In this document: piece after piece, positions 1-64,000 of the stretch
Position numbering within the stretch: position 1 is the stretch's first letter
Layout of the letters: each line of letters opens with the position of its first letter
Assembly: GCF_001866075.3 (NCBI RefSeq)
Contig: NZ_CP063356.1
Location: 2,718,164-2,782,163 of the forward strand
Source: Anaerobacillus isosaccharinicus
Lineage (GTDB): Bacteria; Bacillota; Bacilli; Bacillales; Anaerobacillaceae
Direction: 5' to 3'
DNA: 64,000 bases
Notes under the pieces: generated by a model
Database searches by the model: none
Told to the model about the DNA's origin: nothing
What the model saw: the letters and a program-made list of their open reading frames with translations, nothing else
Translations under genes and position numbers: made by a program

Positions 1-11
1 TAGCAGGATTT

Positions 12-257
12 ATGCTGTTGGAATCGGTAAATAGAGGCTTGAGTCTTTATGATATTATTTTGCAACTTGGGTTAATACTTATCGTATTCTTCTTTGGTGT
101 CGTCAACGTATTTCGTATTAGAGGGCGGATTGTTTCTCTAGCAAATATTGATGGTGCGACGAAAGGTTTTGTTAATACATTAGTATTCATTGGCCTAGGC
201 CTCATTGCAGCAATTCCAATTATTTCAATAGTGGCATTATCCCTCATGACTGCTTAG
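12..257 (+). CDS. Small hydrophobic membrane protein, probably 5'-truncated by the window edge
   Basis: Unrecognised protein of 81 residues as read from this ATG. Two hydrophobic stretches (about residues 12-35 and 52-78) are separated by a short basic segment (RIRGR), so a two-helix membrane protein is likely. The frame stays open leftward to the window edge (codons GCA GGA TTT before the ATG), and no well-spaced ribosome binding site precedes the ATG, so the true start may lie outside. A strong intrinsic terminator follows directly, so this is the last gene of its transcript. No function can be assigned. Confidence 0.5.
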   Translation: MLLESVNRGLSLYDIILQLGLILIVFFFGVVNVFRIRGRIVSLANIDGATKGFVNTLVFIGLGLIAAIPIISIVALSLMTA

Positions 258-264
258 TTAAAAT

Positions 265-296
265 GGGCACTACAGAATAAGTAGTGTTCATTTTTT
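265..296 (+). terminator. Intrinsic terminator after the first membrane protein
   Basis: GGGCACTAC (265-273) pairs with GTAGTGTTC (281-289) using two G-U pairs around a 7-nt loop, followed by six T residues (291-296). Confidence 0.8.
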
Positions 297-385
297 ATTG
301 CCTTTCTAAAAAACTTGTATAAAAGAAAAAAATCTTATATAGTAGTTGCAAGCTAATTACATTAATTACTCAACGAGGTTTTTTT

Positions 386-688
386 ATGAACTATATAAAA
401 TTAATATTCCTTCTACTCTTATTACTTCCCTTCTCTGTTTATGGAGAAGGAAATGACGATCTTGTTATAAGTATTCAGAATGATGAAGGTAAAAGTGACG
501 ATTATGCTTTGCTTTCTTCAAATGAAAGTAACGATCATGTCACTCATTACATAAAGAGCTTTCGATTTCTAGATTTAGAAGAACCTTTAAAGGAAGAGTT
601 TTTGTCATCTCCAATCTATTTAATTAAAAGATTTGAATTATTAATGGTTATTAAGTTCAATACGTCATTTTATACTCACTTCTTCTAA
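386..688 (+). CDS. Small putative secreted protein, unknown function
   Basis: Unrecognised 100-residue protein. Residues 1-20 look like a Sec signal peptide: a charged start (MNYIK), a run of leucines and a small-residue cleavage region before EGND. The rest is acidic and polar, ending in an unusual hydrophobic/aromatic tail (FELLMVIKFN, SFYTHFF). That tail could be a membrane anchor, or could mark a frameshift that altered the C-terminus. An ACGAGG ribosome binding site precedes the ATG by 7 nt. It lies 27 nt before another small membrane-protein gene and probably shares its transcript. No function is proposed. Confidence 0.5.
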   Translation: MNYIKLIFLLLLLLPFSVYGEGNDDLVISIQNDEGKSDDYALLSSNESNDHVTHYIKSFRFLDLEEPLKEEFLSSPIYLIKRFELLMVIKFNTSFYTHFF

Positions 689-715
689 CCATTTTAGAAG
701 AAAGGTGGGTTAACA

Positions 716-859
716 ATGAATAACATTGAGGAAAAGAAGGATTCACAAGCAAAGTTTTTCGTGAAAGAATCTATAAACGGTTTAATTATCGGCTTACTAT
801 TAATGGTTTTTGTGTTTCTATTCGTTCATTTTGTTTTAGGAATAAAGGCTTTTTCATAA
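716..859 (+). CDS. Small single-helix membrane protein (47 aa)
   Basis: A 47-codon frame starts MNNIEEKKDS and ends LGIKAFS. Residues 1-20 are charged and polar. Residues 22-42 form one long hydrophobic helix (GLIIGLLLMVFVFLFVHFVL). An AAAGGTGG ribosome binding site lies about 9 nt before the ATG, and a good terminator follows 7 nt after the stop, so this looks like a real gene at the end of the transcript that starts near 386. The family is not recognised. A single-pass small membrane protein could be a regulator or a subunit, but nothing here says which. Confidence 0.6.
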   Translation: MNNIEEKKDSQAKFFVKESINGLIIGLLLMVFVFLFVHFVLGIKAFS

Positions 860-866
860 ATTAATA

Positions 867-889
867 GGCTACCCAAGGGTGGCCTTTTT
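867..889 (+). terminator. Intrinsic terminator
   Basis: GGCTACCC (867-874) and GGGTGGCC (877-884) form a short, tight hairpin followed by five T residues. It closes the two small genes upstream of the channel gene. Confidence 0.7.
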
Positions 890-971
890 CCTTTTCAATT
901 TCACAAAAATAGCAGATAATAAAAATGAACTACATAATAACGGTGTGAAATTCATTCAACGAGGTATATAA

Positions 972-2105
972 ATGGAACTAATTGAAATTTTAATCTCATT
1001 ACCTATCTGGGTAGACATAGGCGTTTCTTTCTTTATATTTATTTTTTTCCTCCTACTTAGGAAGCTTTTTACAAACTATGTTTTTAAATTAATGTTAAGA
1101 GTAGCAAAAAAATCTCCGACGGCAGTACTGACAAATATCTTTTTGGCATTTGAAAAGCCGCTAAGATGGTTTTTTGTCTTTCTAGGTCTATACCTAGCTA
1201 TTCTTAACTTACCTTATGAGCACGGCTTTGAAGATCGAATTATTCAAATCTATCGCACGTTAATTATCATTTTAATCACCTCAGGGTTATATAATTTTTC
1301 TTCAGCCTCATCATTATTTTTTGAAAAAATGGGTTCAAAGCTTCATGTTGAGGTAGACAAAATCTTACTACCAATTTTATCAAAAACATTACGCTTTATT
1401 ATTGTGGCTATAGCCATAAGTATTATTGCCCAAGAGTGGGAATATGATATTAATGGTTTTGTTGCAGGCCTTGGATTAGGTGGGTTAGCTCTTGCATTTG
1501 CAGCTCAAGAAATTATAGAGGATTTCTTTGGCGGCATTGTGATCATGACTGAAAAACCATTTACGAAAGGTGATTGGATTAAGACAAAAGATGTCGAGGG
1601 CACCGTAGAAGAAATTAATTTTCGGAGTACAAGAATTCGAGCGTTTCGCCAAGCGCTAGTGACTGTACCAAACTCGAAGTTAGCCAATACCGCTATTTTA
1701 AATTGGACTAAAATGGGGAAAAGGCAAATTACCTTTCATTTGGGTGTAACTTTAGACACACCAAAGAATAAGCTTCAATCTTGTATTAAGGAAATAGATC
1801 AGCTTTTAAAAACTCATCCGGAGATCCACCAAGAAACGATTTTTGTTCATTTCGATGGATTTAACAAAAATAGCTTAGACATCTTTTTATATTTCTTTAC
1901 AAAGACAACTGTCTGGGGAGAATACTTAGCAGTAAAAGAGGATGTGAACTTAAAAATTCTCGAAATCATGAAAAATGAAGGTGTTCAGATTGCTTTCCCT
2001 TCTAGGAGTATCTATATTGAGTCAGTACCAAAAGGAAAGATAGAAGGTGAGAAGTCTGAAATAACTTGTGTAACCACCATTCCAAAAAAAGAGCATGACA
2101 AATAA
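972..2105 (+). CDS. MscS-family small-conductance mechanosensitive channel
   Basis: A 377-residue MscS-type channel that would release solutes through the cytoplasmic membrane on hypo-osmotic shock. About five hydrophobic segments are visible (near residues 12-30, 60-80, 88-108, 132-152 and 158-190). The last is the pore helix, with the typical small-residue pattern GLGLGGLALAFAAQ, followed by the beta domain (GGIVIMTEKPFTKGDWI, then EGTVEEINFRSTRIR, VTVPNSKLANTAILNW) and the alpha/beta C-terminal domain. The length exceeds that of E. coli MscS (about 286 aa) because of extra N-terminal helices, as in YnaI-like members. ACGAGG precedes the ATG. The IS110-family element begins just downstream, so the natural downstream neighbour may have been displaced. 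Confidence 0.9.
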   Translation: MELIEILISLPIWVDIGVSFFIFIFFLLLRKLFTNYVFKLMLRVAKKSPTAVLTNIFLAFEKPLRWFFVFLGLYLAILNLPYEHGFEDRIIQIYRTLIIILITSGLYNFSSASSLFFEKMGSKLHVEVDKILLPILSKTLRFIIVAIAISIIAQEWEYDINGFVAGLGLGGLALAFAAQEIIEDFFGGIVIMTEKPFTKGDWIKTKDVEGTVEEINFRSTRIRAFRQALVTVPNSKLANTAILNWTKMGKRQITFHLGVTLDTPKNKLQSCIKEIDQLLKTHPEIHQETIFVHFDGFNKNSLDIFLYFFTKTTVWGEYLAVKEDVNLKILEIMKNEGVQIAFPSRSIYIESVPKGKIEGEKSEITCVTTIPKKEHDK

Positions 2106-2148
2106 ACCACCAAATAGTGATTTTTAAAAAATATTCATTTGGGGTTGA

Positions 2149-3390
2149 TCAAGGTGCAGCTAGCACATGGTAACCATGATTTTTAGCTAGTAAAATCGCT
2201 TGTTCTACCGTGATTTCACGGGTTACTGGAAAAACATCGGATTTTATATATAATTCAGCGTTATATGCTTCTTTCTTTTTGAGAATATTGTAGATAGCTG
2301 TTAAAAGCATTCGTGCAATCGCAATAATTGCTCGTTTGTGACCACGGCGTCTTTTAAGTTTTAAGTAACGGTTTCGAATTTCTGGGTGCTTTTCACTTTT
2401 AACTACAGAGGTAGCACATTGCACTAAAAGTGGTTTTATGTAACATCCAGCTCTCGAAATTCTTACTGACTTTTTCTTACCGGCACTCTCATTATTTGTG
2501 GGTGTAAGTCCTGCCCAGGAGCACAGATGCTTAGCTGTCAGAAACACGTCCATATTGACACCTATTTCAGATACCACGGCAATGGCAGAAAAGATGTTTT
2601 TAAAAGACGGAACAGTTAAGATTAAATTGATTTCTTCTGTGTAGGACGCGGCAAGAGAAAGAATAATTTTTTCTAGGTCAGCTTTACGCGACCCAAGGTC
2701 TTCATAATGTTGTTTAATGACCTTTAATTTTTCAGCCTGTTCAGGAGTTATGTATCCATCAATAGCGAGCTCCAATTCAGGAAGTTTATGTTTCATGGAG
2801 CCATGAACTAAAGGTTCTAAATCAAACGAAGTGTCTAATGGATTGTGTAATAACTTTTCAATAATGTTCATGGAGCTTTTGCCGAAGGTATCCGAAACAA
2901 TATTGCTTAGTTGAATGTTAGACACGGTTAAACTGTTTTGAAGACGATTTTTCTCACTAGACATAAAATTAGTGAGCTTGAAGCGATAACGCATAAGGTC
3001 ACGAAGTTGCCTAATCTCCAGTGGTGGCATAAAGCTTCCAGCTACAAGGTCATGCTTAAATAAATCAGCGATCCATTTTGCATCTTTTTTATCCGTCTTT
3101 TTACCACGGATTGCCTTGACGTATTTTGGATGTGCTAATGTGATGTTACAGGAATCTTCTAGTATATTAAACACAGGAATCCAGTATTTCCCGGTCGATT
3201 CCATACAAACATCTTTGCATTCATTTTCACAAAGCCATTGTGACAGCTCCATTAACCCTTTGGTATAGGTTGAAAAGCGATGGCGTTTGTAAGATGTCAC
3301 GCCTTTGGCGGTAGAAGCAATACAAGCTACTACAAACGTTTTGTGGACATCAATACCACAACAAATAGGGTAAACAATTTTTAAAGCCAT
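2149..3390 (-). CDS. IS110-family transposase (DEDD recombinase)
   Basis: A 413-residue recombinase that moves the element without a conventional DDE reaction. The N-terminal RuvC-like DEDD domain shows the first Asp in GIDVHK, the Glu in CMESTGKYW and the DKKDAKWIADL segment. The C-terminal Tnp domain has SEIGVNMD, HLCSWAGLTP and the Ser-containing stretch SVRISRAGCYIKP. Both halves are complete, so the gene looks intact. The chosen ATG (3388-3390) has AAAGGAG 8 nt upstream. The frame is open for another 27 codons upstream, but without a ribosome binding site. IS110 enzymes are guided by a bridge RNA from the element's non-coding end. Confidence 0.92.
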   Translation of the reverse strand: MALKIVYPICCGIDVHKTFVVACIASTAKGVTSYKRHRFSTYTKGLMELSQWLCENECKDVCMESTGKYWIPVFNILEDSCNITLAHPKYVKAIRGKKTDKKDAKWIADLFKHDLVAGSFMPPLEIRQLRDLMRYRFKLTNFMSSEKNRLQNSLTVSNIQLSNIVSDTFGKSSMNIIEKLLHNPLDTSFDLEPLVHGSMKHKLPELELAIDGYITPEQAEKLKVIKQHYEDLGSRKADLEKIILSLAASYTEEINLILTVPSFKNIFSAIAVVSEIGVNMDVFLTAKHLCSWAGLTPTNNESAGKKKSVRISRAGCYIKPLLVQCATSVVKSEKHPEIRNRYLKLKRRRGHKRAIIAIARMLLTAIYNILKKKEAYNAELYIKSDVFPVTREITVEQAILLAKNHGYHVLAAP

Positions 3391-3399
3391 AGGGAAAAC

Positions 3400-3660
3400 T
3401 CCTTTACAAGAATTGTAGGGATAGACAACATTGACTGATTGCCCAGCAATAAACGAGTAATGTTTATACAAAGATAAGTCTGCGTGCTCTAAGTCACACT
3501 TATTTGTGCTTGGAAAGGCAATCTACACATATAAATATGCGGTCACTCCACTACTGAAGCAGCCCACTCACCTCCGCGTGATTTGTAGTTAATTGGTATC
3601 CCTATGGCTCTATATTTGCCAAAATAATGCTCGAGGCAAACCTGTTTCATTACGTTTTGT
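3400..3660 (-). ncRNA. Candidate bridge RNA region of the IS110 element
   Basis: The stretch upstream of the transposase start carries no open frame but has hairpin potential: AAG(T)CACA with TGTGCTT near 3490-3510, and TTTGCC (3615-3620) with GGCAAA (3635-3640). In IS110 elements such as IS621 the non-coding end next to the recombinase start encodes the bridge RNA, whose loops pair with target and donor DNA. Position and size fit. The loops themselves were not identified, so this is inference from family knowledge. Confidence 0.3.
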
Positions 3661-3693
3661 GCCTTGAGCGAAGCGAAAGGAATGGATATAAAT

Positions 3694-4341
3694 ATGAATG
3701 AAGAGCTTCTCTTTAAAACATATGGGCTACTTTTTTTAGGATTTGCTTGGGGGATTACTTCAATTTATGAGGCAATTCGGATTCAAAGGCAAAAGGGAGT
3801 TGTTACTGAATCAAGGGTTGTCTTTGTGACAATGCTAATTCTTTCATTCTTGCAAATATTAATGATGGACCGTTTGGATATTGACCTTTTTATTTGGTTT
3901 GGGATTTTTGGGAGTATTATTCTTATTAGTTTGTGGGTAAGAGTTTATTTTGGCGGAAAAAATGTAAAAATTTACGAGACTACAAGAGAACGAATCATCC
4001 CTATTTTAGAAAATACATTAAAGGACATGTCGATCCCTTATGAGGAAAAAGATGGATTAAATAGTGAAGAAACGGTCTTTCATCTAATTGAAGATAAAAC
4101 AAAAATTAGTGTTGAAGGTGGTATTTTCGGAGAGGAAGAAAAAGACTACACTATTTCCCTAAAAAAAACGTGGCGGTCCTACCGCATGGAAGAGCTCCAG
4201 TTGCGACTTATAGAATCATATCGAGATCAAAAAGAAGAGAAAATTTATTGGAAACAGATTTTGATAAACGTCGTTCTCGGTATTGCCTTTATTTTAGGTA
4301 CGAGTTTTACAGTTTGGAATCTTTTTTATAAGGTTACCTAA
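3694..4341 (+). CDS. Multi-pass membrane protein, unknown function
   Basis: Unrecognised 215-residue protein. Three hydrophobic helices lie near the N-terminus (about residues 6-27, 43-60 and 66-88), then a soluble middle domain of about 100 residues rich in Glu, Lys and Ile, and a last helix near the C-terminus (about 187-210). The start chosen is ATG 3694, which has AAAGGA about 12 nt upstream. ATG 3682 directly abuts that AAAGGA, and a TTG at 3664 is in frame, so the start is uncertain. The gene stands just beyond the IS110 element, which may have cut it from its own promoter. A strong terminator follows. Confidence 0.6.
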   Translation: MNEELLFKTYGLLFLGFAWGITSIYEAIRIQRQKGVVTESRVVFVTMLILSFLQILMMDRLDIDLFIWFGIFGSIILISLWVRVYFGGKNVKIYETTRERIIPILENTLKDMSIPYEEKDGLNSEETVFHLIEDKTKISVEGGIFGEEEKDYTISLKKTWRSYRMEELQLRLIESYRDQKEEKIYWKQILINVVLGIAFILGTSFTVWNLFYKVT

Positions 4342-4380
4342 AAGTAGTAACACCGAAAAAATGGGTTACTACTTTATTTT
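4342..4380 (+). terminator. Intrinsic terminator
   Basis: AAGTAGTAAC (4342-4351) pairs perfectly with GTTACTACTT (4365-4374) and is followed by a T-rich run. Confidence 0.8.
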
Positions 4381-4389
4381 TATGTTTTG

Positions 4390-4416
4390 TGCGACGTTTT
4401 TCAAATCATTTGCGTC
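4390..4416 (+). promoter_or_regulatory. Candidate ECF-sigma promoter upstream of the sigX-like gene
   Basis: TGCGAC (4390-4395), a 17-nt spacer with a T run, then CGTC (4413-4416). Bacillus SigX/SigW-type promoters have TGTAAC or TGAAAC and CGWC at this spacing, and ECF operons usually autoregulate. The -35 matches only four of six positions. Confidence 0.35.
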
Positions 4417-4449
4417 TAAGTAGAGAATAGCAAGAAAGGAGGAGTAAGG

Positions 4450-4998
4450 ATGTCATTAAATAAGAAAAATGAAATCAGTGAATGGTATGTGGAGCATAGT
4501 GAAGCTGTTTTTAACTATATTTTTTTGCTAACTCATGATTATCAAAAGGCTGAAGATTTAACACAGGAAACATTTATTAATGCATATAAGTTTTATGAAT
4601 CGTTTCAAAAAAACTCAAGTCCAAAAACGTGGCTTTATCGAATTGCACATAATGCGACCATTGATTATGTACGGAGGCGTAAACCCTTGTTATTTTTTAA
4701 AAATTTATTTTTAGCTGCTGATCCAACTCCTTTGCCCGAAGAAATTATAGAAATGAAAGAGGAAATAAATGAGATTTACACGATCCTCCAAAGCTTGAAA
4801 TCCTCCTACCGTGAAGTCATTATTTTACGAAAGATTAAGGAATTTTCTACTAAAGAAACAGCTGAAATCACTGGCTGGTCCGAAAGCAAAGTAAAGTCAA
4901 CCTTATCACGGGCCTTGGTAGCATTTGAAGAAAATTTACTAAAGGAGGGATATGAATATGAGCAAAAAGTGGAATTTTACAGAGTTAAATCAGATTAA
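4450..4998 (+). CDS. ECF (extracytoplasmic function) RNA polymerase sigma factor, SigX-like
   Basis: A 182-residue ECF sigma factor that would direct RNA polymerase to envelope-stress promoters. Region 2 (about residues 14-80) contains the DLTQETFINAYKFYESF core and WLYRIAHNATIDYVRRRK. Region 4 (about 110-165) carries the helix-turn-helix STKETAEITGWSESKVKSTLSRAL. Region 3 and sigma 1.1 are absent, as expected for group 4. The start has GAAAGGAGGAG just upstream. The stop lies inside the next gene (41-nt overlap with the start used here), which codes for a membrane anti-sigma-like protein. This is the standard sigma/anti-sigma pair. The partner most resembles B. subtilis RsiX, so SigX is the best guess. 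Confidence 0.9.
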   Translation: MSLNKKNEISEWYVEHSEAVFNYIFLLTHDYQKAEDLTQETFINAYKFYESFQKNSSPKTWLYRIAHNATIDYVRRRKPLLFFKNLFLAADPTPLPEEIIEMKEEINEIYTILQSLKSSYREVIILRKIKEFSTKETAEITGWSESKVKSTLSRALVAFEENLLKEGYEYEQKVEFYRVKSD

Positions 4999-6634
4999 CT
5001 GGAATGAAAGGCGGAAACAATCTGTTCATCAAAAAGTGATAATGGATATTGATAAGCTAGAATCGAAGAGAGAAAGAAAGCATGTTGTTGCCTATCTAAC
5101 TAGCTGTGCATTATTTCTTATAGTTATTTTTGCTGCGTATCAGTTTTTTATGAGCGAAGCGCAAAATCCTGCTGTAGGTGATGACGAGAAGATAGATATC
5201 GTTGATGAGAACAAAGAAACCATTAATGATCGGGAGAAAGAAATACAGATTAATGATGACTATAAAAACCTACGGTACTATGGGACGATTTCTAGTAGTG
5301 AGGATTACTATAAGATCGCAATGACGGATGTAAATGCGATGTATTTTATACCGGTGAATTCACCAGCAACGGTGGAGATCGTTCAAAATGTCAATTTTGA
5401 ATCTCATTTAAACAGTGATTATCGAATCCAGTTCGGGTTACAGACTGCCAGGTCAGATATCCCGTTACAATCGTATGAAATAAAAGATAATCATCTCCAT
5501 TTATATTTTAATAAAAATAATTTGATGAATTTAAGAGGTTCGACAGGATCGAGTATGGGTATTTTTAGCATTCATACATTTGCCGAAAATTTTAAAGATC
5601 AAGTCACCCATTATACAGCTTATGGTGATGGTGAGCCATTTATCCATGAAGGTGAAGGCTTTGATATAGTAAATGTTCCAATAGAGACAGATCTGAAGTA
5701 TCTTCCAATTAGAACTCACAGTGGTGTCTTTCTTCAACAACAATATAATTATCAGCAGCATACAATTGAAGAGGTACTTGGTCAATTTTTCGCCCTTCAT
5801 AAACTAGCAATCACGGATGAAGAAATTGATTTCTCGATGTTCTCGTTAAAAAACATCGAGGAAAGTAGTGGTACAACTGTTCTTCGTTTAACAGGCGATC
5901 TAAATGATGCTTTCGAAAAAAATGAGATTGAAATAGGAAGTTTGAAAAAATTAATCGTACATGGCGTTGGAGCGAATGTAAGAGAACAACTAGATCATGA
6001 TCAAGCCAAAATCTATTTAAATGATCAATTGCTTTTTGATGGCAATCTTAACCACATCAAAATTAATGATCTAAATGACCATATCTTTTCGCTATCAGAA
6101 AATTCGCTTAGAGCAAAACTTATTACGACAGCCAGTGCGGTCTTCACTCACTTAGAAAATGAAGCTTGGGAGCTGTTAATGAGATTCGTTCATCCTGATA
6201 AAGGTTTACTATTTTCAACCTATGCTTTTGTTGATCAAGAACAAGACGTCACGTTTACAAAAGAAGAAGTTGCTGCTTTTGCTTCCAATGAAAATACGTA
6301 TCTATTTGGTCAACATTATGCGAAAGATGGCTTTGTTTATGAGTTCACACCAAAGGAGTTTATCGATTCACTCTTAATGAACTATGAGCAAAACATGGAG
6401 AAAAAGAAGGTTCCTTATGAAATCGTTACGTTTAATCAAGTATATCAACCTAGTGGTGGGATCATTAATAACATAGGTGAAGCTTATCCAGAAGGAAGGT
6501 ATGTTGAATTCTTTGCGCCAGCACCTAGTGAAGAGCAAGAATATCTCTGGCAAGCATTGCGGTTTGTGTTTGAAGAGGGAGAGAATAGACAATGGTATCT
6601 TGTCGCCATAGTCCGTGATGTTCATTCGCCATAA
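4958..6634 (+). CDS. RsiX-like membrane anti-sigma factor with long extracellular region
   Basis: A 558-residue protein with a short cytoplasmic N-terminus (about 40 aa) that would bind the sigma factor, one transmembrane helix (about residues 42-64) and a large outer region. The first extracellular half resembles RsiX: the segment near YKIAMTDVNAMYFIPV, then DLKYLPIRTH and a GerMN-like stretch around TIEEVLGQFFALHKLAITDEE. It is much longer than RsiX (about 370 aa), with roughly 190 extra C-terminal residues (WELLMRFVHPDKGLLFSTYAFV, FTPKEFIDSLLMNYE, GRYVEFFAPAPSEEQEYLWQ). The second ATG (4958) is preferred because AAAGGAGG lies 9 nt upstream. The first ATG (4952) is only 3 nt from it. It is co-translated with the sigma gene. 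Confidence 0.75.
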   Translation: MSKKWNFTELNQINWNERRKQSVHQKVIMDIDKLESKRERKHVVAYLTSCALFLIVIFAAYQFFMSEAQNPAVGDDEKIDIVDENKETINDREKEIQINDDYKNLRYYGTISSSEDYYKIAMTDVNAMYFIPVNSPATVEIVQNVNFESHLNSDYRIQFGLQTARSDIPLQSYEIKDNHLHLYFNKNNLMNLRGSTGSSMGIFSIHTFAENFKDQVTHYTAYGDGEPFIHEGEGFDIVNVPIETDLKYLPIRTHSGVFLQQQYNYQQHTIEEVLGQFFALHKLAITDEEIDFSMFSLKNIEESSGTTVLRLTGDLNDAFEKNEIEIGSLKKLIVHGVGANVREQLDHDQAKIYLNDQLLFDGNLNHIKINDLNDHIFSLSENSLRAKLITTASAVFTHLENEAWELLMRFVHPDKGLLFSTYAFVDQEQDVTFTKEEVAAFASNENTYLFGQHYAKDGFVYEFTPKEFIDSLLMNYEQNMEKKKVPYEIVTFNQVYQPSGGIINNIGEAYPEGRYVEFFAPAPSEEQEYLWQALRFVFEEGENRQWYLVAIVRDVHSP

Positions 6635-6641
6635 AAGCCTA

Positions 6642-6678
6642 AGGTAGCTCATTATTGTTTGGGCTACCTAATTTTTTT
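6642..6678 (+). terminator. Intrinsic terminator of the sigma/anti-sigma operon
   Basis: AGGTAGC (6642-6648) pairs with GCTACCT (6663-6669), followed by AA and seven T residues. Confidence 0.75.
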
Positions 6679-6982
6679 ATCATTAATTTACCCTATTTTG
6701 GATAGAATAAAAAGGACCAATTTAGTCTATAAAATTGTACGAATAGATAAACATCAGTGTCTTAGTAGGTTTAATTTAAGTTCAACAATGGTGATGTAAA
6801 TTATTTTCTGTTATAATAATTCAGGATGTGTTCAAAAAAATAACATTTATACATGTTAGGCATATACTTTATTGAGGTTGTAATTCACGTTTTTAATAGT
6901 CAAAATAATAATTACGTTCCTAAAATGTTTGGATGCATAGCAACAATGAATAGGTTATTACAGAAGTGTGGAGGTCCAACTT
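6679..6982 (+). promoter_or_regulatory. murC upstream region with candidate extended -10 promoter
   Basis: This AT-rich gap has no open frame worth calling. The best promoter signal is an extended -10, TGTTATAAT ending at 6817, with only a weak -35 (TGGTGA, 6789-6794). That would leave a 5' leader of about 160 nt before murC. I see no riboswitch or clear hairpin in it. Confidence 0.35.
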
Positions 6983-8278
6983 ATGACAGTCTACCATTTT
7001 ATTGGAATTAAAGGGTCTGGTATGAGCGCTCTTGCTCAAGTGTTACATGATATGAAATTCAAAGTACAAGGTTCAGACATCGATAAAACCTTTTTTACGC
7101 AAAAACCATTAGAGGAGAAGGGAATTGAAATATTTCCATTCCACAGAGGGAATATTCAAGAGGGGCAAACTCTGATTGCTTCACCAGCTTATAATGAGGA
7201 ACATGAGGAAATTTCCGAAGCTTTACAAAAATCAATGGATGTTCACAAATATCCTTTATTTTTGGGACAATTTATTCAGAATTTCACCAGTGTAGCAGTA
7301 ACGGGATCTCATGGTAAAACATCGACAACTGGTCTTTTGTCTCACGTTCTTGGTGCGGCAAAGCCAACTTCGTTTCTTATTGGAGATGGTACTGGAAAAG
7401 GTGAAGAAGATAGTGAATATTTTGTATTCGAGGCTTGTGAATATCGTCGTCACTTTTTGAACTATAAGCCAGATTATGCTCTTATGACAAATATTGATTT
7501 TGATCATCCTGACTATTTCGCAGATGTAAAAGATGTATTTGCTGCTTTTCAAGAGATGGCCATGCAAGTAAAAAAAGCAATTATTGCTTGTGGTGATGAT
7601 GAGCACCTGCAAAGCATTCAAGCTCAAGTCCCCGTCGTATTCTATGGGTTAGAAGATCACAATGATTTTCAAGGAAAGAATATCCAAGTAACAGCTGAAG
7701 GAACTCTTTTTGATGTATTTGTCCGAAATACGTTTTACGGCTCATTTACGATTCCAGGATACGGTAACCATAATGTAAAAAATGCCTTGGCAGTGATCGC
7801 ACTATGTCATTATGAAGATGTACCGACTCAAATTATCGCAGATCAGCTAAAATCTTTTCCAGGAGTAAAACGACGCTTTAGTGAAAAGTTTGTTGGTGAG
7901 CAAGTATTGATCGATGATTATGCCCATCATCCAACTGAAATCTCAGCGACGATTGAAGCTACAAAGCAAAAGTATCCACTTAGAGAAGTTATAGCTATTT
8001 TTCAGCCTCATACTTTTACGAGAACAAGTACATTCTTAGCTGAATTTGCTAGCAGTTTAAGTAAAGCAGATCAAGTGTATTTATGCGATATCTTTGCATC
8101 TGCCAGAGAGAATAGTGGCTCGTTAACGATTCAAGATCTTCAAGACTTGATTCCAAACGCAAAGCTTATCAATGAAGATACCATTGCTCAGCTTAAACAA
8201 CATCATTCAGGTGTGTTATTGTTCATGGGTGCTGGAGACATTCAAAAATTCCAACAAGCTTATGAAGACCAATTATAA
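6983..8278 (+). CDS. murC: UDP-N-acetylmuramate--L-alanine ligase MurC
   Basis: A cytoplasmic Mur ligase that adds L-alanine to UDP-MurNAc using ATP, the first amino-acid step of the peptidoglycan stem. Of 431 residues, the N-terminal Rossmann domain has [14 protein letters not shown], the ATP-binding loop is [12 protein letters not shown] near residue 100, and the central and C-terminal Mur domains show [26 protein letters not shown] and [10 protein letters not shown]. The ATG used is preceded by GGAGGT with 7-nt spacing. The in-frame start five codons earlier overlaps that site and is less likely. It appears monocistronic: a bidirectional terminator follows, and the next gene faces it. Confidence 0.96.
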
Positions 8279-8310
8279 AAAGAGGATGGCTAGGTGCCAT
8301 CCTCTTTTAA
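8279..8310. terminator. Bidirectional terminator after murC
   Basis: AAAGAGGATGGC (8279-8290) and GCCATCCTCTTTT (8296-8308) form a 12-bp stem with a 5-nt loop. A T run follows on the plus strand and the A-rich left side gives a T run on the minus strand. Confidence 0.85.
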
Positions 8311-8313
8311 TTT

Positions 8314-8416
8314 TGAATTATGAATTATGAATTGTGAATAACGCTCAATACTTCGAAGCAATTGCCCAAAAATAATTCTACATCCTACATTCTACATTTT
8401 ACACTCTACATTTTAA
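8314..8416. repeat. Heptad inverted repeat, copy 1
   Basis: Left arm: tandem 7-mers of the GAATTAT type (8314-8340). Core: CTTCGAAGC (8351-8359). Right arm: tandem 7-mers of the ATTCTAC type (about 8374-8416). It lies between convergent murC and the M29 peptidase gene and ends 2 nt from the latter's stop codon. The two arms use different 7-mer variants here, so they pair poorly. Confidence 0.75.
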
Positions 8417-8418
8417 AT

Positions 8419-9534
8419 TTATTTCAAGTTCTCTGGATTTAATCCTTGCAATGCATCAATCACAAATCGTCCGTCTTTGCGAATAAGGACATCGTCAAAG
8501 TACATTTCACCCCCGCCGTATTCTGGGCGTTGAATGTTAACAATATCCCAATGGATCGATGAATGGTTATCGTTAAAGGCATCATCGTAACATTGTCCAG
8601 GAGTAAAGTGGAAACTTCCATCAATTTTTTCGTCAAATAAAATGTCTTTCATCGGGTGTTGAATAAAAGGATTTACACCGATGGCAAATTCTCCGATGTA
8701 ACGAGCTCCTTCATCAGTGTCAAAAATTTTGTTTAAACGTTCAGAATCGTTTGCTGTTGCTTCAACTACTTGTCCATCTTTAAAAGTTAATTTAATATTT
8801 TCAAATGTAAAACCTTGGTAAGGTGATGGTGTGTTGTAAGTAATCGTCCCGTTTACAGAATTTTTCACAGGAGCTGTGTAGACTTCCCCATCAGGTATGT
8901 TTAGTTCACCTGCACATTTGACAGCAGGAATATCCTTAATTGAAAATGTTAGATCAGTTCCTTCTCCAGTTATGTGTACTTTGTCTGTTTTATTCATGAG
9001 GTCAACTAACGCATCCATTGCTTTATCCATCTTTCCATAGTCTAAGTTACAAACATCAAAGTAGAAATTTTCAAAAGCTTCCGTACTCATATTAGCGAGT
9101 TGGGCCATCGAAGCGCTTGGATAGCGAAGTACTACCCATTTAGTTTTAGGAACACGAATTTCTCTATGTACTTTAGTGCCTACCGTCTTTCCATGTAGTG
9201 TCATTTTTTCAGATGGAACATCGGATAATTCACTGATGTTATCACCAGCACGTAATCCAATGTATGCATCCATTTTTTTCATGACATTTGCTTCAAATTC
9301 AGCGATTAAGTTCATTTGTTCCTCATTAGCATTAAGAAGTAATGCTCGGTCAACTTCATGTTCTTTAAGCGAGACAAATGGATTACCACCAGCTTTGTAA
9401 GCTTCATCAACAAGGGCTTTTACAAGCTCTTTTTGAAGTCCGAAATTTTCGATAAGAACATTCTCACCTTTTTGTAATCTAAGAGAATAATTAATTAAGT
9501 TTTTTGCTAAAATTTGAATTCGTGGATCTCGCAT
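8419..9534 (-). CDS. M29-family metallo-aminopeptidase (AmpS/PepS-like)
   Basis: A 371-residue cytoplasmic aminopeptidase that removes N-terminal residues from peptides using a two-metal centre. M29 hallmarks are in the C-terminal half: GEFAIGVNP (metal-binding Glu), HPMKDILFDEKIDGSFHF, and NHSSIHWDIV with His and Asp ligands. The N-terminal domain (residues 1-140) has the usual GENVLIENFG start. Length matches the family (about 370-410). AGGAGG lies 10 nt upstream of the ATG. It is transcribed alone, convergent with murC and divergent from the ytxG stress cluster. Confidence 0.9.
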   Translation of the reverse strand: MRDPRIQILAKNLINYSLRLQKGENVLIENFGLQKELVKALVDEAYKAGGNPFVSLKEHEVDRALLLNANEEQMNLIAEFEANVMKKMDAYIGLRAGDNISELSDVPSEKMTLHGKTVGTKVHREIRVPKTKWVVLRYPSASMAQLANMSTEAFENFYFDVCNLDYGKMDKAMDALVDLMNKTDKVHITGEGTDLTFSIKDIPAVKCAGELNIPDGEVYTAPVKNSVNGTITYNTPSPYQGFTFENIKLTFKDGQVVEATANDSERLNKIFDTDEGARYIGEFAIGVNPFIQHPMKDILFDEKIDGSFHFTPGQCYDDAFNDNHSSIHWDIVNIQRPEYGGGEMYFDDVLIRKDGRFVIDALQGLNPENLK

Positions 9535-9712
9535 GCAATAATCCTCCTAATTATATGTATTTATTAATTCGAGCATAAAAATAGTTTAACCTTAATTCAT
9601 CCTTTTCGTCTAATTTAAGTTAATTTTTTTTCTGATATATTTAAAGGAATTGTGGATGCTTTGTAGAATAGGTAAAGAAATGCTAAAATAAAAGGAATTT
9701 CAGGTCCTATAA

Positions 9713-9738
9713 GTTTAATATTTCTTGGACAAGGGTAT
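9713..9738 (+). promoter_or_regulatory. SigB-type general-stress promoter of the ytxG cluster
   Basis: GTTTAA (9713-9718), a 14-nt spacer and GGGTAT (9733-9738) match the Bacillus SigB consensus (GTTTAA ... GGGWAW) in both boxes. The position, 47 nt before the ytxG start, fits. The B. subtilis ytxGHJ operon is known to be stress-induced through SigB, which supports the call. Confidence 0.75.
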
Positions 9739-9784
9739 TTAGAGAATTAAAGACCAATTTAATCTCATCAAGGAGGTGTGCACA

Positions 9785-10228
9785 ATGGAAATCATATTAT
9801 ATTTAAGTATTGCGCTTGTAGCGATTGCATTTACCGTTTTAGTTATTTATGTTGCTAAAACCTTAACTGCTGTTCAAAGAACGTTAAATAATGTTGCCAA
9901 TACAATGGAAGGCTTAAATAAGCAAATGGACGGGCTAACTAGAGAAACAACAGAACTACTACATAGAACTAATCAATTAGCTGATGATATTCAAGAAAAA
10001 TCAAAATCGTTAAATACAGTTTTCGACTCTGTCAAAGATCTTGGTGGTTCATTAAGTGGTTTAAATCAATCGATTCGTAAAGTGTCCAATTCTGTTGCCA
10101 AAACAACAGAAGAGCAAAGCGACACCATTGCCCAAACTGTTCAATGGGGTAATGTAATTATTGATTTATATACTAAGTGGAAAGCTAAAAAGGCTGCTGA
10201 GCAAAAAAAGACGGATCTAAATTGTTAA
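9785..10228 (+). CDS. ytxG: YtxG, DUF948 general stress protein
   Basis: A 147-residue membrane-anchored protein. Residues 3-24 form an N-terminal helix (ILYLSIALVAIAFTVLVIYVA). The rest is a long coiled-coil-like region with heptad-spaced Leu/Ile/Val (TLTAVQRTLNNVANTMEGLNKQ and on), typical of DUF948. The molecular role is unknown; in B. subtilis it belongs to the SigB general stress regulon. The ATG (9785) has AAGGAGGTG 6-7 nt upstream. The GTG nine bases earlier overlaps that site and is unlikely. It is the first gene of ytxG-ytxH-brxC, behind a SigB-like promoter. Confidence 0.88.
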   Translation: MEIILYLSIALVAIAFTVLVIYVAKTLTAVQRTLNNVANTMEGLNKQMDGLTRETTELLHRTNQLADDIQEKSKSLNTVFDSVKDLGGSLSGLNQSIRKVSNSVAKTTEEQSDTIAQTVQWGNVIIDLYTKWKAKKAAEQKKTDLNC

Positions 10229-10319
10229 TTAAGTAAAGATAGGTAATCTCCGTCGAAGAGTACATACACCATTTGCCTATTTTTGAATAAATAATATTGA
10301 ATAAGGGAGGAAGAAAACA

Positions 10320-10784
10320 ATGAGTAATGATAACAATATGAATACAAAAGATTTTTTAATAGGTGCATTAGTGGGGGGCTTAGTAGGTGCTGCATCGGCT
10401 TTACTGTTAGCACCTAAATCAGGTAAAGAGTTAAGAGAAGATTTAAACAATCAGGCATTAACGGCAAAAGAAAAAACGTCTGGGTTAACACAAACTGCTT
10501 TAGAAAAAGGGACTCAATATGCAAGTTTAGCGAAAGAGAAATCTTCAACAATTGCGAAAACTGTATCAGAGCAATCTTCCCATTTAGTAGGTCGTGTAAA
10601 AGAGTTAACTGAAAATGTAAGAAGAGATGTTGAGGAGTTAAGTCAATCTGCAGATGATCTTACAGCAGATTTTGAAGAAGCAGGGATTGAAATTGCTAAT
10701 ACAGTTAAAAAAGAAGTAGCTGAGCTTCATGATGCGGTAAAAGAGGAAGTTGCTAGTGAAGAAGCAGCTCCAACAAGAGCTTAA
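10320..10784 (+). CDS. ytxH: YtxH-like general stress protein
   Basis: A 154-residue protein with the YtxH (Gas-vesicle-like) signature: a Gly/Ala-rich N-terminal membrane segment (FLIGALVGGLVGAASALLLAP, residues 12-32) followed by KSGKELREDL. The remaining 110 residues are amphipathic helix rich in Ala, Glu, Lys and Ser (EKSSTIAKTVSEQSSHLVG, DVEELSQSADDLTADFEEA). GGGAGG precedes the ATG. It follows ytxG by 91 nt and probably shares its SigB-type promoter. A hairpin terminator after it would reduce readthrough into brxC. The exact function is not known. Confidence 0.88.
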   Translation: MSNDNNMNTKDFLIGALVGGLVGAASALLLAPKSGKELREDLNNQALTAKEKTSGLTQTALEKGTQYASLAKEKSSTIAKTVSEQSSHLVGRVKELTENVRRDVEELSQSADDLTADFEEAGIEIANTVKKEVAELHDAVKEEVASEEAAPTRA

Positions 10785-10827
10785 GATATTATCGTATTTT
10801 AAATATTTCTGCTAAAAGATAATAATC

Positions 10828-10860
10828 AGGCTATTCTATTTTATAGAGTAGTCTTTATTT
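10828..10860 (+). terminator. Intrinsic terminator between ytxH and brxC
   Basis: AGGCTATTCTA (10828-10838) pairs with TAGAGTAGTCT (11 bp with G-U pairs), followed by TTATTT. It may be leaky and set the ytxGH to brxC ratio. Confidence 0.6.
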
Positions 10861-10895
10861 ATGCAAATAATGATGAAAAAAAGGAGCTAATTATA

Positions 10896-11219
10896 ATGGC
10901 GCTAGAAAAATTATCAACTATTGAAGAACTTGATCAACTACTTCAAGAGAAGGATCGAGTGTTATTTCTAAAAAATAGTACGACATGTCCAGTCAGTCAT
11001 GAAGCTTTTCGTCAATATGAAGAGTTAGCAAATGAATTAGAAGAAACAATTTATTACTTAAATGTCCAGGAAGCGAGACCTTTTTCAAATCAAATTGCGG
11101 AACAATTTGCAGTAAAACACGAAAGCCCACAAGCGTTGCTTTTTAAAAATGGAAAAGTAACCTGGCATGATTCCCATTGGAAGATTACTTATAAAAACCT
11201 TAAAGCAATTTTAAATTAG
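10896..11219 (+). CDS. brxC: Monothiol bacilliredoxin BrxC (YtxJ)
   Basis: A 107-residue thioredoxin-fold protein that removes bacillithiol from proteins or acts in bacillithiol redox balance in the cytoplasm. The active site TTCPVSHEAF (Cys at about residue 31) is CxxS: the second cysteine is replaced by Ser, as in the YtxJ family. The fold continues with the FAVKHESPQALLF strand, with its cis-Pro, and the KITYKNLKAIL helix. AAAGGAG precedes the ATG. It is the last gene of the ytxG-ytxH-brxC stress cluster. Its stop codon touches a heptad inverted repeat. Confidence 0.88.
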   Translation: MALEKLSTIEELDQLLQEKDRVLFLKNSTTCPVSHEAFRQYEELANELEETIYYLNVQEARPFSNQIAEQFAVKHESPQALLFKNGKVTWHDSHWKITYKNLKAILN

Positions 11220-11304
11220 AAATTATGAATTATGAATTTTTTAGTAATGCTTCGAAGCAAAACCTTAAGAACATTAATAATTCATAATTAACAATTCATA
11301 ATTA
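11220..11304. repeat. Heptad inverted repeat, copy 2
   Basis: The left arm has GAATTAT-type 7-mers starting right after the brxC stop codon. The core is GCTTCGAAGC (11249-11258). The right arm has two AATTCATAATTA units. It runs directly into the bidirectional terminator shared with the convergent FtsA-like gene. Confidence 0.75.
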
Positions 11305-11333
11305 AAAAAGCTAGGACTATGTCCTAGCTTTTT
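11304..11333. terminator. Bidirectional terminator overlapping a stop codon
   Basis: AAAAAAGCTAGGAC (11304-11317), TAT, and GTCCTAGCTTTTT (11321-11333) form a hairpin with T runs on both strands. On the minus strand the stem contains the last codons and TAG stop of the FtsA-like gene (stop at 11317-11319). Confidence 0.85.
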
Positions 11334-13473
11334 CCATCCATTTTATATCTAGATGATCACCAGTATGAATTGGTGTTGAGAAAGTGGCGTTCATATCATT
11401 TCGTAAGATCGTTATTGTCTTGTTTTCTTGGGCAGTGAAGTTAAACTCTACAAAGCGGAAAATATCCTGGAAAATAAAAGGATCTTTTTGTTTCATCGTA
11501 GCAGTTAGGTTGTCACCTTGACGAATATAACTTTTCTCATTTAACGGTTCCTCGCCTCGTTTTACCTCTACTAGTGGTTTTGATACTTGAACAGGGTTTC
11601 CATTAAAATAAACGGTTATTTCATGAACAATTGGTATGCCTTCGTGAATAAGAAGCTTTTCAACGGTAAATTGTTGATCTACGAGGCCGTTAATCGTAAT
11701 AACATCCCCGTTTTGCACAATTGAATTAGCTTTTGCAGGAAGGCCATTTTTAATAATTGCATCCTCATTTAAGATCGATATTTTCTTGCTATTTAATGTT
11801 ACAACAAATGGTTTTAAGCCCTGGATAATATCATAAAGCTCTAACATTTTTAGTACAGCTTCAATTGAGTTTGAAGTCTCAATGATCAACTCATCGCGAT
11901 CTTCAATCGTTTCCTTTAACGAGACCGACTTTCCATTTTTAATGATAGAAGCTTTTAATGTGTAACTTTTCCCATTAATGGTTACTGATTTTGTAGGTAA
12001 ATCTTCGATGACATCACCGACAGTTGCTTCAGCACATCTCCCATTAGCGCCACTTTGGACAAAGATTGTATCTCCATCACTTAACGGCATATCTAATGAG
12101 CAAATATGTCCATTTTTCTCCAGTATCGGTGGCTCACCATGCTCACCTGGGATAGAGATGAGGCGGTCATTTACTTTCACCATAATGGCCATTCCTGGCT
12201 TACCATAAAGCTTTGAAAGCTCAATTCCTGCAGCGAGCAATCCATCACCAACTGTTAGTTGTTTAATGTCAAACAATCGAATGGTTTGATCATTTACTTT
12301 TACACTTACGTATTCTACAGGGCTTTCTTTAGCTGCAATGGCAATACCAATTGGCGTAACGAGCTCAGGGCCTGCTTTTATGCTATCAGGAATTGTTAAA
12401 GACTTAATCGCATCAATGCCTCTAATAGCGACTCTATTTTCAGGCAACTGCAAAGAGTTTGCGATAACTTTTGCTAAATTTGGAGTCATTGAACCACCAC
12501 CGACTAACATAACTGCTTTTGGTGGTTTTTTATTTAGATTTAAAATTTCAGTTGTAATATGATAGGCAAGGTTTTCAATTGCCTTAGAAATAGGCTCGAT
12601 TATTTCTTCTCGGGAATGGGTTGTCTCAAACCCCAAAATATCTGTCAGTATCACTTCATCTTGTGTAGATAGTTGTCTTTTCACGATTTCAGCTTCTGGG
12701 AAATCAAGTAAAAAGTGATCACTAATTGCTTCAGTAATCTCATCTCCAGCAACTGGGACCATTCCATATGCAGTGACAGTACCTAAATCAGTGATCGCTA
12801 TATCTGAAGTCCCTGCGCCAATATCTACAAGAGCTACATTTAATCGTCTCATTGTTGGTGGGATTAAAACATTTATTGCTGCAATCGGCTCTAGCGTTAA
12901 TGCTTCAAGTTCAAGCCCAGCACGGTTTAATGCGGCGAGTAATGATTCCACGACGACTTTTGGCAAAAATGTTGCAATAACTTCAACGGCAGCAACGTAA
13001 CCACTCTGATCAACTAGACTACCAATTTCTTCACCATCAAGTTGATAGGACAAGACTGAATAGCCAACACAGTAGTAATTAATACTTTTTTGTCCTTCAT
13101 GTTCCTGAGCAATCTCATATTGCGCTTTTTGAACTGCACTTAACTCTAAATGTAATATATCTTGATGTTCGAAAATTGGCTTTTTTGCAATATCTACTTC
13201 CATTTTAGCTCGTGTCGTTTTTAATGAACGTCCTGCTGCAGCGACACATACTTTATGTAAGGGGCCATGTTTTACTTCTAATTTTTGTTTAATAGAAGTA
13301 ATGACTTTTGTAACAGCCATAACGTTATGAATCTGACCGTCCACCATCGAACGTTCTTCGTGTTCTTGAATCTCCATATCAAGAATTTCATAGTTTGTCC
13401 CATTGTTTTTTAAGAGAAGACCAACAACTGAACGTGTTCCGATATCTAATCCGAAAATTGGTGATTGTTCCAT
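11317..13473 (-). CDS. Long FtsA/PilM-like ATPase with repeated C-terminal domain
   Basis: A 718-residue protein of the actin/Hsp70 ATPase fold with an FtsA-type SHS2 insertion. The phosphate-1 loop is FGLDIGTRSVVGLLL (residues 8-22); phosphate-2 is VALVDIGAGTSDIAI (near 215-230); the adenosine motif is AVMLVGGGSMTPNLAKVIA (near 320-340). It is not the canonical ftsA, which is about 420-440 aa and sits next to ftsZ. Residues about 400-718 form an extra region with five similar units ending in [G/R]D-x-[I/L] (near 466, 526, 588, 652 and 705). A role in envelope or division processes is inferred only. AAGAAGGTG precedes the ATG. It is transcribed alone, convergent with brxC and divergent from aroA. 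Confidence 0.75.
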   Translation of the reverse strand: MEQSPIFGLDIGTRSVVGLLLKNNGTNYEILDMEIQEHEERSMVDGQIHNVMAVTKVITSIKQKLEVKHGPLHKVCVAAAGRSLKTTRAKMEVDIAKKPIFEHQDILHLELSAVQKAQYEIAQEHEGQKSINYYCVGYSVLSYQLDGEEIGSLVDQSGYVAAVEVIATFLPKVVVESLLAALNRAGLELEALTLEPIAAINVLIPPTMRRLNVALVDIGAGTSDIAITDLGTVTAYGMVPVAGDEITEAISDHFLLDFPEAEIVKRQLSTQDEVILTDILGFETTHSREEIIEPISKAIENLAYHITTEILNLNKKPPKAVMLVGGGSMTPNLAKVIANSLQLPENRVAIRGIDAIKSLTIPDSIKAGPELVTPIGIAIAAKESPVEYVSVKVNDQTIRLFDIKQLTVGDGLLAAGIELSKLYGKPGMAIMVKVNDRLISIPGEHGEPPILEKNGHICSLDMPLSDGDTIFVQSGANGRCAEATVGDVIEDLPTKSVTINGKSYTLKASIIKNGKSVSLKETIEDRDELIIETSNSIEAVLKMLELYDIIQGLKPFVVTLNSKKISILNEDAIIKNGLPAKANSIVQNGDVITINGLVDQQFTVEKLLIHEGIPIVHEITVYFNGNPVQVSKPLVEVKRGEEPLNEKSYIRQGDNLTATMKQKDPFIFQDIFRFVEFNFTAQENKTITILRNDMNATFSTPIHTGDHLDIKWMEKART

Positions 13474-13609
13474 TTTACACCTTCTTTACAGGTAGGATTT
13501 ATACTTTTTACTAAAACTTAGCTGGCATTAAATTTTGACAAAGATCCGTTTTTCAGTATTTAAAAACACTTTAGCGCTTAAAAGCGTTTAATTAATAAAG
13601 AAAAAAATC

Positions 13610-13638
13610 GTGACAAGTATTGCTTAATCGTTTATAAT
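13610..13638 (+). promoter_or_regulatory. Candidate SigA promoter of aroA
   Basis: GTGACA (13610-13615), a 17-nt spacer and a perfect TATAAT (13633-13638), about 70 nt upstream of the aroA start. Confidence 0.6.
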
Positions 13639-13710
13639 AATCCCTAACTTATTAGAAATGTATCATATTTTGAGAAAATTTTAAATAACTAAACGAGGAG
13701 TGGAGTAAGA

Positions 13711-14787
13711 ATGGGTAATGAACAGTTAGAAGAGCTGAGAAGTAAACTAGATGAGGTAAACCTAAAGTTGTTAGATACGATAAATGAAAGAGCAAAGTTA
13801 GTTCAGGATATCGGTAGAGTAAAGAATGCCCAAGGTGTTAACCGTTTTGATCCAGTCCGGGAAAGAAAAATGCTAGATTTGATTGCTGCAAACAATGAAG
13901 GCCCATTCGAGACTTCGACATTACAGCACTTATTTAAACAAATATTTAAAGCTGGTTTAGAGTTACAGGAAGATGATAACCGCAAAGTTCTTTTAGTATC
14001 TCGAAAAAAACATCCTGAAGATACAATCGTAAACATTAAAGGTGAGACAATAGGAGATGGCAAGCAACGTTTAATTGCTGGTCCATGTTCAGTAGAAAGC
14101 TATGAGCAAGTTGCTAGTGTTGCAAAAGTGTTAAAAGAGCAAGGCCTTAAATTATTACGTGGTGGTGCGTTCAAGCCAAGAACTTCTCCATATGATTTCC
14201 AAGGACTTGGACTTGAAGGGCTTCAAATTTTAAAACGAGTTGCTGATGAGTTCGATATGGCTGTTATTAGTGAGATTGTGGATCCAAGGGATATTGAAAC
14301 TGCAGTAGAATATATCGATGTCATTCAAATTGGTGCTAGAAACATGCAAAACTTTGAATTACTTAAAGCGGCAGGTTCAGTGAATAAACCTGTATTATTA
14401 AAGCGTGGTTTGTCTGCTACAATCGAAGAGTTCATTAACGCAGCTGAGTACATTATTTCTAAAGGAAACGGAAATATCATTTTATGTGAGCGTGGAATTC
14501 GTACGTACGAAAAAGCAACACGTAACACACTTGATATTTCAGCAGTCCCAATTTTAAAACAAGAAACACACTTACCAGTTGTTGTTGATGTCACACACTC
14601 TACTGGTAGAAGAGATTTACTTCTTCCTACCGCTAAAGCGGCTTTAGCGATTGGTGCGGATGCTGTCATGACAGAAGTCCATCCTGACCCAGCAGTAGCT
14701 CTATCAGATTCGGCCCAGCAAATGGATTTCGAACAATTTGCCAAATTCATGGGCGATCTTCGTGAATCAGGACTTTACAAACTCTAA
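13711..14787 (+). CDS. aroA: Bifunctional chorismate mutase / DAHP synthase AroA
   Basis: A 358-residue fusion, the Bacillus type. Residues 1-85 are an AroQ chorismate mutase ([32 protein letters not shown]), which here serves as the feedback sensor. Residues 95-358 are the KDPG-fold DAHP synthase, which joins PEP and erythrose-4-phosphate as the first shikimate step. Motifs include [66 protein letters not shown] and [12 protein letters not shown] (metal and PEP ligands). Length equals that of B. subtilis AroA. GAGGAGTGGAG precedes the ATG. It is the gene just upstream of the lipoprotein-ccpA segment. Confidence 0.97.
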
Positions 14788-14800
14788 TAACCTTTCGAGG

Positions 14801-14829
14801 CCTTCTACAGAGATGTGGGAGGCTTCTCT
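14801..14829 (+). terminator. Weak hairpin after aroA
   Basis: GCCTTCTAC and GTGGGAGGC can pair (9 bp with G-U pairs) around AGAGAT. The following sequence has only a short T-rich stretch, so this is a weak terminator at best. Confidence 0.35.
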
Positions 14830-14931
14830 AATGTAAAATGTATGATTTAAAATGTAGAATTTTTTTTAAGATCCTAGCTTCGAAGTAGAACAAATTGAAT
14901 TTTACATTCTACATTCTGCATTCTACATTCA
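14829..14931. repeat. Heptad inverted repeat, copy 3
   Basis: The left arm has AATGTAA/AATGTAT/AATGTAG units (14829-14860). The core is AGCTTCGAAG (14876-14885). The right arm has ATTCTAC/ATTCTGC units (about 14898-14931). It lies between aroA and the lipoprotein gene, which point the same way. Confidence 0.8.
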
Positions 14932-14994
14932 AAAAAGTATAGTTCTCATATGCACGAGATATCCTAACAAAAAATGGGTTAGGAGTTGGAAATA

Positions 14995-15555
14995 GTGAAG
15001 GGAAAAATTGCAATCGTTTTATTTATAATACTATTATTTAGTGGCTGTAATCGTGGAAATATTCAGGGACAAATAGACACGCCACTAGAGTATTCTCAGT
15101 ATACGGTACCAGTTGTGAATGAATTTGAATATGAACAGCTATTAGCATTTTTGTATGAAGCTGAGATTATGATGCGAAAGCCAATTGAGGAAGCGACGAT
15201 AAATGATGAAGGTGTTAAAGTTTTTTCACCACCAATTATTACGAAGGATGACTTATTTCATTACTATCAAACCTATTTATCGAACGAGTTAGCAGAAACA
15301 ATGGCAAGAAAAATCAGTGATTTAAGCCTAAGTAAGGATTACGAATTTCTAGCTGTATCAAATACGGATATAGATTGGTTTAGTATCCATGATGCAAACC
15401 CTGAAACAATTAAAGTTATCCAACATACGACGGTCCAAAGTGTTGTTGAAATGGATTTGAAGACAGACCCTAATACAAGAATTCAATATACAATAATGAA
15501 AAATCGGCTAGGTGAGGATCCGAAAATTGTTCAAAAAACCGTTCTCTATAATTAA
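14995..15555 (+). CDS. Putative lipoprotein, unknown function
   Basis: A 186-residue predicted lipoprotein. Residues 1-18 form a lipoprotein signal (MKGKIAIVLFIILLFSGC) with lipobox LFSGC and the modified Cys at residue 18. The mature part is polar, with no motif I recognise. It includes EYEQLLAFLYEAEIMMRKP and VVEMDLKTDPNTRIQYTIM, which could be two alpha/beta modules. GTG (14995) is preferred: AGGAG lies 9-10 nt upstream. The in-frame TTG at 14986 is inside that spacing. It precedes ccpA by about 300 nt and is probably a separate unit. Confidence 0.65.
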   Translation: MKGKIAIVLFIILLFSGCNRGNIQGQIDTPLEYSQYTVPVVNEFEYEQLLAFLYEAEIMMRKPIEEATINDEGVKVFSPPIITKDDLFHYYQTYLSNELAETMARKISDLSLSKDYEFLAVSNTDIDWFSIHDANPETIKVIQHTTVQSVVEMDLKTDPNTRIQYTIMKNRLGEDPKIVQKTVLYN

Positions 15556-15857
15556 ACAACAGGGGTGCGAATCAGAAAGCGAATTTCTATTCAAGTTTAA
15601 GTTTTAGTGATTGGAAAAAAAAGAAATAAAATAGGGAATAAATTCACTACCATTTTTTTATGTCGTTTAGTGTACAATGTCAATATAACTATTTAGGAGA
15701 AAAAGAACAGCAAAAAGAATAATTAACTATAAATTTGTTTGTTTCTTGTCGATATAAGTAAAGTAAAGTCATTGAAGACCTCCTAAATGTGTCGTATGAT
15801 AGGATTAAAATTCATGAAAATATGAAAATAAAAGGGTATAAGTAGGAGGCCTTCAAC
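15556..15857 (+). promoter_or_regulatory. ccpA upstream region with SigA promoter
   Basis: A gap of 302 nt with no gene. TTGAAG (15772-15777), a 17-nt spacer and TATGAT (15795-15800) make a good SigA promoter 58 nt before the ccpA start. Further up, AGAAAGCGAATTTCT is a short inverted repeat that loosely recalls a cre site, but its spacing does not fit well. Nothing else is visible. Confidence 0.55.
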
Positions 15858-16856
15858 GTGAATACAACAATTTACGATGTAGCAAGAGAAGCTGGAGTAT
15901 CAATGGCAACAGTTTCCCGCGTAGTTAACGGGAACCCAAATGTTAAGCCAACAACTAGAAAAAAGGTATTAGAAGCGATTGAAAAACTAGGTTATCGGCC
16001 TAATGCGGTTGCTCGCGGATTGGCTAGCAAACGTACCACAACTGTTGGTGTCATTATTCCCGATATCTCGAGTATTTTTTTCGCGGAATTAGCAAGGGGT
16101 ATTGAAGATATTGCAACAATGTATAAATACAACATTATCTTGTGTAACTCAGATCAAAATAAGGATAAAGAGATTCACCTTATCAATACGTTATTGGAGA
16201 AACAAGTAGACGGTATTGTCTTTATGGGAGGACAAATTACCGAAGATCATGTCGAAGAATTTAAGCGTTCACCAGTTCCAATTGTACTATCGGCAACAAT
16301 TGATCAGGAAAAGGAATTTCCTTCAGTGAATATTAACTATGAAGAAGCAGCTTATGACGCTGTTAAATTTCTAATTGATAATGGTCACACAAAAATTGGA
16401 ATGTTGACAGGATCCCTAGAAGACCCTGTTAATGGTTACCAAAAATACGCTGGCTTTAGAAAAGCAATTGAAGAAGCTGCTATTTCTTTCAAAGATGATT
16501 ATGTTGTTATTGGTGACTATACCTATGATTCTGGAATTGAAGCTATGGAAAAGTTTCTAGAACTAAATGAGCGGCCAACCGCAATTTTTGCTGGCACTGA
16601 TGAAATGGCTTTAGGTATTATTCATGGGGCTCAAGACCGAGGGTTAAATGTTCCTGAAGATCTTGAGGTAATTGGATTTGATAACACTAGGTTAGCCGCA
16701 ATGGTACGTCCAACCTTAACTTCTGTCGTCCAACCAATGTATGATATTGGGGCTGTTTCAATGAGATTATTAACTAAATATATGAATAAAGAAGAAGTAT
16801 CTGATGGAGTCGTATTACTTCCACATCGAATTGAGTTTAGAAATTCAACAAAATAA
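15858..16856 (+). CDS. ccpA: Catabolite control protein A
   Basis: A 332-residue LacI/GalR-family regulator that, with HPr-Ser-P, binds cre sites and governs carbon catabolite control. The helix-turn-helix is [24 protein letters not shown], followed by the hinge [14 protein letters not shown] and a periplasmic-binding-like effector domain ([60 protein letters not shown]). These are diagnostic of CcpA, and motPS downstream matches Bacillus gene order. Start is GTG with AGGAGG 8 nt upstream. Likely targets nearby are acsA, acuABC and ackA, although I could not find a convincing cre at them. Confidence 0.97.
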
Positions 16857-16897
16857 AATAAAAAGAGAAGCAGTGGAATGCAGTTAGGGAGAGGGTT

Positions 16898-17710
16898 ATG
16901 AAGAAATTTGACATCTTGACACCAATAGGAATTTTCTTAGGTTTAACTATGGTTCTGTTTGCTATTTTTAGTAGTAGTGGTAGCATCGAAGGCGTAGTTT
17001 ATTTTATTCAGGCAGCTTCTATCTTCGTTGTTTTTGGTGGCTTGATTGCAGCGTTGTTAATTAATTTCTCGTTGCCAGAGATTAAAAGTGTTCCAAAAGT
17101 ATTTAAGGAAACTTTTCGTGAAGACCGGCAAGATCTGCCTACACTAATCAAGACGTTTGTAGAACTATCTTCTAAAGCAAGAAGAGAAGGTTTACTAGCA
17201 CTCGAATCTACTCTCGAAGAAGTAAATGACCCTTTTATAAAAAAAGGTGTTTTATTAGCTGTAGATGGCATTGAACCGGATATAATTAAAGATATTATGA
17301 TGGCAGAAGTAGTAGCCATGGAAGAGCGTCATCGTAAAGGTCGAGCTATTATCGAAAAATGTGGGGAATACGCTCCTGCATGGGGGATGATTGGTACCCT
17401 CGTAGGATTAGTATTAATGTTGCAAAATTTAAATGATCCATCAACATTGGGTCCAAATATGGCTATAGCTTTATTAACTACTCTCTATGGTTCTTTATTA
17501 GCAAACTTAGTATTTATTCCGATGGCAAGTAAACTAGCAAATAAAACAGATGAGGAAGTTTTTATTAAGCAAATTATTGTTGAAGGTGTTATCGGTGTTC
17601 AATCTGGTCAAAACCCAAAAATTTTAGAAGAAAAATTAAGTGCATTCCTACCTGAAAATGGAAAGATTATTGAAATAGAAGGGGAAGGAGCTGCAGTGGA
17701 TGGAGCGTAG
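16898..17710 (+). CDS. motP: Flagellar stator protein MotP
   Basis: A 270-residue MotA-family stator subunit of the cytoplasmic membrane. With MotS it conducts ions (Na+ in the MotPS type) to turn the flagellum. Four helices are visible: TPIGIFLGLTMVLFAIFSS, VYFIQAASIFVVFGGLIAALLI, and the pair near residues 160-185 (APAWGMIGTLVGLVLMLQNL) and 190-212 (ALLTTLYGSLLANLVFIPMAS). The cytoplasmic loop has FRED and EGLLALES, the region that meets FliG. The MotP assignment rather than MotA rests on its place directly after ccpA and on the MotS partner. It overlaps motS by 11 nt. Confidence 0.93.
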   Translation: MKKFDILTPIGIFLGLTMVLFAIFSSSGSIEGVVYFIQAASIFVVFGGLIAALLINFSLPEIKSVPKVFKETFREDRQDLPTLIKTFVELSSKARREGLLALESTLEEVNDPFIKKGVLLAVDGIEPDIIKDIMMAEVVAMEERHRKGRAIIEKCGEYAPAWGMIGTLVGLVLMLQNLNDPSTLGPNMAIALLTTLYGSLLANLVFIPMASKLANKTDEEVFIKQIIVEGVIGVQSGQNPKILEEKLSAFLPENGKIIEIEGEGAAVDGA

Positions 17711-18467
17711 ACGGCAGAAAAGTCAACCAAAGGGTGCACCAATATGGATGGTTACCTTTTCGGATTTAATGACTCTAATTCTAGTATTCTTTATTCTCTT
17801 ATTCTCAATGTCAGTCGTAGATGCTACGAAATTCCGAGCTGTAGCTGAATCTTTCCAACAAAGAGCGATCTTTGATTTTTATCCATCGTTAATTCCTTTT
17901 GAAAATCCCGCAGAGGATATAAATGTAAAGAGAGACCCTTTTGACGAAGTCAATGATCCTCTTAAGGATCAAGGAAAAGGTGAAACTGGTGACAATGAAT
18001 TGAACCAACTATATCAAGAAGTTCGTCAATTTTTAGAAGAGAATGATCTAAACGAAGTTATTTCGGCATCTAGGGATGATCGCGGTGTGGTGCTAGTGCT
18101 TCAAGAACGGACCTTATTTGAATCAGGAGAAGCTCAAATCTTAGAAGGTGCAAAACCGTTCTTAACAAAAGTTGGAACGCTCCTTGAAACAATTCCTAAT
18201 TTAGTTAAAGTAGAGGGGCATACTGATAGTCGTCCAATTAACACGTTCCGCTTTCCTTCAAACTGGGAATTATCTGGAGCGAGAGCTAGTAGTGTAATTC
18301 GTTATATGATAGACGAAAGTAATATTGAACCATATCGCTTTCTAGCAGTAGGCTATGGAGACACAAGACCAGTTGTTCCTAACACAACTGCAGAAAATCT
18401 TCAAAAAAATAGACGTGTTGTTATTGTGATTTCTGACCCTAATTATAATCAAAACGAATTATATTAA
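17700..18467 (+). CDS. motS: Flagellar stator protein MotS
   Basis: A 255-residue MotB-family stator subunit. One N-terminal helix, WMVTFSDLMTLILVFFILLF, carries the ion-binding Asp at residue 22. A plug/linker region (about 45-110) precedes a C-terminal OmpA-like peptidoglycan-binding domain (VEGHTDSRPINTFRFPSNWELSGARASSVIRYM and VGYGDTRPVVPNTTAENLQKNRRVVIVI), which anchors the stator to the wall. It is co-translated with motP. MotPS stators use Na+, which suits an alkaline or saline habitat. A leucine stands at residue 33, a position reported to affect ion choice in another MotS; the numbering may not be equivalent. Confidence 0.93.
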   Translation: MERRRQKSQPKGAPIWMVTFSDLMTLILVFFILLFSMSVVDATKFRAVAESFQQRAIFDFYPSLIPFENPAEDINVKRDPFDEVNDPLKDQGKGETGDNELNQLYQEVRQFLEENDLNEVISASRDDRGVVLVLQERTLFESGEAQILEGAKPFLTKVGTLLETIPNLVKVEGHTDSRPINTFRFPSNWELSGARASSVIRYMIDESNIEPYRFLAVGYGDTRPVVPNTTAENLQKNRRVVIVISDPNYNQNELY

Positions 18468-18529
18468 AACCCAATAAACACATTTCTTAACTGTTTAACT
18501 TTATAGTTCCACATAAGGCTTTCAAAACT

Positions 18530-18573
18530 AAATCGTATGGATTTCTTAACGGAAATCTATACGATTTTTTTAT
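18530..18573 (+). terminator. Intrinsic terminator of the ccpA-motPS region
   Basis: AAATCGTATGGATTTC (18530-18545) pairs with GGAAATCTATACGATTT (about 18551-18567) and is followed by a T run. Confidence 0.85.
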
Positions 18574-18635
18574 TTTTTAAAATTTTCGAAAGCTCCTATT
18601 GTATTTAAGCGGTTAGTTTAGGACCAAAAATGGTG

Positions 18636-18689
18636 TTGCGTTTTGTCATAGTATTTGTTATCATCGTTTCATAGCTAACGATTATGAAA
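18636..18689 (+). promoter_or_regulatory. Promoter with overlapping operator for the marR-tyrZ operon
   Basis: TTGCGT (18636-18641), a 17-nt spacer and TATCAT (18659-18664) form a SigA-like promoter. Starting in the -10 box are two interlocked inverted repeats: ATCGTT (18663-18668) with AACGAT (18677-18682), and TTTCATA (18667-18673) with TATGAAA (18683-18689). A palindrome on the transcription start in front of a MarR gene is the usual layout for autorepression. Confidence 0.5.
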
Positions 18690-18746
18690 ATTCTGTTGTT
18701 AATTTAAGGGGGAGTCATTATTCATTCGTTTAATGAAGAAGGGGAG

Positions 18747-19232
18747 TTGCTCCCTGAAGAAAAAAATATGATTAACATCTTAACAAAACTACCGATAAAC
18801 TCGATAAATTTGGATGCGATAGCGGTTGTAACAAACATCTATCGAATTGCACAAGGGTTAAGAAATCAGATGGAACGCGAAGTTTTATCAGAGTATGGCT
18901 TATCTTGGACAGCGTTTTCCCTGCTTTATGATTTATGGATTGGGAATGCAGTTGAAACGAAAAAATTAGCTGAGTCAGCTGGAGTTTCAAAGGCTACGAT
19001 TAGTAATATCACAAAAACTTTGGAACAAAAAGAGTATTGCTATAGAAAAGTAGACAATCGAGATAGAAGAATCACGTACGTGACGATAACTGATAAAGGA
19101 AGAGGTATTATGGAAGATCTCTATCCAAGGTTTCATAAGGGTGAGACTGAGATTGTTTCCAGTCTAACGGTAGACGAGCAAAAAAATATCTCAACTTTAT
19201 TAAGGAAAGTAATTAAACAGAACCAATTTTAA
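18747..19232 (+). CDS. MarR-family transcriptional regulator (YwaE-like)
   Basis: A [11 protein letters not shown] MarR regulator of about 161 residues. The DNA-binding core is VETKKLAESAGVSKATISNITKTLEQKEYCYR followed by the wing VDNRDRRITYVTITDKG. Flanking helices would form the dimer interface. It is 45 nt upstream of tyrZ; B. subtilis tyrZ also has a MarR-family neighbour (ywaE), so control of tyrosyl-tRNA synthetase is likely. The start is uncertain: TTG 18747 has no good site, ATG 18768 neither, while AAGGGGGAG (18706-18714) is well placed only for in-frame ATT codons at 18717 or 18720. Confidence 0.85.
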   Translation: MLPEEKNMINILTKLPINSINLDAIAVVTNIYRIAQGLRNQMEREVLSEYGLSWTAFSLLYDLWIGNAVETKKLAESAGVSKATISNITKTLEQKEYCYRKVDNRDRRITYVTITDKGRGIMEDLYPRFHKGETEIVSSLTVDEQKNISTLLRKVIKQNQF

Positions 19233-19277
19233 ATAAATTCGGTGTAAGTGTTGACAATAAAACAGGAGGAATAAAAA

Positions 19278-20522
19278 ATGAGCGAAGTTATTAAGCAGTT
19301 ATCACCACAACAGTTATTTGAATTAAAGAGACAAATGGCTATATATACTCATGGGGTACAAGATATTATTCCTATGGAAGAATTAGAAACGAAAGTTGCA
19401 AAATCCGTACTAGAAAACCGACCACTAAAAATCAAATTAGGATTGGATCCGTCAGCTCCAGATGTACATCTTGGTCATACCGTCGTTTTAAAAAAGCTGA
19501 GACAGTTTCAGGATAACGGGCATATCATCCAGCTCTTAATTGGTGACTTTACAGGGAAGATTGGCGACCCTACAGGTAAGTCAATCGCAAGAAAGCCATT
19601 AACAGATGAAGAAGTGAAGCATAATGCGAAAACCTATTTTGAACAATTTGGAAAAGTGATGAACATGGACAAGGTTGAACTCCATTACAATTCGGAGTGG
19701 TTATCGAAGTTAAATTTTGAAGATGTCATCCAACTAGCAGGAAAAATAACAGTGGCAAGATTAATGGAAAGGGATGATTTTGAAGAAAGAATAGCTCTTG
19801 GGAAGCCTATTTCGCTGCATGAATTTTTCTACCCATTAATGCAAGGCTATGATTCGGTTGTATTAGAATGTGACATTGAGCTTGGTGGGACCGACCAACA
19901 TTTTAATATTTTAATGGGAAGACACTTTCAAGAGAAGTTTGGAAAAGAAAAGCAAGTAGCAATGTTAATGCCTTTATTAGAAGGACTTGACGGTGTAGAA
20001 AAGATGTCTAAATCAAAGAAAAACTACATTGGTATTGATGAAAGTCCACAAGAAATGTACGGAAAAGCAATGTCTATACCAGATGAATTAATGACTAAGT
20101 ATTTTGAGTTAGTAACAGACTTCTCTCTAGTACAACTAGAAGCATTAAAAAAGGATATTGAATCAGGCGAGTTCCATCCGAGGGATGCTAAAATGCTTTT
20201 AGGGAAAACAATTGTAAAGATATACCACGGAACAGAAGCAGCAGAAAAAGCAGAACAACAATTTATTTCAGTTTTTCAAAAAGGGGCAGTACCTGATGAA
20301 ATGCCTATGATTGAATGGAAAGGTAATCTAAAAGTCCCAGTCTTAGATTTTCTAGTGGAATTAAATTTATTAAGCTCCAAAAGTGAAGCACGCAGAATGA
20401 TTGAGAATAGAGGCGTAAAAATAAATGGTGGCAAAATTGAAGATACGGAATTACAGGTTTCTATTACCGAAGGTTTAGTTGTACAAGTAGGGAAACGAAA
20501 GTTTATAAAGATAAAATTATAA
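19278..20522 (+). CDS. tyrZ: Tyrosyl-tRNA synthetase, TyrZ type
   Basis: A 414-residue class I synthetase that charges tRNA-Tyr in the cytoplasm. The HIGH-type motif is [16 protein letters not shown] (near residue 62), KMSKS is present as EKMSKSKKN (near 245), and a C-terminal S4-like RNA-binding domain starts near 350 ([23 protein letters not shown]). It belongs to the TyrZ branch, distinct from the TyrS encoded about 10 kb downstream. Differences include [10 protein letters not shown] instead of YCGFDPTGDSLH. AGGAGG precedes the ATG. No T-box precedes it; instead it shares a transcript with a MarR regulator. Confidence 0.95.
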
Positions 20523-20529
20523 TGTATTT

Positions 20530-20680
20530 AAAGAGGATGGGACAAAAGTGTTTTAATCAATGCAAAATCCGAACGAAAAGATAGTTGGTGCATATACTGC
20601 GCTTTGGAAATATACTTCGCTATGGTTTTGTACTGTTCGGATTTTCAGTTAAACACTTTAGTTATGTCCCAGCCTCTTTT
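20530..20680 (+). repeat. Long-hairpin repeat, short copy (left of mtnN)
   Basis: The outer ends are AAAGAGGATGGGACA (20530-20544) and TGTCCCAGCCTCTTT (20665-20679), inverted. Inside, GTGTTT pairs with AAACAC and AAATCCGAAC with GTTCGGATTT, so the whole unit folds on itself. The sequence from GATGGGACAAAA to GATAGTTGGTG is shared with the longer copy to the right of mtnN. Confidence 0.8.
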
Positions 20681-20701
20681 GAACTGAAAGGATGTTTACA
20701 T

Positions 20702-21397
20702 ATGATGATTGGTATTATTGGGGCAATGGACGAAGAGATTAAGTTGTTGAAAGAAAAAATAGAGGTTAAAGAAGAAGTTATAAAGGCAACAATCAAATTT
20801 TATGTTGGAACTTTTCAAGGTAAAGAGGTAGTCGTTTGCAAATCTGGTGTCGGCAAAGTTAATGCAGCTATTACAACACAACTTTTAGTAGATCATTTTT
20901 CAGTATCGAAAATAATTTTTACTGGTGTAGCAGGAGCAGTCGATCCAAAATTAAATATTGGTGATATCGTTATTTCTACTAGTGCAATGCAACATGATTT
21001 AGATGCGTCGGCATTAGGGTTTAAAAAAGGTGAGGTACCAATGTTCGATTACCCTTCTGACTTTCCTGCAGACGAACAGTTAATTAGATTAGCAATAGAA
21101 GGCGCACAAGCTCTAACTGGAGTTAAGGTTGTTCAAGGTAGGATTTTAAGTGGTGATCAATTTATCGCTGACCATAAGAAGGTAGAAGAATTAGGGCAAT
21201 TATTTGCTGGAAAGTGTGTTGAAATGGAAGGTGCTTCCGTTGCTCATGTTGCCATGCTAAACAATATTCCATTTGTCGTAATCCGCTCTATGTCAGATAA
21301 AGCAAACGGTGAAGCGAACGTAAACTTCACTGAATTTACAAAACTTGCTTCAGAACGTTCATTCTTTATCGTTCATTCAATGGTGGAGAGGATATAA
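20702..21397 (+). CDS. mtnN: 5'-methylthioadenosine/S-adenosylhomocysteine nucleosidase
   Basis: A 231-residue enzyme that hydrolyses methylthioadenosine and S-adenosylhomocysteine to adenine plus the thio-sugar, part of methionine salvage and the activated methyl cycle. Family motifs: GIIGAMDEEIKLL at the N-terminus, KSGVGKVNAAITTQLLVDHF, FTGVAGAVDPKLNIGDIVIS, VEMEGASVAHVAML (substrate-binding Met-Glu) and RSMSDKAN (catalytic Asp). ATG 20702 has AAAGGATG 7 nt upstream. The gene is flanked closely on both sides by copies of the same long-hairpin repeat. mtnN is not at this place in B. subtilis as I remember it, so it may have moved here. Confidence 0.95.
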   Translation: MMIGIIGAMDEEIKLLKEKIEVKEEVIKATIKFYVGTFQGKEVVVCKSGVGKVNAAITTQLLVDHFSVSKIIFTGVAGAVDPKLNIGDIVISTSAMQHDLDASALGFKKGEVPMFDYPSDFPADEQLIRLAIEGAQALTGVKVVQGRILSGDQFIADHKKVEELGQLFAGKCVEMEGASVAHVAMLNNIPFVVIRSMSDKANGEANVNFTEFTKLASERSFFIVHSMVERI

Positions 21398-21411
21398 TTG
21401 TAATAATTAGT

Positions 21412-21746
21412 AAAAAGACGATGGGACAAAACTATTTTAATCTATGAGAAATCCGAACGAAATGATAGTTGGTGTATATCCTTCGCTTCGGAAATATCCT
21501 TCGCTTTCCGCGGGCGGCTGGTGAGCCTCCTCGTGCTTACGCACTGTGGGGTCTCACCCTTGCCTTTCATCCCGCAGGAACGAGCGTTACTTCACTGCTA
21601 ATACTTCGAGTTGTCTCGACGGATACGCTTCGTCAGCGTTAGCATGTAGAGGAAGAGACAGTATCTCTACGTATTTTTCCTCCGCTATAGTTTGTTTTGT
21701 TCAAATTTCTCATTTAAACACTTTAGTTATGTACCAGCCTCTTTTT
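21412..21746 (+). repeat. Long-hairpin repeat, long copy (right of mtnN)
   Basis: Same outer ends (GATGGGACAAAA near 21420; TGTACCAGCCTCTTTTT at 21730-21746) and same inner start (ATCCGAACGAAATGATAGTTG) as the short copy, with about 185 bp more inside. The insert (about 21503-21590) includes CTTTCCGCGGGCGGCTGG, TGAGCCTCCTCGTG, TGGGGTCTCACC and TTTCATCCCGCAGGAACGAG. This is a GC-rich hairpin motif that I recognise as common in intergenic regions of many Bacillaceae. A frame of 94 codons within it is not a gene. Confidence 0.8.
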
Positions 21747-21753
21747 CTAAAAG

Positions 21754-21826
21754 TTAAAATGTTCAGTAATCTTTCAATACAAAAAACTACGAAGCACAAC
21801 CTACATTCTACATTCTACATTCTACC
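21754..21826. repeat. Heptad inverted repeat, copy 4 (left arm decayed)
   Basis: The right arm has three to four perfect ATTCTAC units (21800-21826), the core is CTACGAAGC (21787-21795) and the left arm is only a trace. The acuC stop codon (21822-21824 on the minus strand) lies inside the right arm. Confidence 0.65.
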
Positions 21827-23003
21827 CTAACTGCTCTTTTCTTTTTTCCATTTCATTACGAAGATGTGAGAGAGCTTTTTCTACGGTAATTGCATTCTTT
21901 TCTGTAATTTCTTTTTTTCTAGGGATCTCTGGATAAATAGGTGAAATATCTTCCCAAGTAGCTGGCAACTCGACAGGAGCATCTTTTTGCCATGCTTTGA
22001 TCCATTCTTTTGGAAGCGGTCCTGTCGCAATTCGATTATCAGTCATTTCTAACCAAATCATTGACCATGCCCTTGGGACAACTCGCCAAATGTCGTATCC
22101 ACCACCCCCGACAGCAATCCATTTTCCGCCACAATACTCATGAGCAAGCTCATGGGCTAACTTTGGAATTTCACGAAAGATTTCAATGGTAGAACAAAGG
22201 TGGGTAAGAGGGTCATAGTAATGATTATCTGCGCCATTTTGAGTAATAATCACATCAGGCTTGAAGTATTCACAAACTTCTCTTAGTGATGTTCTATAAG
22301 CGTGCAGCCATGATTCATCTTCAGTAAACGCATCAACAGGAATATTTACTGAATAACCATAACCTTTTCCACTTCCACGCTCATTAATATTTCCAGTACC
22401 AGGGAATAGAAATCGACCTGTCTCGTGAATCGATAATGTGCATACGTCTTCTTCATCGTAAAAAGCCCATTGAACACCGTCGCCATGATGAGCGTCAGTA
22501 TCTACATACAATACTCTAGCATTATAGTTTTTGCGCATATATTCAATCGCAATAGAGCTATCGTTATAAATACAGAAACCTGAAGCTCGCCCTTTGAATC
22601 CATGATGAAGCCCGCCGCTTAAGTTGCAGGCGTGTAAGTATTTTCCTTGCATAACTAAATCAACAGCCGTTAAAGTTCCGCCTACAAGAAGTGATGCAGC
22701 CTCGTGCATATTAGGGAACATCGGTGTATCATCGGTGCCAATTCCATAATTTGTAGCTATAGAAGGACTGAGCTCACCAACGCTCGCTAACTTTACGGCA
22801 TTAACGAAATCTTTATCATGAATTAAAAGTAGTTCCTCATCAGTCGCCATTCTAGGTGCAAAAATATCTTCTGTATTTATGGCATTACACTTATTTAGTA
22901 AATCAAAGGTAAGATCTAGTCGTTTTTGATTAAAGGGGTGATCGCTACTAAATCGGTAGCTTTGTTGTTCTTGTGAAAAGATAAAAGCTGCATTTCTCAT
23001 CAT
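21822..23003 (-). CDS. acuC: Acetoin utilization protein AcuC (class I histone-deacetylase-like)
   Basis: A 393-residue zinc-dependent deacetylase that removes the acetyl group AcuA places on acetyl-CoA synthetase, reactivating it. The arginase/deacetylase fold motifs are present: NLSGGLHHGFKGRASGFCIYND, VLYVDTDAHHGDGVQWAF (zinc Asp and His), FPGTGNINERGSGKGYGYSVN, ITQNGADNHYYDPL and GGGGYDIWRV. The charge-relay His pair and Zn ligands appear intact. It overlaps acuB by 4 nt and is last in acuA-acuB-acuC. Its C-terminal residues and TAG stop fall at the edge of a heptad repeat. Confidence 0.96.
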   Translation of the reverse strand: MMRNAAFIFSQEQQSYRFSSDHPFNQKRLDLTFDLLNKCNAINTEDIFAPRMATDEELLLIHDKDFVNAVKLASVGELSPSIATNYGIGTDDTPMFPNMHEAASLLVGGTLTAVDLVMQGKYLHACNLSGGLHHGFKGRASGFCIYNDSSIAIEYMRKNYNARVLYVDTDAHHGDGVQWAFYDEEDVCTLSIHETGRFLFPGTGNINERGSGKGYGYSVNIPVDAFTEDESWLHAYRTSLREVCEYFKPDVIITQNGADNHYYDPLTHLCSTIEIFREIPKLAHELAHEYCGGKWIAVGGGGYDIWRVVPRAWSMIWLEMTDNRIATGPLPKEWIKAWQKDAPVELPATWEDISPIYPEIPRKKEITEKNAITVEKALSHLRNEMEKRKEQLG

Positions 23004-23644
23004 ACTGACATCCCCGGCAAATTAGGCCAAAGTACTTTATAGCCATTGTTTTCAATATCAGCAATTACCCCCCGCGGATCCATCGTCTGCAATCGAAACA
23101 CTAGAACCTTTTTCTGTAGATCTTCACATGGATAAACTAGCACACTTGTAATATTAATATTACGTTTTTTAATAATAGTCGCAATTTCAGCCAGCATGCC
23201 TGTTATATTTTCAACTTGGACTTCAATCTGTGAACTCGGTTGATGAGCTCCCATTAGTTGTACGAGCGTGTGTAAAATGTCTGTTTCAGTAATAATTCCT
23301 ACTAATTTATAATCTTCTTCAATTGGTAGGCAACCGATATGATGCTCATAAAAAATTGATGATACATCTTCTACAAAATCGAGAGGATGAGCTGTTATCA
23401 CATCGGTAACCATTATTTTTGATACAGGATTTGTGAAATACTCCGAGTGCTCTCCAGTGTCAAAAACAGAAGGGCTTGCATCCCGAATATCACGGTCTGA
23501 AATAATTCCAACCAACTCATCAGTCTCGTTTATGACTGGTAAATGTCGAATACGATGCTTTTCCATCAATTGAATAGCATCCTTAATAGTATTAGTAGTA
23601 GTAATTTTAATAACGTTTCGTTTCATAATTTGCTCAACAATCAC
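23000..23644 (-). CDS. acuB: AcuB, CBS-pair plus ACT domain protein
   Basis: A 214-residue cytoplasmic protein of the acetoin/acetate operon. Two CBS motifs come first (residues about 1-60, IMKRNVIKITTTNTIKDAIQLM and HLPVINETDELVGIISDRDI; and 75-135, VTDVITAHPLDFVEDVSSIFYE and PIEEDYKLVGIITETDIL), then an ACT domain (about 140-214, IEVQVENITGMLAEIATIIKKR). CBS pairs bind adenyl nucleotides, so an energy- or AMP-sensing role is plausible, but the precise function is not established. It lies between acuA and acuC on one transcript and overlaps acuC by 4 nt. Confidence 0.94.
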   Translation of the reverse strand: MIVEQIMKRNVIKITTTNTIKDAIQLMEKHRIRHLPVINETDELVGIISDRDIRDASPSVFDTGEHSEYFTNPVSKIMVTDVITAHPLDFVEDVSSIFYEHHIGCLPIEEDYKLVGIITETDILHTLVQLMGAHQPSSQIEVQVENITGMLAEIATIIKKRNINITSVLVYPCEDLQKKVLVFRLQTMDPRGVIADIENNGYKVLWPNLPGMSV

Positions 23645-23660
23645 AATTTTCCACTCCCCT

Positions 23661-23762
23661 TATTCATTATGAATTGATTTTGAATTTAGAAATGGGAACT
23701 ATTTAGTTGGAAGTGCTACTATGCAAGTTCTAAATTCAACATTTTGATATTATTATGAATTA
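23661..23762. repeat. Degenerate inverted repeat between acuB and acuA
   Basis: TGAATTTAGAA (23680-23690) is inverted as TTCTAAATTCA (23728-23738), with ATTCATTATGAATT to the left and TATTATGAATT to the right. It resembles a decayed heptad repeat, lacks the TTCGAA core, and touches the acuA stop codon. It may modulate expression within the acu operon. Confidence 0.4.
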
Positions 23763-24392
23763 GTACATAAATCGATTTTGAAAACGGATTCGGTCGAATT
23801 TTTGAATTGATTCTTGATTTATTCGTTTTCCAATTCTCACCATTAAGCAATTTGCCGGATGGGAGCAAATCTCTGGATCATCAGTAGCAAACCAAACTAA
23901 GCCACCAGCGCTCATCATTTTCTCCATAGCTTTACGATAATCCCATACGGTTAAACCTGTCCCTTTTAGATCCCAATGCCAATAGTACTCAGTCGTAATA
24001 ATGATATAATCTTCCATGGCATCATCCATCATTGAGACTTTTAACATGTTCTTCCCGACTTTACAGCCACGATATGGCGCAGCAACTTCAATTGCTCCAA
24101 GTTCAATCATATTTTCCATGTCCGCTTGGGACCATCTCTCTAGTTCATCAGGGTAAATAAACGTAACATAGCCAACAATTGTATCATGGTCTCTGGCTAT
24201 AATAATTCTCCCCTCAGGAAGATCAGCTATACTTAATAAGGCTTTAAATTGTTTTTCAGGCGGTCTAAAGGCAACTAAGCCTTCATGGAACTTATACATT
24301 GCAAGTTCTTTTTCAGATATTGGTCCTTCAATAATTAAAGTGTGTTTCCCTGTTTTTAATTCTAGTGCATTGTATGTCTTTTGATGAATCAT
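23760..24392 (-). CDS. acuA: AcuA, protein acetyltransferase acting on acetyl-CoA synthetase
   Basis: A 210-residue GNAT-family acetyltransferase that acetylates the active-site lysine of AcsA and switches it off. The acetyl-CoA-binding core is GAIEVAAPYRGCKVGKNMLKVSM (the [RQ]xxGx[GA] motif as RGCKVGK). The C-terminal part has TEYYWHWDLKGTGLTVWDYRKAMEKMM. The start used (ATG at 24390-24392) has AAAGGTGGTG upstream, and the resulting length equals that of B. subtilis AcuA. The frame remains open 12 codons further but without a binding site. It faces acsA, its target, across about 200 bp. First gene of acuABC. Confidence 0.95.
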   Translation of the reverse strand: MIHQKTYNALELKTGKHTLIIEGPISEKELAMYKFHEGLVAFRPPEKQFKALLSIADLPEGRIIIARDHDTIVGYVTFIYPDELERWSQADMENMIELGAIEVAAPYRGCKVGKNMLKVSMMDDAMEDYIIITTEYYWHWDLKGTGLTVWDYRKAMEKMMSAGGLVWFATDDPEICSHPANCLMVRIGKRINQESIQKFDRIRFQNRFMY

Positions 24393-24511
24393 AAGTACAC
24401 CACCTTTTAAATAGAGAATAATAGACAATAATATTTATTATACATGAAAAAAAGGTTTCTTTTATCATTTTACCGAATTTCATTTATAAAGACTAATAAA
24501 GTTTTTAATAA

Positions 24512-24540
24512 TTGAGAAAATTCAAAGGATATATTACAAT
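24512..24540 (+). promoter_or_regulatory. Candidate SigA promoter of acsA
   Basis: TTGAGA (24512-24517), a 17-nt spacer and TACAAT (24535-24540), 50 nt before acsA. The acuA-acsA gap contains only one CG dinucleotide in the relevant part, and no site fits the cre pattern well. Confidence 0.5.
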
Positions 24541-24589
24541 TACTTTATTATAGTCTTAATATAATAAGATAGAGGGGGAAAACAAAAAT

Positions 24590-26305
24590 ATGCAAATGCA
24601 ACCAATTCCTGCAGTAAAAGGAGATTATCATTTAGAAGATTATGAAAAAGTAGTAGAAAGCTTTGACTGGAGTCAAGTAGAAGAACAGTTTTCATGGTAC
24701 AAAACTGGAAAAATGAATATTGCATTTGAAGCTATTGATCGTCATGCTCTAGGTGTGAAAAAAAATCAAGTTGCCCTCTATTATAAAGATGATACTAGAC
24801 GTGAAAAATACACGTTTAAAGAGATGATGGAACAAACAAATAAAGCCGGAAATATTTTGAAACAACAGGGTGTTGAAAAAGGAGATCGCGTATTTATCTT
24901 TATGCCAAGGTCGCCTGAACTTTATTTTTGTTTACTTGGTGCTATTAAGCTTGGAGCAATTGTAGGTCCGCTTTTTGAAGCATTTATGGAAGCAGCTGTC
25001 TTTGACCGTTTAAATGACAGTAAGGCGAAAGTATTAATAACAACTCCAGAATTAGTAGGAAGGGTTGCTATAGACAACTTACCAAATCTAGAAAAAGTAA
25101 TTTTAGTAGGTAATGATATTGAAGAAGATCATGTAACTGTCGATTATTATAAATCTTTTGAACAAGCAAGTAAAAAGCTTCTAATTGAATGGGTTGAACC
25201 AGAAGATGGAATGCTATTGCATTATACATCAGGTTCAACCGGGAAACCAAAAGGGGTTTTGCATGTTCATAATGCTATGATACAACAGTATCAGACGGCG
25301 AAGTGGGTGTTAGATTTAAAAGAGGATGATGTTTATTGGTGTACTGCAGATCCAGGCTGGGTAACAGGAACTGTTTACGGAATTTTTGGACCTTGGCTTC
25401 ACGGTGCATCTAATGTTGTTCGGGGCGGGCGCTTTAATCCGGAAGACTGGTATAAAACAATTGAAGATTATGGGGTGACAGTCTGGTATAGTGCACCAAC
25501 TGCCTTTAGAATGTTAATGGGAATTGGAGAAGACTTGATCCAAAGGTTTGACCTTACATCACTACGCCATATATTAAGTGTTGGTGAGCCGCTTAACCCT
25601 GAAGTTGTTAAATGGGGAGTAAAAGTATTTCATTTAAGAATTCACGATACATGGTGGATGACTGAAACTGGTTCAATGATGATTTGTAACTATCCAACAT
25701 TAGCAATTAAGCCAGGTTCAATGGGGAAACCAATTCCAGGTATTGAAGCAGCGATCATTGATGATCAAGGCAATGTTTTACCACCGAATAGAATGGGGAA
25801 TTTAGCCCTTAAAAAAGGTTGGCCATCAATGATGCGTTCAATTTGGAACAATCCTCAAAAATATCAGGAATATTTCACTGATAATGGATGGTATATTTCA
25901 GGGGATTCGGCTTACATGGATGAAGAAGGATATTTTTGGTTTCAAGGTAGAATAGATGATGTCATTAATACGTCTGGTGAGAGAGTTGGTCCGTTTGAAG
26001 TAGAAAGTAAGCTTGTGGAACATCCTGCAATTGCAGAAGCCGGTGTTATTGGTATTCCCGATCCTGTTAGGGGCACCATTATTAAAGCGTTTATTTCATT
26101 ACGTGAAGGCTTTGATGCGAGTGATGAGCTAAAAGAAGAAATTCGTCTTTTTGTGAAAAAGGAGCTTTCTGCCCATGCTACTCCAAGACAAATTGAGTTC
26201 CGCGATAAACTTCCAAAAACGAGAAGTGGAAAAATTATGAGACGAGTGTTAAAAGCTTGGGAGTTAGATTTGCCTACAGGTGATTTGTCTACAATGGAAG
26301 ATTAA
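24590..26305 (+). CDS. acsA: Acetyl-CoA synthetase (AMP-forming) AcsA
   Basis: A 571-residue adenylate-forming enzyme that turns acetate, ATP and CoA into acetyl-CoA for acetate reuse. Motifs of the ANL superfamily: LHYTSGSTGKPKGVLH (P-loop-like A3, near residue 205), WWMTETGSMM (A5), YISGDSAYMDEEGYFWFQGRIDDVINTSGERVGPFEVES (A7/A8) and KTRSGKIMRRVLKAW (A10, with the catalytic lysine that AcuA acetylates). GAGGGGG precedes the ATG. Its divergent acuABC neighbour provides the modification switch. A strong bidirectional terminator follows. Confidence 0.96.
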   Translation: MQMQPIPAVKGDYHLEDYEKVVESFDWSQVEEQFSWYKTGKMNIAFEAIDRHALGVKKNQVALYYKDDTRREKYTFKEMMEQTNKAGNILKQQGVEKGDRVFIFMPRSPELYFCLLGAIKLGAIVGPLFEAFMEAAVFDRLNDSKAKVLITTPELVGRVAIDNLPNLEKVILVGNDIEEDHVTVDYYKSFEQASKKLLIEWVEPEDGMLLHYTSGSTGKPKGVLHVHNAMIQQYQTAKWVLDLKEDDVYWCTADPGWVTGTVYGIFGPWLHGASNVVRGGRFNPEDWYKTIEDYGVTVWYSAPTAFRMLMGIGEDLIQRFDLTSLRHILSVGEPLNPEVVKWGVKVFHLRIHDTWWMTETGSMMICNYPTLAIKPGSMGKPIPGIEAAIIDDQGNVLPPNRMGNLALKKGWPSMMRSIWNNPQKYQEYFTDNGWYISGDSAYMDEEGYFWFQGRIDDVINTSGERVGPFEVESKLVEHPAIAEAGVIGIPDPVRGTIIKAFISLREGFDASDELKEEIRLFVKKELSAHATPRQIEFRDKLPKTRSGKIMRRVLKAWELDLPTGDLSTMED

Positions 26306-26320
26306 TTATAACTTACTTAA

Positions 26321-26365
26321 AACAGAGACCACGGTTCTGATAATGAACCGTGGTCTCTGTTTTTA
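26321..26365. terminator. Strong bidirectional terminator between acsA and the PBP gene
   Basis: AAAACAGAGACCACGGTTC and GAACCGTGGTCTCTGTTTTT form a perfect 19-bp stem around a 7-nt loop, with T runs on both strands. It serves the two convergent genes. Confidence 0.92.
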
Positions 26366-29278
26366 TTATGCAATTCGTCTAATACTTTGTAGTAGTTTTG
26401 AAAATGAATTTCTAAATCCATTATTATAGGTTAGCTCGTCAAGAGGGTCAGGAATACCCTCATCATCGTCATCATTTGAACCGTTTCCATTTCCAGGTGG
26501 TTTCGGTGGTTTCTTATCTTCCTTGTCTTTCTTCTTATCATCACCAGGAGCTTCGTTCATTTCATCATCTTCTGAAGGTGAGTCTTGCCATTGTCCTGTA
26601 AACACAACGGAAGATGCATCAGATTCCCTTCCTGCTACGTCAACAGCAGTTACTTTGTATGCAGCAGCCCCAGAGCCTACACTAAACGTTAGTTCTCGAT
26701 CAGACCTTACAATATCAGAAACTGTAAATAGATCACTACCATTTGCTGCTCGATAGATTCTATAGCCGATAATGTCGTTATCAGGGTGTTCACTCCACTT
26801 AAGTGTGTTTCCTTCAATTCTAATGAATTCAACTGGAACTGGAGTTTTTCCATTATCCTCTGCATATCGGTCAGGGATAATTCTTTCCCAATCAGAAGGA
26901 AGAAATTGAAAAATGTTTTCATCATCAGAAAAGTACCCATCCTTGATAGAAATTCCACGTTGTGTAAATTCATATGGTGTCGTTTCTAAAGAACGATAAG
27001 GTTCTCCTTGAAGCATAACAAAATCAACTCTTTGAAGGCTATCATCAACAGTTGTAGGAACAAATTTAGCATTGAATAAATCTGTTTTTACTAAACCAGC
27101 CTCACTACAAAGTTCAGATGGCAATAAACCAGAAATACCACAAAACGATTGGCGAACAATACCACTCGGCATCTTAAAGCCTTCACTAGGAGCAATGTAG
27201 TCCGGCTCAACCTCATAAGCAGCGTTGGCTAGATTTGCCCAAATTCTTTGCGTTCTAGGTCCAGTACGACCTTTTAACGGATAGTTTGTATCGTAACCAA
27301 TCCAGACACCCATTGTAAAGTTAGGGTTGAAACCAACATACCAAGAGTCATAGGCGTTATTCGTCGTTCCTGTTTTCCCAGCTAAATCAGTTCTGAAGTT
27401 CAGCATTCCAGGTAAACCAGGAGCAGTACCTGGTGAAACATGAACGTCTCTAAGCATATCAAGTGTTAAATAGGCTGTTTGTTCAGAGAAAATGTCTCTT
27501 TCTTCATGTTCATGTTTATAAATGAGGTCGCCATCTTTAGAGACGATTTTCTCAATCATATAGGATTGAATAAATTTTCCTTCATTAGCAAACACACTAT
27601 AGGCATTTGTGTTTTGTTCTACAGATACACCAAGGTGGAGACCACCGATTGCTGTTGGTTCAAAAGGTTCTCCCTTGATGAGGTTGTCAATTCCCATTTT
27701 TTCTAACGTTTCTCTAGCATATTCATGTGGAACACGGTTAAAAGCCTTTACTGCGGGTACGTTTCTAGACCTTTGCAAAGCCTCACGAGCCGTCATTAAT
27801 CCAAGATGGTTGTTACCGAAGTTTGTGATTTCTTTTTCGGGCTCATTTTTATAATACATCGTGGTATCAGCCAAAATGAAGCCTGGTTGTAACAAACCCA
27901 ATTCAATTGCAGGTGCATAAGCGAGCATTGGTTTCATTGTTGAACCGTTTTGACGGAACGCTCGAGTTGCATGATTTAGACTTTCACGACTATGATCACG
28001 ACCGCCGACAAATGAAATAATAGCTCCAGTCTTATTATCAAGTAAAATTGCACCAACCTCTTCAGGTTCACCAAGGTTATTTACACCACCGAATAAACTG
28101 CTATCTTTAATAACGTTTTGATGTGCGTCATAAATTTCTTTTTTTACAGTAGTATGAATTTGATATCCATTTCTACGGAGGTCACGACGGGCTTTTTCAC
28201 GATACTTACCAATCAAGGCAGATCTTTCTGTTACATCTTCAATTTCTTTTGGATCAACACCATCTTCCTCCATCATTTGTGCAGAGAAGATATCAAGTGC
28301 TCTTCTTTCAACTTCATCTAATAAAAATGGGTAGGTTGAGAGCGTCGTTGGTGTTGGATTTGTTAAATTTGCACGAATATCATACTTTAGCGCATCTGTA
28401 AATTCCTTTTCAGAAATGTAACCTTTATCTCTCATTCTTGTTAGAACGGTTCTCATTCTATTTAAGGATGGCTCAAGATTTTCTTTAACACCTCGTCCTT
28501 GAGATAGAAATGGTGTATATCCAAATGGGCTTTGCGGTAACCCAGCTATATAAGCTGCTTGCGGTATTGATAAGTCTTTAGCATCTACTCCAAATATGCC
28601 TTGTGCAGCCGCTTGGACCCCAGCAATGTTTCGACCGTTTGCATTCCGACCGAATGGAACAATGTTTAAGTAAGCAGCCAAAATCTCATCTTTCTCAAAA
28701 AAGTTCTCTAGGCGCATTGCTAGTAGAATTTCCTTTGCTTTTCGCTCGAAAGAAACTTCATTCGTAAGAATTTGGTTTTTTATTAACTGTTGAGTTAACG
28801 TACTTCCACCTGTTTGAACAGAGGAATTAGAAAATTCTTGATAAGTTGCACGTAAAATTGCTTTTGGGACAATTCCGTCATGCTCAAAGAAATATTCATC
28901 TTCTGTTGCGATAATGGCGTTAATCAGGTACTCGGATACTTCTGCTAGTTCAATTTCGCGTCTTTCTAATTCAGAAGGAAGATCGCCCAAGAAAACATTA
29001 TCGGCAAAGTATATTTCTGTAATTTCCTCGTAATTATAAATGTCCATTTTCATGTCATCTTTATTTCGAATCGGCTCATTCATAACTAGTGAGGCGAAAA
29101 ATCCAGCACCTGCACCACCTACAAATAGCATCAAGGAGATAAATCCAACAAAAAAGATTAATAATAAATTCCAAACTACTTGGTAAGTTATACGAAAGCT
29201 TTTAAAGATCTTTTTCTCATTCAAAAAATTTACGAAAGATTGTATTGAGAAGCGTCGATCTGAACGTTTATTATCCAT
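26366..29278 (-). CDS. Class A penicillin-binding protein with FN3-like domain
   Basis: A 970-residue bifunctional peptidoglycan synthase. A short cytoplasmic tail and one helix (about residues 33-62) precede the glycosyltransferase domain (ATEDEYFFEHDGI with the catalytic Glu, GGSTLTQQLIKNQIL, KAKEILLAMRLE, NIVPFGRNANGRNIAGVQAAA). The transpeptidase domain follows: NGSTMKPMLAYAP (SxxK), QRSRNVPAVKAF (SxN) and DLAGKTGTTNNAYD (KTG). Residues about 790-885 resemble a fibronectin type III module (EFIRIEGNTLKWSEHPDN, YRIYRAANGS). An acidic and Lys/Pro-rich spacer (EDDEMNEAPGDDKKKDKEDKK) and a short tail end the protein. AGGAGG precedes the ATG. It is encoded opposite acsA. Confidence 0.92.
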   Translation of the reverse strand: MDNKRSDRRFSIQSFVNFLNEKKIFKSFRITYQVVWNLLLIFFVGFISLMLFVGGAGAGFFASLVMNEPIRNKDDMKMDIYNYEEITEIYFADNVFLGDLPSELERREIELAEVSEYLINAIIATEDEYFFEHDGIVPKAILRATYQEFSNSSVQTGGSTLTQQLIKNQILTNEVSFERKAKEILLAMRLENFFEKDEILAAYLNIVPFGRNANGRNIAGVQAAAQGIFGVDAKDLSIPQAAYIAGLPQSPFGYTPFLSQGRGVKENLEPSLNRMRTVLTRMRDKGYISEKEFTDALKYDIRANLTNPTPTTLSTYPFLLDEVERRALDIFSAQMMEEDGVDPKEIEDVTERSALIGKYREKARRDLRRNGYQIHTTVKKEIYDAHQNVIKDSSLFGGVNNLGEPEEVGAILLDNKTGAIISFVGGRDHSRESLNHATRAFRQNGSTMKPMLAYAPAIELGLLQPGFILADTTMYYKNEPEKEITNFGNNHLGLMTAREALQRSRNVPAVKAFNRVPHEYARETLEKMGIDNLIKGEPFEPTAIGGLHLGVSVEQNTNAYSVFANEGKFIQSYMIEKIVSKDGDLIYKHEHEERDIFSEQTAYLTLDMLRDVHVSPGTAPGLPGMLNFRTDLAGKTGTTNNAYDSWYVGFNPNFTMGVWIGYDTNYPLKGRTGPRTQRIWANLANAAYEVEPDYIAPSEGFKMPSGIVRQSFCGISGLLPSELCSEAGLVKTDLFNAKFVPTTVDDSLQRVDFVMLQGEPYRSLETTPYEFTQRGISIKDGYFSDDENIFQFLPSDWERIIPDRYAEDNGKTPVPVEFIRIEGNTLKWSEHPDNDIIGYRIYRAANGSDLFTVSDIVRSDRELTFSVGSGAAAYKVTAVDVAGRESDASSVVFTGQWQDSPSEDDEMNEAPGDDKKKDKEDKKPPKPPGNGNGSNDDDDEGIPDPLDELTYNNGFRNSFSKLLQSIRRIA

Positions 29279-29361
29279 GGATAGATACCTCCTAATTGAT
29301 CACAAAATATTATAGCATACATTGTCGATTGATGGATATGAACGAATGCTAAAATTAACGA

Positions 29362-29390
29362 TTGACATTGATGTATATTTTTGATAAAAC
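29362..29390 (+). promoter_or_regulatory. Candidate SigA promoter of tyrS
   Basis: A perfect TTGACA (29362-29367), a 17-nt spacer and TAAAAC (29385-29390). Transcription would begin near 29397, giving a leader of about 380 nt that contains the hairpin and T-box. Confidence 0.5.
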
Positions 29391-29462
29391 TTAAGCAATA
29401 ATACATTAAAATATGAAAAAGCTATGATTGGACAACAGTAGTAGGCATTTCCCTGTTAAAGT

Positions 29463-29521
29463 AATGTTCAAAGATCAGCTAACGATAGCGCTTAGTCTCG
29501 TTAGCTTGATCTTTGAACATT
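29463..29521 (+). promoter_or_regulatory. Extra long hairpin at the front of the tyrS leader
   Basis: A 23-nt arm (29463-29485, beginning AATGTTCAAAGATC) pairs with 29498-29521 with a single bulged base, around a 12-nt loop (29486-29497). No T run follows. It directly precedes T-box Stem I and is not part of the standard T-box fold that I know. Confidence 0.6.
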
Positions 29522-29735
29522 CTAGCTAGAGAGCTGGTGGTCGGTGGAAACCAGTACAAACTTGCTTATGAATTACTTCCAAGAGCATCCTTTGTGAACA
29601 GTATTTTACTTTAAGTAGCGAAGGACGGTTCAAACCGTTATTTTTCCGAGGTGGAAAGTATATTTTACTTTCAACAAGGGTGGTACCGCGACTATAAGCT
29701 CGTCCCTTTTTTGGGATGGGCTTTTTTCTATTTTT
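29522..29735 (+). promoter_or_regulatory. Tyrosine T-box riboswitch of tyrS
   Basis: Stem I begins at AGAGAG (29528-29533). CTGG and CCAG close the upper stem, and the specifier loop shows TAC (29555-29557), a tyrosine codon, as AGTACAAA. The T-box sequence AAGGGTGGTACCGCG (29676-29690) would pair with the uncharged tRNA acceptor end. The competing terminator is AGCTCGTCCC with GGGATGGGCT (about 29698-29720) plus six T residues. Uncharged tRNA-Tyr therefore permits transcription of tyrS. Confidence 0.95.
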
Positions 29736-29775
29736 TGAGGTCTACTTATGTTAATGAAAAGAAGGAGAGAGAAAA

Positions 29776-31032
29776 ATGAACTTGTTAAAAGATTTAGAGT
29801 ACCGTGGACTGATTAATCAAGTAACAGATCTAGAAGGATTGACGAAACAATTAGAAGAAGGACAATTGACGCTATATTGTGGATTTGACCCAACTGGGGA
29901 CAGCTTACATATAGGACACTTGTTAACAGTATTAACTTTACGACGTTTTCAATTAGCCGGAAATAGACCACTTGCCCTTGTGGGAGGAGCAACAGGATTA
30001 ATTGGTGATCCAAGTGGAAAAAAAGCCGAGAGAACATTGAATGAAAAAGAAATTGTTGTTCATTTTAGTAACCGTATTAAAGATCAATTATCACGATTTT
30101 TAGATTTTGATGGTCAAAATAGTGCAAAAATCGTAAACAATTATGATTGGATTGGCAATTTAGATGTTATTTCATTCTTAAGGGATGTTGGTAAGAACTT
30201 TGGTGTGAATTACATGCTTGCAAAGGATTCTGTAGAATCGCGTATTCAATCTGGTATATCATTTACTGAGTTTAGTTACATGATTTTACAATCGTACGAC
30301 TTCTTGAAGTTGTTTGAAAATGAAAATTGTCGCCTACAAATAGGTGGTAGTGACCAATGGGGCAACATTACCGCAGGACTTGAATTAATTCGTAAATCAA
30401 CGGATGATGAGGGGAAAGCATATGGCTTTACAATCCCATTAGTAACAAAAAGTGATGGAACCAAATTTGGAAAAACAGAAGGTGGCGCTATTTGGCTAGA
30501 TGCGGAAAAAACATCCCCTTATGAGCTTTACCAATTTTTCATCAATACTGATGATCGCGATGTTGTGAAATTTTTAAAATACTTTACGTTTTTACCGCAC
30601 GAAGAAATTGATGCATTAGTTGAAGAAGTGGCGACAACACCGGAGAAGCGAAGTGCACAACGAAGATTAGCTGAAGAAGTAACGAAACTTGTTCATGGCG
30701 ATGAAGCGTTAGCTCAAGCGATTCGAATTTCCGAAGCTTTATTTAGTGGTGAGATTGCTAATTTAAACGCAAATGAGATAAAACAAGGATTTAAAGATGT
30801 TCCTTCGTATGATTGTAACGAAGATGAAATTAGCTTATTAGAGTTATTAGTGTCTGCAAAAATTGCTCCGTCAAAACGCCAAGGTAGAGAAGATATTCAA
30901 AATGGTGCTATTTATGTGAATGGTGAGCGTACGACGGAGTTAGACAAAATAGTGACAAAGGCTGACCGAATAGAAGGGCAATTTACAATTATTCGCCGTG
31001 GAAAGAAGAAATATTTTTTAATAAACTATTAA
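29776..31032 (+). CDS. tyrS: Tyrosyl-tRNA synthetase TyrS
   Basis: A 418-residue class I synthetase, the main housekeeping type. Motifs: LYCGFDPTGDSLHIGHLLTVL (HIGH, near residue 50), SYMILQSYDFLKLFEN, LQIGGSDQWGNITAGLELIRK, KFGKTEGGAIWLD (KMSKS equivalent), and a C-terminal S4-like domain (SAKIAPSKRQGREDIQNGAIYVNGE). GAAGGAGAG precedes the ATG. It is controlled by the upstream T-box with a UAC specifier. A second, TyrZ-type enzyme lies 10 kb upstream under different control. The stop codon abuts a heptad inverted repeat. Confidence 0.97.
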   Translation: MNLLKDLEYRGLINQVTDLEGLTKQLEEGQLTLYCGFDPTGDSLHIGHLLTVLTLRRFQLAGNRPLALVGGATGLIGDPSGKKAERTLNEKEIVVHFSNRIKDQLSRFLDFDGQNSAKIVNNYDWIGNLDVISFLRDVGKNFGVNYMLAKDSVESRIQSGISFTEFSYMILQSYDFLKLFENENCRLQIGGSDQWGNITAGLELIRKSTDDEGKAYGFTIPLVTKSDGTKFGKTEGGAIWLDAEKTSPYELYQFFINTDDRDVVKFLKYFTFLPHEEIDALVEEVATTPEKRSAQRRLAEEVTKLVHGDEALAQAIRISEALFSGEIANLNANEIKQGFKDVPSYDCNEDEISLLELLVSAKIAPSKRQGREDIQNGAIYVNGERTTELDKIVTKADRIEGQFTIIRRGKKKYFLINY

Positions 31033-31136
31033 AATGTAAAATGTAGAATTCAGAATGTAGAATTAGGTATGAAAGCAATGCTTCTATGGTGTTGCTTTCA
31101 ATAATTCTACATTCTACATTATAAATTCTACATTTT
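31031..31136. repeat. Heptad inverted repeat, copy 6
   Basis: The left arm has AATGTAA, AATGTAG and AATTCAG units starting in the tyrS stop codon. The core is a hairpin, GAAAGCAA (31071-31078) with TTGCTTTC (31092-31099). The right arm has ATTCTAC units up to the cytochrome stop codon (31136-31138). It fills the whole gap between the two convergent genes. Confidence 0.85.
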
Positions 31137-31420
31137 TATTTTTGCTTCGATACCCATGTGGCTACTCTTTCGGCATTTTCTCCAGTTAAGATATTAGCTT
31201 CCATGCCTTCATCACCATTTATAATACTATGTAAGATGTCATTTTTCTTTAAGCCGCGAATTCCTGACGCTAAACCCGTCCCGTTTAATTCAAGACCATG
31301 GCAGCCGGCGCAGTTTTTATTGAATAATGTTATCGTTTCGTTTTCCCTCAGAGTAGCAGCTTCGCTATTACAAGCAACAAGGAAGAGGGAAGATGCAATT
31401 AAGATGATTGCTTTTTTCAT
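31136..31420 (-). CDS. Lipoprotein cytochrome c-551 (CccB-like)
   Basis: A 94-residue small c-type cytochrome anchored outside the cell membrane. Residues 1-17 form a lipoprotein signal with lipobox LVAC (KKAIILIASSLFLVAC). Haem is attached at CAGCH (near residue 38), and the distal ligand is likely the Met in GDEGMEANIL. Such proteins shuttle electrons to terminal oxidases. ATG 31418-31420 has AAAGGGG upstream; the ten codons before it lack a site. It is convergent with tyrS. The size is slightly below that of B. subtilis CccB (about 112 aa). Confidence 0.88.
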   Translation of the reverse strand: MKKAIILIASSLFLVACNSEAATLRENETITLFNKNCAGCHGLELNGTGLASGIRGLKKNDILHSIINGDEGMEANILTGENAERVATWVSKQK

Positions 31421-31456
31421 AAAAAAAACCCCTTTATCACAATTTTTCACATTTAA

Positions 31457-31556
31457 TGAATTTCATAATTTTGTCTTATTGTCATTAAGATACTATAAAT
31501 AGTTGCGTATCTGTTTATAGATTGATATGGCTCGTTTTTGGTAATTATGAAATTCA
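31457..31556. repeat. MITE-like element with 14-bp inverted ends, copy A
   Basis: The ends TGAATTTCATAATT (31457-31470) and AATTATGAAATTCA (31543-31556) are perfect inverted repeats. The interior shares CTTATTGTCATTAAG and CGTTTTTGGTAATT with a second, shorter copy at 62534-62604. It has no coding capacity. It sits just upstream of the cytochrome gene. Confidence 0.65.
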
Positions 31557-31646
31557 CTTATTTAAGTAAATTGTAACAACAAACAGTTCGTTTTGAAATG
31601 TTTTTATCATTTTTTGATTTTGTCGTTTAAAAAAGATCAATTACGA

Positions 31647-31678
31647 AAAAAAAACCACGCATTTGCGTGGCTTTTTCT
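31647..31678 (-). terminator. Terminator of rpsD
   Basis: On the minus strand AAGCCACGC and GCGTGG pair around AAAT, followed by a run of T residues. A T run also exists on the plus strand. Confidence 0.8.
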
Positions 31679-31680
31679 TA

Positions 31681-32283
31681 TTAACGTGAGTAGTACTCAA
31701 CGATAAGTTGCTCAGTAACTTCAGCAGCTAATTCTGAACGCTCAGGTAAGCGTGTGAAAGTTGCTTCAAGTTTTTCTTCATTGAAGTCAAGGTAAGCAGG
31801 AACGAAGTTGTTTACTTCGATTGCTTCTTTAACTGCAGTAAGGTTTAAAGACTTTTCACGAACGCTAATTGTTTGACCAGGTCTTACGCGGTATGATGGA
31901 ATATCAACGCGCTTACCATCAACCATGATGTGACCGTGGTTAACTAATTGGCGTGCTCCACGACGAGTGCGAGCTAATCCCATTCTGTAAACTAAGTTGT
32001 CTAAGCGAGACTCAAGTAAGATCATGAAGTTCTCACCGTGGATACCAGACATTTTGCCAGCATCATCAAAGATACGACGGAATTGACGCTCATTAACTCC
32101 GAACATGTGACGAAGTTTTTGCTTTTCTTGAAGTTGAATACCATATTCAGATAATTTCTTTCTTTGGTTAGGACCGTGTTGTCCTGGTGCGTAAGGACGT
32201 TTTGATAATTCTTTCCCCGTTCCGCTTAATGAGATTCCTAAACGACGAGATAATTTCCAAGATGGACCTGTATAACGAGCCAT
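31681..32283 (-). CDS. rpsD: 30S ribosomal protein S4
   Basis: A 200-residue primary 16S rRNA-binding protein of the small subunit. The N-terminus is [25 protein letters not shown] without the zinc-binding cysteines, so it is the Cys-minus form. The S4 RNA-binding domain is at about residues 92-155 ([41 protein letters not shown]). GGAGGAG precedes the ATG. As in Bacillus it is a lone gene, not in the alpha operon. Its long structured leader fits the known autoregulation by S4. Confidence 0.98.
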
Positions 32284-32490
32284 GAGTGACTCCTCCTTGT
32301 TATTTTAGTATTGATAAAATAACAACAGTTTTTAGTAATCCCTTCAAAAGCTCATTTTATATTCATGCACTTTCGCTTCGACAGCTGGAAGTTACACAAT
32401 GCACCTCATTAATTATGATTCAGCCGCAGTTAATGAGGTATAAAATGAGAATAGTCGACAATTGAAGTTTACCTTGGCTGTCTTATTTTA
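32284..32490 (-). promoter_or_regulatory. Candidate S4-binding autoregulatory leader of rpsD
   Basis: In plus-strand terms, ACCTCATTAA (32403-32412) pairs with TTAATGAGGT (32430-32439), and around it CTCATTTTATA (32352-32362) pairs with TATAAAATGAG (32439-32449), a nested long-range stem. B. subtilis rpsD is repressed by S4 binding a leader pseudoknot, so a structured leader here is expected. The pseudoknot itself was not resolved. Confidence 0.5.
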
Positions 32491-32783
32491 CACAAAGAAT
32501 ATTATATGTTTATTATTATTGAAAGTCAAGGTAATCTAAAAGTAGGAGTAAAAGAATTACCACCTCTTACTTTAGAAAAATTCATAGTATAGCAAGAAAA
32601 TTAAATTCTTTTACATAAAAAGCAGTGTATAATAGTATGTACCTATTACTATAGTGGTTATTATTTTTTGTACTTTTATGAAATTTTTGTAAATAACTAG
32701 ATATTATTATAGTAAAAAATAACTATTTACAATATAATAAACAGAAACGATTAAACTATTTTGCTCTGATTGGTGGTGAGATT

Positions 32784-35114
32784 ATGATAAATGGGTATAA
32801 AAAGAAAGCAAATATTAATTTCTCCAAGTTGTTCCATGTTACATTTGACCTAGATAACCAACTAGAAGAAGACTATTCTTCAGCAATTTTCTTCTTAGCA
32901 AATGAAGAAGGGCAATTAATTACGATACGTGAGGTTGGAGGATATGATCCTACTGCAGCTGAGGTCATTTTTGGTTTAAAAGACAAATTAGTAACTAATC
33001 AACTTCCTATTATAATGAATCATTATCAAATTGATGCCATTCCTGTTACGTTGCAAAAGGACGAAGAAAAGTGGATTGGATACTTTGGAGTAGTTATAAC
33101 TGTAGAAGAAGGAAGCCCTGAAACAGTGCGATCTTTATTGCTTGGCTATAAGCAAACCCTTATCATGACCACTAATTATCTCGAGTCAAAACAAAAACTA
33201 GAGAATTCACAGAAAAAAGAAAATATAGATCAAATGATATCAAAGCTCTTAAGGGAGACAAACTATACCGATGACTTTGGTGTTTTTGCCCGAGCATTTA
33301 TTAAAAAATTGAAGGAAATGACTACAGGTGGAGACTTTACACTATTACTTCTAAATAGGAACGAGGATTTGTTAATCCCTAGGTTTTCTACAAATCAAGA
33401 AATAATTGTCAATAAACAAGAATATATCCTTCCTTTTAATGAAATACGTGAAGCGATCGGTAAGCTTGAAGACAATCAATTCCGTATTCTGACAAAAGGT
33501 TTTTCATTAGGAATGGAAGCCTTAAATCGACGGTATGACGATTATGCGGTAATCCCCTTAGAAAAAGAGGGGAAGTTATTTACTGTGCTTATTTATGGAG
33601 TACAAGAAGGAAAAGTCCAATCGCAAATAAAAAATAGTATCTTAGATTTAGTTACAGAATCAGCTAGTCTAATTTATAAATTATTGAATTACGAATATGT
33701 TTTAAAAGAGCAAAAGCGAAAAGAACTTCTTTTGCAGGTGACGAAGAAATTCCACTCTTCAATGGATGTAAGTGCTATTCTAAGTGAAATTATTGATGCA
33801 CTAAAACAAGTTTTTCCGTCGTTTGATATCCATCTCCTATTGTCCCATGAGTGGGAAGTGAGCAATGATTTACCAGTTATGCAATTGAGCTACGGAAAAG
33901 ATAAGTCAAATGAAGTGGCTACTAATGCTTACTTAACTGGAAAAATTCAAATTGAAGATATTGTTAAAGAACGAAAATCTGTCGTTTATGCGCCGTTACG
34001 CGGAAAACAAGGCGTATATGGCGTCTTAAAAATTATGGCTAGTGACTCTTTTGTTTTTCCTAAACATGAAATTGATTTTATTGAAGTTCTTGCTGATACT
34101 GGCGGAAATGCGATTGAAAATGCTGAACTTTACCAGCAATCAAGACAACTTGTTGAAGACTTACAGCTAATTAATAAAACATCACATCAATTAAATTCAA
34201 ATTTACGATTATCAGAAACAATCAGCTATATGACAAAGCAAATTAAATCTTCTTTTGAGGCTAAAGAAATTGGATTTTTTATGTTTCGGACAAACGGCGA
34301 TGTTGAGGTAATCGAGGGTAGTACAAATTACTTTTTACGAGAAACAATCCTTGTAGAGATCAATGATTTTTGTGAACAAATCAAAAAAGAAAAAGACGCC
34401 TTATTTATTGGGGATCTTGCTTCACAAGAACCATATTTATTAAAGCCGTTTCGTTCTTTCATCGCAGTACCCATGGTGCAAAGTGGTGAATTAAAGGGTG
34501 CTGTTTTTATTGTCCATGACCATGCATATCATTTTTCTTTTAATAAGTTTAAACTGCTTCAATCACTTATTCATCACTCTACATTAGCTTTTACGAATTC
34601 GATGCTTCATGAGGAGTTAGAGAAATTAGTTATAACTGACCACCTTACGAGACTATACGCTAGAAATTTCTTAGATGAGAAAATTGAAGAGTCAATGGAT
34701 AAAGATGCTTATGGATGCTTTATTTTAATCGATATTGATAATTTTAAGCAGATTAACGATATCTATGGACATCAAGTCGGCGATGACATCATTATTCAAG
34801 TTGCCAATGTCCTTAAAAAAAACATAAAAAATACTGACATCGCTGCAAGGTGGGGCGGAGAAGAGCTAGCTGTTTATCTTTCAAAAGTGGATCAAGAAAT
34901 TGGGTCTGTTGTTGCAGAAAGAATACGTCAAAGAGTAGCAGAAGAAACAAGCCCTTCAGTAACCATTTCATGCGGTGTTTCTGATTGGAAGCAAGTTGAT
35001 GAAGAGAAATCTTTGAAAGCATTGTTTAAACAGGCAGACCAAGCGTTGTATACAGCTAAACGAAGCGGTAAAAATGTAGTAATCGTTTATGATGAAAACA
35101 TATGTTGTATGTAG
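32784..35114 (+). CDS. dgcP: GAF-GGDEF diguanylate cyclase DgcP (YtrP)
   Basis: A 776-residue cytoplasmic enzyme that makes c-di-GMP from two GTP. The N-terminal region (about 1-150) has no motif I know. At least two GAF-like sensor regions follow (about 310-450, with DVSAILSEIIDALKQVFPSF and DFIEVLADTGGNAIENAELY; and 455-610, with FIAVPMVQSGELKGAVFIVHD). The GGDEF domain starts near 620 (VITDHLTRLYARNFLDE, ILIDIDNFKQINDIYGHQVGDD) with active-site GGEEL. The inhibitory I-site RxxD reads KNTD, lacking the Arg. Its position next to rpsD and refZ matches B. subtilis ytrP/dgcP, but it is longer (about 580 aa there). Confidence 0.88.
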   Translation: MINGYKKKANINFSKLFHVTFDLDNQLEEDYSSAIFFLANEEGQLITIREVGGYDPTAAEVIFGLKDKLVTNQLPIIMNHYQIDAIPVTLQKDEEKWIGYFGVVITVEEGSPETVRSLLLGYKQTLIMTTNYLESKQKLENSQKKENIDQMISKLLRETNYTDDFGVFARAFIKKLKEMTTGGDFTLLLLNRNEDLLIPRFSTNQEIIVNKQEYILPFNEIREAIGKLEDNQFRILTKGFSLGMEALNRRYDDYAVIPLEKEGKLFTVLIYGVQEGKVQSQIKNSILDLVTESASLIYKLLNYEYVLKEQKRKELLLQVTKKFHSSMDVSAILSEIIDALKQVFPSFDIHLLLSHEWEVSNDLPVMQLSYGKDKSNEVATNAYLTGKIQIEDIVKERKSVVYAPLRGKQGVYGVLKIMASDSFVFPKHEIDFIEVLADTGGNAIENAELYQQSRQLVEDLQLINKTSHQLNSNLRLSETISYMTKQIKSSFEAKEIGFFMFRTNGDVEVIEGSTNYFLRETILVEINDFCEQIKKEKDALFIGDLASQEPYLLKPFRSFIAVPMVQSGELKGAVFIVHDHAYHFSFNKFKLLQSLIHHSTLAFTNSMLHEELEKLVITDHLTRLYARNFLDEKIEESMDKDAYGCFILIDIDNFKQINDIYGHQVGDDIIIQVANVLKKNIKNTDIAARWGGEELAVYLSKVDQEIGSVVAERIRQRVAEETSPSVTISCGVSDWKQVDEEKSLKALFKQADQALYTAKRSGKNVVIVYDENICCM

Positions 35115-35130
35115 TAGTGAAAAAAAGGTG

Positions 35131-35176
35131 GTGTAGAATGAGGTGGCCCTTATTCTACACTGCTTTCTTTGTTTTT
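35131..35176 (+). terminator. Terminator after dgcP
   Basis: GTGTAGAATGAGG (35131-35143) pairs with CCTTATTCTACAC (35148-35160) over 13 bp around TGGC. A T-rich stretch follows at some distance. Confidence 0.6.
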
Positions 35177-35336
35177 CGACTACAATTTGAAAAATTTCGG
35201 TAATGGTAGCGGTAAATGTAGAAACATCTTTCTTCACTGTCGAGCAAAAAAAGCAGGGATTCAACAACTTTTTTTGAAAATAAATAGTATACAATATCGG
35301 CTTTCAAATTTTCATAGTGAAAGAGGTGAACGGGTG

Positions 35337-35984
35337 ATGGAAAAAGGTGAAAATACAAAGCGTAAGGTGATGGAAGCGGCTGTGTCATTATTTAATGTCA
35401 AAGGCTTTAGTGGGACATCAATTAGGGCTATCGCCAATAAGGCAAATGTAAATGTAGCGTTAATTTCTTATTACTTTGGCAATAAACAAGGGCTTATGGA
35501 GAAGCTAATGATTGAATTTTTAGAAGGCTATACGAATATTGCTGAAAAAGGTTATCTTCACTTAAATAGGTTATCTGCTAAACAATGTTTATACATGGTT
35601 GTTGAGAATTTATTAAAGTACCAGCAGCAAAATCATCATCTGGCTAGATTTGTTCATCGAGAAGTTACATTAGATTCTACATTAGTTCGGGAGCTTATGA
35701 TGACTTATTTTATGAAGGAAAAGCATTTTATTAAAGAGATCATCGAAGTAGGGGTAAAACAAAAAGAGTTTCGCCCAGTATCTAGTGATTTTGCGGCAAT
35801 TCAAATTAGGGCATTAGTGACAATGCCTTATTCTCAGCCCCAGTATATACGAGAAGTTTATCACCTTACTCCCCATGAAAATTATTTTGTTCACAAGTAT
35901 TTAAATCATGTTGAAAAGTGGCTAAATGAGTTTTTAAATAAAGACGCAAATCATAGTAAATTAAATACTTTATCAGCAAATTAA
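35337..35984 (+). CDS. refZ: TetR-family forespore division regulator RefZ (YttP)
   Basis: A 215-residue TetR-type DNA-binding protein. In B. subtilis RefZ binds sites flanking the origin at the onset of sporulation and antagonises FtsZ rings near the captured chromosome. The helix-turn-helix is at residues about 10-55 (KRKVMEAAVSLFNVKGFSGTSIRAIANKANVNVALISYYFGNKQGLMEKL). The C-terminal helices carry the dimer interface. ATG 35337 has AGAGGTGA 7 nt upstream; the frame runs open further up but without a site. Its place between dgcP and ezrA matches yttP. Confidence 0.88.
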   Translation: MEKGENTKRKVMEAAVSLFNVKGFSGTSIRAIANKANVNVALISYYFGNKQGLMEKLMIEFLEGYTNIAEKGYLHLNRLSAKQCLYMVVENLLKYQQQNHHLARFVHREVTLDSTLVRELMMTYFMKEKHFIKEIIEVGVKQKEFRPVSSDFAAIQIRALVTMPYSQPQYIREVYHLTPHENYFVHKYLNHVEKWLNEFLNKDANHSKLNTLSAN

Positions 35985-36354
35985 GATCATAAGGTTTTAC
36001 TTACTTTTCCATACGAGTGTAGTATAGAATTGTAAGCAAATTACCTTTGATTTTTTTTTGTTTTGGGATTAAAAATAAGTGAATGATTAAACAAAAATTG
36101 ACCTAATTTTCTTATAAACAAAAATTACAAAAACAATTTGAAAAAAATAAGTCAAAAATTGTTTATTCATGGTATCATGTTAATATCGAAAAATATCGAT
36201 TTTTACGTAATTATAATAGATACTTATATGAAGATGTAATTTCTAAAAAATTTGTTTACCTAATATTATTTATTTTCATAACTAAACCACTGCTAAGGTG
36301 GTTTAAGATAGAATGCATATTACATAATCAACGAAGATAGATGGAGGCTTAATC
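35985..36354. other. AT-rich intergenic region between refZ and ezrA
   Basis: 370 nt with no credible frame and many A/T runs. AAACCACTGC and GGTGGTTT near 36283-36304 form a small hairpin close to the ezrA start. It must hold the ezrA promoter, but no -35/-10 pair stands out. Nothing else is seen. Confidence 0.4.
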
Positions 36355-38052
36355 ATGCTGCAATATTTTATTTACGCAACTTTGATAGTGATACTGGCTA
36401 TTATTATATATGGTGCAATTTCTAGAAAACGGGTTTATCGAGAGGTGGATCGCCTAGAAGCTTGGAAGATACAAATTATGAACAAGCCAGTTACGGACGA
36501 GATTTCTAAGATAAAAGGCTTAAACATGTCTGGTGAAACTGAAAGTAAATTTGAAATTTGGCGTAATGAGTGGGATGAAATTTTAACTTTAAAACTCCCG
36601 GATTTAGAAGAAAAACTTTTTGACGTTGAAGAAGCGGCAAATAAATACCGATTTATTAAGGCAAAAAACATGCTAAACAATATTGGTGAACAACTAAGCA
36701 AAATTGAAGAGAGCCTTCAAGAAATGTTAGCTGATGTTAATTTATTGATTAATAGTGAAGAAGATAACCGCCAACAAATTGATGATATTCGAAAACTATA
36801 CAAGGAAATTAAAAAGTACTTAAATCAAAATAAGAACATTTTAGGTACGACAATTTATGCTTTTGAAAAAAGACTTGAAGAAATTGATAAGTCCTTTGTT
36901 TCATTTGAGGTTGCTACAAAGGAAGGAAACTACTTTGAGGCGCGAGAAATTTTATTGGTTATGAAAGAAGAAATTAATCTTGAGAAGTGGAAAATGGATG
37001 AAGTTCCGAAAATGCTCGTCCAGATTGAATCAGAGGTTCCATCCCAATTAGACGAAATCTCTCAAGGTATTAAAGAAATGGAAGAAGACGGATATATTCT
37101 CGATCATTTTTCTTTTAAAGCAGATATTCAGGATATGAGAAGTCAATTACACAAGTTACTTCCTTTACTCGAAGAAGGTAATATTGAAGCTTGCGTAAAT
37201 GTCGTTGGCGATATGTATAAGGAAATTGATCAAATATATGACACGCTTGAGCAAGAAGTTTTGGCTAAGCAGTTTGTAAGCTATGAACTTACTACGATTA
37301 GGGAAGAAACTGAAATTTTACGTGAAAGCTTCGTTGAACTAAAAGCTGACGTTGAAACAATTAAATTGAGTTATCGTATTCCTGAAGAAGAAATGAAAAC
37401 TCACTTAAAGCTTGAAAAGCAAATTAAAGAGTTAATTAATAAACTAAGTGTTATTGAAGATGTAGCTACTAATAATAAACAATCCAATTTAGTACTAAAA
37501 AAGTCCATAGAGGATTTTAAAGCCGAATTATTAGAGCGACAAAACACACTAGAAAATTGCCTTCAAGTCCTCAACTCTTTACGAAGTGATGAGATCAAAG
37601 CTCAAGAAACGTTAAAAGAGTTAAAGGATAAAATTCGTCAAGGACATCGTCTTATTAAAAAGAGCAACGTTCCGGGCCTTCCTGAATTGATTTTAATTAA
37701 ATTAAATGAAGCTCAAACTAGTTTAGTAGCTGCTACTGAGAAACTAGAGAAAATTCCTTTAGTGATGGTTGATGTAAATGATTCAATGGAACAAGCGCTA
37801 GAAACTGTAGACGAAGTTTATAACTTGATATCTGCAACCATTGAACAAGCTTTAACTGCTGAGAGGGTTATCCAATATGGTAATCGGTACAGGAGTAATT
37901 CTACTTACATCCATATCGAACTGTTAAGAGCTGAGGAAGCATTTCGACTTTTTCAGTATGAGGAAGCGTTAGAAATAGCTCTTACAGCTATTGAAGAGAT
38001 AGAACCTGAAGTGTTAGAAAAGATAAATTCGTATTCATTTGAAAAGGTTTAG
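36355..38052 (+). CDS. ezrA: Septation ring formation regulator EzrA
   Basis: A 565-residue membrane-anchored negative regulator of FtsZ ring assembly that also links division to PBP1 movement. One N-terminal helix (residues 3-22, YFIYATLIVILAIIIYGAIS) is followed by about 540 residues of almost continuous coiled coil in spectrin-like bundles (DLEEKLFDVEEAANKYRFIKAKNML, LEKQIKELINKLSVIEDVATNN, QALETVDEVYNLISATIEQALTAER). Length matches the family. The ATG follows GATGGAGG. Order with nifZ and thiI is conserved. A terminator follows directly. Confidence 0.96.
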   Translation: MLQYFIYATLIVILAIIIYGAISRKRVYREVDRLEAWKIQIMNKPVTDEISKIKGLNMSGETESKFEIWRNEWDEILTLKLPDLEEKLFDVEEAANKYRFIKAKNMLNNIGEQLSKIEESLQEMLADVNLLINSEEDNRQQIDDIRKLYKEIKKYLNQNKNILGTTIYAFEKRLEEIDKSFVSFEVATKEGNYFEAREILLVMKEEINLEKWKMDEVPKMLVQIESEVPSQLDEISQGIKEMEEDGYILDHFSFKADIQDMRSQLHKLLPLLEEGNIEACVNVVGDMYKEIDQIYDTLEQEVLAKQFVSYELTTIREETEILRESFVELKADVETIKLSYRIPEEEMKTHLKLEKQIKELINKLSVIEDVATNNKQSNLVLKKSIEDFKAELLERQNTLENCLQVLNSLRSDEIKAQETLKELKDKIRQGHRLIKKSNVPGLPELILIKLNEAQTSLVAATEKLEKIPLVMVDVNDSMEQALETVDEVYNLISATIEQALTAERVIQYGNRYRSNSTYIHIELLRAEEAFRLFQYEEALEIALTAIEEIEPEVLEKINSYSFEKV

Positions 38053-38072
38053 CCCTTGTGCTAAGCCTTTTT
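38044..38072 (+). terminator. Terminator of ezrA
   Basis: AGGTTTAGC pairs with GCTAAGCCT (one G-U) around CCTTGT and is followed by a T run. The stem overlaps the last codons and stop of ezrA. Confidence 0.75.
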
Positions 38073-38239
38073 AACTTCACTTTAAAAAATATTATATTTA
38101 CGAAGTAGGACGAACCTCATTGGATCGTTGTCGAATGATGAAAGCGCTCTAAAAAATGTAATATGAAAAAGGTATTTAAACCCTTGCTATTCATAGATCT
38201 CAAAAGTAATATAGATAGAAAGAGAAGGAGGTGAGGTTG

Positions 38240-38566
38240 TTGGGTAAGTGGGTAATGCTCTCGTTTGTAGGTCTAGTTTGTTTGTCTATTTGGGGCACTT
38301 TAGTTTCATTTGTATTTTTTGGTGATCCTCGACAACAGGTATCAGAGGTAGAAGATAAACTGTTAAGTGAAGAAGTAGTAAACTCAACAACTAACCCTTG
38401 GGATGTAATAACAGTTCAAGAAGATACTTTTAATCCAAGAGAGACCTTAAGAATGAATATAAAAAAAAGGGGCATTTGGAAAGAGGATGTTGCCCATATC
38501 GCACCTAATGGTGAAATTTCCATAGATGAATTATTAGCAATAGTAACACAAAAAGACCAACACTAA
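38240..38566 (+). CDS. Small membrane-anchored protein, unknown function
   Basis: Unrecognised protein of about 108 residues. An N-terminal helix (KWVMLSFVGLVCLSIWGTLVSFVFF) precedes a polar region with NPWDVITVQEDTFNPRETLRMN and a C-terminal EISIDELLAIVTQ. The start is probably TTG 38240, 8 nt after AAGGAGG (38225-38231). TTG 38237 is also possible, and GTG 38231 overlaps the site. It stands between ezrA and nifZ with its own terminator, so it is a separate unit. No function is proposed. Confidence 0.55.
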   Translation: MGKWVMLSFVGLVCLSIWGTLVSFVFFGDPRQQVSEVEDKLLSEEVVNSTTNPWDVITVQEDTFNPRETLRMNIKKRGIWKEDVAHIAPNGEISIDELLAIVTQKDQH

Positions 38567-38606
38567 GATGAGAGTTCAATACTCTCCCTCTTATGTTGGT
38601 CTTTAT
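38549..38606 (+). terminator. Terminator after the small membrane protein gene
   Basis: AAGACCAACACTAAGA pairs with TCTTATGTTGGTCTT over an imperfect stem that starts within the last codons of the upstream gene; TTATT follows. Confidence 0.75.
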
Positions 38607-38687
38607 TCCATTTAGGAACTATTTTATTCAAGATATAGTTATGATATTATATTTAGATGCAAAGGAAGTGTAAAGGAGTTTACTCAA

Positions 38688-39827
38688 ATGATATACTTTG
38701 ACAATAGTGCAACAACGAAACCCTATAAAGAGGTACTTGAAACATATAGCAAAGTGTCTGAGGTCTATTTTGGAAACCCTTCTTCTCTACATACGTTAGG
38801 GAAAGAGGCTGAAATGTTATTAGATCAAGGAAGGGATCAAATTGCAAAACTTCTTAAAGTAAATAAAAAAGAGATTATTTTTACTTCTGGAGGAACGGAA
38901 GGGAATAACTTAGCGATTAAAGGGACTGCCCTTGAACATAAAAATAGGGGTAAGCATTTAATTACTACTAGTGTTGAGCATGCTTCAAATTATGAAGCGT
39001 TCGCACAGTTAGAAAAATTTGGGTTCGAAGTAACCTTTTTAAACGTTAACGAATCAGGAGAAATCTCTATTAGTGAATTAAAGGATGCCCTTCGTGATGA
39101 TACAATTCTTGTGTCTATGATCCATGTGAACAACGAGTTAGGTTCTATTCAACCTATTAAAGAAGTAGGCGAATTGCTAAAAGATTATCCAAAAGTTTAT
39201 TTCCATGTTGATCACGTTCAAGGAATGACGAAAGTACCAATATCATTTAAAGATTGTTATATTGATTTATGTACGATATCTGGACATAAATTTCATGGGC
39301 CAAAAGGAACAGGAGTTTTGTATGTTCGCCAAGGGGTGAAATTATTTTCATTATTAACAGGCGGTGTGCAAGAGAATAACTTACGAGCAGGTACAGAAAA
39401 TATACCTGGAAATGTGGCGATGGCAAAAGCACTTAGATTATCGATGGGGAAATTTGTGGATAATAAAAATCATCTAAATGAACTACGGAACCGTTTAGTC
39501 AACTCACTTAGAGAGATTGACGGAATTGTTGTAAATAGCCCTGATAATGGTGCTCCACATATTGTTAATTTTTCTTTACCTGGAATTAAACCAGAAGTTG
39601 TTATCCAAGCTTTAGGTGAACGCAAAATTTATGTCTCAACCAAATCCGCTTGTTCTTCAAAACTAAATGAACCAAGTCGGATTTTGATGGTTACTGGTTT
39701 AGGTCAAGAAAGGGCAGAAAGTGCCATTAGAGCTAGTTTTGCTTTTGAAAATACGAAAGAAGAAGTAGATGAATTTGTAAACGCGTTAAAAATCATCTTT
39801 TTACAATTAAAAGAAGTTATGAGGTAA
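38688..39827 (+). CDS. nifZ: Cysteine desulfurase NifZ, sulfur donor to ThiI
   Basis: A 379-residue class V PLP enzyme that takes sulfur from cysteine as a protein persulfide. Motifs: YFDNSATTKPYKEV at the N-terminus, TSGGTEGNNLAIKGTA, the PLP lysine in CTISGHKFHGPKGTGVLY (near residue 200), RAGTENIPGNVAMAKAL and the persulfide cysteine in STKSACSSKLNEPSRIL (near 325). It is six nt upstream of thiI and surely co-translated with it. In B. subtilis NifZ is the dedicated partner of ThiI. AAAGGAG precedes the ATG. Confidence 0.95.
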   Translation: MIYFDNSATTKPYKEVLETYSKVSEVYFGNPSSLHTLGKEAEMLLDQGRDQIAKLLKVNKKEIIFTSGGTEGNNLAIKGTALEHKNRGKHLITTSVEHASNYEAFAQLEKFGFEVTFLNVNESGEISISELKDALRDDTILVSMIHVNNELGSIQPIKEVGELLKDYPKVYFHVDHVQGMTKVPISFKDCYIDLCTISGHKFHGPKGTGVLYVRQGVKLFSLLTGGVQENNLRAGTENIPGNVAMAKALRLSMGKFVDNKNHLNELRNRLVNSLREIDGIVVNSPDNGAPHIVNFSLPGIKPEVVIQALGERKIYVSTKSACSSKLNEPSRILMVTGLGQERAESAIRASFAFENTKEEVDEFVNALKIIFLQLKEVMR

Positions 39828-39833
39828 TGAAAA

Positions 39834-41039
39834 ATGAACTATAATCATATTGTCATTCGCTATGCAGAACTAGCATTAAAAGGAAAAAACCGTTCTCAGT
39901 TCGAAAGAAGACTTCAAGAAAATATAAAAATTGCCCTAAAGCCATTTCCGAATGTAAAAATTGAACGAACATACGGAAGAATGTTTGTTCAACTCAATGG
40001 TGAGGATCATGAGTTAATTGCCGAAAAGCTTTCGAAAATTTTTGGAATTCATTCTTTTAGTATCGCTGTTAAAGTAGAAAACACGCTAGAGAAAATTCAA
40101 GACGGTGCCTTAAGGGCAATCACAGAAATTTTAGAAGGGAATAAAACCTTTAAAGTTTCGGCAAAAAGGGCAAATAAAGGATTTCCAATTGATTCTCAGA
40201 AATTAAATTATGAAGTTGGCGGTTATATCTTAGAAAATACAGAAGGACTCACTGTCGATGTTCATCATCCAGATATCGAGGTAAAGGTTGAAGTTCGAGA
40301 AGTTGCGACATATATATCTTGCGGCGTATACAAAGGGTCTGGAGGTCTTCCTGTAGGAACAGGTGGGAAAGTAGTTCTTATGCTCTCAGGCGGTATTGAT
40401 AGCCCGGTTGCGGGATATTTAGCGATGAAACGGGGAGTGAAGATTGAAGCGATCCATTTCCATAGTCCGCCTTATACGAATGAACGTGCAAAACAAAAGG
40501 TTATTGATCTAACAAAAGTTCTAACAGAATATGGTGGTAAAATTAAACTTCACGTTGTTCCGTTTACTAAAATACAAATGGAAATTCATAAAGTGATTCC
40601 AGGGAACTACACAATGACAATTATGCGAAGAATGATGCTTCGAATTAGTGAAAGAATTGCTGAACAACAAAAAGCATTTGCAATCACGACAGGAGAAAGT
40701 CTTGGGCAAGTAGCCAGTCAAACTTTGCATAGTATGCATACGATCAATGAAGTAACAAATATGCCAGTACTTCGACCTTTAGTTACAATGGACAAGCTAG
40801 AAGTCATTGACATCGCTCAAAAAATTGGGACGTTTGATTTATCAATTCTTCCTTATGAGGATTGCTGTACAATCTTTTTACCCCCAGAAACAAGTACAAA
40901 GCCTTTAAGAGATAAAGCACATAAATATGAAGAAAAGTTAGATATTGAAGCGCTAATTGAAGAAGCTGTTGGAAACTTAGATAGCTTTGATATTTTGCCA
41001 GGGATAGAAGCAAGTAAGGATTTTGAGGACCTTTTGTAA
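39834..41039 (+). CDS. thiI: tRNA 4-thiouridine synthase ThiI
   Basis: A 401-residue enzyme that adenylates U8 of tRNA and transfers sulfur to form 4-thiouridine. An N-terminal ferredoxin-like domain and THUMP domain (residues about 1-165, [49 protein letters not shown]) precede the PP-loop pyrophosphatase domain ([22 protein letters not shown] near 185). No C-terminal rhodanese domain is present, as is normal for Bacillus ThiI, which relies on NifZ and a Cys in the PP-loop domain. [15 protein letters not shown] shows a Cys pair. Length is as in B. subtilis. Confidence 0.96.
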
Positions 41040-41068
41040 CATTTGAAACAATTACCAAGAAAAAAGAA

Positions 41069-41098
41069 GTATTGATTTACCCTCTTGTACACATCATA
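41069..41098 (+). promoter_or_regulatory. Candidate SigG promoter of the SASP gene
   Basis: GTATT (41069-41073), an 18-nt spacer and CATCATA (41092-41098). The SigG -10 CATNNTA is matched; the -35 (G-H-A-T-R) matches four of five. alpha/beta SASP genes are SigG-controlled. Confidence 0.4.
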
Positions 41099-41122
41099 TG
41101 TTTACAAGGGAGGTGAGACACA

Positions 41123-41338
41123 ATGGCAAACAACAACAGCAACAACTCAAACCAACTTTTAGTACCAGGAGTTCAACAAGCTCTTGATCAAATGAAGTAC
41201 GAAATCGCTTCTGAGTTTGGTGTTAACCTTGGTCCTGATGCAACTTCTCGCGCTAACGGTTCAGTTGGTGGTGAGATCACTAAACGCCTAGTTCAAATGG
41301 CTGAACAACAATTAGGCGGTGGATTTCAACAACAATAA
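41123..41338 (+). CDS. sspA: alpha/beta-type small acid-soluble spore protein
   Basis: A 71-residue DNA-binding spore protein that coats forespore DNA, shifts it to A-form and protects it from UV and heat. Both family signatures are visible: [33 protein letters not shown], including the GPR protease cleavage site EFGV (cut within E-I/F-A/G in germination), and a Gln/Asn-rich start and end. GGGAGGTGAG precedes the ATG. The position between thiI and mbcS matches B. subtilis sspA; the exact paralog letter is inferred from that. Confidence 0.95.
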
Positions 41339-41355
41339 TTAAATACAATGGCTGT

Positions 41356-41389
41356 GAGAGGTGACCAGTGGTCATCTCTCTTTTGTTTT
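41356..41389 (+). terminator. Terminator of the SASP gene
   Basis: GAGAGGTGACC (41356-41366) pairs with GGTCATCTCTC (41370-41380), followed by TTTTGTTTT. Confidence 0.85.
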
Positions 41390-41527
41390 ATAAGTGTAGT
41401 ATTTCCCCCATATATTTCTTCCTCTGTAAAAAAAAATAAAAATTACTAAAATAAATATTCTAAAAAATCATTATATTCTGTATAATGGAATTAAGTTGTA
41501 AATTTTCTTTAAGGGGGAGAATAAATT

Positions 41528-43108
41528 ATGGATCCAAATCAATTGATTGCACCGAAGACATACAATATATCACAAGAGTTTGAAAAATATTCAACTGGGA
41601 ATCGATTGGCAGTCAAATGCATAACTGAGCATGGTGAGGTCAATACGATATCCTATCTTGAACTATCTGAAAAAGCAAATCAATTTGCAAACGCTTTAAT
41701 TAAACAAGGGCTCGAGCAAGGTGAGCGAGTGCTCGTTCTGCTTCCGAGGAGCATAGAAGCTTATATTACTTATTTTGCATGCCTTAAAGCAGGATTAGTT
41801 GTTATTCCTTGTTCCGAAATGTTGAGAGCAAAAGATCTAACTTACCGAATTAACCATGGAGAAGCAAAAGCTGTTATTTCATATCATTTATATGTAACAG
41901 AAGTAGATAAAATTGATGAAGATATTCCAAGCTTAGCTTTTAAGTTTGTTGTTGGTCATGATGTAGAAGGTTGGTTAAGGCTTGACCGACTGGCAACTAG
42001 TGAAAGTAAGGAATTTGAATGTGCAAATACTAGCCGCGATGATATGGCATTTTTGTCATATACATCTGGTACAACTGGCAATCCTAAGGGCGTTGTACAT
42101 ACACACGGTTGGGGATTTGCTCATATCGAAGTTGCCTCAAAAATGTGGTTAGATGTAAAAGAAGGGGACATGGTGTGGGCTACTGCGGGACCAGGTTGGC
42201 AAAAGTGGATTTGGAGTCCTTTCCTATCCACATTAGGATTAGGCGCAACAGCATTAGTTTATCAAGGGAAGTTTGACCCAAATAAATATTTACAAATTCT
42301 ACAAGATAACGATGTTAACGTTATGTGTTGTACACCAACGGAATATCGTATAATGGCTAAGGTTGATAATATCAGTGATTACAAACTTTCAAACCTTAGA
42401 AGTTCTGTTTCAGCAGGAGAACCGTTAAATCGGGAAGTTATTGACACATTTAAACGTGAATTCAACGTAGACGTCCGCGATGGCTATGGCCAAACAGAAA
42501 ATACTCTATTAGTTGGAACATTACTAGGAATGGAAATTAAAGCAGGTTCTATGGGTAAACCAACACCAGGAAATAAAGTTGAAATTATTAATGAAGATGG
42601 AGTGCCAGTTGCACTAGGAGAAGTTGGAGATATAGCGGTCCATAGAGATGCGCCAGCTTTATTTAAAAAATATTATAAGGATCCTGAAAGAACAGCCATG
42701 GCTTATCGTGGGGAATATTATGTCACTGGTGACCAAGCGAAAATGGATGAAGATGGTTACTTCTGGTTTGAAGGGCGCAATGATGATATTATCATTAGTT
42801 CTGGATATACCATTGGTCCTTTTGAAGTTGAAGATGCATTAACTAAGCATCCAGCAGTTAAAGAATGTGCTGTTGTAGCAAGTCCAGACGAAGTTCGTGG
42901 AAACGTTGTAAAAGCTTTTATTGTATTAAGAAATCCTGAACTCGCTAGCGACTCATTAGTGAAGGAGCTTCAAGAGCATGTAAAGACATTAACAGCACCT
43001 TATAAATACCCTCGTAAGGTTGAATTCCTTTCTGATCTACCAAAAACTATTTCAGGGAAAATTCGCCGAGTAGAGCTAAGAAAACAAGAACAAATGCTAA
43101 AAAATTAA
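41528..43108 (+). CDS. mbcS: Acyl-CoA synthetase MbcS (YtcI)
   Basis: A 526-residue AMP-forming synthetase for medium or branched short-chain acids (methylbutyrate/isobutyrate type), giving acyl-CoA precursors for branched fatty acids. ANL motifs: FLSYTSGTTGNPKGVVHTHG (near residue 180), DGYGQTENTLLVG, YVTGDQAKMDEDGYFWFEGRNDDIIISSGYTIGPFEVED and LPKTISGKIRRVELRK (catalytic lysine). Position after the SASP gene and before the NAD kinase matches B. subtilis ytcI. AAGGGGGAG precedes the ATG. Substrate is inferred from the ortholog, not readable here. Confidence 0.85.
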   Translation: MDPNQLIAPKTYNISQEFEKYSTGNRLAVKCITEHGEVNTISYLELSEKANQFANALIKQGLEQGERVLVLLPRSIEAYITYFACLKAGLVVIPCSEMLRAKDLTYRINHGEAKAVISYHLYVTEVDKIDEDIPSLAFKFVVGHDVEGWLRLDRLATSESKEFECANTSRDDMAFLSYTSGTTGNPKGVVHTHGWGFAHIEVASKMWLDVKEGDMVWATAGPGWQKWIWSPFLSTLGLGATALVYQGKFDPNKYLQILQDNDVNVMCCTPTEYRIMAKVDNISDYKLSNLRSSVSAGEPLNREVIDTFKREFNVDVRDGYGQTENTLLVGTLLGMEIKAGSMGKPTPGNKVEIINEDGVPVALGEVGDIAVHRDAPALFKKYYKDPERTAMAYRGEYYVTGDQAKMDEDGYFWFEGRNDDIIISSGYTIGPFEVEDALTKHPAVKECAVVASPDEVRGNVVKAFIVLRNPELASDSLVKELQEHVKTLTAPYKYPRKVEFLSDLPKTISGKIRRVELRKQEQMLKN

Positions 43109-43110
43109 TA

Positions 43111-43154
43111 AAAGAAAAAGCAGATAGCATTTTGCTATCTGCTTTTTCTTTTAT
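43111..43154. terminator. Strong terminator after mbcS
   Basis: AAAGAAAAAGCAGATAGCA and TGCTATCTGCTTTTTCTTT form a perfect stem of about 19 bp around TTT, with T-rich tails on both strands. Confidence 0.88.
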
Positions 43155-43242
43155 TAGAATAATCATGTATTACTTGCAATCATAACTAATATTTGTAACT
43201 ATAGGTAAGGTGATAACTTTAAGAATTTATACTTCTCAAATA

Positions 43243-43293
43243 TAAAATCGTCTAGCTTCGAGCAGCTAGGCGAACGCTCTGCGCTTTTCCTAT
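43243..43293. repeat. Fragment of a common Bacillaceae intergenic repeat
   Basis: ATCGTCTAGCTTCGAGCAGC, then TAGGCGAACGCTCTGCGCTTTTCC, resembles a truncated copy of an intergenic sequence I recall from many Bacillus genomes (starting CGTCTAGCT and ending GCGCTTTTC). It overlaps the nadK stop codon. Identified from memory only. Confidence 0.4.
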
Positions 43294-44090
43294 AAAAATG
43301 TTTTTTGTACTCTTTGGAAGAATGAATTATTTTTAAGTTTTAACATTTTTATTTGCTTATCAGATATCCTAATTTTAACATCATGGCAATGGCGAATACT
43401 TAATGCCTCATTATCAGCGCCAATAATCGGATGATCATTGCCGTCCTGTACTACTTTTAAAGTTAATGTACTATCACCACTTAAAATTAGCGGTGCACCT
43501 AATGTACGAAACTCATTGTTATTAAGTGAAGCAATTTCTGTTAGTTGGATTGCTTTAATTCTAGGGTCTACAATGGCGCCACCTAATGACTTATTGTAGG
43601 CTGTACTTCCAGTTGGAGTCGATACGATTAAACCGTCACCACGGAATGTTTCAAAGTAGACATCGTCAATAAAGACATCAATAACAAAAGTTCGGATAAC
43701 ATTTGAGCGAATTGAACACTCATTAAAGCAATAGAATGAGTTCTCGCCATTTACGCTAACTTCAATTGTTGGGTTTTTACGTACTTCGACAGTTTCGTTT
43801 TTCATTGCGTCTAAAATACCATCAATGTCATTCAATGAGAAATCGGTATAGAAACCTAAGTGATCGCCAGTGTTAATTCCTAAATAAAGGGCATCTTCTT
43901 GGAAACCTGTTTTCCTTAAAGCTTGTAAAAATGCTCCGTCACCACCAATACTTACAATGATATTCGCTTCACGATAGTCAGAGACAATCTTAAAATTATA
44001 TTCTTTTGCAATCTCTCTTAATGGAGCTATTTTCTCTTCAATTTCTTTTGTTGGTTTGTAAAATAAAAATACGTTTCTACGTGTTGGCAT
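43290..44090 (-). CDS. nadK: NAD kinase (YtdI/PpnKB type)
   Basis: A 266-residue kinase that phosphorylates NAD to NADP in the cytoplasm. Motifs: IIVSIGGDGAFLQALR (GGDG, near residue 50), GINTGDHLGFYTDF, CFNECSIRSNVIRTFVIDV (the NE/D motif), FRGDGLIVSTPTGSTAYNKSLGG and the C-terminal ILSGDSTLTLKVV. Length matches the family. GGAGAG precedes the ATG. It is convergent with mbcS and divergent from sppA. Bacillus has two NAD kinases; gene order indicates the YtdI type. Confidence 0.94.
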   Translation of the reverse strand: MPTRRNVFLFYKPTKEIEEKIAPLREIAKEYNFKIVSDYREANIIVSIGGDGAFLQALRKTGFQEDALYLGINTGDHLGFYTDFSLNDIDGILDAMKNETVEVRKNPTIEVSVNGENSFYCFNECSIRSNVIRTFVIDVFIDDVYFETFRGDGLIVSTPTGSTAYNKSLGGAIVDPRIKAIQLTEIASLNNNEFRTLGAPLILSGDSTLTLKVVQDGNDHPIIGADNEALSIRHCHDVKIRISDKQIKMLKLKNNSFFQRVQKTFL

Positions 44091-44209
44091 TTTATTCTCT
44101 CCTTTTTCTGAGGTTGTGCAAAGGTATGGTCATCCTAACACTATTATTTCTTTATTAATTCAGGAAAATCCTGCTTAGTTTAATTATTTTATATAAGGAG
44201 TTGTTAAAA

Positions 44210-45214
44210 ATGAGTAGTAAACGATGGATTGCATTAGGTTTAGCCTTCGCTCTTTTCTTTCTTTCTATTGCAGTAAGTACATTTACTTCAGGAGCAGCCG
44301 GACAATGGTCAGGTTGGTTTGCAATGGATGATGAGGAAGTATGGCTCGAAAAAACCATTGAAAAAGGAAATGGTAAAGGGAAAATTGCTGTATTAAATGT
44401 TAATGGCGTCATTCAAGAGGGATATGATGCACCCTCCCTTTTTGAAACTGTTACTTATAATCATCGACATTTCTTATCAATGTTACGACATGCAAGTGAG
44501 GATCCTCAAGTAGATGGTATGATCATAAGAGTCAATTCACCAGGTGGTGGTGTGGTTGAAAGTGCTGAAATCCATGATTTGATATTAGAAATTCAAGAAG
44601 ACTACCGAAAGCCAATTTACGTTTCAATGGCGAGTTTAGCTGCTTCAGGTGGGTATTATATTGCTGCACCAGCAGATAAAATTTTTGCTAACGAAGCGAC
44701 AATAACTGGTTCATTAGGCGTTATTATGCAAACAATTAATGTTAGTGAACTTGCCGAAAAATACGGTGTCAAAACTGAAACGATTAAGAGTGGACCATAC
44801 AAAGATATAATGTCTTCAATGCGAGAAATGACAGATACAGAAAGGGTCATCTTACAATCAATGATTGATGATTCTTATGAAAAGTTTGTCGATGTCATTG
44901 CAAACGGCCGTAATATGGAAAGAGATAAAGTAAAAACTCTTGCCGACGGGAGGATTTATTCTGGTAAGCAAGCTCTTGAATTAGGGTTAGTAGATGATCT
45001 AGGCAATATGGATTACGTCATCGATGTACTAAGAGAAGACATCGGAAGAGGCGAATTAGACGTTATAAAGTATGAAGTTCCTTTTAGTTTTCCAGGTTTT
45101 TTAACAATGACTACTCAAAATCTTGTTTTACGTCAACAAGACCCTCTTGGCTTAAAACAGTTATTAAGATATTCGAATTCACCAAGCTTAATGTATTTGT
45201 ACAATATGGATTAG
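44210..45214 (+). CDS. sppA: Signal peptide peptidase SppA
   Basis: A 334-residue S49-family membrane serine protease that degrades leftover signal peptides. One N-terminal helix (RWIALGLAFALFFLSIAVSTF) anchors the extracellular catalytic domain. The Ser nucleophile is in YVSMASLAASGGYYIAAPADKI and the Lys base in TIKSGPYKDIMSSMREMT, the Ser/Lys dyad of this family. VNSPGGGVVESAEIHDLI is also typical. ATG 44210 has AAGGAG 9 nt upstream; a TTG nine bases earlier is closer to that site and less likely. It is first in a run sppA-yteJ-ytfI-ytfJ. Confidence 0.95.
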   Translation: MSSKRWIALGLAFALFFLSIAVSTFTSGAAGQWSGWFAMDDEEVWLEKTIEKGNGKGKIAVLNVNGVIQEGYDAPSLFETVTYNHRHFLSMLRHASEDPQVDGMIIRVNSPGGGVVESAEIHDLILEIQEDYRKPIYVSMASLAASGGYYIAAPADKIFANEATITGSLGVIMQTINVSELAEKYGVKTETIKSGPYKDIMSSMREMTDTERVILQSMIDDSYEKFVDVIANGRNMERDKVKTLADGRIYSGKQALELGLVDDLGNMDYVIDVLREDIGRGELDVIKYEVPFSFPGFLTMTTQNLVLRQQDPLGLKQLLRYSNSPSLMYLYNMD

Positions 45215-45228
45215 GGCGGTGAAATTTA

Positions 45229-45708
45229 ATGGATGAACAAATGATAATTGGTGAAAAAAAAATGGAGATTGAACAAGCACATGCATACCGTTTTGCTGGT
45301 TTTTGGATGAGATTTTGGGCTTATTTATTGGACTTATTAGTTGTTGCTAGCTTAAATGGGATCATAGTTTCACCACTTTTAGCTATTAGCCGTGTTGCTG
45401 AAGTAAAGATCCTCTTCTTTTCTTTAGAAGTTATTCTTATGGTAGTTGTAACGTTCCTTTATTTTTTATTATTAACAAAAAAGTGGGGACAGACAATTGG
45501 AAAAAGAGTGTTTGGATTAAAAGTTATTAGTAAAAATACACGACAACTAACGTGGTCATCGCTTATTTTTCGCGAAGTGATCGGACGATACATCCTACAG
45601 GCTTTTGCCCTTACTTACACCCTTTATGTAATTATAGCTTTTCAAAAGGAAAAGCAGGGTTTACACGATATGATCGGTGATACGTACGTTATACATGAGG
45701 AAATATAA
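45229..45708 (+). CDS. yteJ: YteJ, RDD-family membrane protein
   Basis: A 159-residue membrane protein with the RDD signature: GFWMRFWAYLLDLLVVASLNGIIV (Arg and Asp in the first helix, residues about 24-48), a second helix VKILFFSLEVILMVVVTFLYFLLLT, the conserved KWGQTIGKRVFGLKVI and a third hydrophobic segment before KEKQGLHDMIGDTYVI. In B. subtilis YteJ is linked with SppA as an inhibitor-like partner encoded next to it; I recall this but cannot verify it. It begins 14 nt after the sppA stop. A heptad repeat follows its stop codon. Confidence 0.9.
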   Translation: MDEQMIIGEKKMEIEQAHAYRFAGFWMRFWAYLLDLLVVASLNGIIVSPLLAISRVAEVKILFFSLEVILMVVVTFLYFLLLTKKWGQTIGKRVFGLKVISKNTRQLTWSSLIFREVIGRYILQAFALTYTLYVIIAFQKEKQGLHDMIGDTYVIHEEI

Positions 45709-45711
45709 CTG

Positions 45712-45827
45712 GAAATGTAGAATGTAGAATGTAGAATTTAGAATGTAAAATGACTATTTGTGGAGATTGCTTTGCAAAGTTTTCTCTCATATTTTCATTA
45801 ACATGATAAATTCTATTTTTTTGTTTA
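45712..45827. repeat. Heptad inverted repeat, copy 7 (right arm decayed)
   Basis: The left arm is long and regular: AATGTAG three times, AATTTAG, AATGTAA (45713-45752). The core has TTGCTTTGCAAAG. The right arm is weak (TTCATTAACATG, AAATTCTA). It starts 4 nt after the yteJ stop. Confidence 0.7.
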
Positions 45828-45875
45828 TTTTTACAAAGAGAAGGTGATAATGGTTGGGAGAAGGAGGAATTTGCC

Positions 45876-46544
45876 ATGCATTGGATTTGGTGGGTAGTAA
45901 TTTCGATTGTAACTTCTCTCGTATTGCTTCCTTTTGCAAAGATTACTGTAAATTTAATTTATTTTCATGACCAAGATAACGATGAACTAAAAATTAAAAT
46001 ATCCACCTTCTTTGGCCTAGCCTCCTACAGGATTAATGTTCCTGTACTAAAAATTGATGAAGATTCTGCGTCAATTATCGTAAAAGAAGAACAGCATTCA
46101 GCAATGGGTGATACTGAGAAAACAGAAAAATTTACTCCTGAAAGAATTCTAAATGATCTTCGTAAAGTGAAAGATTTCTTAGTACATGTTGTAGGCTTCC
46201 ATAAAATACTAAAAAGGCTTCTGGGGAAAATGTCGATCACTAAATTTTCTTGGAAAAGTATTGTTGGACTTGGTGATGCGGCTTTAACAGGAACGTTAGT
46301 AGGTGCTGTTTGGGGAGTTAAAGGAAGTACACTAGGTTTAATTACGAATTACATGAGATTAAAAGTTGTGCCTCTAATTGAAGTTCATCCCAATTTCCAA
46401 AGATTAACTTCCCATACTGAGCTATCATGTATTATTTCTTTCAGGCTAGGGTATGCTATAATCGCAGGTTTACAAATCGTCAAACATTGGAAAAAAAGAC
46501 CAAGGTTTAAAGATGAAAATTTGTACAAACATAACGGTATCTAA
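45876..46544 (+). CDS. ytfI: YtfI, DUF2953 membrane protein
   Basis: A 222-residue DUF2953 protein. One N-terminal helix (WIWWVVISIVTSLVLLPFAKI) is followed by a beta-rich part (ITVNLIYFHDQDNDELKIKISTFFGLASYRINVPVL) and the conserved central WKSIVGLGDAALTGTLVGAVWGVKG, then VEVHPNF-like IEVHPNFQRLTSHTELSCIISFRLGYAIIAG. In Bacillus it precedes ytfJ and belongs to sporulation-period expression. The molecular function is unknown. GAAGGAGG precedes the ATG, and ytfJ starts 18 nt after its stop. Confidence 0.88.
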   Translation: MHWIWWVVISIVTSLVLLPFAKITVNLIYFHDQDNDELKIKISTFFGLASYRINVPVLKIDEDSASIIVKEEQHSAMGDTEKTEKFTPERILNDLRKVKDFLVHVVGFHKILKRLLGKMSITKFSWKSIVGLGDAALTGTLVGAVWGVKGSTLGLITNYMRLKVVPLIEVHPNFQRLTSHTELSCIISFRLGYAIIAGLQIVKHWKKRPRFKDENLYKHNGI

Positions 46545-46562
46545 TGTTAGGAGGATATGAAA

Positions 46563-47027
46563 ATGTCAGAACATCCAATTCAAGGTTTAATGAAAACAGC
46601 TATGGAAAACATCAAAGAAATGGTTGATGTAAACACAATCGTAGGAGATCCAGTAGAAACCCCAGATGGAAGCGTTATTATCCCAATATCTAAAGTGGGC
46701 TTTGGATTTGCGGCAGGTGGTAGCCAATTTGTCATAGACAAAACAACTACTGGAACTGAGCATAAAGAACATCCATTTGGTGGTGGTAGTGGTGGAGGTG
46801 TATCGATTACTCCAATCGCATTTTTAATTGTGAGCGCATCTGGAGTGAAAATGGTACATCTAGATGAAAACACTCATCTTTATGAAAAATTAATGGACTT
46901 TGCACCACAAGTAGTTGAAAAAATTCAACAAATGATGAATGGTAATAAAAACCAAAATCAGAACCAAAGACAGAATAATCAACCATCAACTGAAGTAAAC
47001 ATAACTGCAGATAAATTAGATTTATAG
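46563..47027 (+). CDS. gerW: Spore protein YtfJ/GerW
   Basis: A 154-residue spore-associated protein of the YtfJ/GerW family, needed for normal germination with some receptors in B. subtilis. The core is conserved: VVDVNTIVGDPVETPDGSVIIPISKVGFGFAAGG, then GGGSGGGVSITPIAFLIVSASGVKM. The C-terminus is Asn/Gln-rich (NGNKNQNQNQRQNNQ), low complexity. The second ATG (46563) is chosen because AGGAGG lies 8 nt upstream; the first ATG is 2 nt from it. It follows ytfI in the same transcript. Confidence 0.92.
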   Translation: MSEHPIQGLMKTAMENIKEMVDVNTIVGDPVETPDGSVIIPISKVGFGFAAGGSQFVIDKTTTGTEHKEHPFGGGSGGGVSITPIAFLIVSASGVKMVHLDENTHLYEKLMDFAPQVVEKIQQMMNGNKNQNQNQRQNNQPSTEVNITADKLDL

Positions 47028-47029
47028 TA

Positions 47030-47068
47030 AAAATGTCAGTAGCTTACGCGGCTACTGACTTTTTATTT
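47030..47068 (+). terminator. Terminator of the sppA-ytfJ run
   Basis: GTCAGTAGC and GCTACTGAC form a 9-bp stem (about 47035-47060) around TTACGCG, followed by TTTTTATTT. Confidence 0.8.
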
Positions 47069-47213
47069 CAGCCCTTTTTTCTTATCATGACAATAATAGA
47101 TAAGCTGGAATATTTTCTAATTTCAACCTAAAAAGCATATTTCTTGAATAAAATCGAATATACCACTATATTTAACACTGTAGTGATGTTAATTTATGAG
47201 GAGGAACATGTGA

Positions 47214-47714
47214 ATGGCAAATGTGACATTTAAAGGTAATCCAATTACATTATTAGGAAATGAAGTAAAGGTAGGAGACGTAGCTCCTAATTTTACAGTG
47301 CTAGCTAATGACTTAACACCAGTAACTTTAGAAAATTTAAAAGGAAATGTAACAGTTATTAGTGTTGTTCCATCGCTTGATACAGGAGTTTGCGATGCTC
47401 AAACACGTCGTTTTAATGAAGAAGCGGCAAATCTTGAAGATGTAAATGTTTTAACAATCAGTGTAGACTTACCATTCGCTCAAAAGCGTTGGTGCGGTGC
47501 TGCCGGGATTGATAAAGTTCAAACATTATCTGACCATCGTGAATTATCATTTGGTAAAGCATTTGGTGTTGCAATTGCAGAACTACGTTTGCTTGCCAGA
47601 GCCGTATTTGTATTAAATGCAGAAGGGGAAATTGCCTACGCACAGTATGTACCAGAAGCAACAGATCATCCAGATTATGAAGCGGCAGTCCTTGCTGCTA
47701 AAGCTTTAGTATAG
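47214..47714 (+). CDS. tpx: Thiol peroxidase Tpx
   Basis: A 166-residue atypical 2-Cys peroxiredoxin that reduces hydrogen peroxide and alkyl hydroperoxides with thioredoxin. The peroxidatic cysteine is in [20 protein letters not shown] (near residue 60), and the resolving cysteine is in [12 protein letters not shown] (near 94). The spacing is that of the Tpx subfamily. [29 protein letters not shown] is conserved. GAGGAGG precedes the ATG. Order ytfJ-tpx-ytxK-ackA matches B. subtilis. Confidence 0.97.
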
Positions 47715-47727
47715 ATACTTAATAACT

Positions 47728-47763
47728 GAGCAGACGTGTGTTTTCTAACGTCTGCTCTTTACT
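47728..47763 (+). terminator. Terminator of tpx
   Basis: GAGCAGACGTGTG and the later AACGTCTGCTC pair across TTTTCT (about 47728-47757), followed by TTTAC. The stem is strong, the T run short. Confidence 0.6.
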
Positions 47764-47863
47764 TTATATGATTAATTTAAATAATCTCGTTATAAACATG
47801 TATATCATTCTTCTCATGTTGGAATAAAAGAGGTAGAATGGAGTATTGAGAAGGAGTGGGAGA

Positions 47864-48850
47864 ATGGTACAAAAATTAGATTTTGAAACTTTTTTTACAA
47901 AACTGGATGAAAGTACTGAAACAATTCAAAGTGATTGTAATCTTACCTATTTAGAGTCACTTATACATACGGGGAAATTACTTTTTCTAGGAGATCTTAA
48001 CCAGCCACTAAGTGAAATAGCACATAAAAAAGTAAAAAAAGCGATTAGTGATATTCATTTAGATGACTTATCAAAAGAAGAAATTAGGAAGACCTTTCAG
48101 TTGGCTATCTTAAAAGGAATGAAGGAAGCAACCCAACCAAATCATGCAATGACTCCTGATGCAGTTGCTATGTTTATGGCTTACTTAGTAAATAAATTAA
48201 CAGGAAAAACAGACAGATTTCGTATTCTTGATCCAGCAGTTGGGCCAGGTAATTTATTGACAGCAATCTTAAATCATTCGAATAAACAAATTGAAAGCTT
48301 TGGTGTGGAGCCAGATGAAACATTGCTACAGCTTGCTTATGTAAATGCTAATTTACAACAGCATAAAACTGAACTCTTTCATCAAGACAGTCTAACAGAT
48401 ATTTTAGTTGACCCAGTTGATATTGTTGTGGCTGATTTACCTATCGGATATTACCCTAATCAAGAAAATGCTAGTCGCTATAGATTAAAGGCTGAAGAAG
48501 GTATGTCATATACCCACCATTTAATGATTGAACAATCATTAAACTATACTAAGGAAAGTGGATTTTTATTATTTTTAATTCCAAATTTTATGTTTGAATC
48601 AACTCAAGCCAAACAGCTTCATCATTACATAAAGGAGCATGCTCATATATACTCACTACTTCAATTGCCAAAATCTATGTTTAAAGAGGAAAAGCATGCA
48701 AAAAGTATTTTTATCTTAAGAAAAAAAGGTGCTGGAGTGAAAGGACCTAATCAAGCTTTATTAGCAGAACTACCATCGTTTTCAAACAAGCATGCCTTGA
48801 GTGAGATGGTAACAAGTATCAATAATTGGTTTGACGCATATATCAATTAA
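47864..48850 (+). CDS. ytxK: YtxK, class I SAM-dependent N6-methyltransferase-like protein
   Basis: A 328-residue protein of the adenine-N6 methyltransferase fold, conserved next to ackA. The SAM motif is RILDPAVGPGNLLTAILN (near residue 130). The position of the catalytic [DNS]PP[YF] motif reads ADLPIGYYP: a Leu in place of the first Pro, so it departs from true DNA methyltransferases. It has no target-recognition domain. The substrate is unknown. ATG 47864 follows AAGGAGTGGGAG. It is upstream of ackA, with a long gap of 485 nt between them. Confidence 0.88.
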   Translation: MVQKLDFETFFTKLDESTETIQSDCNLTYLESLIHTGKLLFLGDLNQPLSEIAHKKVKKAISDIHLDDLSKEEIRKTFQLAILKGMKEATQPNHAMTPDAVAMFMAYLVNKLTGKTDRFRILDPAVGPGNLLTAILNHSNKQIESFGVEPDETLLQLAYVNANLQQHKTELFHQDSLTDILVDPVDIVVADLPIGYYPNQENASRYRLKAEEGMSYTHHLMIEQSLNYTKESGFLLFLIPNFMFESTQAKQLHHYIKEHAHIYSLLQLPKSMFKEEKHAKSIFILRKKGAGVKGPNQALLAELPSFSNKHALSEMVTSINNWFDAYIN

Positions 48851-49335
48851 TGATCAGAGTGAGTAGCCTTTGGGTGAAAGCTCTTTTTTGTGTAAGTAGA
48901 TTTTCATGCTACTTTGAGCAATCTATAACAGCACCGCTAAAAAATCAACTGACACTTGGGTATTTCGTGAATCCTTTTCTACCCCATAATTTAGGATTAA
49001 TAAAACTTGGCTCACATGGCAAGCTAAAGGTAAGTGCTAGTGATGACGATAAAAAGTACGGTTTGCACTATCACTAAGGTGGTAATACAGATCTTAATAA
49101 TATTATAATACAGGGTTGTCTGTACCAATATAGATTTCCTTTTAAATCAATATCTTTTTATTTCGAAAATAAAAACTGTATCATAAAAAAATAAAAAAAA
49201 TTCAAGAAATTTTATTAAAATGTATTGAATTCTGAGGGTAACAATGTTTAAATAAAATAGGTAAAACATTAAATACGACAAAATTCGATATTTATGAGAT
49301 AATTATTATTTTTAAACTTGAAGGAGATGTAATAA
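48851..49335. other. Long intergenic region upstream of ackA
   Basis: 485 nt between ytxK and ackA. A 75-codon open frame at 48850 has no ribosome binding site and no recognisable product. TAGTGAT and ATCACTA (about 49038-49077) form a 7-bp hairpin. A candidate SigA promoter is TTGAAT (49225-49230), 17 nt, TTAAAT (49248-49253). In B. subtilis CcpA and CodY activate ackA from here. I see no clear cre, and only a weak CodY-like stretch (49197-49211). Confidence 0.4.
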
Positions 49336-50523
49336 ATGGCAAAAATCATGGCCATAAACGCTGGCAGTTCGTCACTGAAGTTTCAACTATTAGACATGCC
49401 TAAAGAAACAGTACTAACAAAAGGAATTGTAGAAAGAATTGGGTTAGAAGATTCTATTTTTCAAATAGAAGTGAATGGCGAAAAACAAAAAGAAACTCGA
49501 GATATTCCTGATCATTCTGAAGCTGTTACAATTTTATTAGAAAAATTAACTGGATTAGGAATTATCCAGTCTTTAGATGAAATCGAAGGAATTGGTCACC
49601 GTGTTGTTCACGGTGGCGAGAAGTTTAATGACTCAGTACTTATCACTGATGAAATATTAAAAGGAATTGAAGAAGTTTCTGAACTTGCACCACTTCATAA
49701 TCCTGCTAATATTGTTGGGATTAAATCGTTTTTAGAAGTTCTTCCAAATGTTCCAGCGGTTGCAGTATTTGATACTGCTTTCCATCAAACAATGCCAGAA
49801 CAATCTTTCCTATATAGTTTACCTTACGAATATTATGAGGATTACGGAATTCGTAAGTATGGTTTCCATGGTACGTCACATAAATATGTTACGGAGCGTG
49901 CGGCTGAATTATTAGGAAGACCGGTTGAACAATTAAGGTTAATCTCTTGTCATTTAGGTAATGGAGCATCTATCGCAGCAATTGAAGGTGGAAAATCAAT
50001 TGATACATCAATGGGCTTCACACCACTTGCTGGTGTAACGATGGGAACGCGTTCAGGTAATATTGATCCAGCATTAATCCCATTCATTATGGAGAAAACT
50101 GGTAAAACTGCAGCGGAAGTTCTAGATGTTTTAAACAAAAAGAGTGGTATGCTAGCACTATCTGGCTTTTCAAGCGATCTTCGTGACATCGAGCTTCAAG
50201 CTGAGGAAGGTCACGAAAGAGCGGAATTGGCTTTAGAAGTATTTACTTCACGTATCCATAAATATATTGGTTCTTATGCTGCTCGAATGCATGGAGTAGA
50301 TGCTGTTATTTTTACAGCTGGTATTGGTGAAAATAGTGATGTTATCCGTGCACGAGTATTAAAAGGTCTTGAGTTTATGGGCATTTATTGGGATCCATCT
50401 TTAAATCAAGTGCGTGGAAAAGAGGCCTTTTTAAACTATCCTCATTCACCAGTTAAAGTTATGATCATCCCGACTAACGAAGAAGTTATGATTGCAAGGG
50501 ATACTGTACGTTTAGCACAATAA
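49336..50523 (+). CDS. ackA: Acetate kinase AckA
   Basis: A 395-residue enzyme that makes ATP from acetyl phosphate, releasing acetate in overflow metabolism. ASKHA-fold motifs: [16 protein letters not shown] at the N-terminus (phosphate-1), [76 protein letters not shown] and [14 protein letters not shown]. Length matches the family exactly. GAAGGAGATG precedes the ATG. It stands alone with its own terminator. It works against AcsA, which recovers acetate. Confidence 0.98.
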
Positions 50524-50541
50524 AATTTTAAAAAATTAGGT

Positions 50542-50585
50542 AAAGCATCTACTAAGATTATTTTAGTAGGTGCTTTTTATTTTTA
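50542..50585 (+). terminator. Terminator of ackA
   Basis: AAAGCATCTACTAA (50542-50555) pairs with TTAGTAGGTGCTTT (50563-50576), followed by TTATTTTT. Confidence 0.85.
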
Positions 50586-50725
50586 TTAAAAAATTTTCCA
50601 TACACAAAGTCGCGTATTTGTATTGAAAGAAGTATGCCAAATCTGTCATTCATTGAATTTAATATTTTTGTTACAGAGGTAAGTTTAGTAAAATAGATAG
50701 TAGCAAGCTATTTGGAGTGATTTAT

Positions 50726-51673
50726 ATGAAATTAATTACAGATGCATTTGAAGGCGATCGACTAATCGGTTTTTTTCTTATTAAGGACCTACAGCAAAAA
50801 ATTGCTGCAAATGGCAGTGAATACTTTGATCTTGTTTTGGGAGATAGTTCAGGTACTATATCTGCAAAGCTTTGGGACATAACAGATGAACATAAAGAAA
50901 CTTATGCTGTAAAAAAAATTGCAAAGGTGGACGGTATTGTCACCCTATTTCGAAATCAAAAACAATTGCAAATTCAACGAATTCGTTTGTCACTTCCAGA
51001 AGATGACATAGAAATCCAAAGTCTCGTTCAAAAGTCAGATGTTTCAAGGGAGGAACTTTGGCAGGAATTAAGAATGTTTCTTGAGGAAATTTATTCTCCT
51101 ACATTAAATAAGCTAGTAAAAACAATCCTCATCTCAAAAGAAACTCGCGATGCTCTAACAACATTACCAGCAGGAATGAAGATGCATCACGCCTATTATG
51201 CAGGGCTTTTAGAACATATTGTCACACTTATGCAAAGTGCGATGCAATTATTTCCTATCTACCCACAATTAAATAAAGATCTAGTTTTAGCTACTTGCCT
51301 CTTACATGATATTGGAAAAACAAAAGAACTGTCAGACCCAATTAGTCCGGAGTATACAACAGAAGGAGAGTTAGTTGGTCATATTGTCTTAGGGATAGAA
51401 TTAATTAACGAGGCAGCTAGAGAAGTTGGAATACCTAGTCATGATGAAGAGCTTCTTGCATTAAAGCATTGTATTTTATCTCATCATGGAGATGTTGACC
51501 TTGGATTTGGTAGTGCAATTTCTGGAAAATTGCCTGAAGCTATCTTTTTTCATTACTTAGATCAGATTGATGCGAAGTTAAATGCGATGAAGATGTCGTT
51601 TAAAGGAAATTCTGAGGAATGGGTTTATTCTCCAATGCTTAAAAGGAAAATAAGAAACTTGAATAGGGAGTGA
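50726..51673 (+). CDS. yhaM: 3'-5' exoribonuclease YhaM
   Basis: A 315-residue metal-dependent exonuclease that trims RNA (and some DNA) from the 3' end. An N-terminal OB-fold domain (residues about 12-95, GFFLIKDLQQKIAANGSEYFDLVLGD) binds nucleic acid. The HD hydrolase domain follows (MHHAYYAGLLEHIVTLM, ATCLLHDIGKTKELSD with the HD pair, ALKHCILSHHGDVDLG). Catalytic His/Asp are present. ATG 50726 follows TTGGAGTG. It is 5 nt upstream of an EcsC-family gene, suggesting one transcript. Confidence 0.93.
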   Translation: MKLITDAFEGDRLIGFFLIKDLQQKIAANGSEYFDLVLGDSSGTISAKLWDITDEHKETYAVKKIAKVDGIVTLFRNQKQLQIQRIRLSLPEDDIEIQSLVQKSDVSREELWQELRMFLEEIYSPTLNKLVKTILISKETRDALTTLPAGMKMHHAYYAGLLEHIVTLMQSAMQLFPIYPQLNKDLVLATCLLHDIGKTKELSDPISPEYTTEGELVGHIVLGIELINEAAREVGIPSHDEELLALKHCILSHHGDVDLGFGSAISGKLPEAIFFHYLDQIDAKLNAMKMSFKGNSEEWVYSPMLKRKIRNLNRE

Positions 51674-51678
51674 CATGA

Positions 51679-52512
51679 ATGGAGTTAACAGGTCGGAAAA
51701 AAGCTGTAATGGAAACAATTGAAAACTGGGAACAGTCCTATTTTATTGATGACAATAAAAATAGCTATTATTCACTTGAAACTAGTTTTAACCAAACAAT
51801 TGAAGGTTGGCGACCTAACCTTCAGGAAAAATTATTAAAAACGGTTGATAGCATTATCTTTCATACCCATGCAATTGCGCAAAATAGTAAATATGATAAG
51901 GAAACGACTGCAAAAGTTTTAGACTTAGGTCGGGTTTTTAATGAAGACATTAATAAAATATCTGATATGAAGTTGTTAACAATTGATCAACTACGTTTTA
52001 TTGCCAATCAACATCTAGCAAAGCAAAGACTGATTTCATTAACTCAAGGAGGATTTTCCGGTATAGGAGGATTTTTTACAGTAGCTTTGGATCTACCCCT
52101 CATGCTTACAATAAACTTGCGTTCGATTCAATTAACGGCAATGACCTACGGTTATGATCTAAACAAACCATATGAATTAATGCTCGCGCTAAAAGTATTT
52201 CATGTTGCTACACTGCCAAAAACGATGCAAAAAGAAGGTTGGAGACACTTGTTGTTAGAACTTGATCAGTTTGAGGATGAATGGTTACTATTTGATGAAA
52301 AGAACGTATATAAATCTACAGTTTGGCTCCAACAACCAATAAAACAAATTGGGAAAGGGCTACTTTTATTTCTTATTCGAAAGAAAATGATACAAGGAGT
52401 TCCATTGTTGGGAATTACGGTTGGCGCAGCAGCTAATTATTTTTTAGCAAAACAAGTGTCGGAACTAGCCCATCATTTTTACCAAAAACGTTTTTTGTTA
52501 GAAAATAAATAA
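51679..52512 (+). CDS. EcsC-family protein
   Basis: A 277-residue protein of the EcsC family, named after the third gene of the B. subtilis ecs locus. The conserved centre reads QGGFSGIGGFFTVALDLPLMLTINLRSIQLTAMTYGYDL (near residues 115-155), followed by a second hydrophobic segment GVPLLGITVGAAANYFLAKQ near 245-265. This suggests membrane association. The function is unknown. The N-terminal 100 residues are polar and helical. It starts 5 nt after yhaM and is likely translated with it. Confidence 0.85.
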   Translation: MELTGRKKAVMETIENWEQSYFIDDNKNSYYSLETSFNQTIEGWRPNLQEKLLKTVDSIIFHTHAIAQNSKYDKETTAKVLDLGRVFNEDINKISDMKLLTIDQLRFIANQHLAKQRLISLTQGGFSGIGGFFTVALDLPLMLTINLRSIQLTAMTYGYDLNKPYELMLALKVFHVATLPKTMQKEGWRHLLLELDQFEDEWLLFDEKNVYKSTVWLQQPIKQIGKGLLLFLIRKKMIQGVPLLGITVGAAANYFLAKQVSELAHHFYQKRFLLENK

Positions 52513-52588
52513 TTTACCCAATATCCAGCATATTTCTTCAATACATTGACAAGTTGTTGTAAAATGAAGTTACATATTGGGGGTGTGT

Positions 52589-52903
52589 TTGTTGTATCGT
52601 TTTGAGTATGACCAACGTTTAGGGATTGCTATTCCTGATCTAGACCAAGAATGGCACCGCATTGATAAATCTACACAAGAAGAGATCTTGTCCCAATGGG
52701 AAGAAATTAGAGGAGATATTCCTGATCGTGTTAAACAACTAGAAGAAAAAATTAATCAAAAACAAAAAGCACTATTTAATGAAGACAACTTCAAAAAATC
52801 GTGTGAAATAAATACAGAAATCTCAGAACTAGCTTCAACAATCAACGACCTTTGGCTTTGGTTTAGAGCACAAAATGAGATTTCTACGAAAAGCCATCAT
52901 TAA
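52589..52903 (+). CDS. Small helical protein, unknown function
   Basis: Unrecognised protein of about 104 residues. It begins YRFEYDQRLGIAIPDLDQEWHRI, then a coiled-coil-like helix (PDRVKQLEEKINQKQKALFNEDNFKK) and a C-terminal INDLWLWFRAQNE. No signal peptide, membrane helix or known catalytic motif is visible. The start is probably TTG 52589 or 52592, both just after GGGGGTG. An earlier TTG (52577) sits on that site. A heptad repeat starts at its stop codon, and a terminator-like hairpin further on overlaps the next gene's ribosome binding site. Confidence 0.65.
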   Translation: MLYRFEYDQRLGIAIPDLDQEWHRIDKSTQEEILSQWEEIRGDIPDRVKQLEEKINQKQKALFNEDNFKKSCEINTEISELASTINDLWLWFRAQNEISTKSHH

Positions 52904-53007
52904 AAATGTAGAAACTAGAATGTAAAATGTAATTCGAAAGGGAAAGCTACGAAGCATTGCATAAATCATTCTAAATTCTACATTTTGCATTTTACATTCT
53001 ACATTAA
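52903..53007. repeat. Heptad inverted repeat, copy 8
   Basis: The left arm has AATGTAG, AAACTAG, AATGTAA, AATGTAA (52904-52932). The core is GCTACGAAGC (52946-52955). The right arm has ATTCTAA, ATTCTAC, ATTTTGC, ATTTTAC, ATTCTAC (about 52967-53004). It begins in the stop codon of the preceding gene. Confidence 0.8.
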
Positions 53008-53011
53008 AGAC

Positions 53012-53059
53012 CCTCCACTTGCTCATCCTACACTTAGAAGAGTTGTGGAGGTTTTTTTT
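53012..53059 (+). terminator. Terminator-like hairpin that contains the next gene's ribosome binding site
   Basis: CCTCCAC (53012-53018) pairs with GTGGAGG (53045-53051), then eight T residues run up to the ATG at 53060. GGAGG is the Shine-Dalgarno of the hydrolase gene, so folding would both end transcription and hide the site. Confidence 0.6.
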
Positions 53060-53893
53060 ATGGGGTTTATGAATATTGCTGGATCTCTTATTTATTATGA
53101 AGACACCCGAGATGGTGATGAAGTACTTGTTTGCATTCATGGCTTTATAAGTTCTTCGATTTGTTGGCACCCTATCTTAACTCATTTATCGAAGCGTTTT
53201 CGGGTAATTGCCTTTGACTTGCCGGGCTTCGGGAAAACTCTGGCTAGCCCAGGTTATAAGTTTACGTTAAAAAATCTAGGGGTGACGACGAACCAAATAG
53301 TGGAACAAATGGGTCTTCGGGATGTTCATTTAGTCGGTCATTCTCTTGGGGGGCAAATTGCACTGCAAGCTGTAAAAAATAATCCAAGTCACTATCAAAA
53401 GCTTTTCTTAATTGCAGCGTCTGCAAGGAGAAAGCGACCACCTTGGTTAGCCAGGCTTTTTTGTTATTTTCCATATCTAGATGAAGCTGCCTACCGCTTT
53501 TATTTTCAAGATGAACTTGTGAATATCGGCATATCTAAAGTTTTAGCTGGTGGAGTTGGACTCGAACAAGAGGTGCTACAACCATATATTGATACCTGTA
53601 AGCGCATAGAAGTTGTCCAGGCAGTATTAAAATTAGGGAAAGACCGTGAAGATGATATGTATGAGGAAGATTTGCAAAAAATTACAAACGAAACATATTT
53701 ACTTTGGGGAAGAGAAGATCAGGTTGTGAAAATAACGGAAGGTGAATTTTTACACAATAACTTGAAAAATTCAACGCTAGCTATTATTGAACATTGTGGT
53801 CACCTTCCTATGGAAGAATATCCAACAACCGTGTTGCATCATCTATATTCATTCTTTCAGCCGAATTATTTGAACGTGACAAAATTTAATTAA
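53060..53893 (+). CDS. alpha/beta-fold hydrolase
   Basis: A 277-residue cytoplasmic alpha/beta hydrolase. The oxyanion region is VCIHGFISSSICWHPIL. The nucleophile elbow is HLVGHSLGGQIALQA (Ser near residue 100). The acid is Asp in YLLWGREDQVVK (near 225), and the base His is in IEHCGHLPMEEYP (near 252). A cap domain lies between about 125 and 195. The substrate cannot be told. ATG 53060 follows GGAGG with 8 nt between, all T. It is unrelated in sequence type to its neighbours yhaM/EcsC and argG. Confidence 0.85.
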   Translation: MGFMNIAGSLIYYEDTRDGDEVLVCIHGFISSSICWHPILTHLSKRFRVIAFDLPGFGKTLASPGYKFTLKNLGVTTNQIVEQMGLRDVHLVGHSLGGQIALQAVKNNPSHYQKLFLIAASARRKRPPWLARLFCYFPYLDEAAYRFYFQDELVNIGISKVLAGGVGLEQEVLQPYIDTCKRIEVVQAVLKLGKDREDDMYEEDLQKITNETYLLWGREDQVVKITEGEFLHNNLKNSTLAIIEHCGHLPMEEYPTTVLHHLYSFFQPNYLNVTKFN

Positions 53894-53987
53894 TAATTAT
53901 CAACTTTTTTTATAAATATGTATTGCAAAAAACGTAGAATGTTGATAAAGTATTGATTAACGATTTATTTGGTATTCAAGTTTGATT

Positions 53988-54019
53988 AGAGAGCTTTAAA
54001 CAAAAGCCTCTTTTCTTTT
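53988..54019 (+). terminator. Terminator or attenuator-like hairpin before argG
   Basis: GAGAGCTTT and AAAGCCTC pair around AAACA with T-rich sequence after (TTTTCTTTT). It may end the hydrolase transcript or, if the argG promoter lies upstream, attenuate argGH. Confidence 0.45.
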
Positions 54020-54082
54020 AGAAACCAATGTATAAATATAATTAATTAAGCATCAATATTCATAAATGGGGGAATGACTGAA

Positions 54083-55291
54083 ATGAGTAAGAAGAAAGTA
54101 GTGTTAGCGTATTCTGGTGGATTAGATACATCTGTAGCAATTAAATGGTTAGGAGACCAAGGTTATGATGTATACGCTGTTTGTTTAGATGTAGGTGAAG
54201 GAAAAGACCTTCAATTTATAAAAGAAAAAGCAATAACTGTTGGTGCAGTTCAATCTTACACGGTTGATGCAACAAAAGAATATGCAGAAGAGTTTGTACT
54301 GACTGCTTTACAAGCACACGCAATGTATGAAGGCAAATATCCGCTTGTTTCAGCACTTTCTCGCCCACTAATTTCAAAAAAATTAGTTGAGATTGCAAAT
54401 CAAATCGGTGCAGACGCTGTAGCCCACGGATGTACAGGAAAAGGAAATGACCAAGTACGTTTTGAAGTGTCAATTCAATCGTTAAATCCAGATTTAGAAG
54501 TATTAGCACCTGTACGTGAGTGGGGTTGGAGCCGTGATGAAGAAATTGAATATGCGAAGACGCATAACATCCCAATTCCAGTAAATTTAGATAATCCATA
54601 TTCTGTTGACCAAAATCTTTGGGGCAGAAGTTGTGAATGTGGTGTTTTAGAAGATCCATGGGCAACACCACCTGAAGGCGCATATGAGTTAACGGTTGCT
54701 TTAGAAAATACACCTAACGAGGCAGAATATGTTGAAATCGGCTTTAATGAAGGTGTACCAGTGACGTTAAATGGAAAAGCATTTGAGCTTGATCACTTAA
54801 TTTTAGAGCTTAATAGCATTGCAGGAAAACATGGTGTTGGACGAATTGACCATGTTGAAAATAGATTAGTAGGAATTAAATCACGTGAAGTGTATGAGTG
54901 CCCAGGTGCTACTACACTACTAAAAGCACATAAGGAATTAGAAGATTTAACATTAACAAAAGAAGTAGCTCATTATAAGCCAGTTATTGAAAAGAAAATT
55001 ACCGAAATGATTTATGATGGCTTATGGTTCTCACCGTTAATGCCAGCTCTTCAAGCGTTTCTAAAAGAAACACAAAAAACAGTAACAGGAACTGTTCGTG
55101 TAAAACTGTTTAAAGGTCATGCCATTGTGGAAGGACGTAAATCTGAATTCTCACTATATGATGAAAAGCTTGCAACCTACTCATCTGATGATGAATTTGA
55201 CCACAGTGCAGCAGTTGGATTTATTAAACTTTGGGGATTACCAACAAAAGTTCATAGTATGGTAACAAAGAAGGGAGTAAATCAACAGTGA
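54083..55291 (+). CDS. argG: Argininosuccinate synthase ArgG
   Basis: A 402-residue ATP-dependent ligase joining citrulline and aspartate to argininosuccinate. The PP-loop is [20 protein letters not shown] at the N-terminus. Other motifs: [37 protein letters not shown] and [19 protein letters not shown] 54083 has GGGGG 10 nt upstream; the earlier ATG (54074) is 1 nt from it. TATGAAT just upstream (minus strand) resembles one half of an arginine-repressor box and would be a natural place for AhrC/ArgR. It overlaps argH by 4 nt. Confidence 0.97.
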
Positions 55292-56670
55292 CAGCTAAAC
55301 TTTGGGGCGGACGTTTTACAAAAAAAGCAGAAAGTTGGGTGGATGCCTTTGGGGCATCCATTGGCTTTGATAAAGAATTAGTTAAAGAAGATATTCAAGG
55401 GAGCGTTGCTCACATCAAGATGCTTGGTAAGTGTGGTATTGTTCCACAAGCAGATGTAGAAAAAATAATCTCTGGACTCGGGATTATTCTAGAAAAAGCC
55501 GAAAAAGGTCAACTGGACTATAATGTCCAAAATGAAGATATCCACCTGAATATTGAAAAGTTTTTAATTGATGAAATTGGCGAAGTTGGTGGAAAGCTTC
55601 ACACTGGTAGAAGTCGAAACGATCAAGTAGCCACAGATATGCATCTTTACTTACGAAATCAAGTAAAAGAAATGATGGAATCAATTAAGCATCTTCAAGA
55701 AGCCATTCTTGAACAAGGTAAGCAACATGTAGAAACTATTATTCCTGGTTATACCCATTTGCAAAGGGCTCAACCAATTTCCTTTGCCCATCATCTAATG
55801 ACTTACTTCTGGATGTTAGAGAGAGATTATGAGCGTTTTCATGATAGTTTAAAACGCATTAACATCTCGCCATTAGGAGCAGGTGCTCTTGCAGGGACAA
55901 CATTCCCAATTGACCGTGAGTATACTGCAGAACTTTTAGGTTTTGATTCGATTTATGAGAACAGTATGGATGCAGTTAGTGATCGCGACTTTATTGTTGA
56001 ATTTCTAAGTAACTCTTCAATGGTGATGATGCATTTATCACGTTTTTGTGAAGAACTTATCCTATGGTCAAGTCAAGAGTTTCAATTTGTCGAAATAGAT
56101 GATGCTTTTGCTACGGGGAGTAGTATTATGCCTCAAAAGAAAAACCCGGATATGGCTGAATTGATCCGTGGAAAAACTGGCCGAGTTTATGGAAACCTGT
56201 TTTCATTACTAACAGTGTTAAAAGGTTTACCATTGGCTTATAACAAAGATATGCAAGAAGATAAAGAAGGCATGTTCGATACAGTTCATACTGTAAAAGG
56301 AAGCTTACAAATCTTTGCTGGAATGATTGAGACGATGAAAGTCTTAGGTGCAAATATGGAGAAAGCAACGAATGAAGATTTCTCTAACGCGACTGAACTT
56401 GCTGATTATCTAGCGACAAAAGGGATGCCATTCCGTGCTGCTCATGAGGTAGTAGGGAAACTAGTTCTCCACTGTATTCAAAACAAAAAGTTTTTACTAG
56501 ACTTAACAATGGAAGAATTTAAAGAAGCTAGCTCACTGTTTGAAGACAACATCTATCAAGTGCTAGAGCCGAAAACGGTTGTTGCTAGACGTAACAGTGC
56601 AGGTGGAACTGGATTTGAGCAAGTAAAGGTAGCCCTTACTAAGGCAGAGATGTTAATTAGTCGAAAATAA
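55288..56670 (+). CDS. argH: Argininosuccinate lyase ArgH
   Basis: A 460-residue fumarase-superfamily lyase that splits argininosuccinate into arginine and fumarate. Motifs: [66 protein letters not shown] and the signature [20 protein letters not shown] (catalytic Ser in GSSIMP). It starts with GTG, whose last bases form the argG stop (GTGA), so the two are translationally coupled. A GGGAG site lies within the end of argG. A terminator follows. Confidence 0.97.
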
Positions 56671-56674
56671 GTCA

Positions 56675-56704
56675 AGGAGGCTGACCAATTGGTTAGCCTC
56701 TTTT
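56675..56704 (+). terminator. Terminator of argGH
   Basis: AGGAGGCTGACC pairs with GGTTAGCCTC (one G-U) around AATT, followed by TTTT. Confidence 0.8.
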
Positions 56705-56763
56705 AGCATTGTAATAAGGATAAATTTTTCTATTGCATGGAAGCTTTAGGCCGCCAATGTACT

Positions 56764-57198
56764 CTAATTACGAACGATTAGCACGTCGCACTTTGCACTC
56801 CTAGCAATGTATTCTGAAACACTTCCAATAAGAAGGCGTTCTACAGCATTCAAACCTGTAGCACCTGTAATAATTAAATCGATCTCATATTTATTTGCCA
56901 AATCTTTTGAAACTTTTACTTTAGGTGATCCGAAATCTAGGACACATACAGCCTCTATGCCAGCTTTTTCAACTTCAGCTTTATATTCAGTAAGCATGTC
57001 CTTGGCGTATTCTTCTGCTCTAGTAACAATAGCTCTGTCGTACTGTTCGACAGTTGCAAATGTTCTAGTGTCGACTACGTGACTGATAAAGATTTTCGCA
57101 TGATCTTTTTTAGCAATATCGATCGCTTTAAGTAATGCCTTCTTTGCTTCGTTTGAACCATCAACTGCTACTAAAATGTTTGCGTAGTTTTTTTCCAT
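56764..57198 (-). CDS. UspA-family universal stress protein
   Basis: A 144-residue UspA-fold protein of the ATP-binding subgroup. ILVAVDGSNEAKKALLKAI forms the first strand and loop, and the nucleotide motif G-2x-G-9x-G-[ST] is present as GATGLNAVERLLIGSVSEY (near residue 110). Such proteins aid survival in starvation or stress; the specific role is unknown. AAGGAGTG precedes the ATG. It is encoded alone, opposite to argGH, and divergent from a 45-codon gene. Confidence 0.92.
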   Translation of the reverse strand: MEKNYANILVAVDGSNEAKKALLKAIDIAKKDHAKIFISHVVDTRTFATVEQYDRAIVTRAEEYAKDMLTEYKAEVEKAGIEAVCVLDFGSPKVKVSKDLANKYEIDLIITGATGLNAVERLLIGSVSEYIARSAKCDVLIVRN

Positions 57199-57340
57199 GG
57201 GATCACTCCTTAATATAAAAAATGTATGTCTTTACAACTTAAGTATATCATGAATGAACTACTAAAATTTGGTTAAGCTGACATAAATCATGAATGATTG
57301 ATGAATAATATTTTATGAGGAAAGAAGGAGGTGTTGATGA

Positions 57341-57478
57341 ATGAAGGACCCAAAGTTTCAAAACACGATTTTTGATGAAGAAGGCGAAGCTGTTGTTAGA
57401 CAACAATTATTAGATTCTTACTATGAAGGTACAACTGATACGAAAAAAAGAGATGAAATTGAACTTCAAGATAACTAA
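57341..57478 (+). CDS. Small acidic protein (45 aa)
   Basis: A 45-codon frame, MKDPKFQNTIFDEEGEAVVR ... QQLLDSYYEGTTDTKKRDEIELQDN, with GAAGGAGG 9 nt before the ATG and a perfect 11-bp-stem terminator 12 nt after the stop. That combination argues for a real monocistronic gene. The protein is strongly acidic and soluble. I do not recognise the family; it could be a sporulation or stress protein, but nothing shows this. Confidence 0.65.
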   Translation: MKDPKFQNTIFDEEGEAVVRQQLLDSYYEGTTDTKKRDEIELQDN

Positions 57479-57489
57479 TAAATATATCC

Positions 57490-57521
57490 AAACCTTGGTA
57501 TTTTGTTACCAAGGTTTTTAC
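57490..57521 (+). terminator. Terminator of the small acidic protein gene
   Basis: AAACCTTGGTA (57490-57500) pairs perfectly with TACCAAGGTTT (57507-57517), followed by a T-rich run. Confidence 0.88.
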
Positions 57522-57648
57522 TTTTACATAAGTCTATTAAAATTGCCTAAATAAATAACTGTAGGCATTCTTTTTTACTTTAAATTTACATAACACTATA
57601 ATAATGGTTGAAAGTAAGTGATTTATTAATGGGGGGGAGAAGATTTCC

Positions 57649-58407
57649 ATGCGTCATGCTTTGATCACAGCTGGAACGAAAGGTTTAGGAAAAAAAGTAA
57701 CTGAAAAGCTACTAGAAGATGGTTATAAGGTTTCAGTTAGTTACCGTAGCGATAAAGAAGCCGCGGAACGTTTGGCAATCGAATGGAAAAAGTATCATGG
57801 TTCCTTTCAATTTATTCAAGCCGATGTTACAAAAAAAGAAGAGTTGATTGATCTTGTTGACCATGCTGTAAACTCCTTCGGAAACATTCACATATTAGTA
57901 AATAATGCAGGACCCTATGTGTTTCAAAGAAAGAAGCTATTAGATTATAGTGAGAATGAATGGTATGAAATGCTAGAAGGAAATTTAAGTAGTGTTTTTC
58001 ATCTCGTAAAAAAAGTAATTCCGATGATGCGTGAGGAGAAATTCGGACGAATTATTACGTATGGATTTCAAGGTGCAGAAGGAACTCCAGGTTGGCTTTA
58101 TCGCTCTGCCTTTGCAGCAGCAAAAGTTGGCCTCGTATCGCTTACTAAAACAATTGCAATAGAAGAAGCGGAAAATGGTGTCACAGCTAATATGGTTTGT
58201 CCGGGTAATATTGTAGGCGATATGAAGGAAGCTTCAATTGCAGAATCTAGGCAAGTTTTTGATAGAGATACTCCAGTAGGTAGATCTGGGACAGGAGAAG
58301 ATATTGGTCGTGTTATATCATTTCTCTGCCATGAAAATTCTGATATGATTACAGGTACAGTCATAGAAGTTACTGGAGGCGTAGACGTATTACATCGTTT
58401 CCGATAA
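57649..58407 (+). CDS. ytkK: YtkK, SDR-family protein without the usual catalytic residues
   Basis: A 252-residue short-chain dehydrogenase/reductase fold. The cofactor loop is LITAGTKGLGKKV (TxxxGxG, residues 6-14), and the NNAG motif is present as LVNNAGPYVF. Where active SDRs have Ser and Tyr-x3-Lys, this protein has RIITYGFQGAEG and SAFAAAKVGLVSL: Phe replaces Tyr, only the Lys remains, and the Ser is absent. GNIVGD and VTGGVDV close the fold. It may be a non-catalytic NAD(P)-binding protein. GGGGGGAGAAG precedes the ATG. The name follows its order before ytkL. Confidence 0.8.
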   Translation: MRHALITAGTKGLGKKVTEKLLEDGYKVSVSYRSDKEAAERLAIEWKKYHGSFQFIQADVTKKEELIDLVDHAVNSFGNIHILVNNAGPYVFQRKKLLDYSENEWYEMLEGNLSSVFHLVKKVIPMMREEKFGRIITYGFQGAEGTPGWLYRSAFAAAKVGLVSLTKTIAIEEAENGVTANMVCPGNIVGDMKEASIAESRQVFDRDTPVGRSGTGEDIGRVISFLCHENSDMITGTVIEVTGGVDVLHRFR

Positions 58408-58505
58408 ATAATGTAAAATGTAAAATTTAGAATGTAGAATTATTTGTAAGGCTTCGAAGCAAAACAAAACCAATTCTACATTTTACATTCTGCATTATAC
58501 ATTAG
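58408..58505. repeat. Heptad inverted repeat, copy 9
   Basis: The left arm has AATGTAA twice, AATTTAG, AATGTAG (58409-58437). The core is GGCTTCGAAGC (58450-58460). The right arm has ATTCTAC, ATTTTAC, ATTCTGC, ATTATAC (about 58472-58500). It begins just after the ytkK stop. One of the best-paired copies. Confidence 0.85.
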
Positions 58506-58551
58506 TATAAATCATCCATTATTTACTAATAGTAGTAATGAGGTGATACAC

Positions 58552-58926
58552 ATGAAAAAATTATTAATTCCAGTTTTGTTTATTGGTTGTTTGATCATAT
58601 TTCCTTCCCAAAGTAGTGCTCTTAATTTAATGGAAAGTTTCTTTTTAAAAATTACCGTTTTAGAAAAGGATATTGAATATCAATGGGAATACACGAGTCC
58701 AGGAAAGTATGAGTATGAAAAAGGAGAAAAAGTAATAAAAACAAAAGAAGCAAAAGAAGAGATGGCGCATATCCTTCAAATACTAGATTTATCTGAAAAA
58801 GCGAATGTTGAAAATATGGTCAAAGCATTAAAAGAAGACCGTTTCCCACACTTAGAACGCCTCGACATCCGCTGGATGACAGGCGAGCATAAATTATATA
58901 CATGGGTTTGGGATGCAAATGACTAA
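58552..58926 (+). CDS. Small secreted protein, unknown function
   Basis: Unrecognised 124-residue protein. Residues 1-25 form a signal peptide (MKKLLIPVLFIGCLIIFPSQSSA) with a likely cut after SSA. The mature part is charged and looks folded: FFLKITVLEKDIEYQWEYTSPG, a helix KEAKEEMAHILQILDLSEKANVENM, and a C-terminal LDIRWMTGEHKLYTWVWDAND. The start is ATG 58552 with GAGGTGA upstream. It lies between two heptad repeats, and the second begins within its stop codon. It is not part of the conserved ytkK-ytkL order as I know it. Confidence 0.7.
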   Translation: MKKLLIPVLFIGCLIIFPSQSSALNLMESFFLKITVLEKDIEYQWEYTSPGKYEYEKGEKVIKTKEAKEEMAHILQILDLSEKANVENMVKALKEDRFPHLERLDIRWMTGEHKLYTWVWDAND

Positions 58927-59021
58927 TGTAGAATGTATAATGTAGAATTTAAAATTTTTGAGGGAGGTGCTTCGAAGGCTCCTCCTTTAAAATTTCATTT
59001 TACATTTTACATTCTACATTA
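58923..59021. repeat. Heptad inverted repeat, copy 10
   Basis: The left arm has AATGTAG, AATGTAT, AATGTAG, AATTTAA, starting in the TAA stop of the secreted-protein gene. The core is GGAGGTGCTTCGAAGGCTCC. The right arm has ATTTTAC, ATTTTAC, ATTCTAC, ending at ATTA, which is the stop of the opposing M24 peptidase gene (59019-59021). It thus contributes to both stop codons. Confidence 0.85.
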
Positions 59022-60113
59022 AATTATAATTAATTCTTTCGGATAATTTGTTAGACTTTCAAATCCTTCTTTTGTGATGACTAGATCGTCTTCAATGCGG
59101 ACGCCGCCGATGCTTGGTACATAAATACCGGGTTCGACTGTAAATACGGCTCCTTCTTGTAACCGGTCGTTGTTGTTTTCACTCATTGAAGGGAATTCAT
59201 GGACTTCAATACCGAGACCATGGCCAATTCGATGTGGAAAGTATTCTCCATACCCCGCATTTGTAATATAGTTTCTTGCTGCTAAGTCGATATCTCCAAT
59301 TCTAGTTCCAATTTTACAAGTTGATAATGCTTGTAGTTGTGCTCCCAAAACCGTTTCGTAAATCTCGCGTTGTTTTTCACTAATTTCTTGAAAGGCAACG
59401 GTTCTAGTTATATCAGAACAATAACCGTCCAACACTACCCCAAGATCAAACAACACAAAGTCACCCCGTTTAATCTCTGTTAAACCAGGATTTCCGTGTG
59501 GGTCAGCAGTTTTGGCTCCAGTTAAAACCATAGTAGAGAACGACATCTCCCGTATTCCTTTTCGCTTTAACTCGTATTCAATCAAAGCTAAAATATCCAT
59601 TTCAGTTTTACCGGCTTTTATAGCGTTAACTCCAACTTCAACCCCAAAGTCCGCAAGTTGTGCCGCTTGTTTTAAGATTTTTAATTCCTTTTCGTCTTTT
59701 ACTAACCTTAAAGAATAAAGTTTTTCTTCAACAGATACTAATTCTCCATTAGGGTACATATTTAGTAATGCTTTTGCTCTTGTAAACGAAATGTGCTCCT
59801 TTTCAATAGCAATCTTGCTAACAGATGGCAATTGATTTTTTAAACGCGCCTCTAACAACTGCCATGGGTTTTCGGAGTCGCTGTAACTAATAATTTCATA
59901 TTCCCATCCTGCAGCTCGTGCTTGAGGCTTTTCCATATTTGGGCAAATCATAATAGGCTCAGAGTTTGGAAATATAATGATCCCAACTAAACGCTCATGT
60001 GGTTCTGTATAAAATTGCGATAAATAAAATACATTTGCTTTCGTTTGTACAAAAGCAAAGTTGATGTTTTCTTCTTCTAACCAGTGCATGACACCTGCTA
60101 ATCGCTGATTCAT
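59019..60113 (-). CDS. M24-family Xaa-Pro peptidase
   Basis: A 364-residue cytoplasmic metallopeptidase that cleaves dipeptides or N-termini before proline. A creatinase-like N-terminal domain (residues 1-130) precedes the pita-bread domain with the five metal ligands visible: Asp in LFDLGVVLDGYCSD (two Asp), His in HRIGHGLGIEVHE, Glu in VFTVEPGIY and Glu in VRIEDDLVI. Family length is typical. AGGAAG precedes the ATG. It is convergent with the secreted-protein gene. The IS4-family element lies about 110 bp beyond its start, in what should be its promoter side. Confidence 0.93.
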   Translation of the reverse strand: MNQRLAGVMHWLEEENINFAFVQTKANVFYLSQFYTEPHERLVGIIIFPNSEPIMICPNMEKPQARAAGWEYEIISYSDSENPWQLLEARLKNQLPSVSKIAIEKEHISFTRAKALLNMYPNGELVSVEEKLYSLRLVKDEKELKILKQAAQLADFGVEVGVNAIKAGKTEMDILALIEYELKRKGIREMSFSTMVLTGAKTADPHGNPGLTEIKRGDFVLFDLGVVLDGYCSDITRTVAFQEISEKQREIYETVLGAQLQALSTCKIGTRIGDIDLAARNYITNAGYGEYFPHRIGHGLGIEVHEFPSMSENNNDRLQEGAVFTVEPGIYVPSIGGVRIEDDLVITKEGFESLTNYPKELIII

Positions 60114-60222
60114 TTTTTCACTTCCTAATGTCAGATTGTATGTACGGTTTCACTTTACCATTTAAGTCAACATGATTTCAAACGTTATTCCTCCTAGAAT
60201 AATTGTAATTATGATAAAATTT

Positions 60223-61627
60223 CACTAGTGTTGCATAAAATTTGACTGAATTTTCAGTCTTAAGGTTTTTCCTGTTTAGAGCCAAAAAAGTAAATACCTA
60301 AGCAAAGGTGGCTCCATCCATTTGGCATTTATTTACAATTAGACATTAGGGACGACGACAGTTTGTTTATTATGGAACGGCTTTTCCTTCAATTTTTCGA
60401 AGCCAGATATGTGCTGGCTTCCACAAGGCCGCTTTTAAGTAGCGACTAATTTGTAAGGTTTTTCGCTTGCTTTTCGTTTCGTGCTGAGCTAGAACATGTA
60501 GGCAAAAAACAATTAATGCGATAAACACTTGATTGTGGATTGCCCATTCGCTTTGACCGTAGAACTTTTTGATGCTGAGATGCTGTTTGATCCATTTGAA
60601 AAACAACTCAATCGCCCAACGTGACTTATACATCTCAGAAATTTCTTCAGCACTTAAATCAAACCGATTTGTGATTAAATGAAGTTCATTTCCTTTTGAA
60701 TCAATTACTTTTAAAAGGCGAAAGTAGTTTTCAGCACGTTTTTGTGGTGTTCCAATTAAGATCATTTGATCCGATAAAACAGCCGAACTTTCTGGGAGTT
60801 TAAATTCGTAAACTTCCCGTATAACTGCGTTTTTACGTAGTCTAGAAAGAAAAAAGTAGCCTTCATCAGTCATGCGATCAAAGCGCTCATAATCAAGATA
60901 ACCGCGGTCAAATACATACATGCATTCTCTGTCATCTACCATGATTTCTAGTTGACCACGATCATGTTCCTTTGCCGTTGTTATCACAGCCTTTTCAGGG
61001 TAGGAAATCCCTTTTTCCATAAAAACAAGGCGCAAATGTAGCTTTACCCCCGCTTTTGTTTTGCGGAACTTTGCCCATTTGTGATTGGTTAAATTAAGTG
61101 GCAATGTGCTTGAATCAATGATCTTTAGCGGCATGATTAGCTTGGTGTAGTGTGTTTTCGCATGGATTTTCGAGACTAAATCCAGAAAAAGCCTTTGAAA
61201 TAGATCTGGATTCATGCCATTCAAACGCCGTGAGAGCTGAGAGATACTGATCGAATCAAGGTTGACACCTTTTTGAAGCTGGTCATCAAAAAGACAGTCA
61301 CTCAGCGCATGAAGACTTTCTACTTCTTCGAGCTGGGCGTAGAGTAATAATTTTAAAAATGATTCCGTCGTAAGTTTTTTCGTGTAGAAATCTAATTTCA
61401 ATGTTTTCACCTGATCATCAAATAATTCGAGATTTATTGGTGAAAACCATTGTCCAAATGAAGTTTTTCGTGTAATCTTATCCATGTGATTGTTCCTTTA
61501 TTATTGGATTTGGACGGGATTACCACCTGACTTATCCATTATAAAGGACTTTTTTTATGCACGGAAGTAAATAATTGAACATTTTGAGTATTTTTAATAG
61601 TGGAATTTAATTAATGCAACACTAGTG
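60223..61627 (-). mobile_element. Complete IS4-family insertion sequence with 9-bp target duplication
   Basis: 1405 bp. The terminal inverted repeats are CACTAGTGTTGCAT (60223-60236) and ATGCAACACTAGTG (61614-61627). ATAAAATTT directly precedes (60214-60222) and follows (61628-61636) the element: a 9-bp target duplication, in the range of IS4-family elements. One intact transposase gene fills most of it. The perfect duplication suggests recent insertion. Confidence 0.92.
60370..61485 (-). CDS. IS4-family transposase (DDE)
   Basis: A 371-residue DDE transposase. The first Asp is in KIIDSSTLPL (near residue 123), the second in MYVFDRGYLDYERFD (near 190), and the Glu in the IS4 signature SRWAIELFFKWIKQHLSI (near 290, the Y-(2)-R-(3)-E-(6)-K-like pattern starting at YKSRW). 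The N-terminal part has the helical DNA-binding region with SISQLSRRLNGMNPDLFQRL. AAAGGAAC precedes the ATG. Length and motifs are complete, so the element may be active. Confidence 0.93.
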   Translation of the reverse strand: MDKITRKTSFGQWFSPINLELFDDQVKTLKLDFYTKKLTTESFLKLLLYAQLEEVESLHALSDCLFDDQLQKGVNLDSISISQLSRRLNGMNPDLFQRLFLDLVSKIHAKTHYTKLIMPLKIIDSSTLPLNLTNHKWAKFRKTKAGVKLHLRLVFMEKGISYPEKAVITTAKEHDRGQLEIMVDDRECMYVFDRGYLDYERFDRMTDEGYFFLSRLRKNAVIREVYEFKLPESSAVLSDQMILIGTPQKRAENYFRLLKVIDSKGNELHLITNRFDLSAEEISEMYKSRWAIELFFKWIKQHLSIKKFYGQSEWAIHNQVFIALIVFCLHVLAQHETKSKRKTLQISRYLKAALWKPAHIWLRKIEGKAVP

Positions 61628-61666
61628 ATAAAATTTATAATAATAAAACTATACAAGGGGTGGGAT

Positions 61667-62395
61667 ATGAAGAAGCTACTTGAATACATTATGTTAACAA
61701 TAGGCTCAATTATTGTAGCGGTTGGATTAGAACTAATATTAGCACCAAATGGGCTTGTCGATGGTGGTGTGACCGCCTTATCAATTATGGCAAATAGGGT
61801 TTGGGGTCTTCCGATTTGGGCTGTTTTCATTTTATTAAATTTTCCAACATTAGTTTTTTCAGCAAAATATATGGGGAAAAAGTTTGTCATTCGGACAATT
61901 TACGCCAATATCATTACTTCTATTGCGTTAATCATACTTGCACCGATACCAGCGATTACTTCATCGGAAGTTTTAATTGTTCTTTATGGTGGACTTTTAC
62001 TAGGCACAGGTGTGGGACTTGTTGTAAAGGCAGGTGGGGCAGTTGATGGAACAGAAATGCTAGCAATTTTTATAAATAAACGTTACAACATTTCCATTAG
62101 TACCTTTTTGCTAGCGATAAATGCTGTCATTTTAGCAGGAGCAGCGTTTGTTTTTACACTAGAAAAAGCGATGTTCTCGATTGCAATCTTCTATATCGTA
62201 TCAAAGCTTATTGATTTTATCCTAGATGGGGTCAATCAAGGAAAATCAGTTATGATTATCTCGGACAAACCGGACGAAGTAGCGTACAGTCTAATGAAAG
62301 ATTTAGATGCTCAAATTACGTTTTTATATGGACAAGGGGGTTTTTCAAAAGAAGAAAGAAAGCTCATTTATTGTATTACAAACCGGTTGTTTTAA
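61667..62395 (+). CDS. YitT-family membrane protein, C-terminus frameshifted
   Basis: A 242-residue product of the YitT (DUF161/DUF2179) family, multi-pass membrane proteins of unknown transport role. The N-terminal helices and loops are typical: VGLELILAPNGLVDGGVTALSIMANRVWGLPIW, FIVRTIYAN-like VIRTIYANIITSIALII, YGGLLLGTGVGLVVKAGGAVDGTEMLAIF, then the soluble DUF2179 start KSVMIISDKPDEVAYSLMKDLDAQITFLYGQGGFSKEERKLIYCITNR. It stops at 62395, well short of the usual 280-290 residues. The missing end is found in another frame just after. AAGGGGTGGG precedes ATG 61667. The IS4 element sits 40 bp upstream. Confidence 0.75.
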   Translation: MKKLLEYIMLTIGSIIVAVGLELILAPNGLVDGGVTALSIMANRVWGLPIWAVFILLNFPTLVFSAKYMGKKFVIRTIYANIITSIALIILAPIPAITSSEVLIVLYGGLLLGTGVGLVVKAGGAVDGTEMLAIFINKRYNISISTFLLAINAVILAGAAFVFTLEKAMFSIAIFYIVSKLIDFILDGVNQGKSVMIISDKPDEVAYSLMKDLDAQITFLYGQGGFSKEERKLIYCITNRLF

Positions 62396-62484
62396 CCATC
62401 GACCCAAGTGCTGTTCTTGAAGCATCCTATGTATCAGAAACAGCTGGAGTGAAAAAAGCGACTTTGTTTACTACAAATAAGTAA
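62386..62484 (+). pseudogene. Out-of-frame 3' remnant of the YitT-family gene
   Basis: In a shifted frame from 62386 the sequence reads VVLTIDPSAVLEASYVSETA then GVKKATLFTTNK and a stop at 62484. This looks like the normal end of a DUF2179 domain (ID-P-x-A-x-x-E ... VSE-x-x-G). A small deletion or frameshift near 62382-62390 would explain it. Confidence 0.65.
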
Positions 62485-62533
62485 AGGGAAAAGAGAATAT
62501 TGAATGTTTTAATGCGTAAAAATTTTGTATTAA

Positions 62534-62604
62534 TGAATTTCATAATACCTTATTATCGCCATTAAGTAGTTTGAAATGACTCATTTTGGTAATTATGAAA
62601 TTCA
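62534..62604. repeat. MITE-like element, copy B (short)
   Basis: TGAATTTCATAAT (62534-62546) and ATTATGAAATTCA (62592-62604) are inverted ends. The interior shares CTTATTNTC, CATTAAG and TTTTGGTAATT with copy A at 31457-31556 but is about 29 bp shorter. It lies 36 bp upstream of ytkL. Confidence 0.65.
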
Positions 62605-62640
62605 CATAAATAAAAGATACTAAATGTAGAGGTGATCATT

Positions 62641-63327
62641 TTGAAACTAACTTATCACGGGCATTCTGTCGTTCTAATTGAAACTAATGGAAAGAAGATC
62701 ATTATTGATCCATTCCTATCCGGAAACAGTCAAACGAATTTAAATGTGAATGAGCTCGAAGTGGATGTAATCCTATTAACACATGGACACAACGACCATG
62801 TAGGCGATACGGTAAAATTGGCAAAAAAAACCAACGCTACTGTTGTAGCACCATTTGAACTTGCTACCTATTTGAGCTGGCAAGGGGTGAATGTCCACCC
62901 AATGCATATCGGGGGAGCTTATCAATTTGATTTTGGAACAGTGAAACTTACGCAAGCCTTTCACGGCTCTGCTTATGTAGATGAAGAAGCGAAGCAGATC
63001 ATATATACTGGTATGCCGGCGGGAATTCTTTTTACAGCGGAAGGTAAAACCGTTTACCATGCTGGGGATACGGCTTTATTTTCGGACATGAAAGTGATCG
63101 GTGATCGCAATGTCATTGATGTAGCGTTTCTACCAATCGGCGATAATTTTACAATGGGACCTGAAGATGCAGTTTTAGCAGCTTCTTGGTTAAAAGCAAA
63201 AATGGTAGTACCAATTCATTACAATACGTTCCCTGTCATTGAGCAAGATCCAAAAGCATTTGTATCAATGCTAAAAGAGGAAATTGAAGGGAAAGTCCTT
63301 GGTTCTGGGGAAACGATCGAATTTTAA
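62641..63327 (+). CDS. ytkL: UPF0173 metal-dependent hydrolase YtkL
   Basis: A 228-residue metallo-beta-lactamase-fold hydrolase of the UlaG-like UPF0173 family. The metal motif HxHxDH is present as [12 protein letters not shown] (residues about 49-60). Further ligands are in [21 protein letters not shown] and [11 protein letters not shown]-terminal [13 protein letters not shown] is typical. The start is TTG 62641 with GAGGTGA about 8 nt upstream, which gives the usual family length; the GTG at 62632 is within the site. The substrate is unknown. It precedes ytpI and ytoI as in Bacillus. Confidence 0.94.
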
Positions 63328-63332
63328 ATTAG

Positions 63333-63385
63333 TGAAAAGGCAATTTAGTTAGTAGTCATATGCTACAAGTGGATTGCCTTTTTCT
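63333..63385 (+). terminator. Terminator of ytkL
   Basis: AAAAGGCAAT pairs with ATTGCCTTTTT as the outer stem, with a smaller inner hairpin (GTAG with CTAC), ending in T-rich sequence. Confidence 0.7.
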
Positions 63386-63480
63386 TATTCCTTTCATTAG
63401 TAATTCTTTTTAAAATTAAATCATCAATCCGAGAATAAAACATATACTGCTATAAGACAACTTATAGTGGAGGTAGTAAT

Positions 63481-63729
63481 ATGCGGAAAAATCGTTTGCT
63501 TTTATGCTTTTTATTAGGGATAGCTATTCTATTTTACGGGGTTCCTTATTTAAATTTTCAAGGTGATTTAAAGTCGGTACTTTTTTCAGTTGCTTGGCTT
63601 TTATTCGCATTGATCGTTATTAGTGGAAACATGATCGCTTTACTGTATGGTAAAAGGGTAAATAGAAGTGCGACAATTAGACACAATATTCCTGCAAAAA
63701 AGAAACAAAAAATTCGTCAATATAGTTAA
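63481..63729 (+). CDS. ytpI: YtpI-like small membrane protein
   Basis: An 82-residue membrane protein. Two helices are visible (residues about 5-20, LLLCFLLGIAILFYGVPYL, and 32-56, VLFSVAWLLFALIVISGNMIALLYG), then a basic tail (KRVNRSATIRHNIPAKKKQKIRQY). In Bacillus ytpI encodes a small membrane protein between ytkL and ytoI. Its function is unknown. TGGAGG precedes the ATG. Confidence 0.82.
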   Translation: MRKNRLLLCFLLGIAILFYGVPYLNFQGDLKSVLFSVAWLLFALIVISGNMIALLYGKRVNRSATIRHNIPAKKKQKIRQYS

Positions 63730-63819
63730 TTGCCTTGAAAACAAGCTTCTTCATCTATATACTTGTATTAGTACAGTGAACGTAAAGTATGAATACAGGG
63801 TAGAAGGTGGGGGAGCTTA

Positions 63820-64000
63820 ATGACTAAACACGAACAAATTTTGCAACATATCCAATCACTAGAGATTGGTAATAAAATTTCCGTGAGACAAATTGCAAAA
63901 GCATTGACTGTTAGTGAAGGAACAGCTTACCGGGCAATTAAAGATGCTGAAAATCAAGGCTTAGTAAGCACCATTGAGCGTGTAGGAACAATTAGAATTG
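63820..64000 (+). CDS. ytoI: YtoI (winged helix / DRTGG / CBS protein), cut by the window end
   Basis: The first 60 codons of a gene running off the right edge. The N-terminus is a winged helix: MTKHEQILQHIQSLEIGNKI, then SVRQIAKALTVSEGTAYRAI and KDAENQGLVSTIERVGTIRI. That matches the start of YtoI, which continues with DRTGG, CBS and hotdog domains. These later parts are outside the window, so the call rests on the N-terminus and on gene order (ytpI-ytoI). GGGGGAG precedes the ATG. Confidence 0.8.
   Translation, partial: MTKHEQILQHIQSLEIGNKISVRQIAKALTVSEGTAYRAIKDAENQGLVSTIERVGTIRI

Follow-up and report, generated by a model that had tools for sequence, protein, structure and literature searches.

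The stretch of Anaerobacillus isosaccharinicus DNA analyzed here (64,000 nucleotides, hereafter the window) contains dispersed intergenic repeats with facing arms of 7-bp units, which raises the question of whether they form a genuine family and what that family might do. The initial annotation listed ten copies, described as two heptad arms around a TTCGAA-type core, and offered 3'-UTR stabilizers, protein-binding sites or mobile hairpins as possible readings.

Facing heptad arrays form a dispersed family

A period scan of the window detected 14 segments with a period of 7, while each of the periods 4-6 and 8-13 gave 0 or 1; the 10 segments at period 14 are a harmonic of 7. Under strict settings, 14/14 period-7 segments fall inside nine of the ten listed copies, and only 23661-23762 is without heptad periodicity. 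The copies are as follows:

8314..8416: element of mixed dialect; left GAATTAT heptads, core ACTTCGAAGC at 8350-8359, right CTACATT heptads at 8374-8412; between convergent genes, adjoining the stop codon at 8419
11220..11304: element with GAATTAT heptads in both arms; exact core at 11249-11258; between convergent genes, then a terminator-like hairpin (by eye)
14829..14931: element of RAATGTA heptads, with clear periodicity on the right and a degraded left arm; core GCTTCGAAGT at 14877-14886; 3' of a terminator-like hairpin (by eye)
21754..21826: incomplete element with heptads in the right arm and core ACTACGAAGC at 21786-21795; left arm without periodicity
23661..23762: at most a degenerate relic, lacking any period-7 signal; its core, GCTACTATGC at 23715-23724, is weak, with 3 mismatches
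31031..31136: element of RAATGTA heptads spanning the entire gap from the tyrS stop codon to the convergent stop; variant core GCTTCTATGG at 31080-31089
45712..45827: element with left-arm RAATGTA-type heptads (periodic at 45710-45753); no periodic right arm, no consensus core (best 4 mismatches)
52903..53007: element; core GCTACGAAGC at 52946-52955; begins at a stop codon
58408..58505: element; exact core at 58451-58460; immediately 3' of a stop codon
58923..59021: element; core GCTTCGAAGG at 58969-58978; takes up the interval from one stop codon to the convergent one

Outside the listed copies, a laxer scan added one period-7 segment, at 31369-31395, unrelated to them.

The plan of two heptad arms holds for five copies only under the strict scan (8314, 11220, 31031, 58408 and 58923). 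The other four are periodic in one arm, the right at 14829, 21754 and 52903 and the left at 45712; the left arm of 52903 is gained as periodic in the laxer scan. Across the family, an element consists of two facing arrays, each typically a run of 3-5 adjoining 7-bp units (RARTKNW), on either side of a palindromic core. Among arrays of at least three units, four units are commonest (39/99) and 91/99 have three to five; there are also arrays of 9, 12 and 19 units, and long perfect arrays also occur in L239. Adjacent pairs of arrays are convergent in 27 of 29 cases and divergent in none.

In 620 kb outside the window, from stretches not picked by hits, 23 clusters were found (∼37/Mb), which extrapolates to an estimated ∼200 copies per genome; the window, with 9 copies in 64 kb, is denser than average. 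A whole-genome profile search scoring at most 150 candidates per genome returned 151 matches, and since most copies were matched on both strands, this gives a lower bound of roughly 75. A dispersed, mainly intergenic family of tandem 7-bp units in arms of variable number is borne out, and the anticipated hundreds of copies per genome become an extrapolated ∼200. At no copy did Rfam give a match above the gathering score, the only one in the window being a T-box at 29415-29710, and no earlier account of the element appeared among the items listed by our open-access literature searches.

A conserved palindromic core

The arrays converge on a dyad core of the form G-N4-GCTTCGAAGC-N4-C. In the window, GCTTCGAAGC occurs with ≤2 mismatches in 7/10 copies, and the TTCGAA-type core is less well matched in 23661 and 31031 (3 mismatches each) and in 45712 (4). 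In 864 kb of G000, the exact sequence was counted 24 times and adjoins heptads in 23 cases; each of eight further palindromes, likewise 10 bp long and matched for GC content, was counted 0-1 times. With ≤2 mismatches, the core lies in 13 of the 20 gaps between strict convergent array pairs of G000 (shuffled 0.8%), and in 3/3, 3/3 and 1/1 such gaps of the relatives G005, G003 and G002, respectively.

The 10-bp core is kept amid near-random N4 flanks (55/63 clusters retained at ≤3 core mismatches, 32 of them profiled). Spacer identity among the 35 G000 elements compared, which belong to a set of 57, has a median of 0.375 and a maximum of 0.71 (shuffled, 0.286 and 0.68), whereas aligned arm units are ∼80% identical.

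Placement at gene ends

Placement was determined for 66/70 clusters using gene calls from a purpose-made simple caller. Of the 48 tandem clusters, 25 are no more than 15 nt away from the stop codon upstream (null 22%), and 10/11 convergent clusters have a stop at a distance of 8 nt or less, although this link to stop codons is partly built in because the arrays hold stop codons in several frames. The median distance of tandem clusters is 11.5 nt from the stop versus 68.5 nt from the start, and clusters between divergent genes number 6/63 and 7/66 in two counts. Mapping thus puts the elements mostly near gene ends. A function as an all-frame stop codon was set aside: the T-to-C change at unit position 6 removes the TAR stop, yet it is the second-commonest single change (5/21), and the variant unit RAATGCA is common (16/430).

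The arms show no convincing compensatory change

A position at stop codons would suit an RNA hairpin in the 3' UTR that ends or protects transcripts, and seven of the ten window copies indeed fold better than their shuffles (z −2.8 to −10.8). The claim that every copy folds into a long hairpin fails at 8314 (z −0.45) and 21754 (z 0.19) and is weak at 23661 (z −1.88). In the mixed-dialect copy 8314, which does not fold, the GAATTAT units on the left do not pair with AATGTAG on the right.

Covariation between the arms was assessed in several ways. RNAalifold predicted 0 pairs on the 35 aligned G000 elements. When the arms were paired by hand, 80.6% of cells paired, compared to 82.0 ± 0.6 with the 3' letters reshuffled, and 497/500 shuffles were at least as high; an arm pairs with its own partner no better, and possibly worse, than with an arm swapped in from another element. 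Positions flanking the core pair at chance (182/456 vs 173 ± 9 shuffled) in the 57 elements, a set selected on core and arms. Two observations still hint at a connection between the arms. The partner unit shares dialect deviations at 28/108 positions (25.9% vs 20.1 ± 3.6% shuffled), a borderline result as 29/500 shuffles were as high, and the two arms of one element agree in dialect class in 23/27 cases vs 17.0 expected (p = 0.0004; 27 two-armed elements in the arm-class tests and 19 in the last tests). The evidence for compensatory change is therefore not convincing, and the idea that the arms stay complementary by local compensation finds no support.

Separate terminator-like hairpins adjoin some copies (11220 and 14829, by eye), and some clusters sit between divergent genes. 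Set against this, and against the absence of clear compensation in arms or core flanks, the 3'-UTR hairpin loses most of its support, and we regard it as quite improbable. An intrinsic terminator would have a GC-rich stem and then a T run; by eye, the arms here are AT-rich. The heptad family is real, but it is hardly a conserved RNA hairpin.

Positions are kept while the heptads differ between species

We compared gaps of 30-1200 bp for which both flanks were found in the relative. Between G000 and G005, 10 sites carry an element in both genomes, 10 in G000 only and 3 in G005 only, and 98 are empty in both (Fisher p = 3e-7), at a threshold that misses weak elements such as those of G005 at 31032 and 58407. 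A MITE-like control family gave 1/5/2/113 for the same pair, i.e., 1 shared site, and 0 in the 14 other species pairs.

At 8/10 sites common to G000 and G005, the majority heptad class differs. The site of 14829 carries a GAGTGTT-type element in G005 and is without heptads in G003 and G002, and that of 52903 has heptads in other dialects in G005, G003 and G002. GAGTTTT-type elements occupy the 31031 site in G003, G004 and G005 (by eye, the G005 one lying under the orthology-table threshold), and RAGTTTT-type elements the 58923 site in G005 and G003, with none in G002. At 58408, G002 has no element and G005 a weaker one, also under the table threshold. Even the 23661 site has a heptad element by score in G003, and CTACATT-type units with a core-like ACTTCGAAGC in G005 (by eye).

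One heptad dialect prevails throughout a genome, and each species has its own. The dialects are joined by the single steps RAATGTA, RAGTGTA, RAGTTTA and RAGTTTT, all of which are observed as units. Over 30 pairs, orthologous 10-bp cores resemble each other only slightly more than non-orthologous cores do (85 vs 80%, p = 0.012), and core flanks barely differ (39.2 vs 36.7%, p = 0.13). Change in place is therefore argued from position and tree rather than from core ancestry, and on these grounds the arms have most likely been rewritten at kept sites rather than re-inserted there. Five of the seven genus members (G000, G002, G003, G004 and G005) carry the element and two (G001 and G006) nearly lack it. 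G006 falls inside the tree of the genus yet has hardly any copies (2 profile matches), which shows the sites to be dispensable.

The initial annotation held that arms without covariation would make the repeats local slippage noise. Clear covariation is indeed lacking, but the step from there to slippage noise fails, given that a single heptad dominates the whole genome and that both the core and, between species, the positions are conserved.

Satellites and mobile elements as alternatives

Neutral or selfish heptamer satellites are one alternative: slippage would expand the units, exchange over short homologies would spread them, each genome would drift to its own heptad, and the core would be a functionless founder relic. 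Slippage has been proposed earlier for heptamers (cited in PMC4692102). The single-step dialect units, the arrays of 9, 12 and 19 units and the near-complete loss in G006 are all in line with such drift, and neutral slippage plus array exchange could yield dialects without a binding protein. Arm classes differ within 4/27 two-armed G000 elements, with concordance still above chance, which fits arms replaced singly or together. However, a conserved 10-bp core is probably too short for exchange to maintain, positions are kept where those of the other intergenic repeat are not, array length is narrow, and slippage alone would leave the genome-wide dialect unexplained. We consider this reading rather unlikely.

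A non-autonomous mobile element moved by a transposase, MITE- or REPIN-like, is very unlikely: copies are dispersed and some orthologous sites are empty, as in G002 at 58408 and 14829, but sites are common across species, 68 arrays have no fixed outer end, and inspection by eye of the few empty sites that could be aligned, from diverged species, revealed no target duplication. Recent transposition is not seen in the 35 elements sampled, which contain no near-identical copies and no pair of spacers more than 71% alike over 28 nt. Like the elements described here, REP/REPIN elements with RAYT transposases are palindromic, lie scattered between genes and reach high copy numbers; they are not known to contain heptad arrays, and in Anaerobacillus no Y1 transposase tracks the element. 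Among the compared genomes, genes for Y1 transposase, reverse transcriptase (RVT_1) and RHH_1 do not follow its presence or absence. The heptad-rich G003 (80% complete) has 0 Y1 transposases (PF01797) and the heptad-poor G006 has 7, while the RHH_1 family gave one match in each of 7 genomes.

Relation to known heptamer repeats

The elements extend a known class, the intergenic heptamer repeats of Xanthomonas, Nostoc and Beggiatoaceae, by AT-rich units, a core and species dialects. Xanthomonas (GGGAATC) and Nostoc (GGGGAYT) contain G-rich heptameric intergenic repeats (Rehm et al., 2015; PMC4692102). Those of Xanthomonas mostly have four units per array; convergent pairs number 70 in one genome and 75 in another, the end of the upstream gene is the closer one (28 vs 160 nt), gaps between divergent genes rarely hold arrays, and 90% are flanked by the same genes in a pair of related species, with varying length and sequence (PMC4692102). 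The Anaerobacillus arrays share the 7-bp units, the ∼4 units per array, the convergent pairs and the bias to the upstream gene end, but differ in their AT-rich RARTKNW units, in their species dialects at shared sites and in their conserved palindromic core, which is not known from the Xanthomonas and Nostoc repeats. Runs of GGG are absent from the main units RAATGTA, RAGTKTA, RAGTTTT and RAATTAT; G-quadruplex potential is a trait of the Xanthomonas and Nostoc cases and not of heptamer repeats generally.

TAACTGA heptamers, likewise intergenic arrays, occur in Beggiatoaceae, Cyanobacteria and Bacteroidetes and sporadically across phyla (MacGregor, 2015; PMC4679880), and their indels between two Cyanothece strains are mostly 7-nt steps (PMC4679880). 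In the main species they are direct repeats placed shortly before start codons, whereas the Anaerobacillus arrays are convergent pairs mostly at stops. The P6b element of the Nostoc trnL intron, with heptad classes TDNGATT and NNTGAGT (Kaasalainen et al., 2015; PMC4476775), also has two arms of 7-nt repeats in which one class replaces another at a fixed site, but it is a structural stem at a single RNA intron locus and not a genome-wide family without clear arm covariation. A protein that reads heptads is known from plasmids: omega/ParB(pSM19035) binds contiguous 7-bp parS repeats, direct or inverted, and four contiguous heptads are needed for full stimulation of the ParA ATPase while two are enough for tight binding (PMC9499535). 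This site is a plasmid centromere of WATCACW units, and its likeness to the Anaerobacillus arrays would be an analogy of mechanism only.

A possible heptad-reading protein

We tentatively propose that the copies are symmetric DNA sites, mostly at gene ends, for a putative heptad-recognizing protein. Protein binding is now the best supported of the three initial suggestions, even though no such protein was found. What is read would be the DNA sequence of the dyad-symmetric site rather than a folded hairpin, and the reader would be a trans-acting DNA-binding protein that steps along heptads, or one with a core-binding partner. If all sites answer to one factor, a genome would hold one prevailing dialect, and a drift in the preference of the factor or in the repeat pool would change the arms at many sites in place, possibly with slippage and inter-array exchange contributing; core and position would be retained. 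At gene ends, such sites may mark or insulate transcript ends or organize the chromosome.

A bolder extension, which we hold to be improbable, is that one trans-acting reader or writer of heptads keeps some 200 dispersed sites in the dialect of the species, renewing them on the spot whenever the dialect changes, as telomere repeats follow their template. The convergent heptamer arrays of Bacillota, Cyanobacteria, Xanthomonas and Bacteroidota would then be versions of one chromosome-marking system at gene ends; a telomerase-like writer is retained only within this extension.

The family also carries a more general lesson, namely that a good-looking hairpin in a sequence need not be a functional hairpin. 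With a fixed core, many copies, carriers beside species that nearly lack the element, and dialect changes at matched sites, it is a tractable case. Overrepresented intergenic heptamers of bacteria have been noticed before without an accepted reason for the number seven, and this family makes the question testable through a factor that would read heptads.

Results

Heptad arrays in the window and across the genome

The window covers positions 2718164-2782163 of one contig of 5.23 Mb. The tyrS encoded there shares 88-89% identity with that of Anaerobacillus arseniciselenatis, A. alkalilacustris and one Anaerobacillus MAG, and the window's only Rfam match is a T-box leader upstream of this gene (29415-29710). 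A mechanical period scan returned 14 segments of period 7 and 0 or 1 at each other period from 4 to 13. Nine of the ten element copies listed in the initial annotation hold all 14 segments, while the tenth (23661-23762) shows no periodicity of 7, matches the core with three mismatches, and is at best a relic. When the scan covered 464 kb (the window plus 20 stretches, one every 250 kb), 42 segments and 13 complementary pairs were obtained at period 7, tracked by period 14 (33 segments, 9 pairs); periods 4-6 gave no segments, and periods 8-13 gave 4-17 each without any pair.

In 864 kb of the A. isosaccharinicus genome (G000), 63 heptad clusters were counted by a first rule and 70 by a unit-based rule. 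Since this set consists partly of stretches picked for known hits, density was taken from unpicked stretches with the window excluded, which span 620 kb and hold 23 clusters (10 in evenly spaced stretches totalling 400 kb, 12 in 140 kb around the window and 1 in 80 kb of others). Extrapolated, these ~37 clusters per Mb amount to some 200 per genome. Searching with a simple heptad pattern, two mismatches allowed, gave 380 and 347 matches on the two strands (backwards control, 117 and 105).

The units fit RARTKNW, and the prevailing sequence class of G000 (its dialect), RAATGTA, accounts for 231 of 430 units. Among 100 internal units between perfect neighbours, 69 were perfect, 21 carried a single change, mostly at unit positions 5 and 6, and 10 carried more. 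Arrays of at least three units (n = 99) mostly have four (39), three (29) or five (23), and a few have 6-19. A very long, nearly perfect GAATGTA array of single orientation, with no periodic partner arm, lies at 12091-12237 of genome stretch L168 and is an apparent recent expansion.

Neighbouring arrays less than 100 bp apart were convergent in 27 of 29 cases, with two in the same direction and none divergent. Between convergent arrays lies the core GCTTCGAAGC; in the 32 elements profiled, the fifth base before it is G in 69% and the fifth base after it is C in 69%. With up to two mismatches it occurs in 13 of 20 gaps of strict array pairs (shuffled, 0.8%). The 864 kb contain 24 exact cores, 23 of them adjoining heptads, and 0-1 occurrences of each of eight other palindromes of equal GC; in the relative G003, three of five exact cores adjoin heptads. 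A second core type was found in three stretches:

L239, 9183-9341: terminator-like palindrome containing ACCTTTGTGAA
L158, 11673-11875: terminator-like palindrome of the ACCTTTGTGAA type
L213, 1496-1578: palindrome related to the ACCTTTGTGAA type, also flanked by heptad arrays

The two flanks of these elements differ, GAATTAT against GAATGTA, with long and perfect arrays in L239, and the elements are possibly the youngest copies.

Placement at gene ends

Tandem genes flank 48 of the 66 intergenic clusters, convergent genes 11 and divergent genes 7. In tandem gaps, 25/48 are no more than 15 nt from the stop codon of the upstream gene (22% expected by uniform placement in the same gaps), and for 10 of the 11 convergent clusters a stop is at most 8 nt away, a proximity that is partly built in because the arrays themselves contain stop codons. 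At some sites, such as 58407, however, a species without the element or with a differing one has its stop codon at the same aligned position.

Symmetry of the arms

The initial annotation had proposed that the arms vary while staying complementary and that each copy can fold into a long hairpin. No clear covariation was observed: left and right units of 27 two-array elements were 80.3% identical, as against 80.5 ± 1.1% with right arms swapped. Deviations from the dialect were matched by the partner in 28/108 cases (25.9%; swapped, 20.1 ± 3.6%; 29/500 shuffles as high), a borderline excess that was absent from the small sets of G005 (4 elements) and G003 (5 elements) and probably arises because the arms agree in dialect class (23/27 elements, 17.0 expected, p = 0.0004). 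RNAalifold predicted no pair across 35 elements. A hand-written arm pairing was satisfied in 80.6% of cells versus 82.0 ± 0.6% after reshuffling (497/500 shuffles at least as high); slid controls were far lower (28-47%), as expected because the structure was taken from the consensus. Where both arms were of the main class (19 elements), identity was 82.3% versus 84.9 ± 1.0% with swapped arms, and a fixed innermost register gave a difference of the same sign that was not significant; if real, this lower own-arm identity suggests that perfect palindromes are avoided. Pairing of core-flanking bases was not above chance (182/456 versus 173 ± 9, p = 0.18). Some copies folded strongly as single strands (z to -10.8), and 8314 and 21754 showed no such folding. 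From the covariation, pairing, core-flank and folding tests, the symmetry therefore resembles that of a repeated DNA site in which either half conforms to a consensus, and not that of a stem being maintained.

Shared positions and dialect turnover

A comparison of 35 elements of G000 showed no recent copying: around the core, the 28 spacer bases had a median identity of 37.5% (maximum 71%; shuffled, 28.6% and 68%), and the 75% median alignment over 100 nt reflects the inclusion of arms and core. Orthologous gaps were compared with five relatives over 204 kb.

Heptad elements in orthologous gaps of G000 and its relatives
Relative: both; G000 only; relative only; neither; p
G005: 10; 10; 3; 98; 3e-7
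G003: 7; 6; 2; 53; 5e-5
G002: 4; 13; 0; 86; 5e-4
G006: 0; 8; 0; 37
G001: 0; 6; 0; 33

The control was a MITE-like inverted repeat whose ends read TGAATTTCATAAT / ATTATGAAATTCA; it lies at 31457-31556 and 62534-62604 of the window, has 16 ends in 864 kb of G000 and is present in relatives too. In the same gaps it was common to G000 and G005 once (5 and 2 unshared) and never to both species in the other 14 pairs, although numbers are small. In some G001 gaps, e.g. downstream of tyrS in L033, another dispersed repeat containing CTTGCGCTAGACAG, not found in the window, takes the place of the heptad elements of G000.

The majority dialect differs at 8 of the 10 sites common to G000 and G005. At one L156 site, four species carry an element between the same flanking bases, mainly RAATGTA in G000, RAGTGTA/RAGTTTA in G005, RAGTTTT in G003 and RAATTAT in G002. 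An eight-protein tree joined G000 with G005 (support only 0.58), then G002, G006 and G003 + G004, placing G006 inside the genus (split support 0.94) and G001 next to the outgroups. Profile matches numbered at least 121-154 in each of G002-G005, 16 in G001 (both strands) and 2 in G006, where the family is near-absent. Our reading is that the sites form a single old set, which was lost in G006, and that their arms were rewritten. Alternatively, elements may have re-inserted at the same sites, as ortholog cores are just slightly more alike than other cores.

Wider occurrence

The full core pattern (up to two mismatches) looks genus-restricted among 101 genomes: five genus members have 5-24 sites each, G001 and G006 have none, and other genera have 0-2, about the control level. 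A strict GAAT-type convergent pattern occurred in 5/398 Bacillota genomes including G000 (backwards control, 0); the other four have other cores and 45-61% GC in the stretches taken, and several of their elements end at a predicted stop codon. Two distant Bacillota (about 47-52% GC) carry further heptads in addition to GAAT types, GACTAAY (inverted) and GCTGANN in G212 (L230-L231), one of these four, and GGAAGTN in G200 (L221-L224). Within 100 kb taken from a Trichormus variabilis plasmid there are six period-7 segments, and two of them begin at an annotated stop codon or extend across one.

Discussion

The conserved core with free flanks, the convergence, the contiguous units, the one prevailing dialect per genome and the little or no arm compensation together fit, as the most likely mechanism, binding by a protein that would step along the 7-bp units and, at the core, meet its mirror image. 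A likeness of working, though not of membership, may be seen in omega/ParB of plasmid pSM19035, for which the accessible text describes binding to contiguous 7-bp repeats, tight with two repeats, with full stimulation of the ParA ATPase requiring four (PMC9499535). Genes for Y1 transposase, RVT_1 and RHH_1, considered as candidate factors, do not track the elements. Chief among the rival readings is a neutral heptamer satellite that evolves through slippage and inter-array exchange; this accounts for dialects and mixed arms but does not easily explain why a 10-bp core is conserved or why places are retained.

As far as the accessible parts of the sources describe them, the family belongs with the heptamer repeats of Rehm et al. 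(2015; PMC4692102), the TAACTGA heptamers of Beggiatoaceae, Cyanobacteria and Bacteroidetes (MacGregor, 2015; PMC4679880) and those of a Nostoc intron site, where heptad stems of one class were repeatedly replaced by another (Kaasalainen et al., 2015; PMC4476775). No description of the Anaerobacillus element was found in the open-access literature searched. What is new in this family is the lineage, the defined core, the turnover of dialects at matched sites and the direct test against hairpin covariation.
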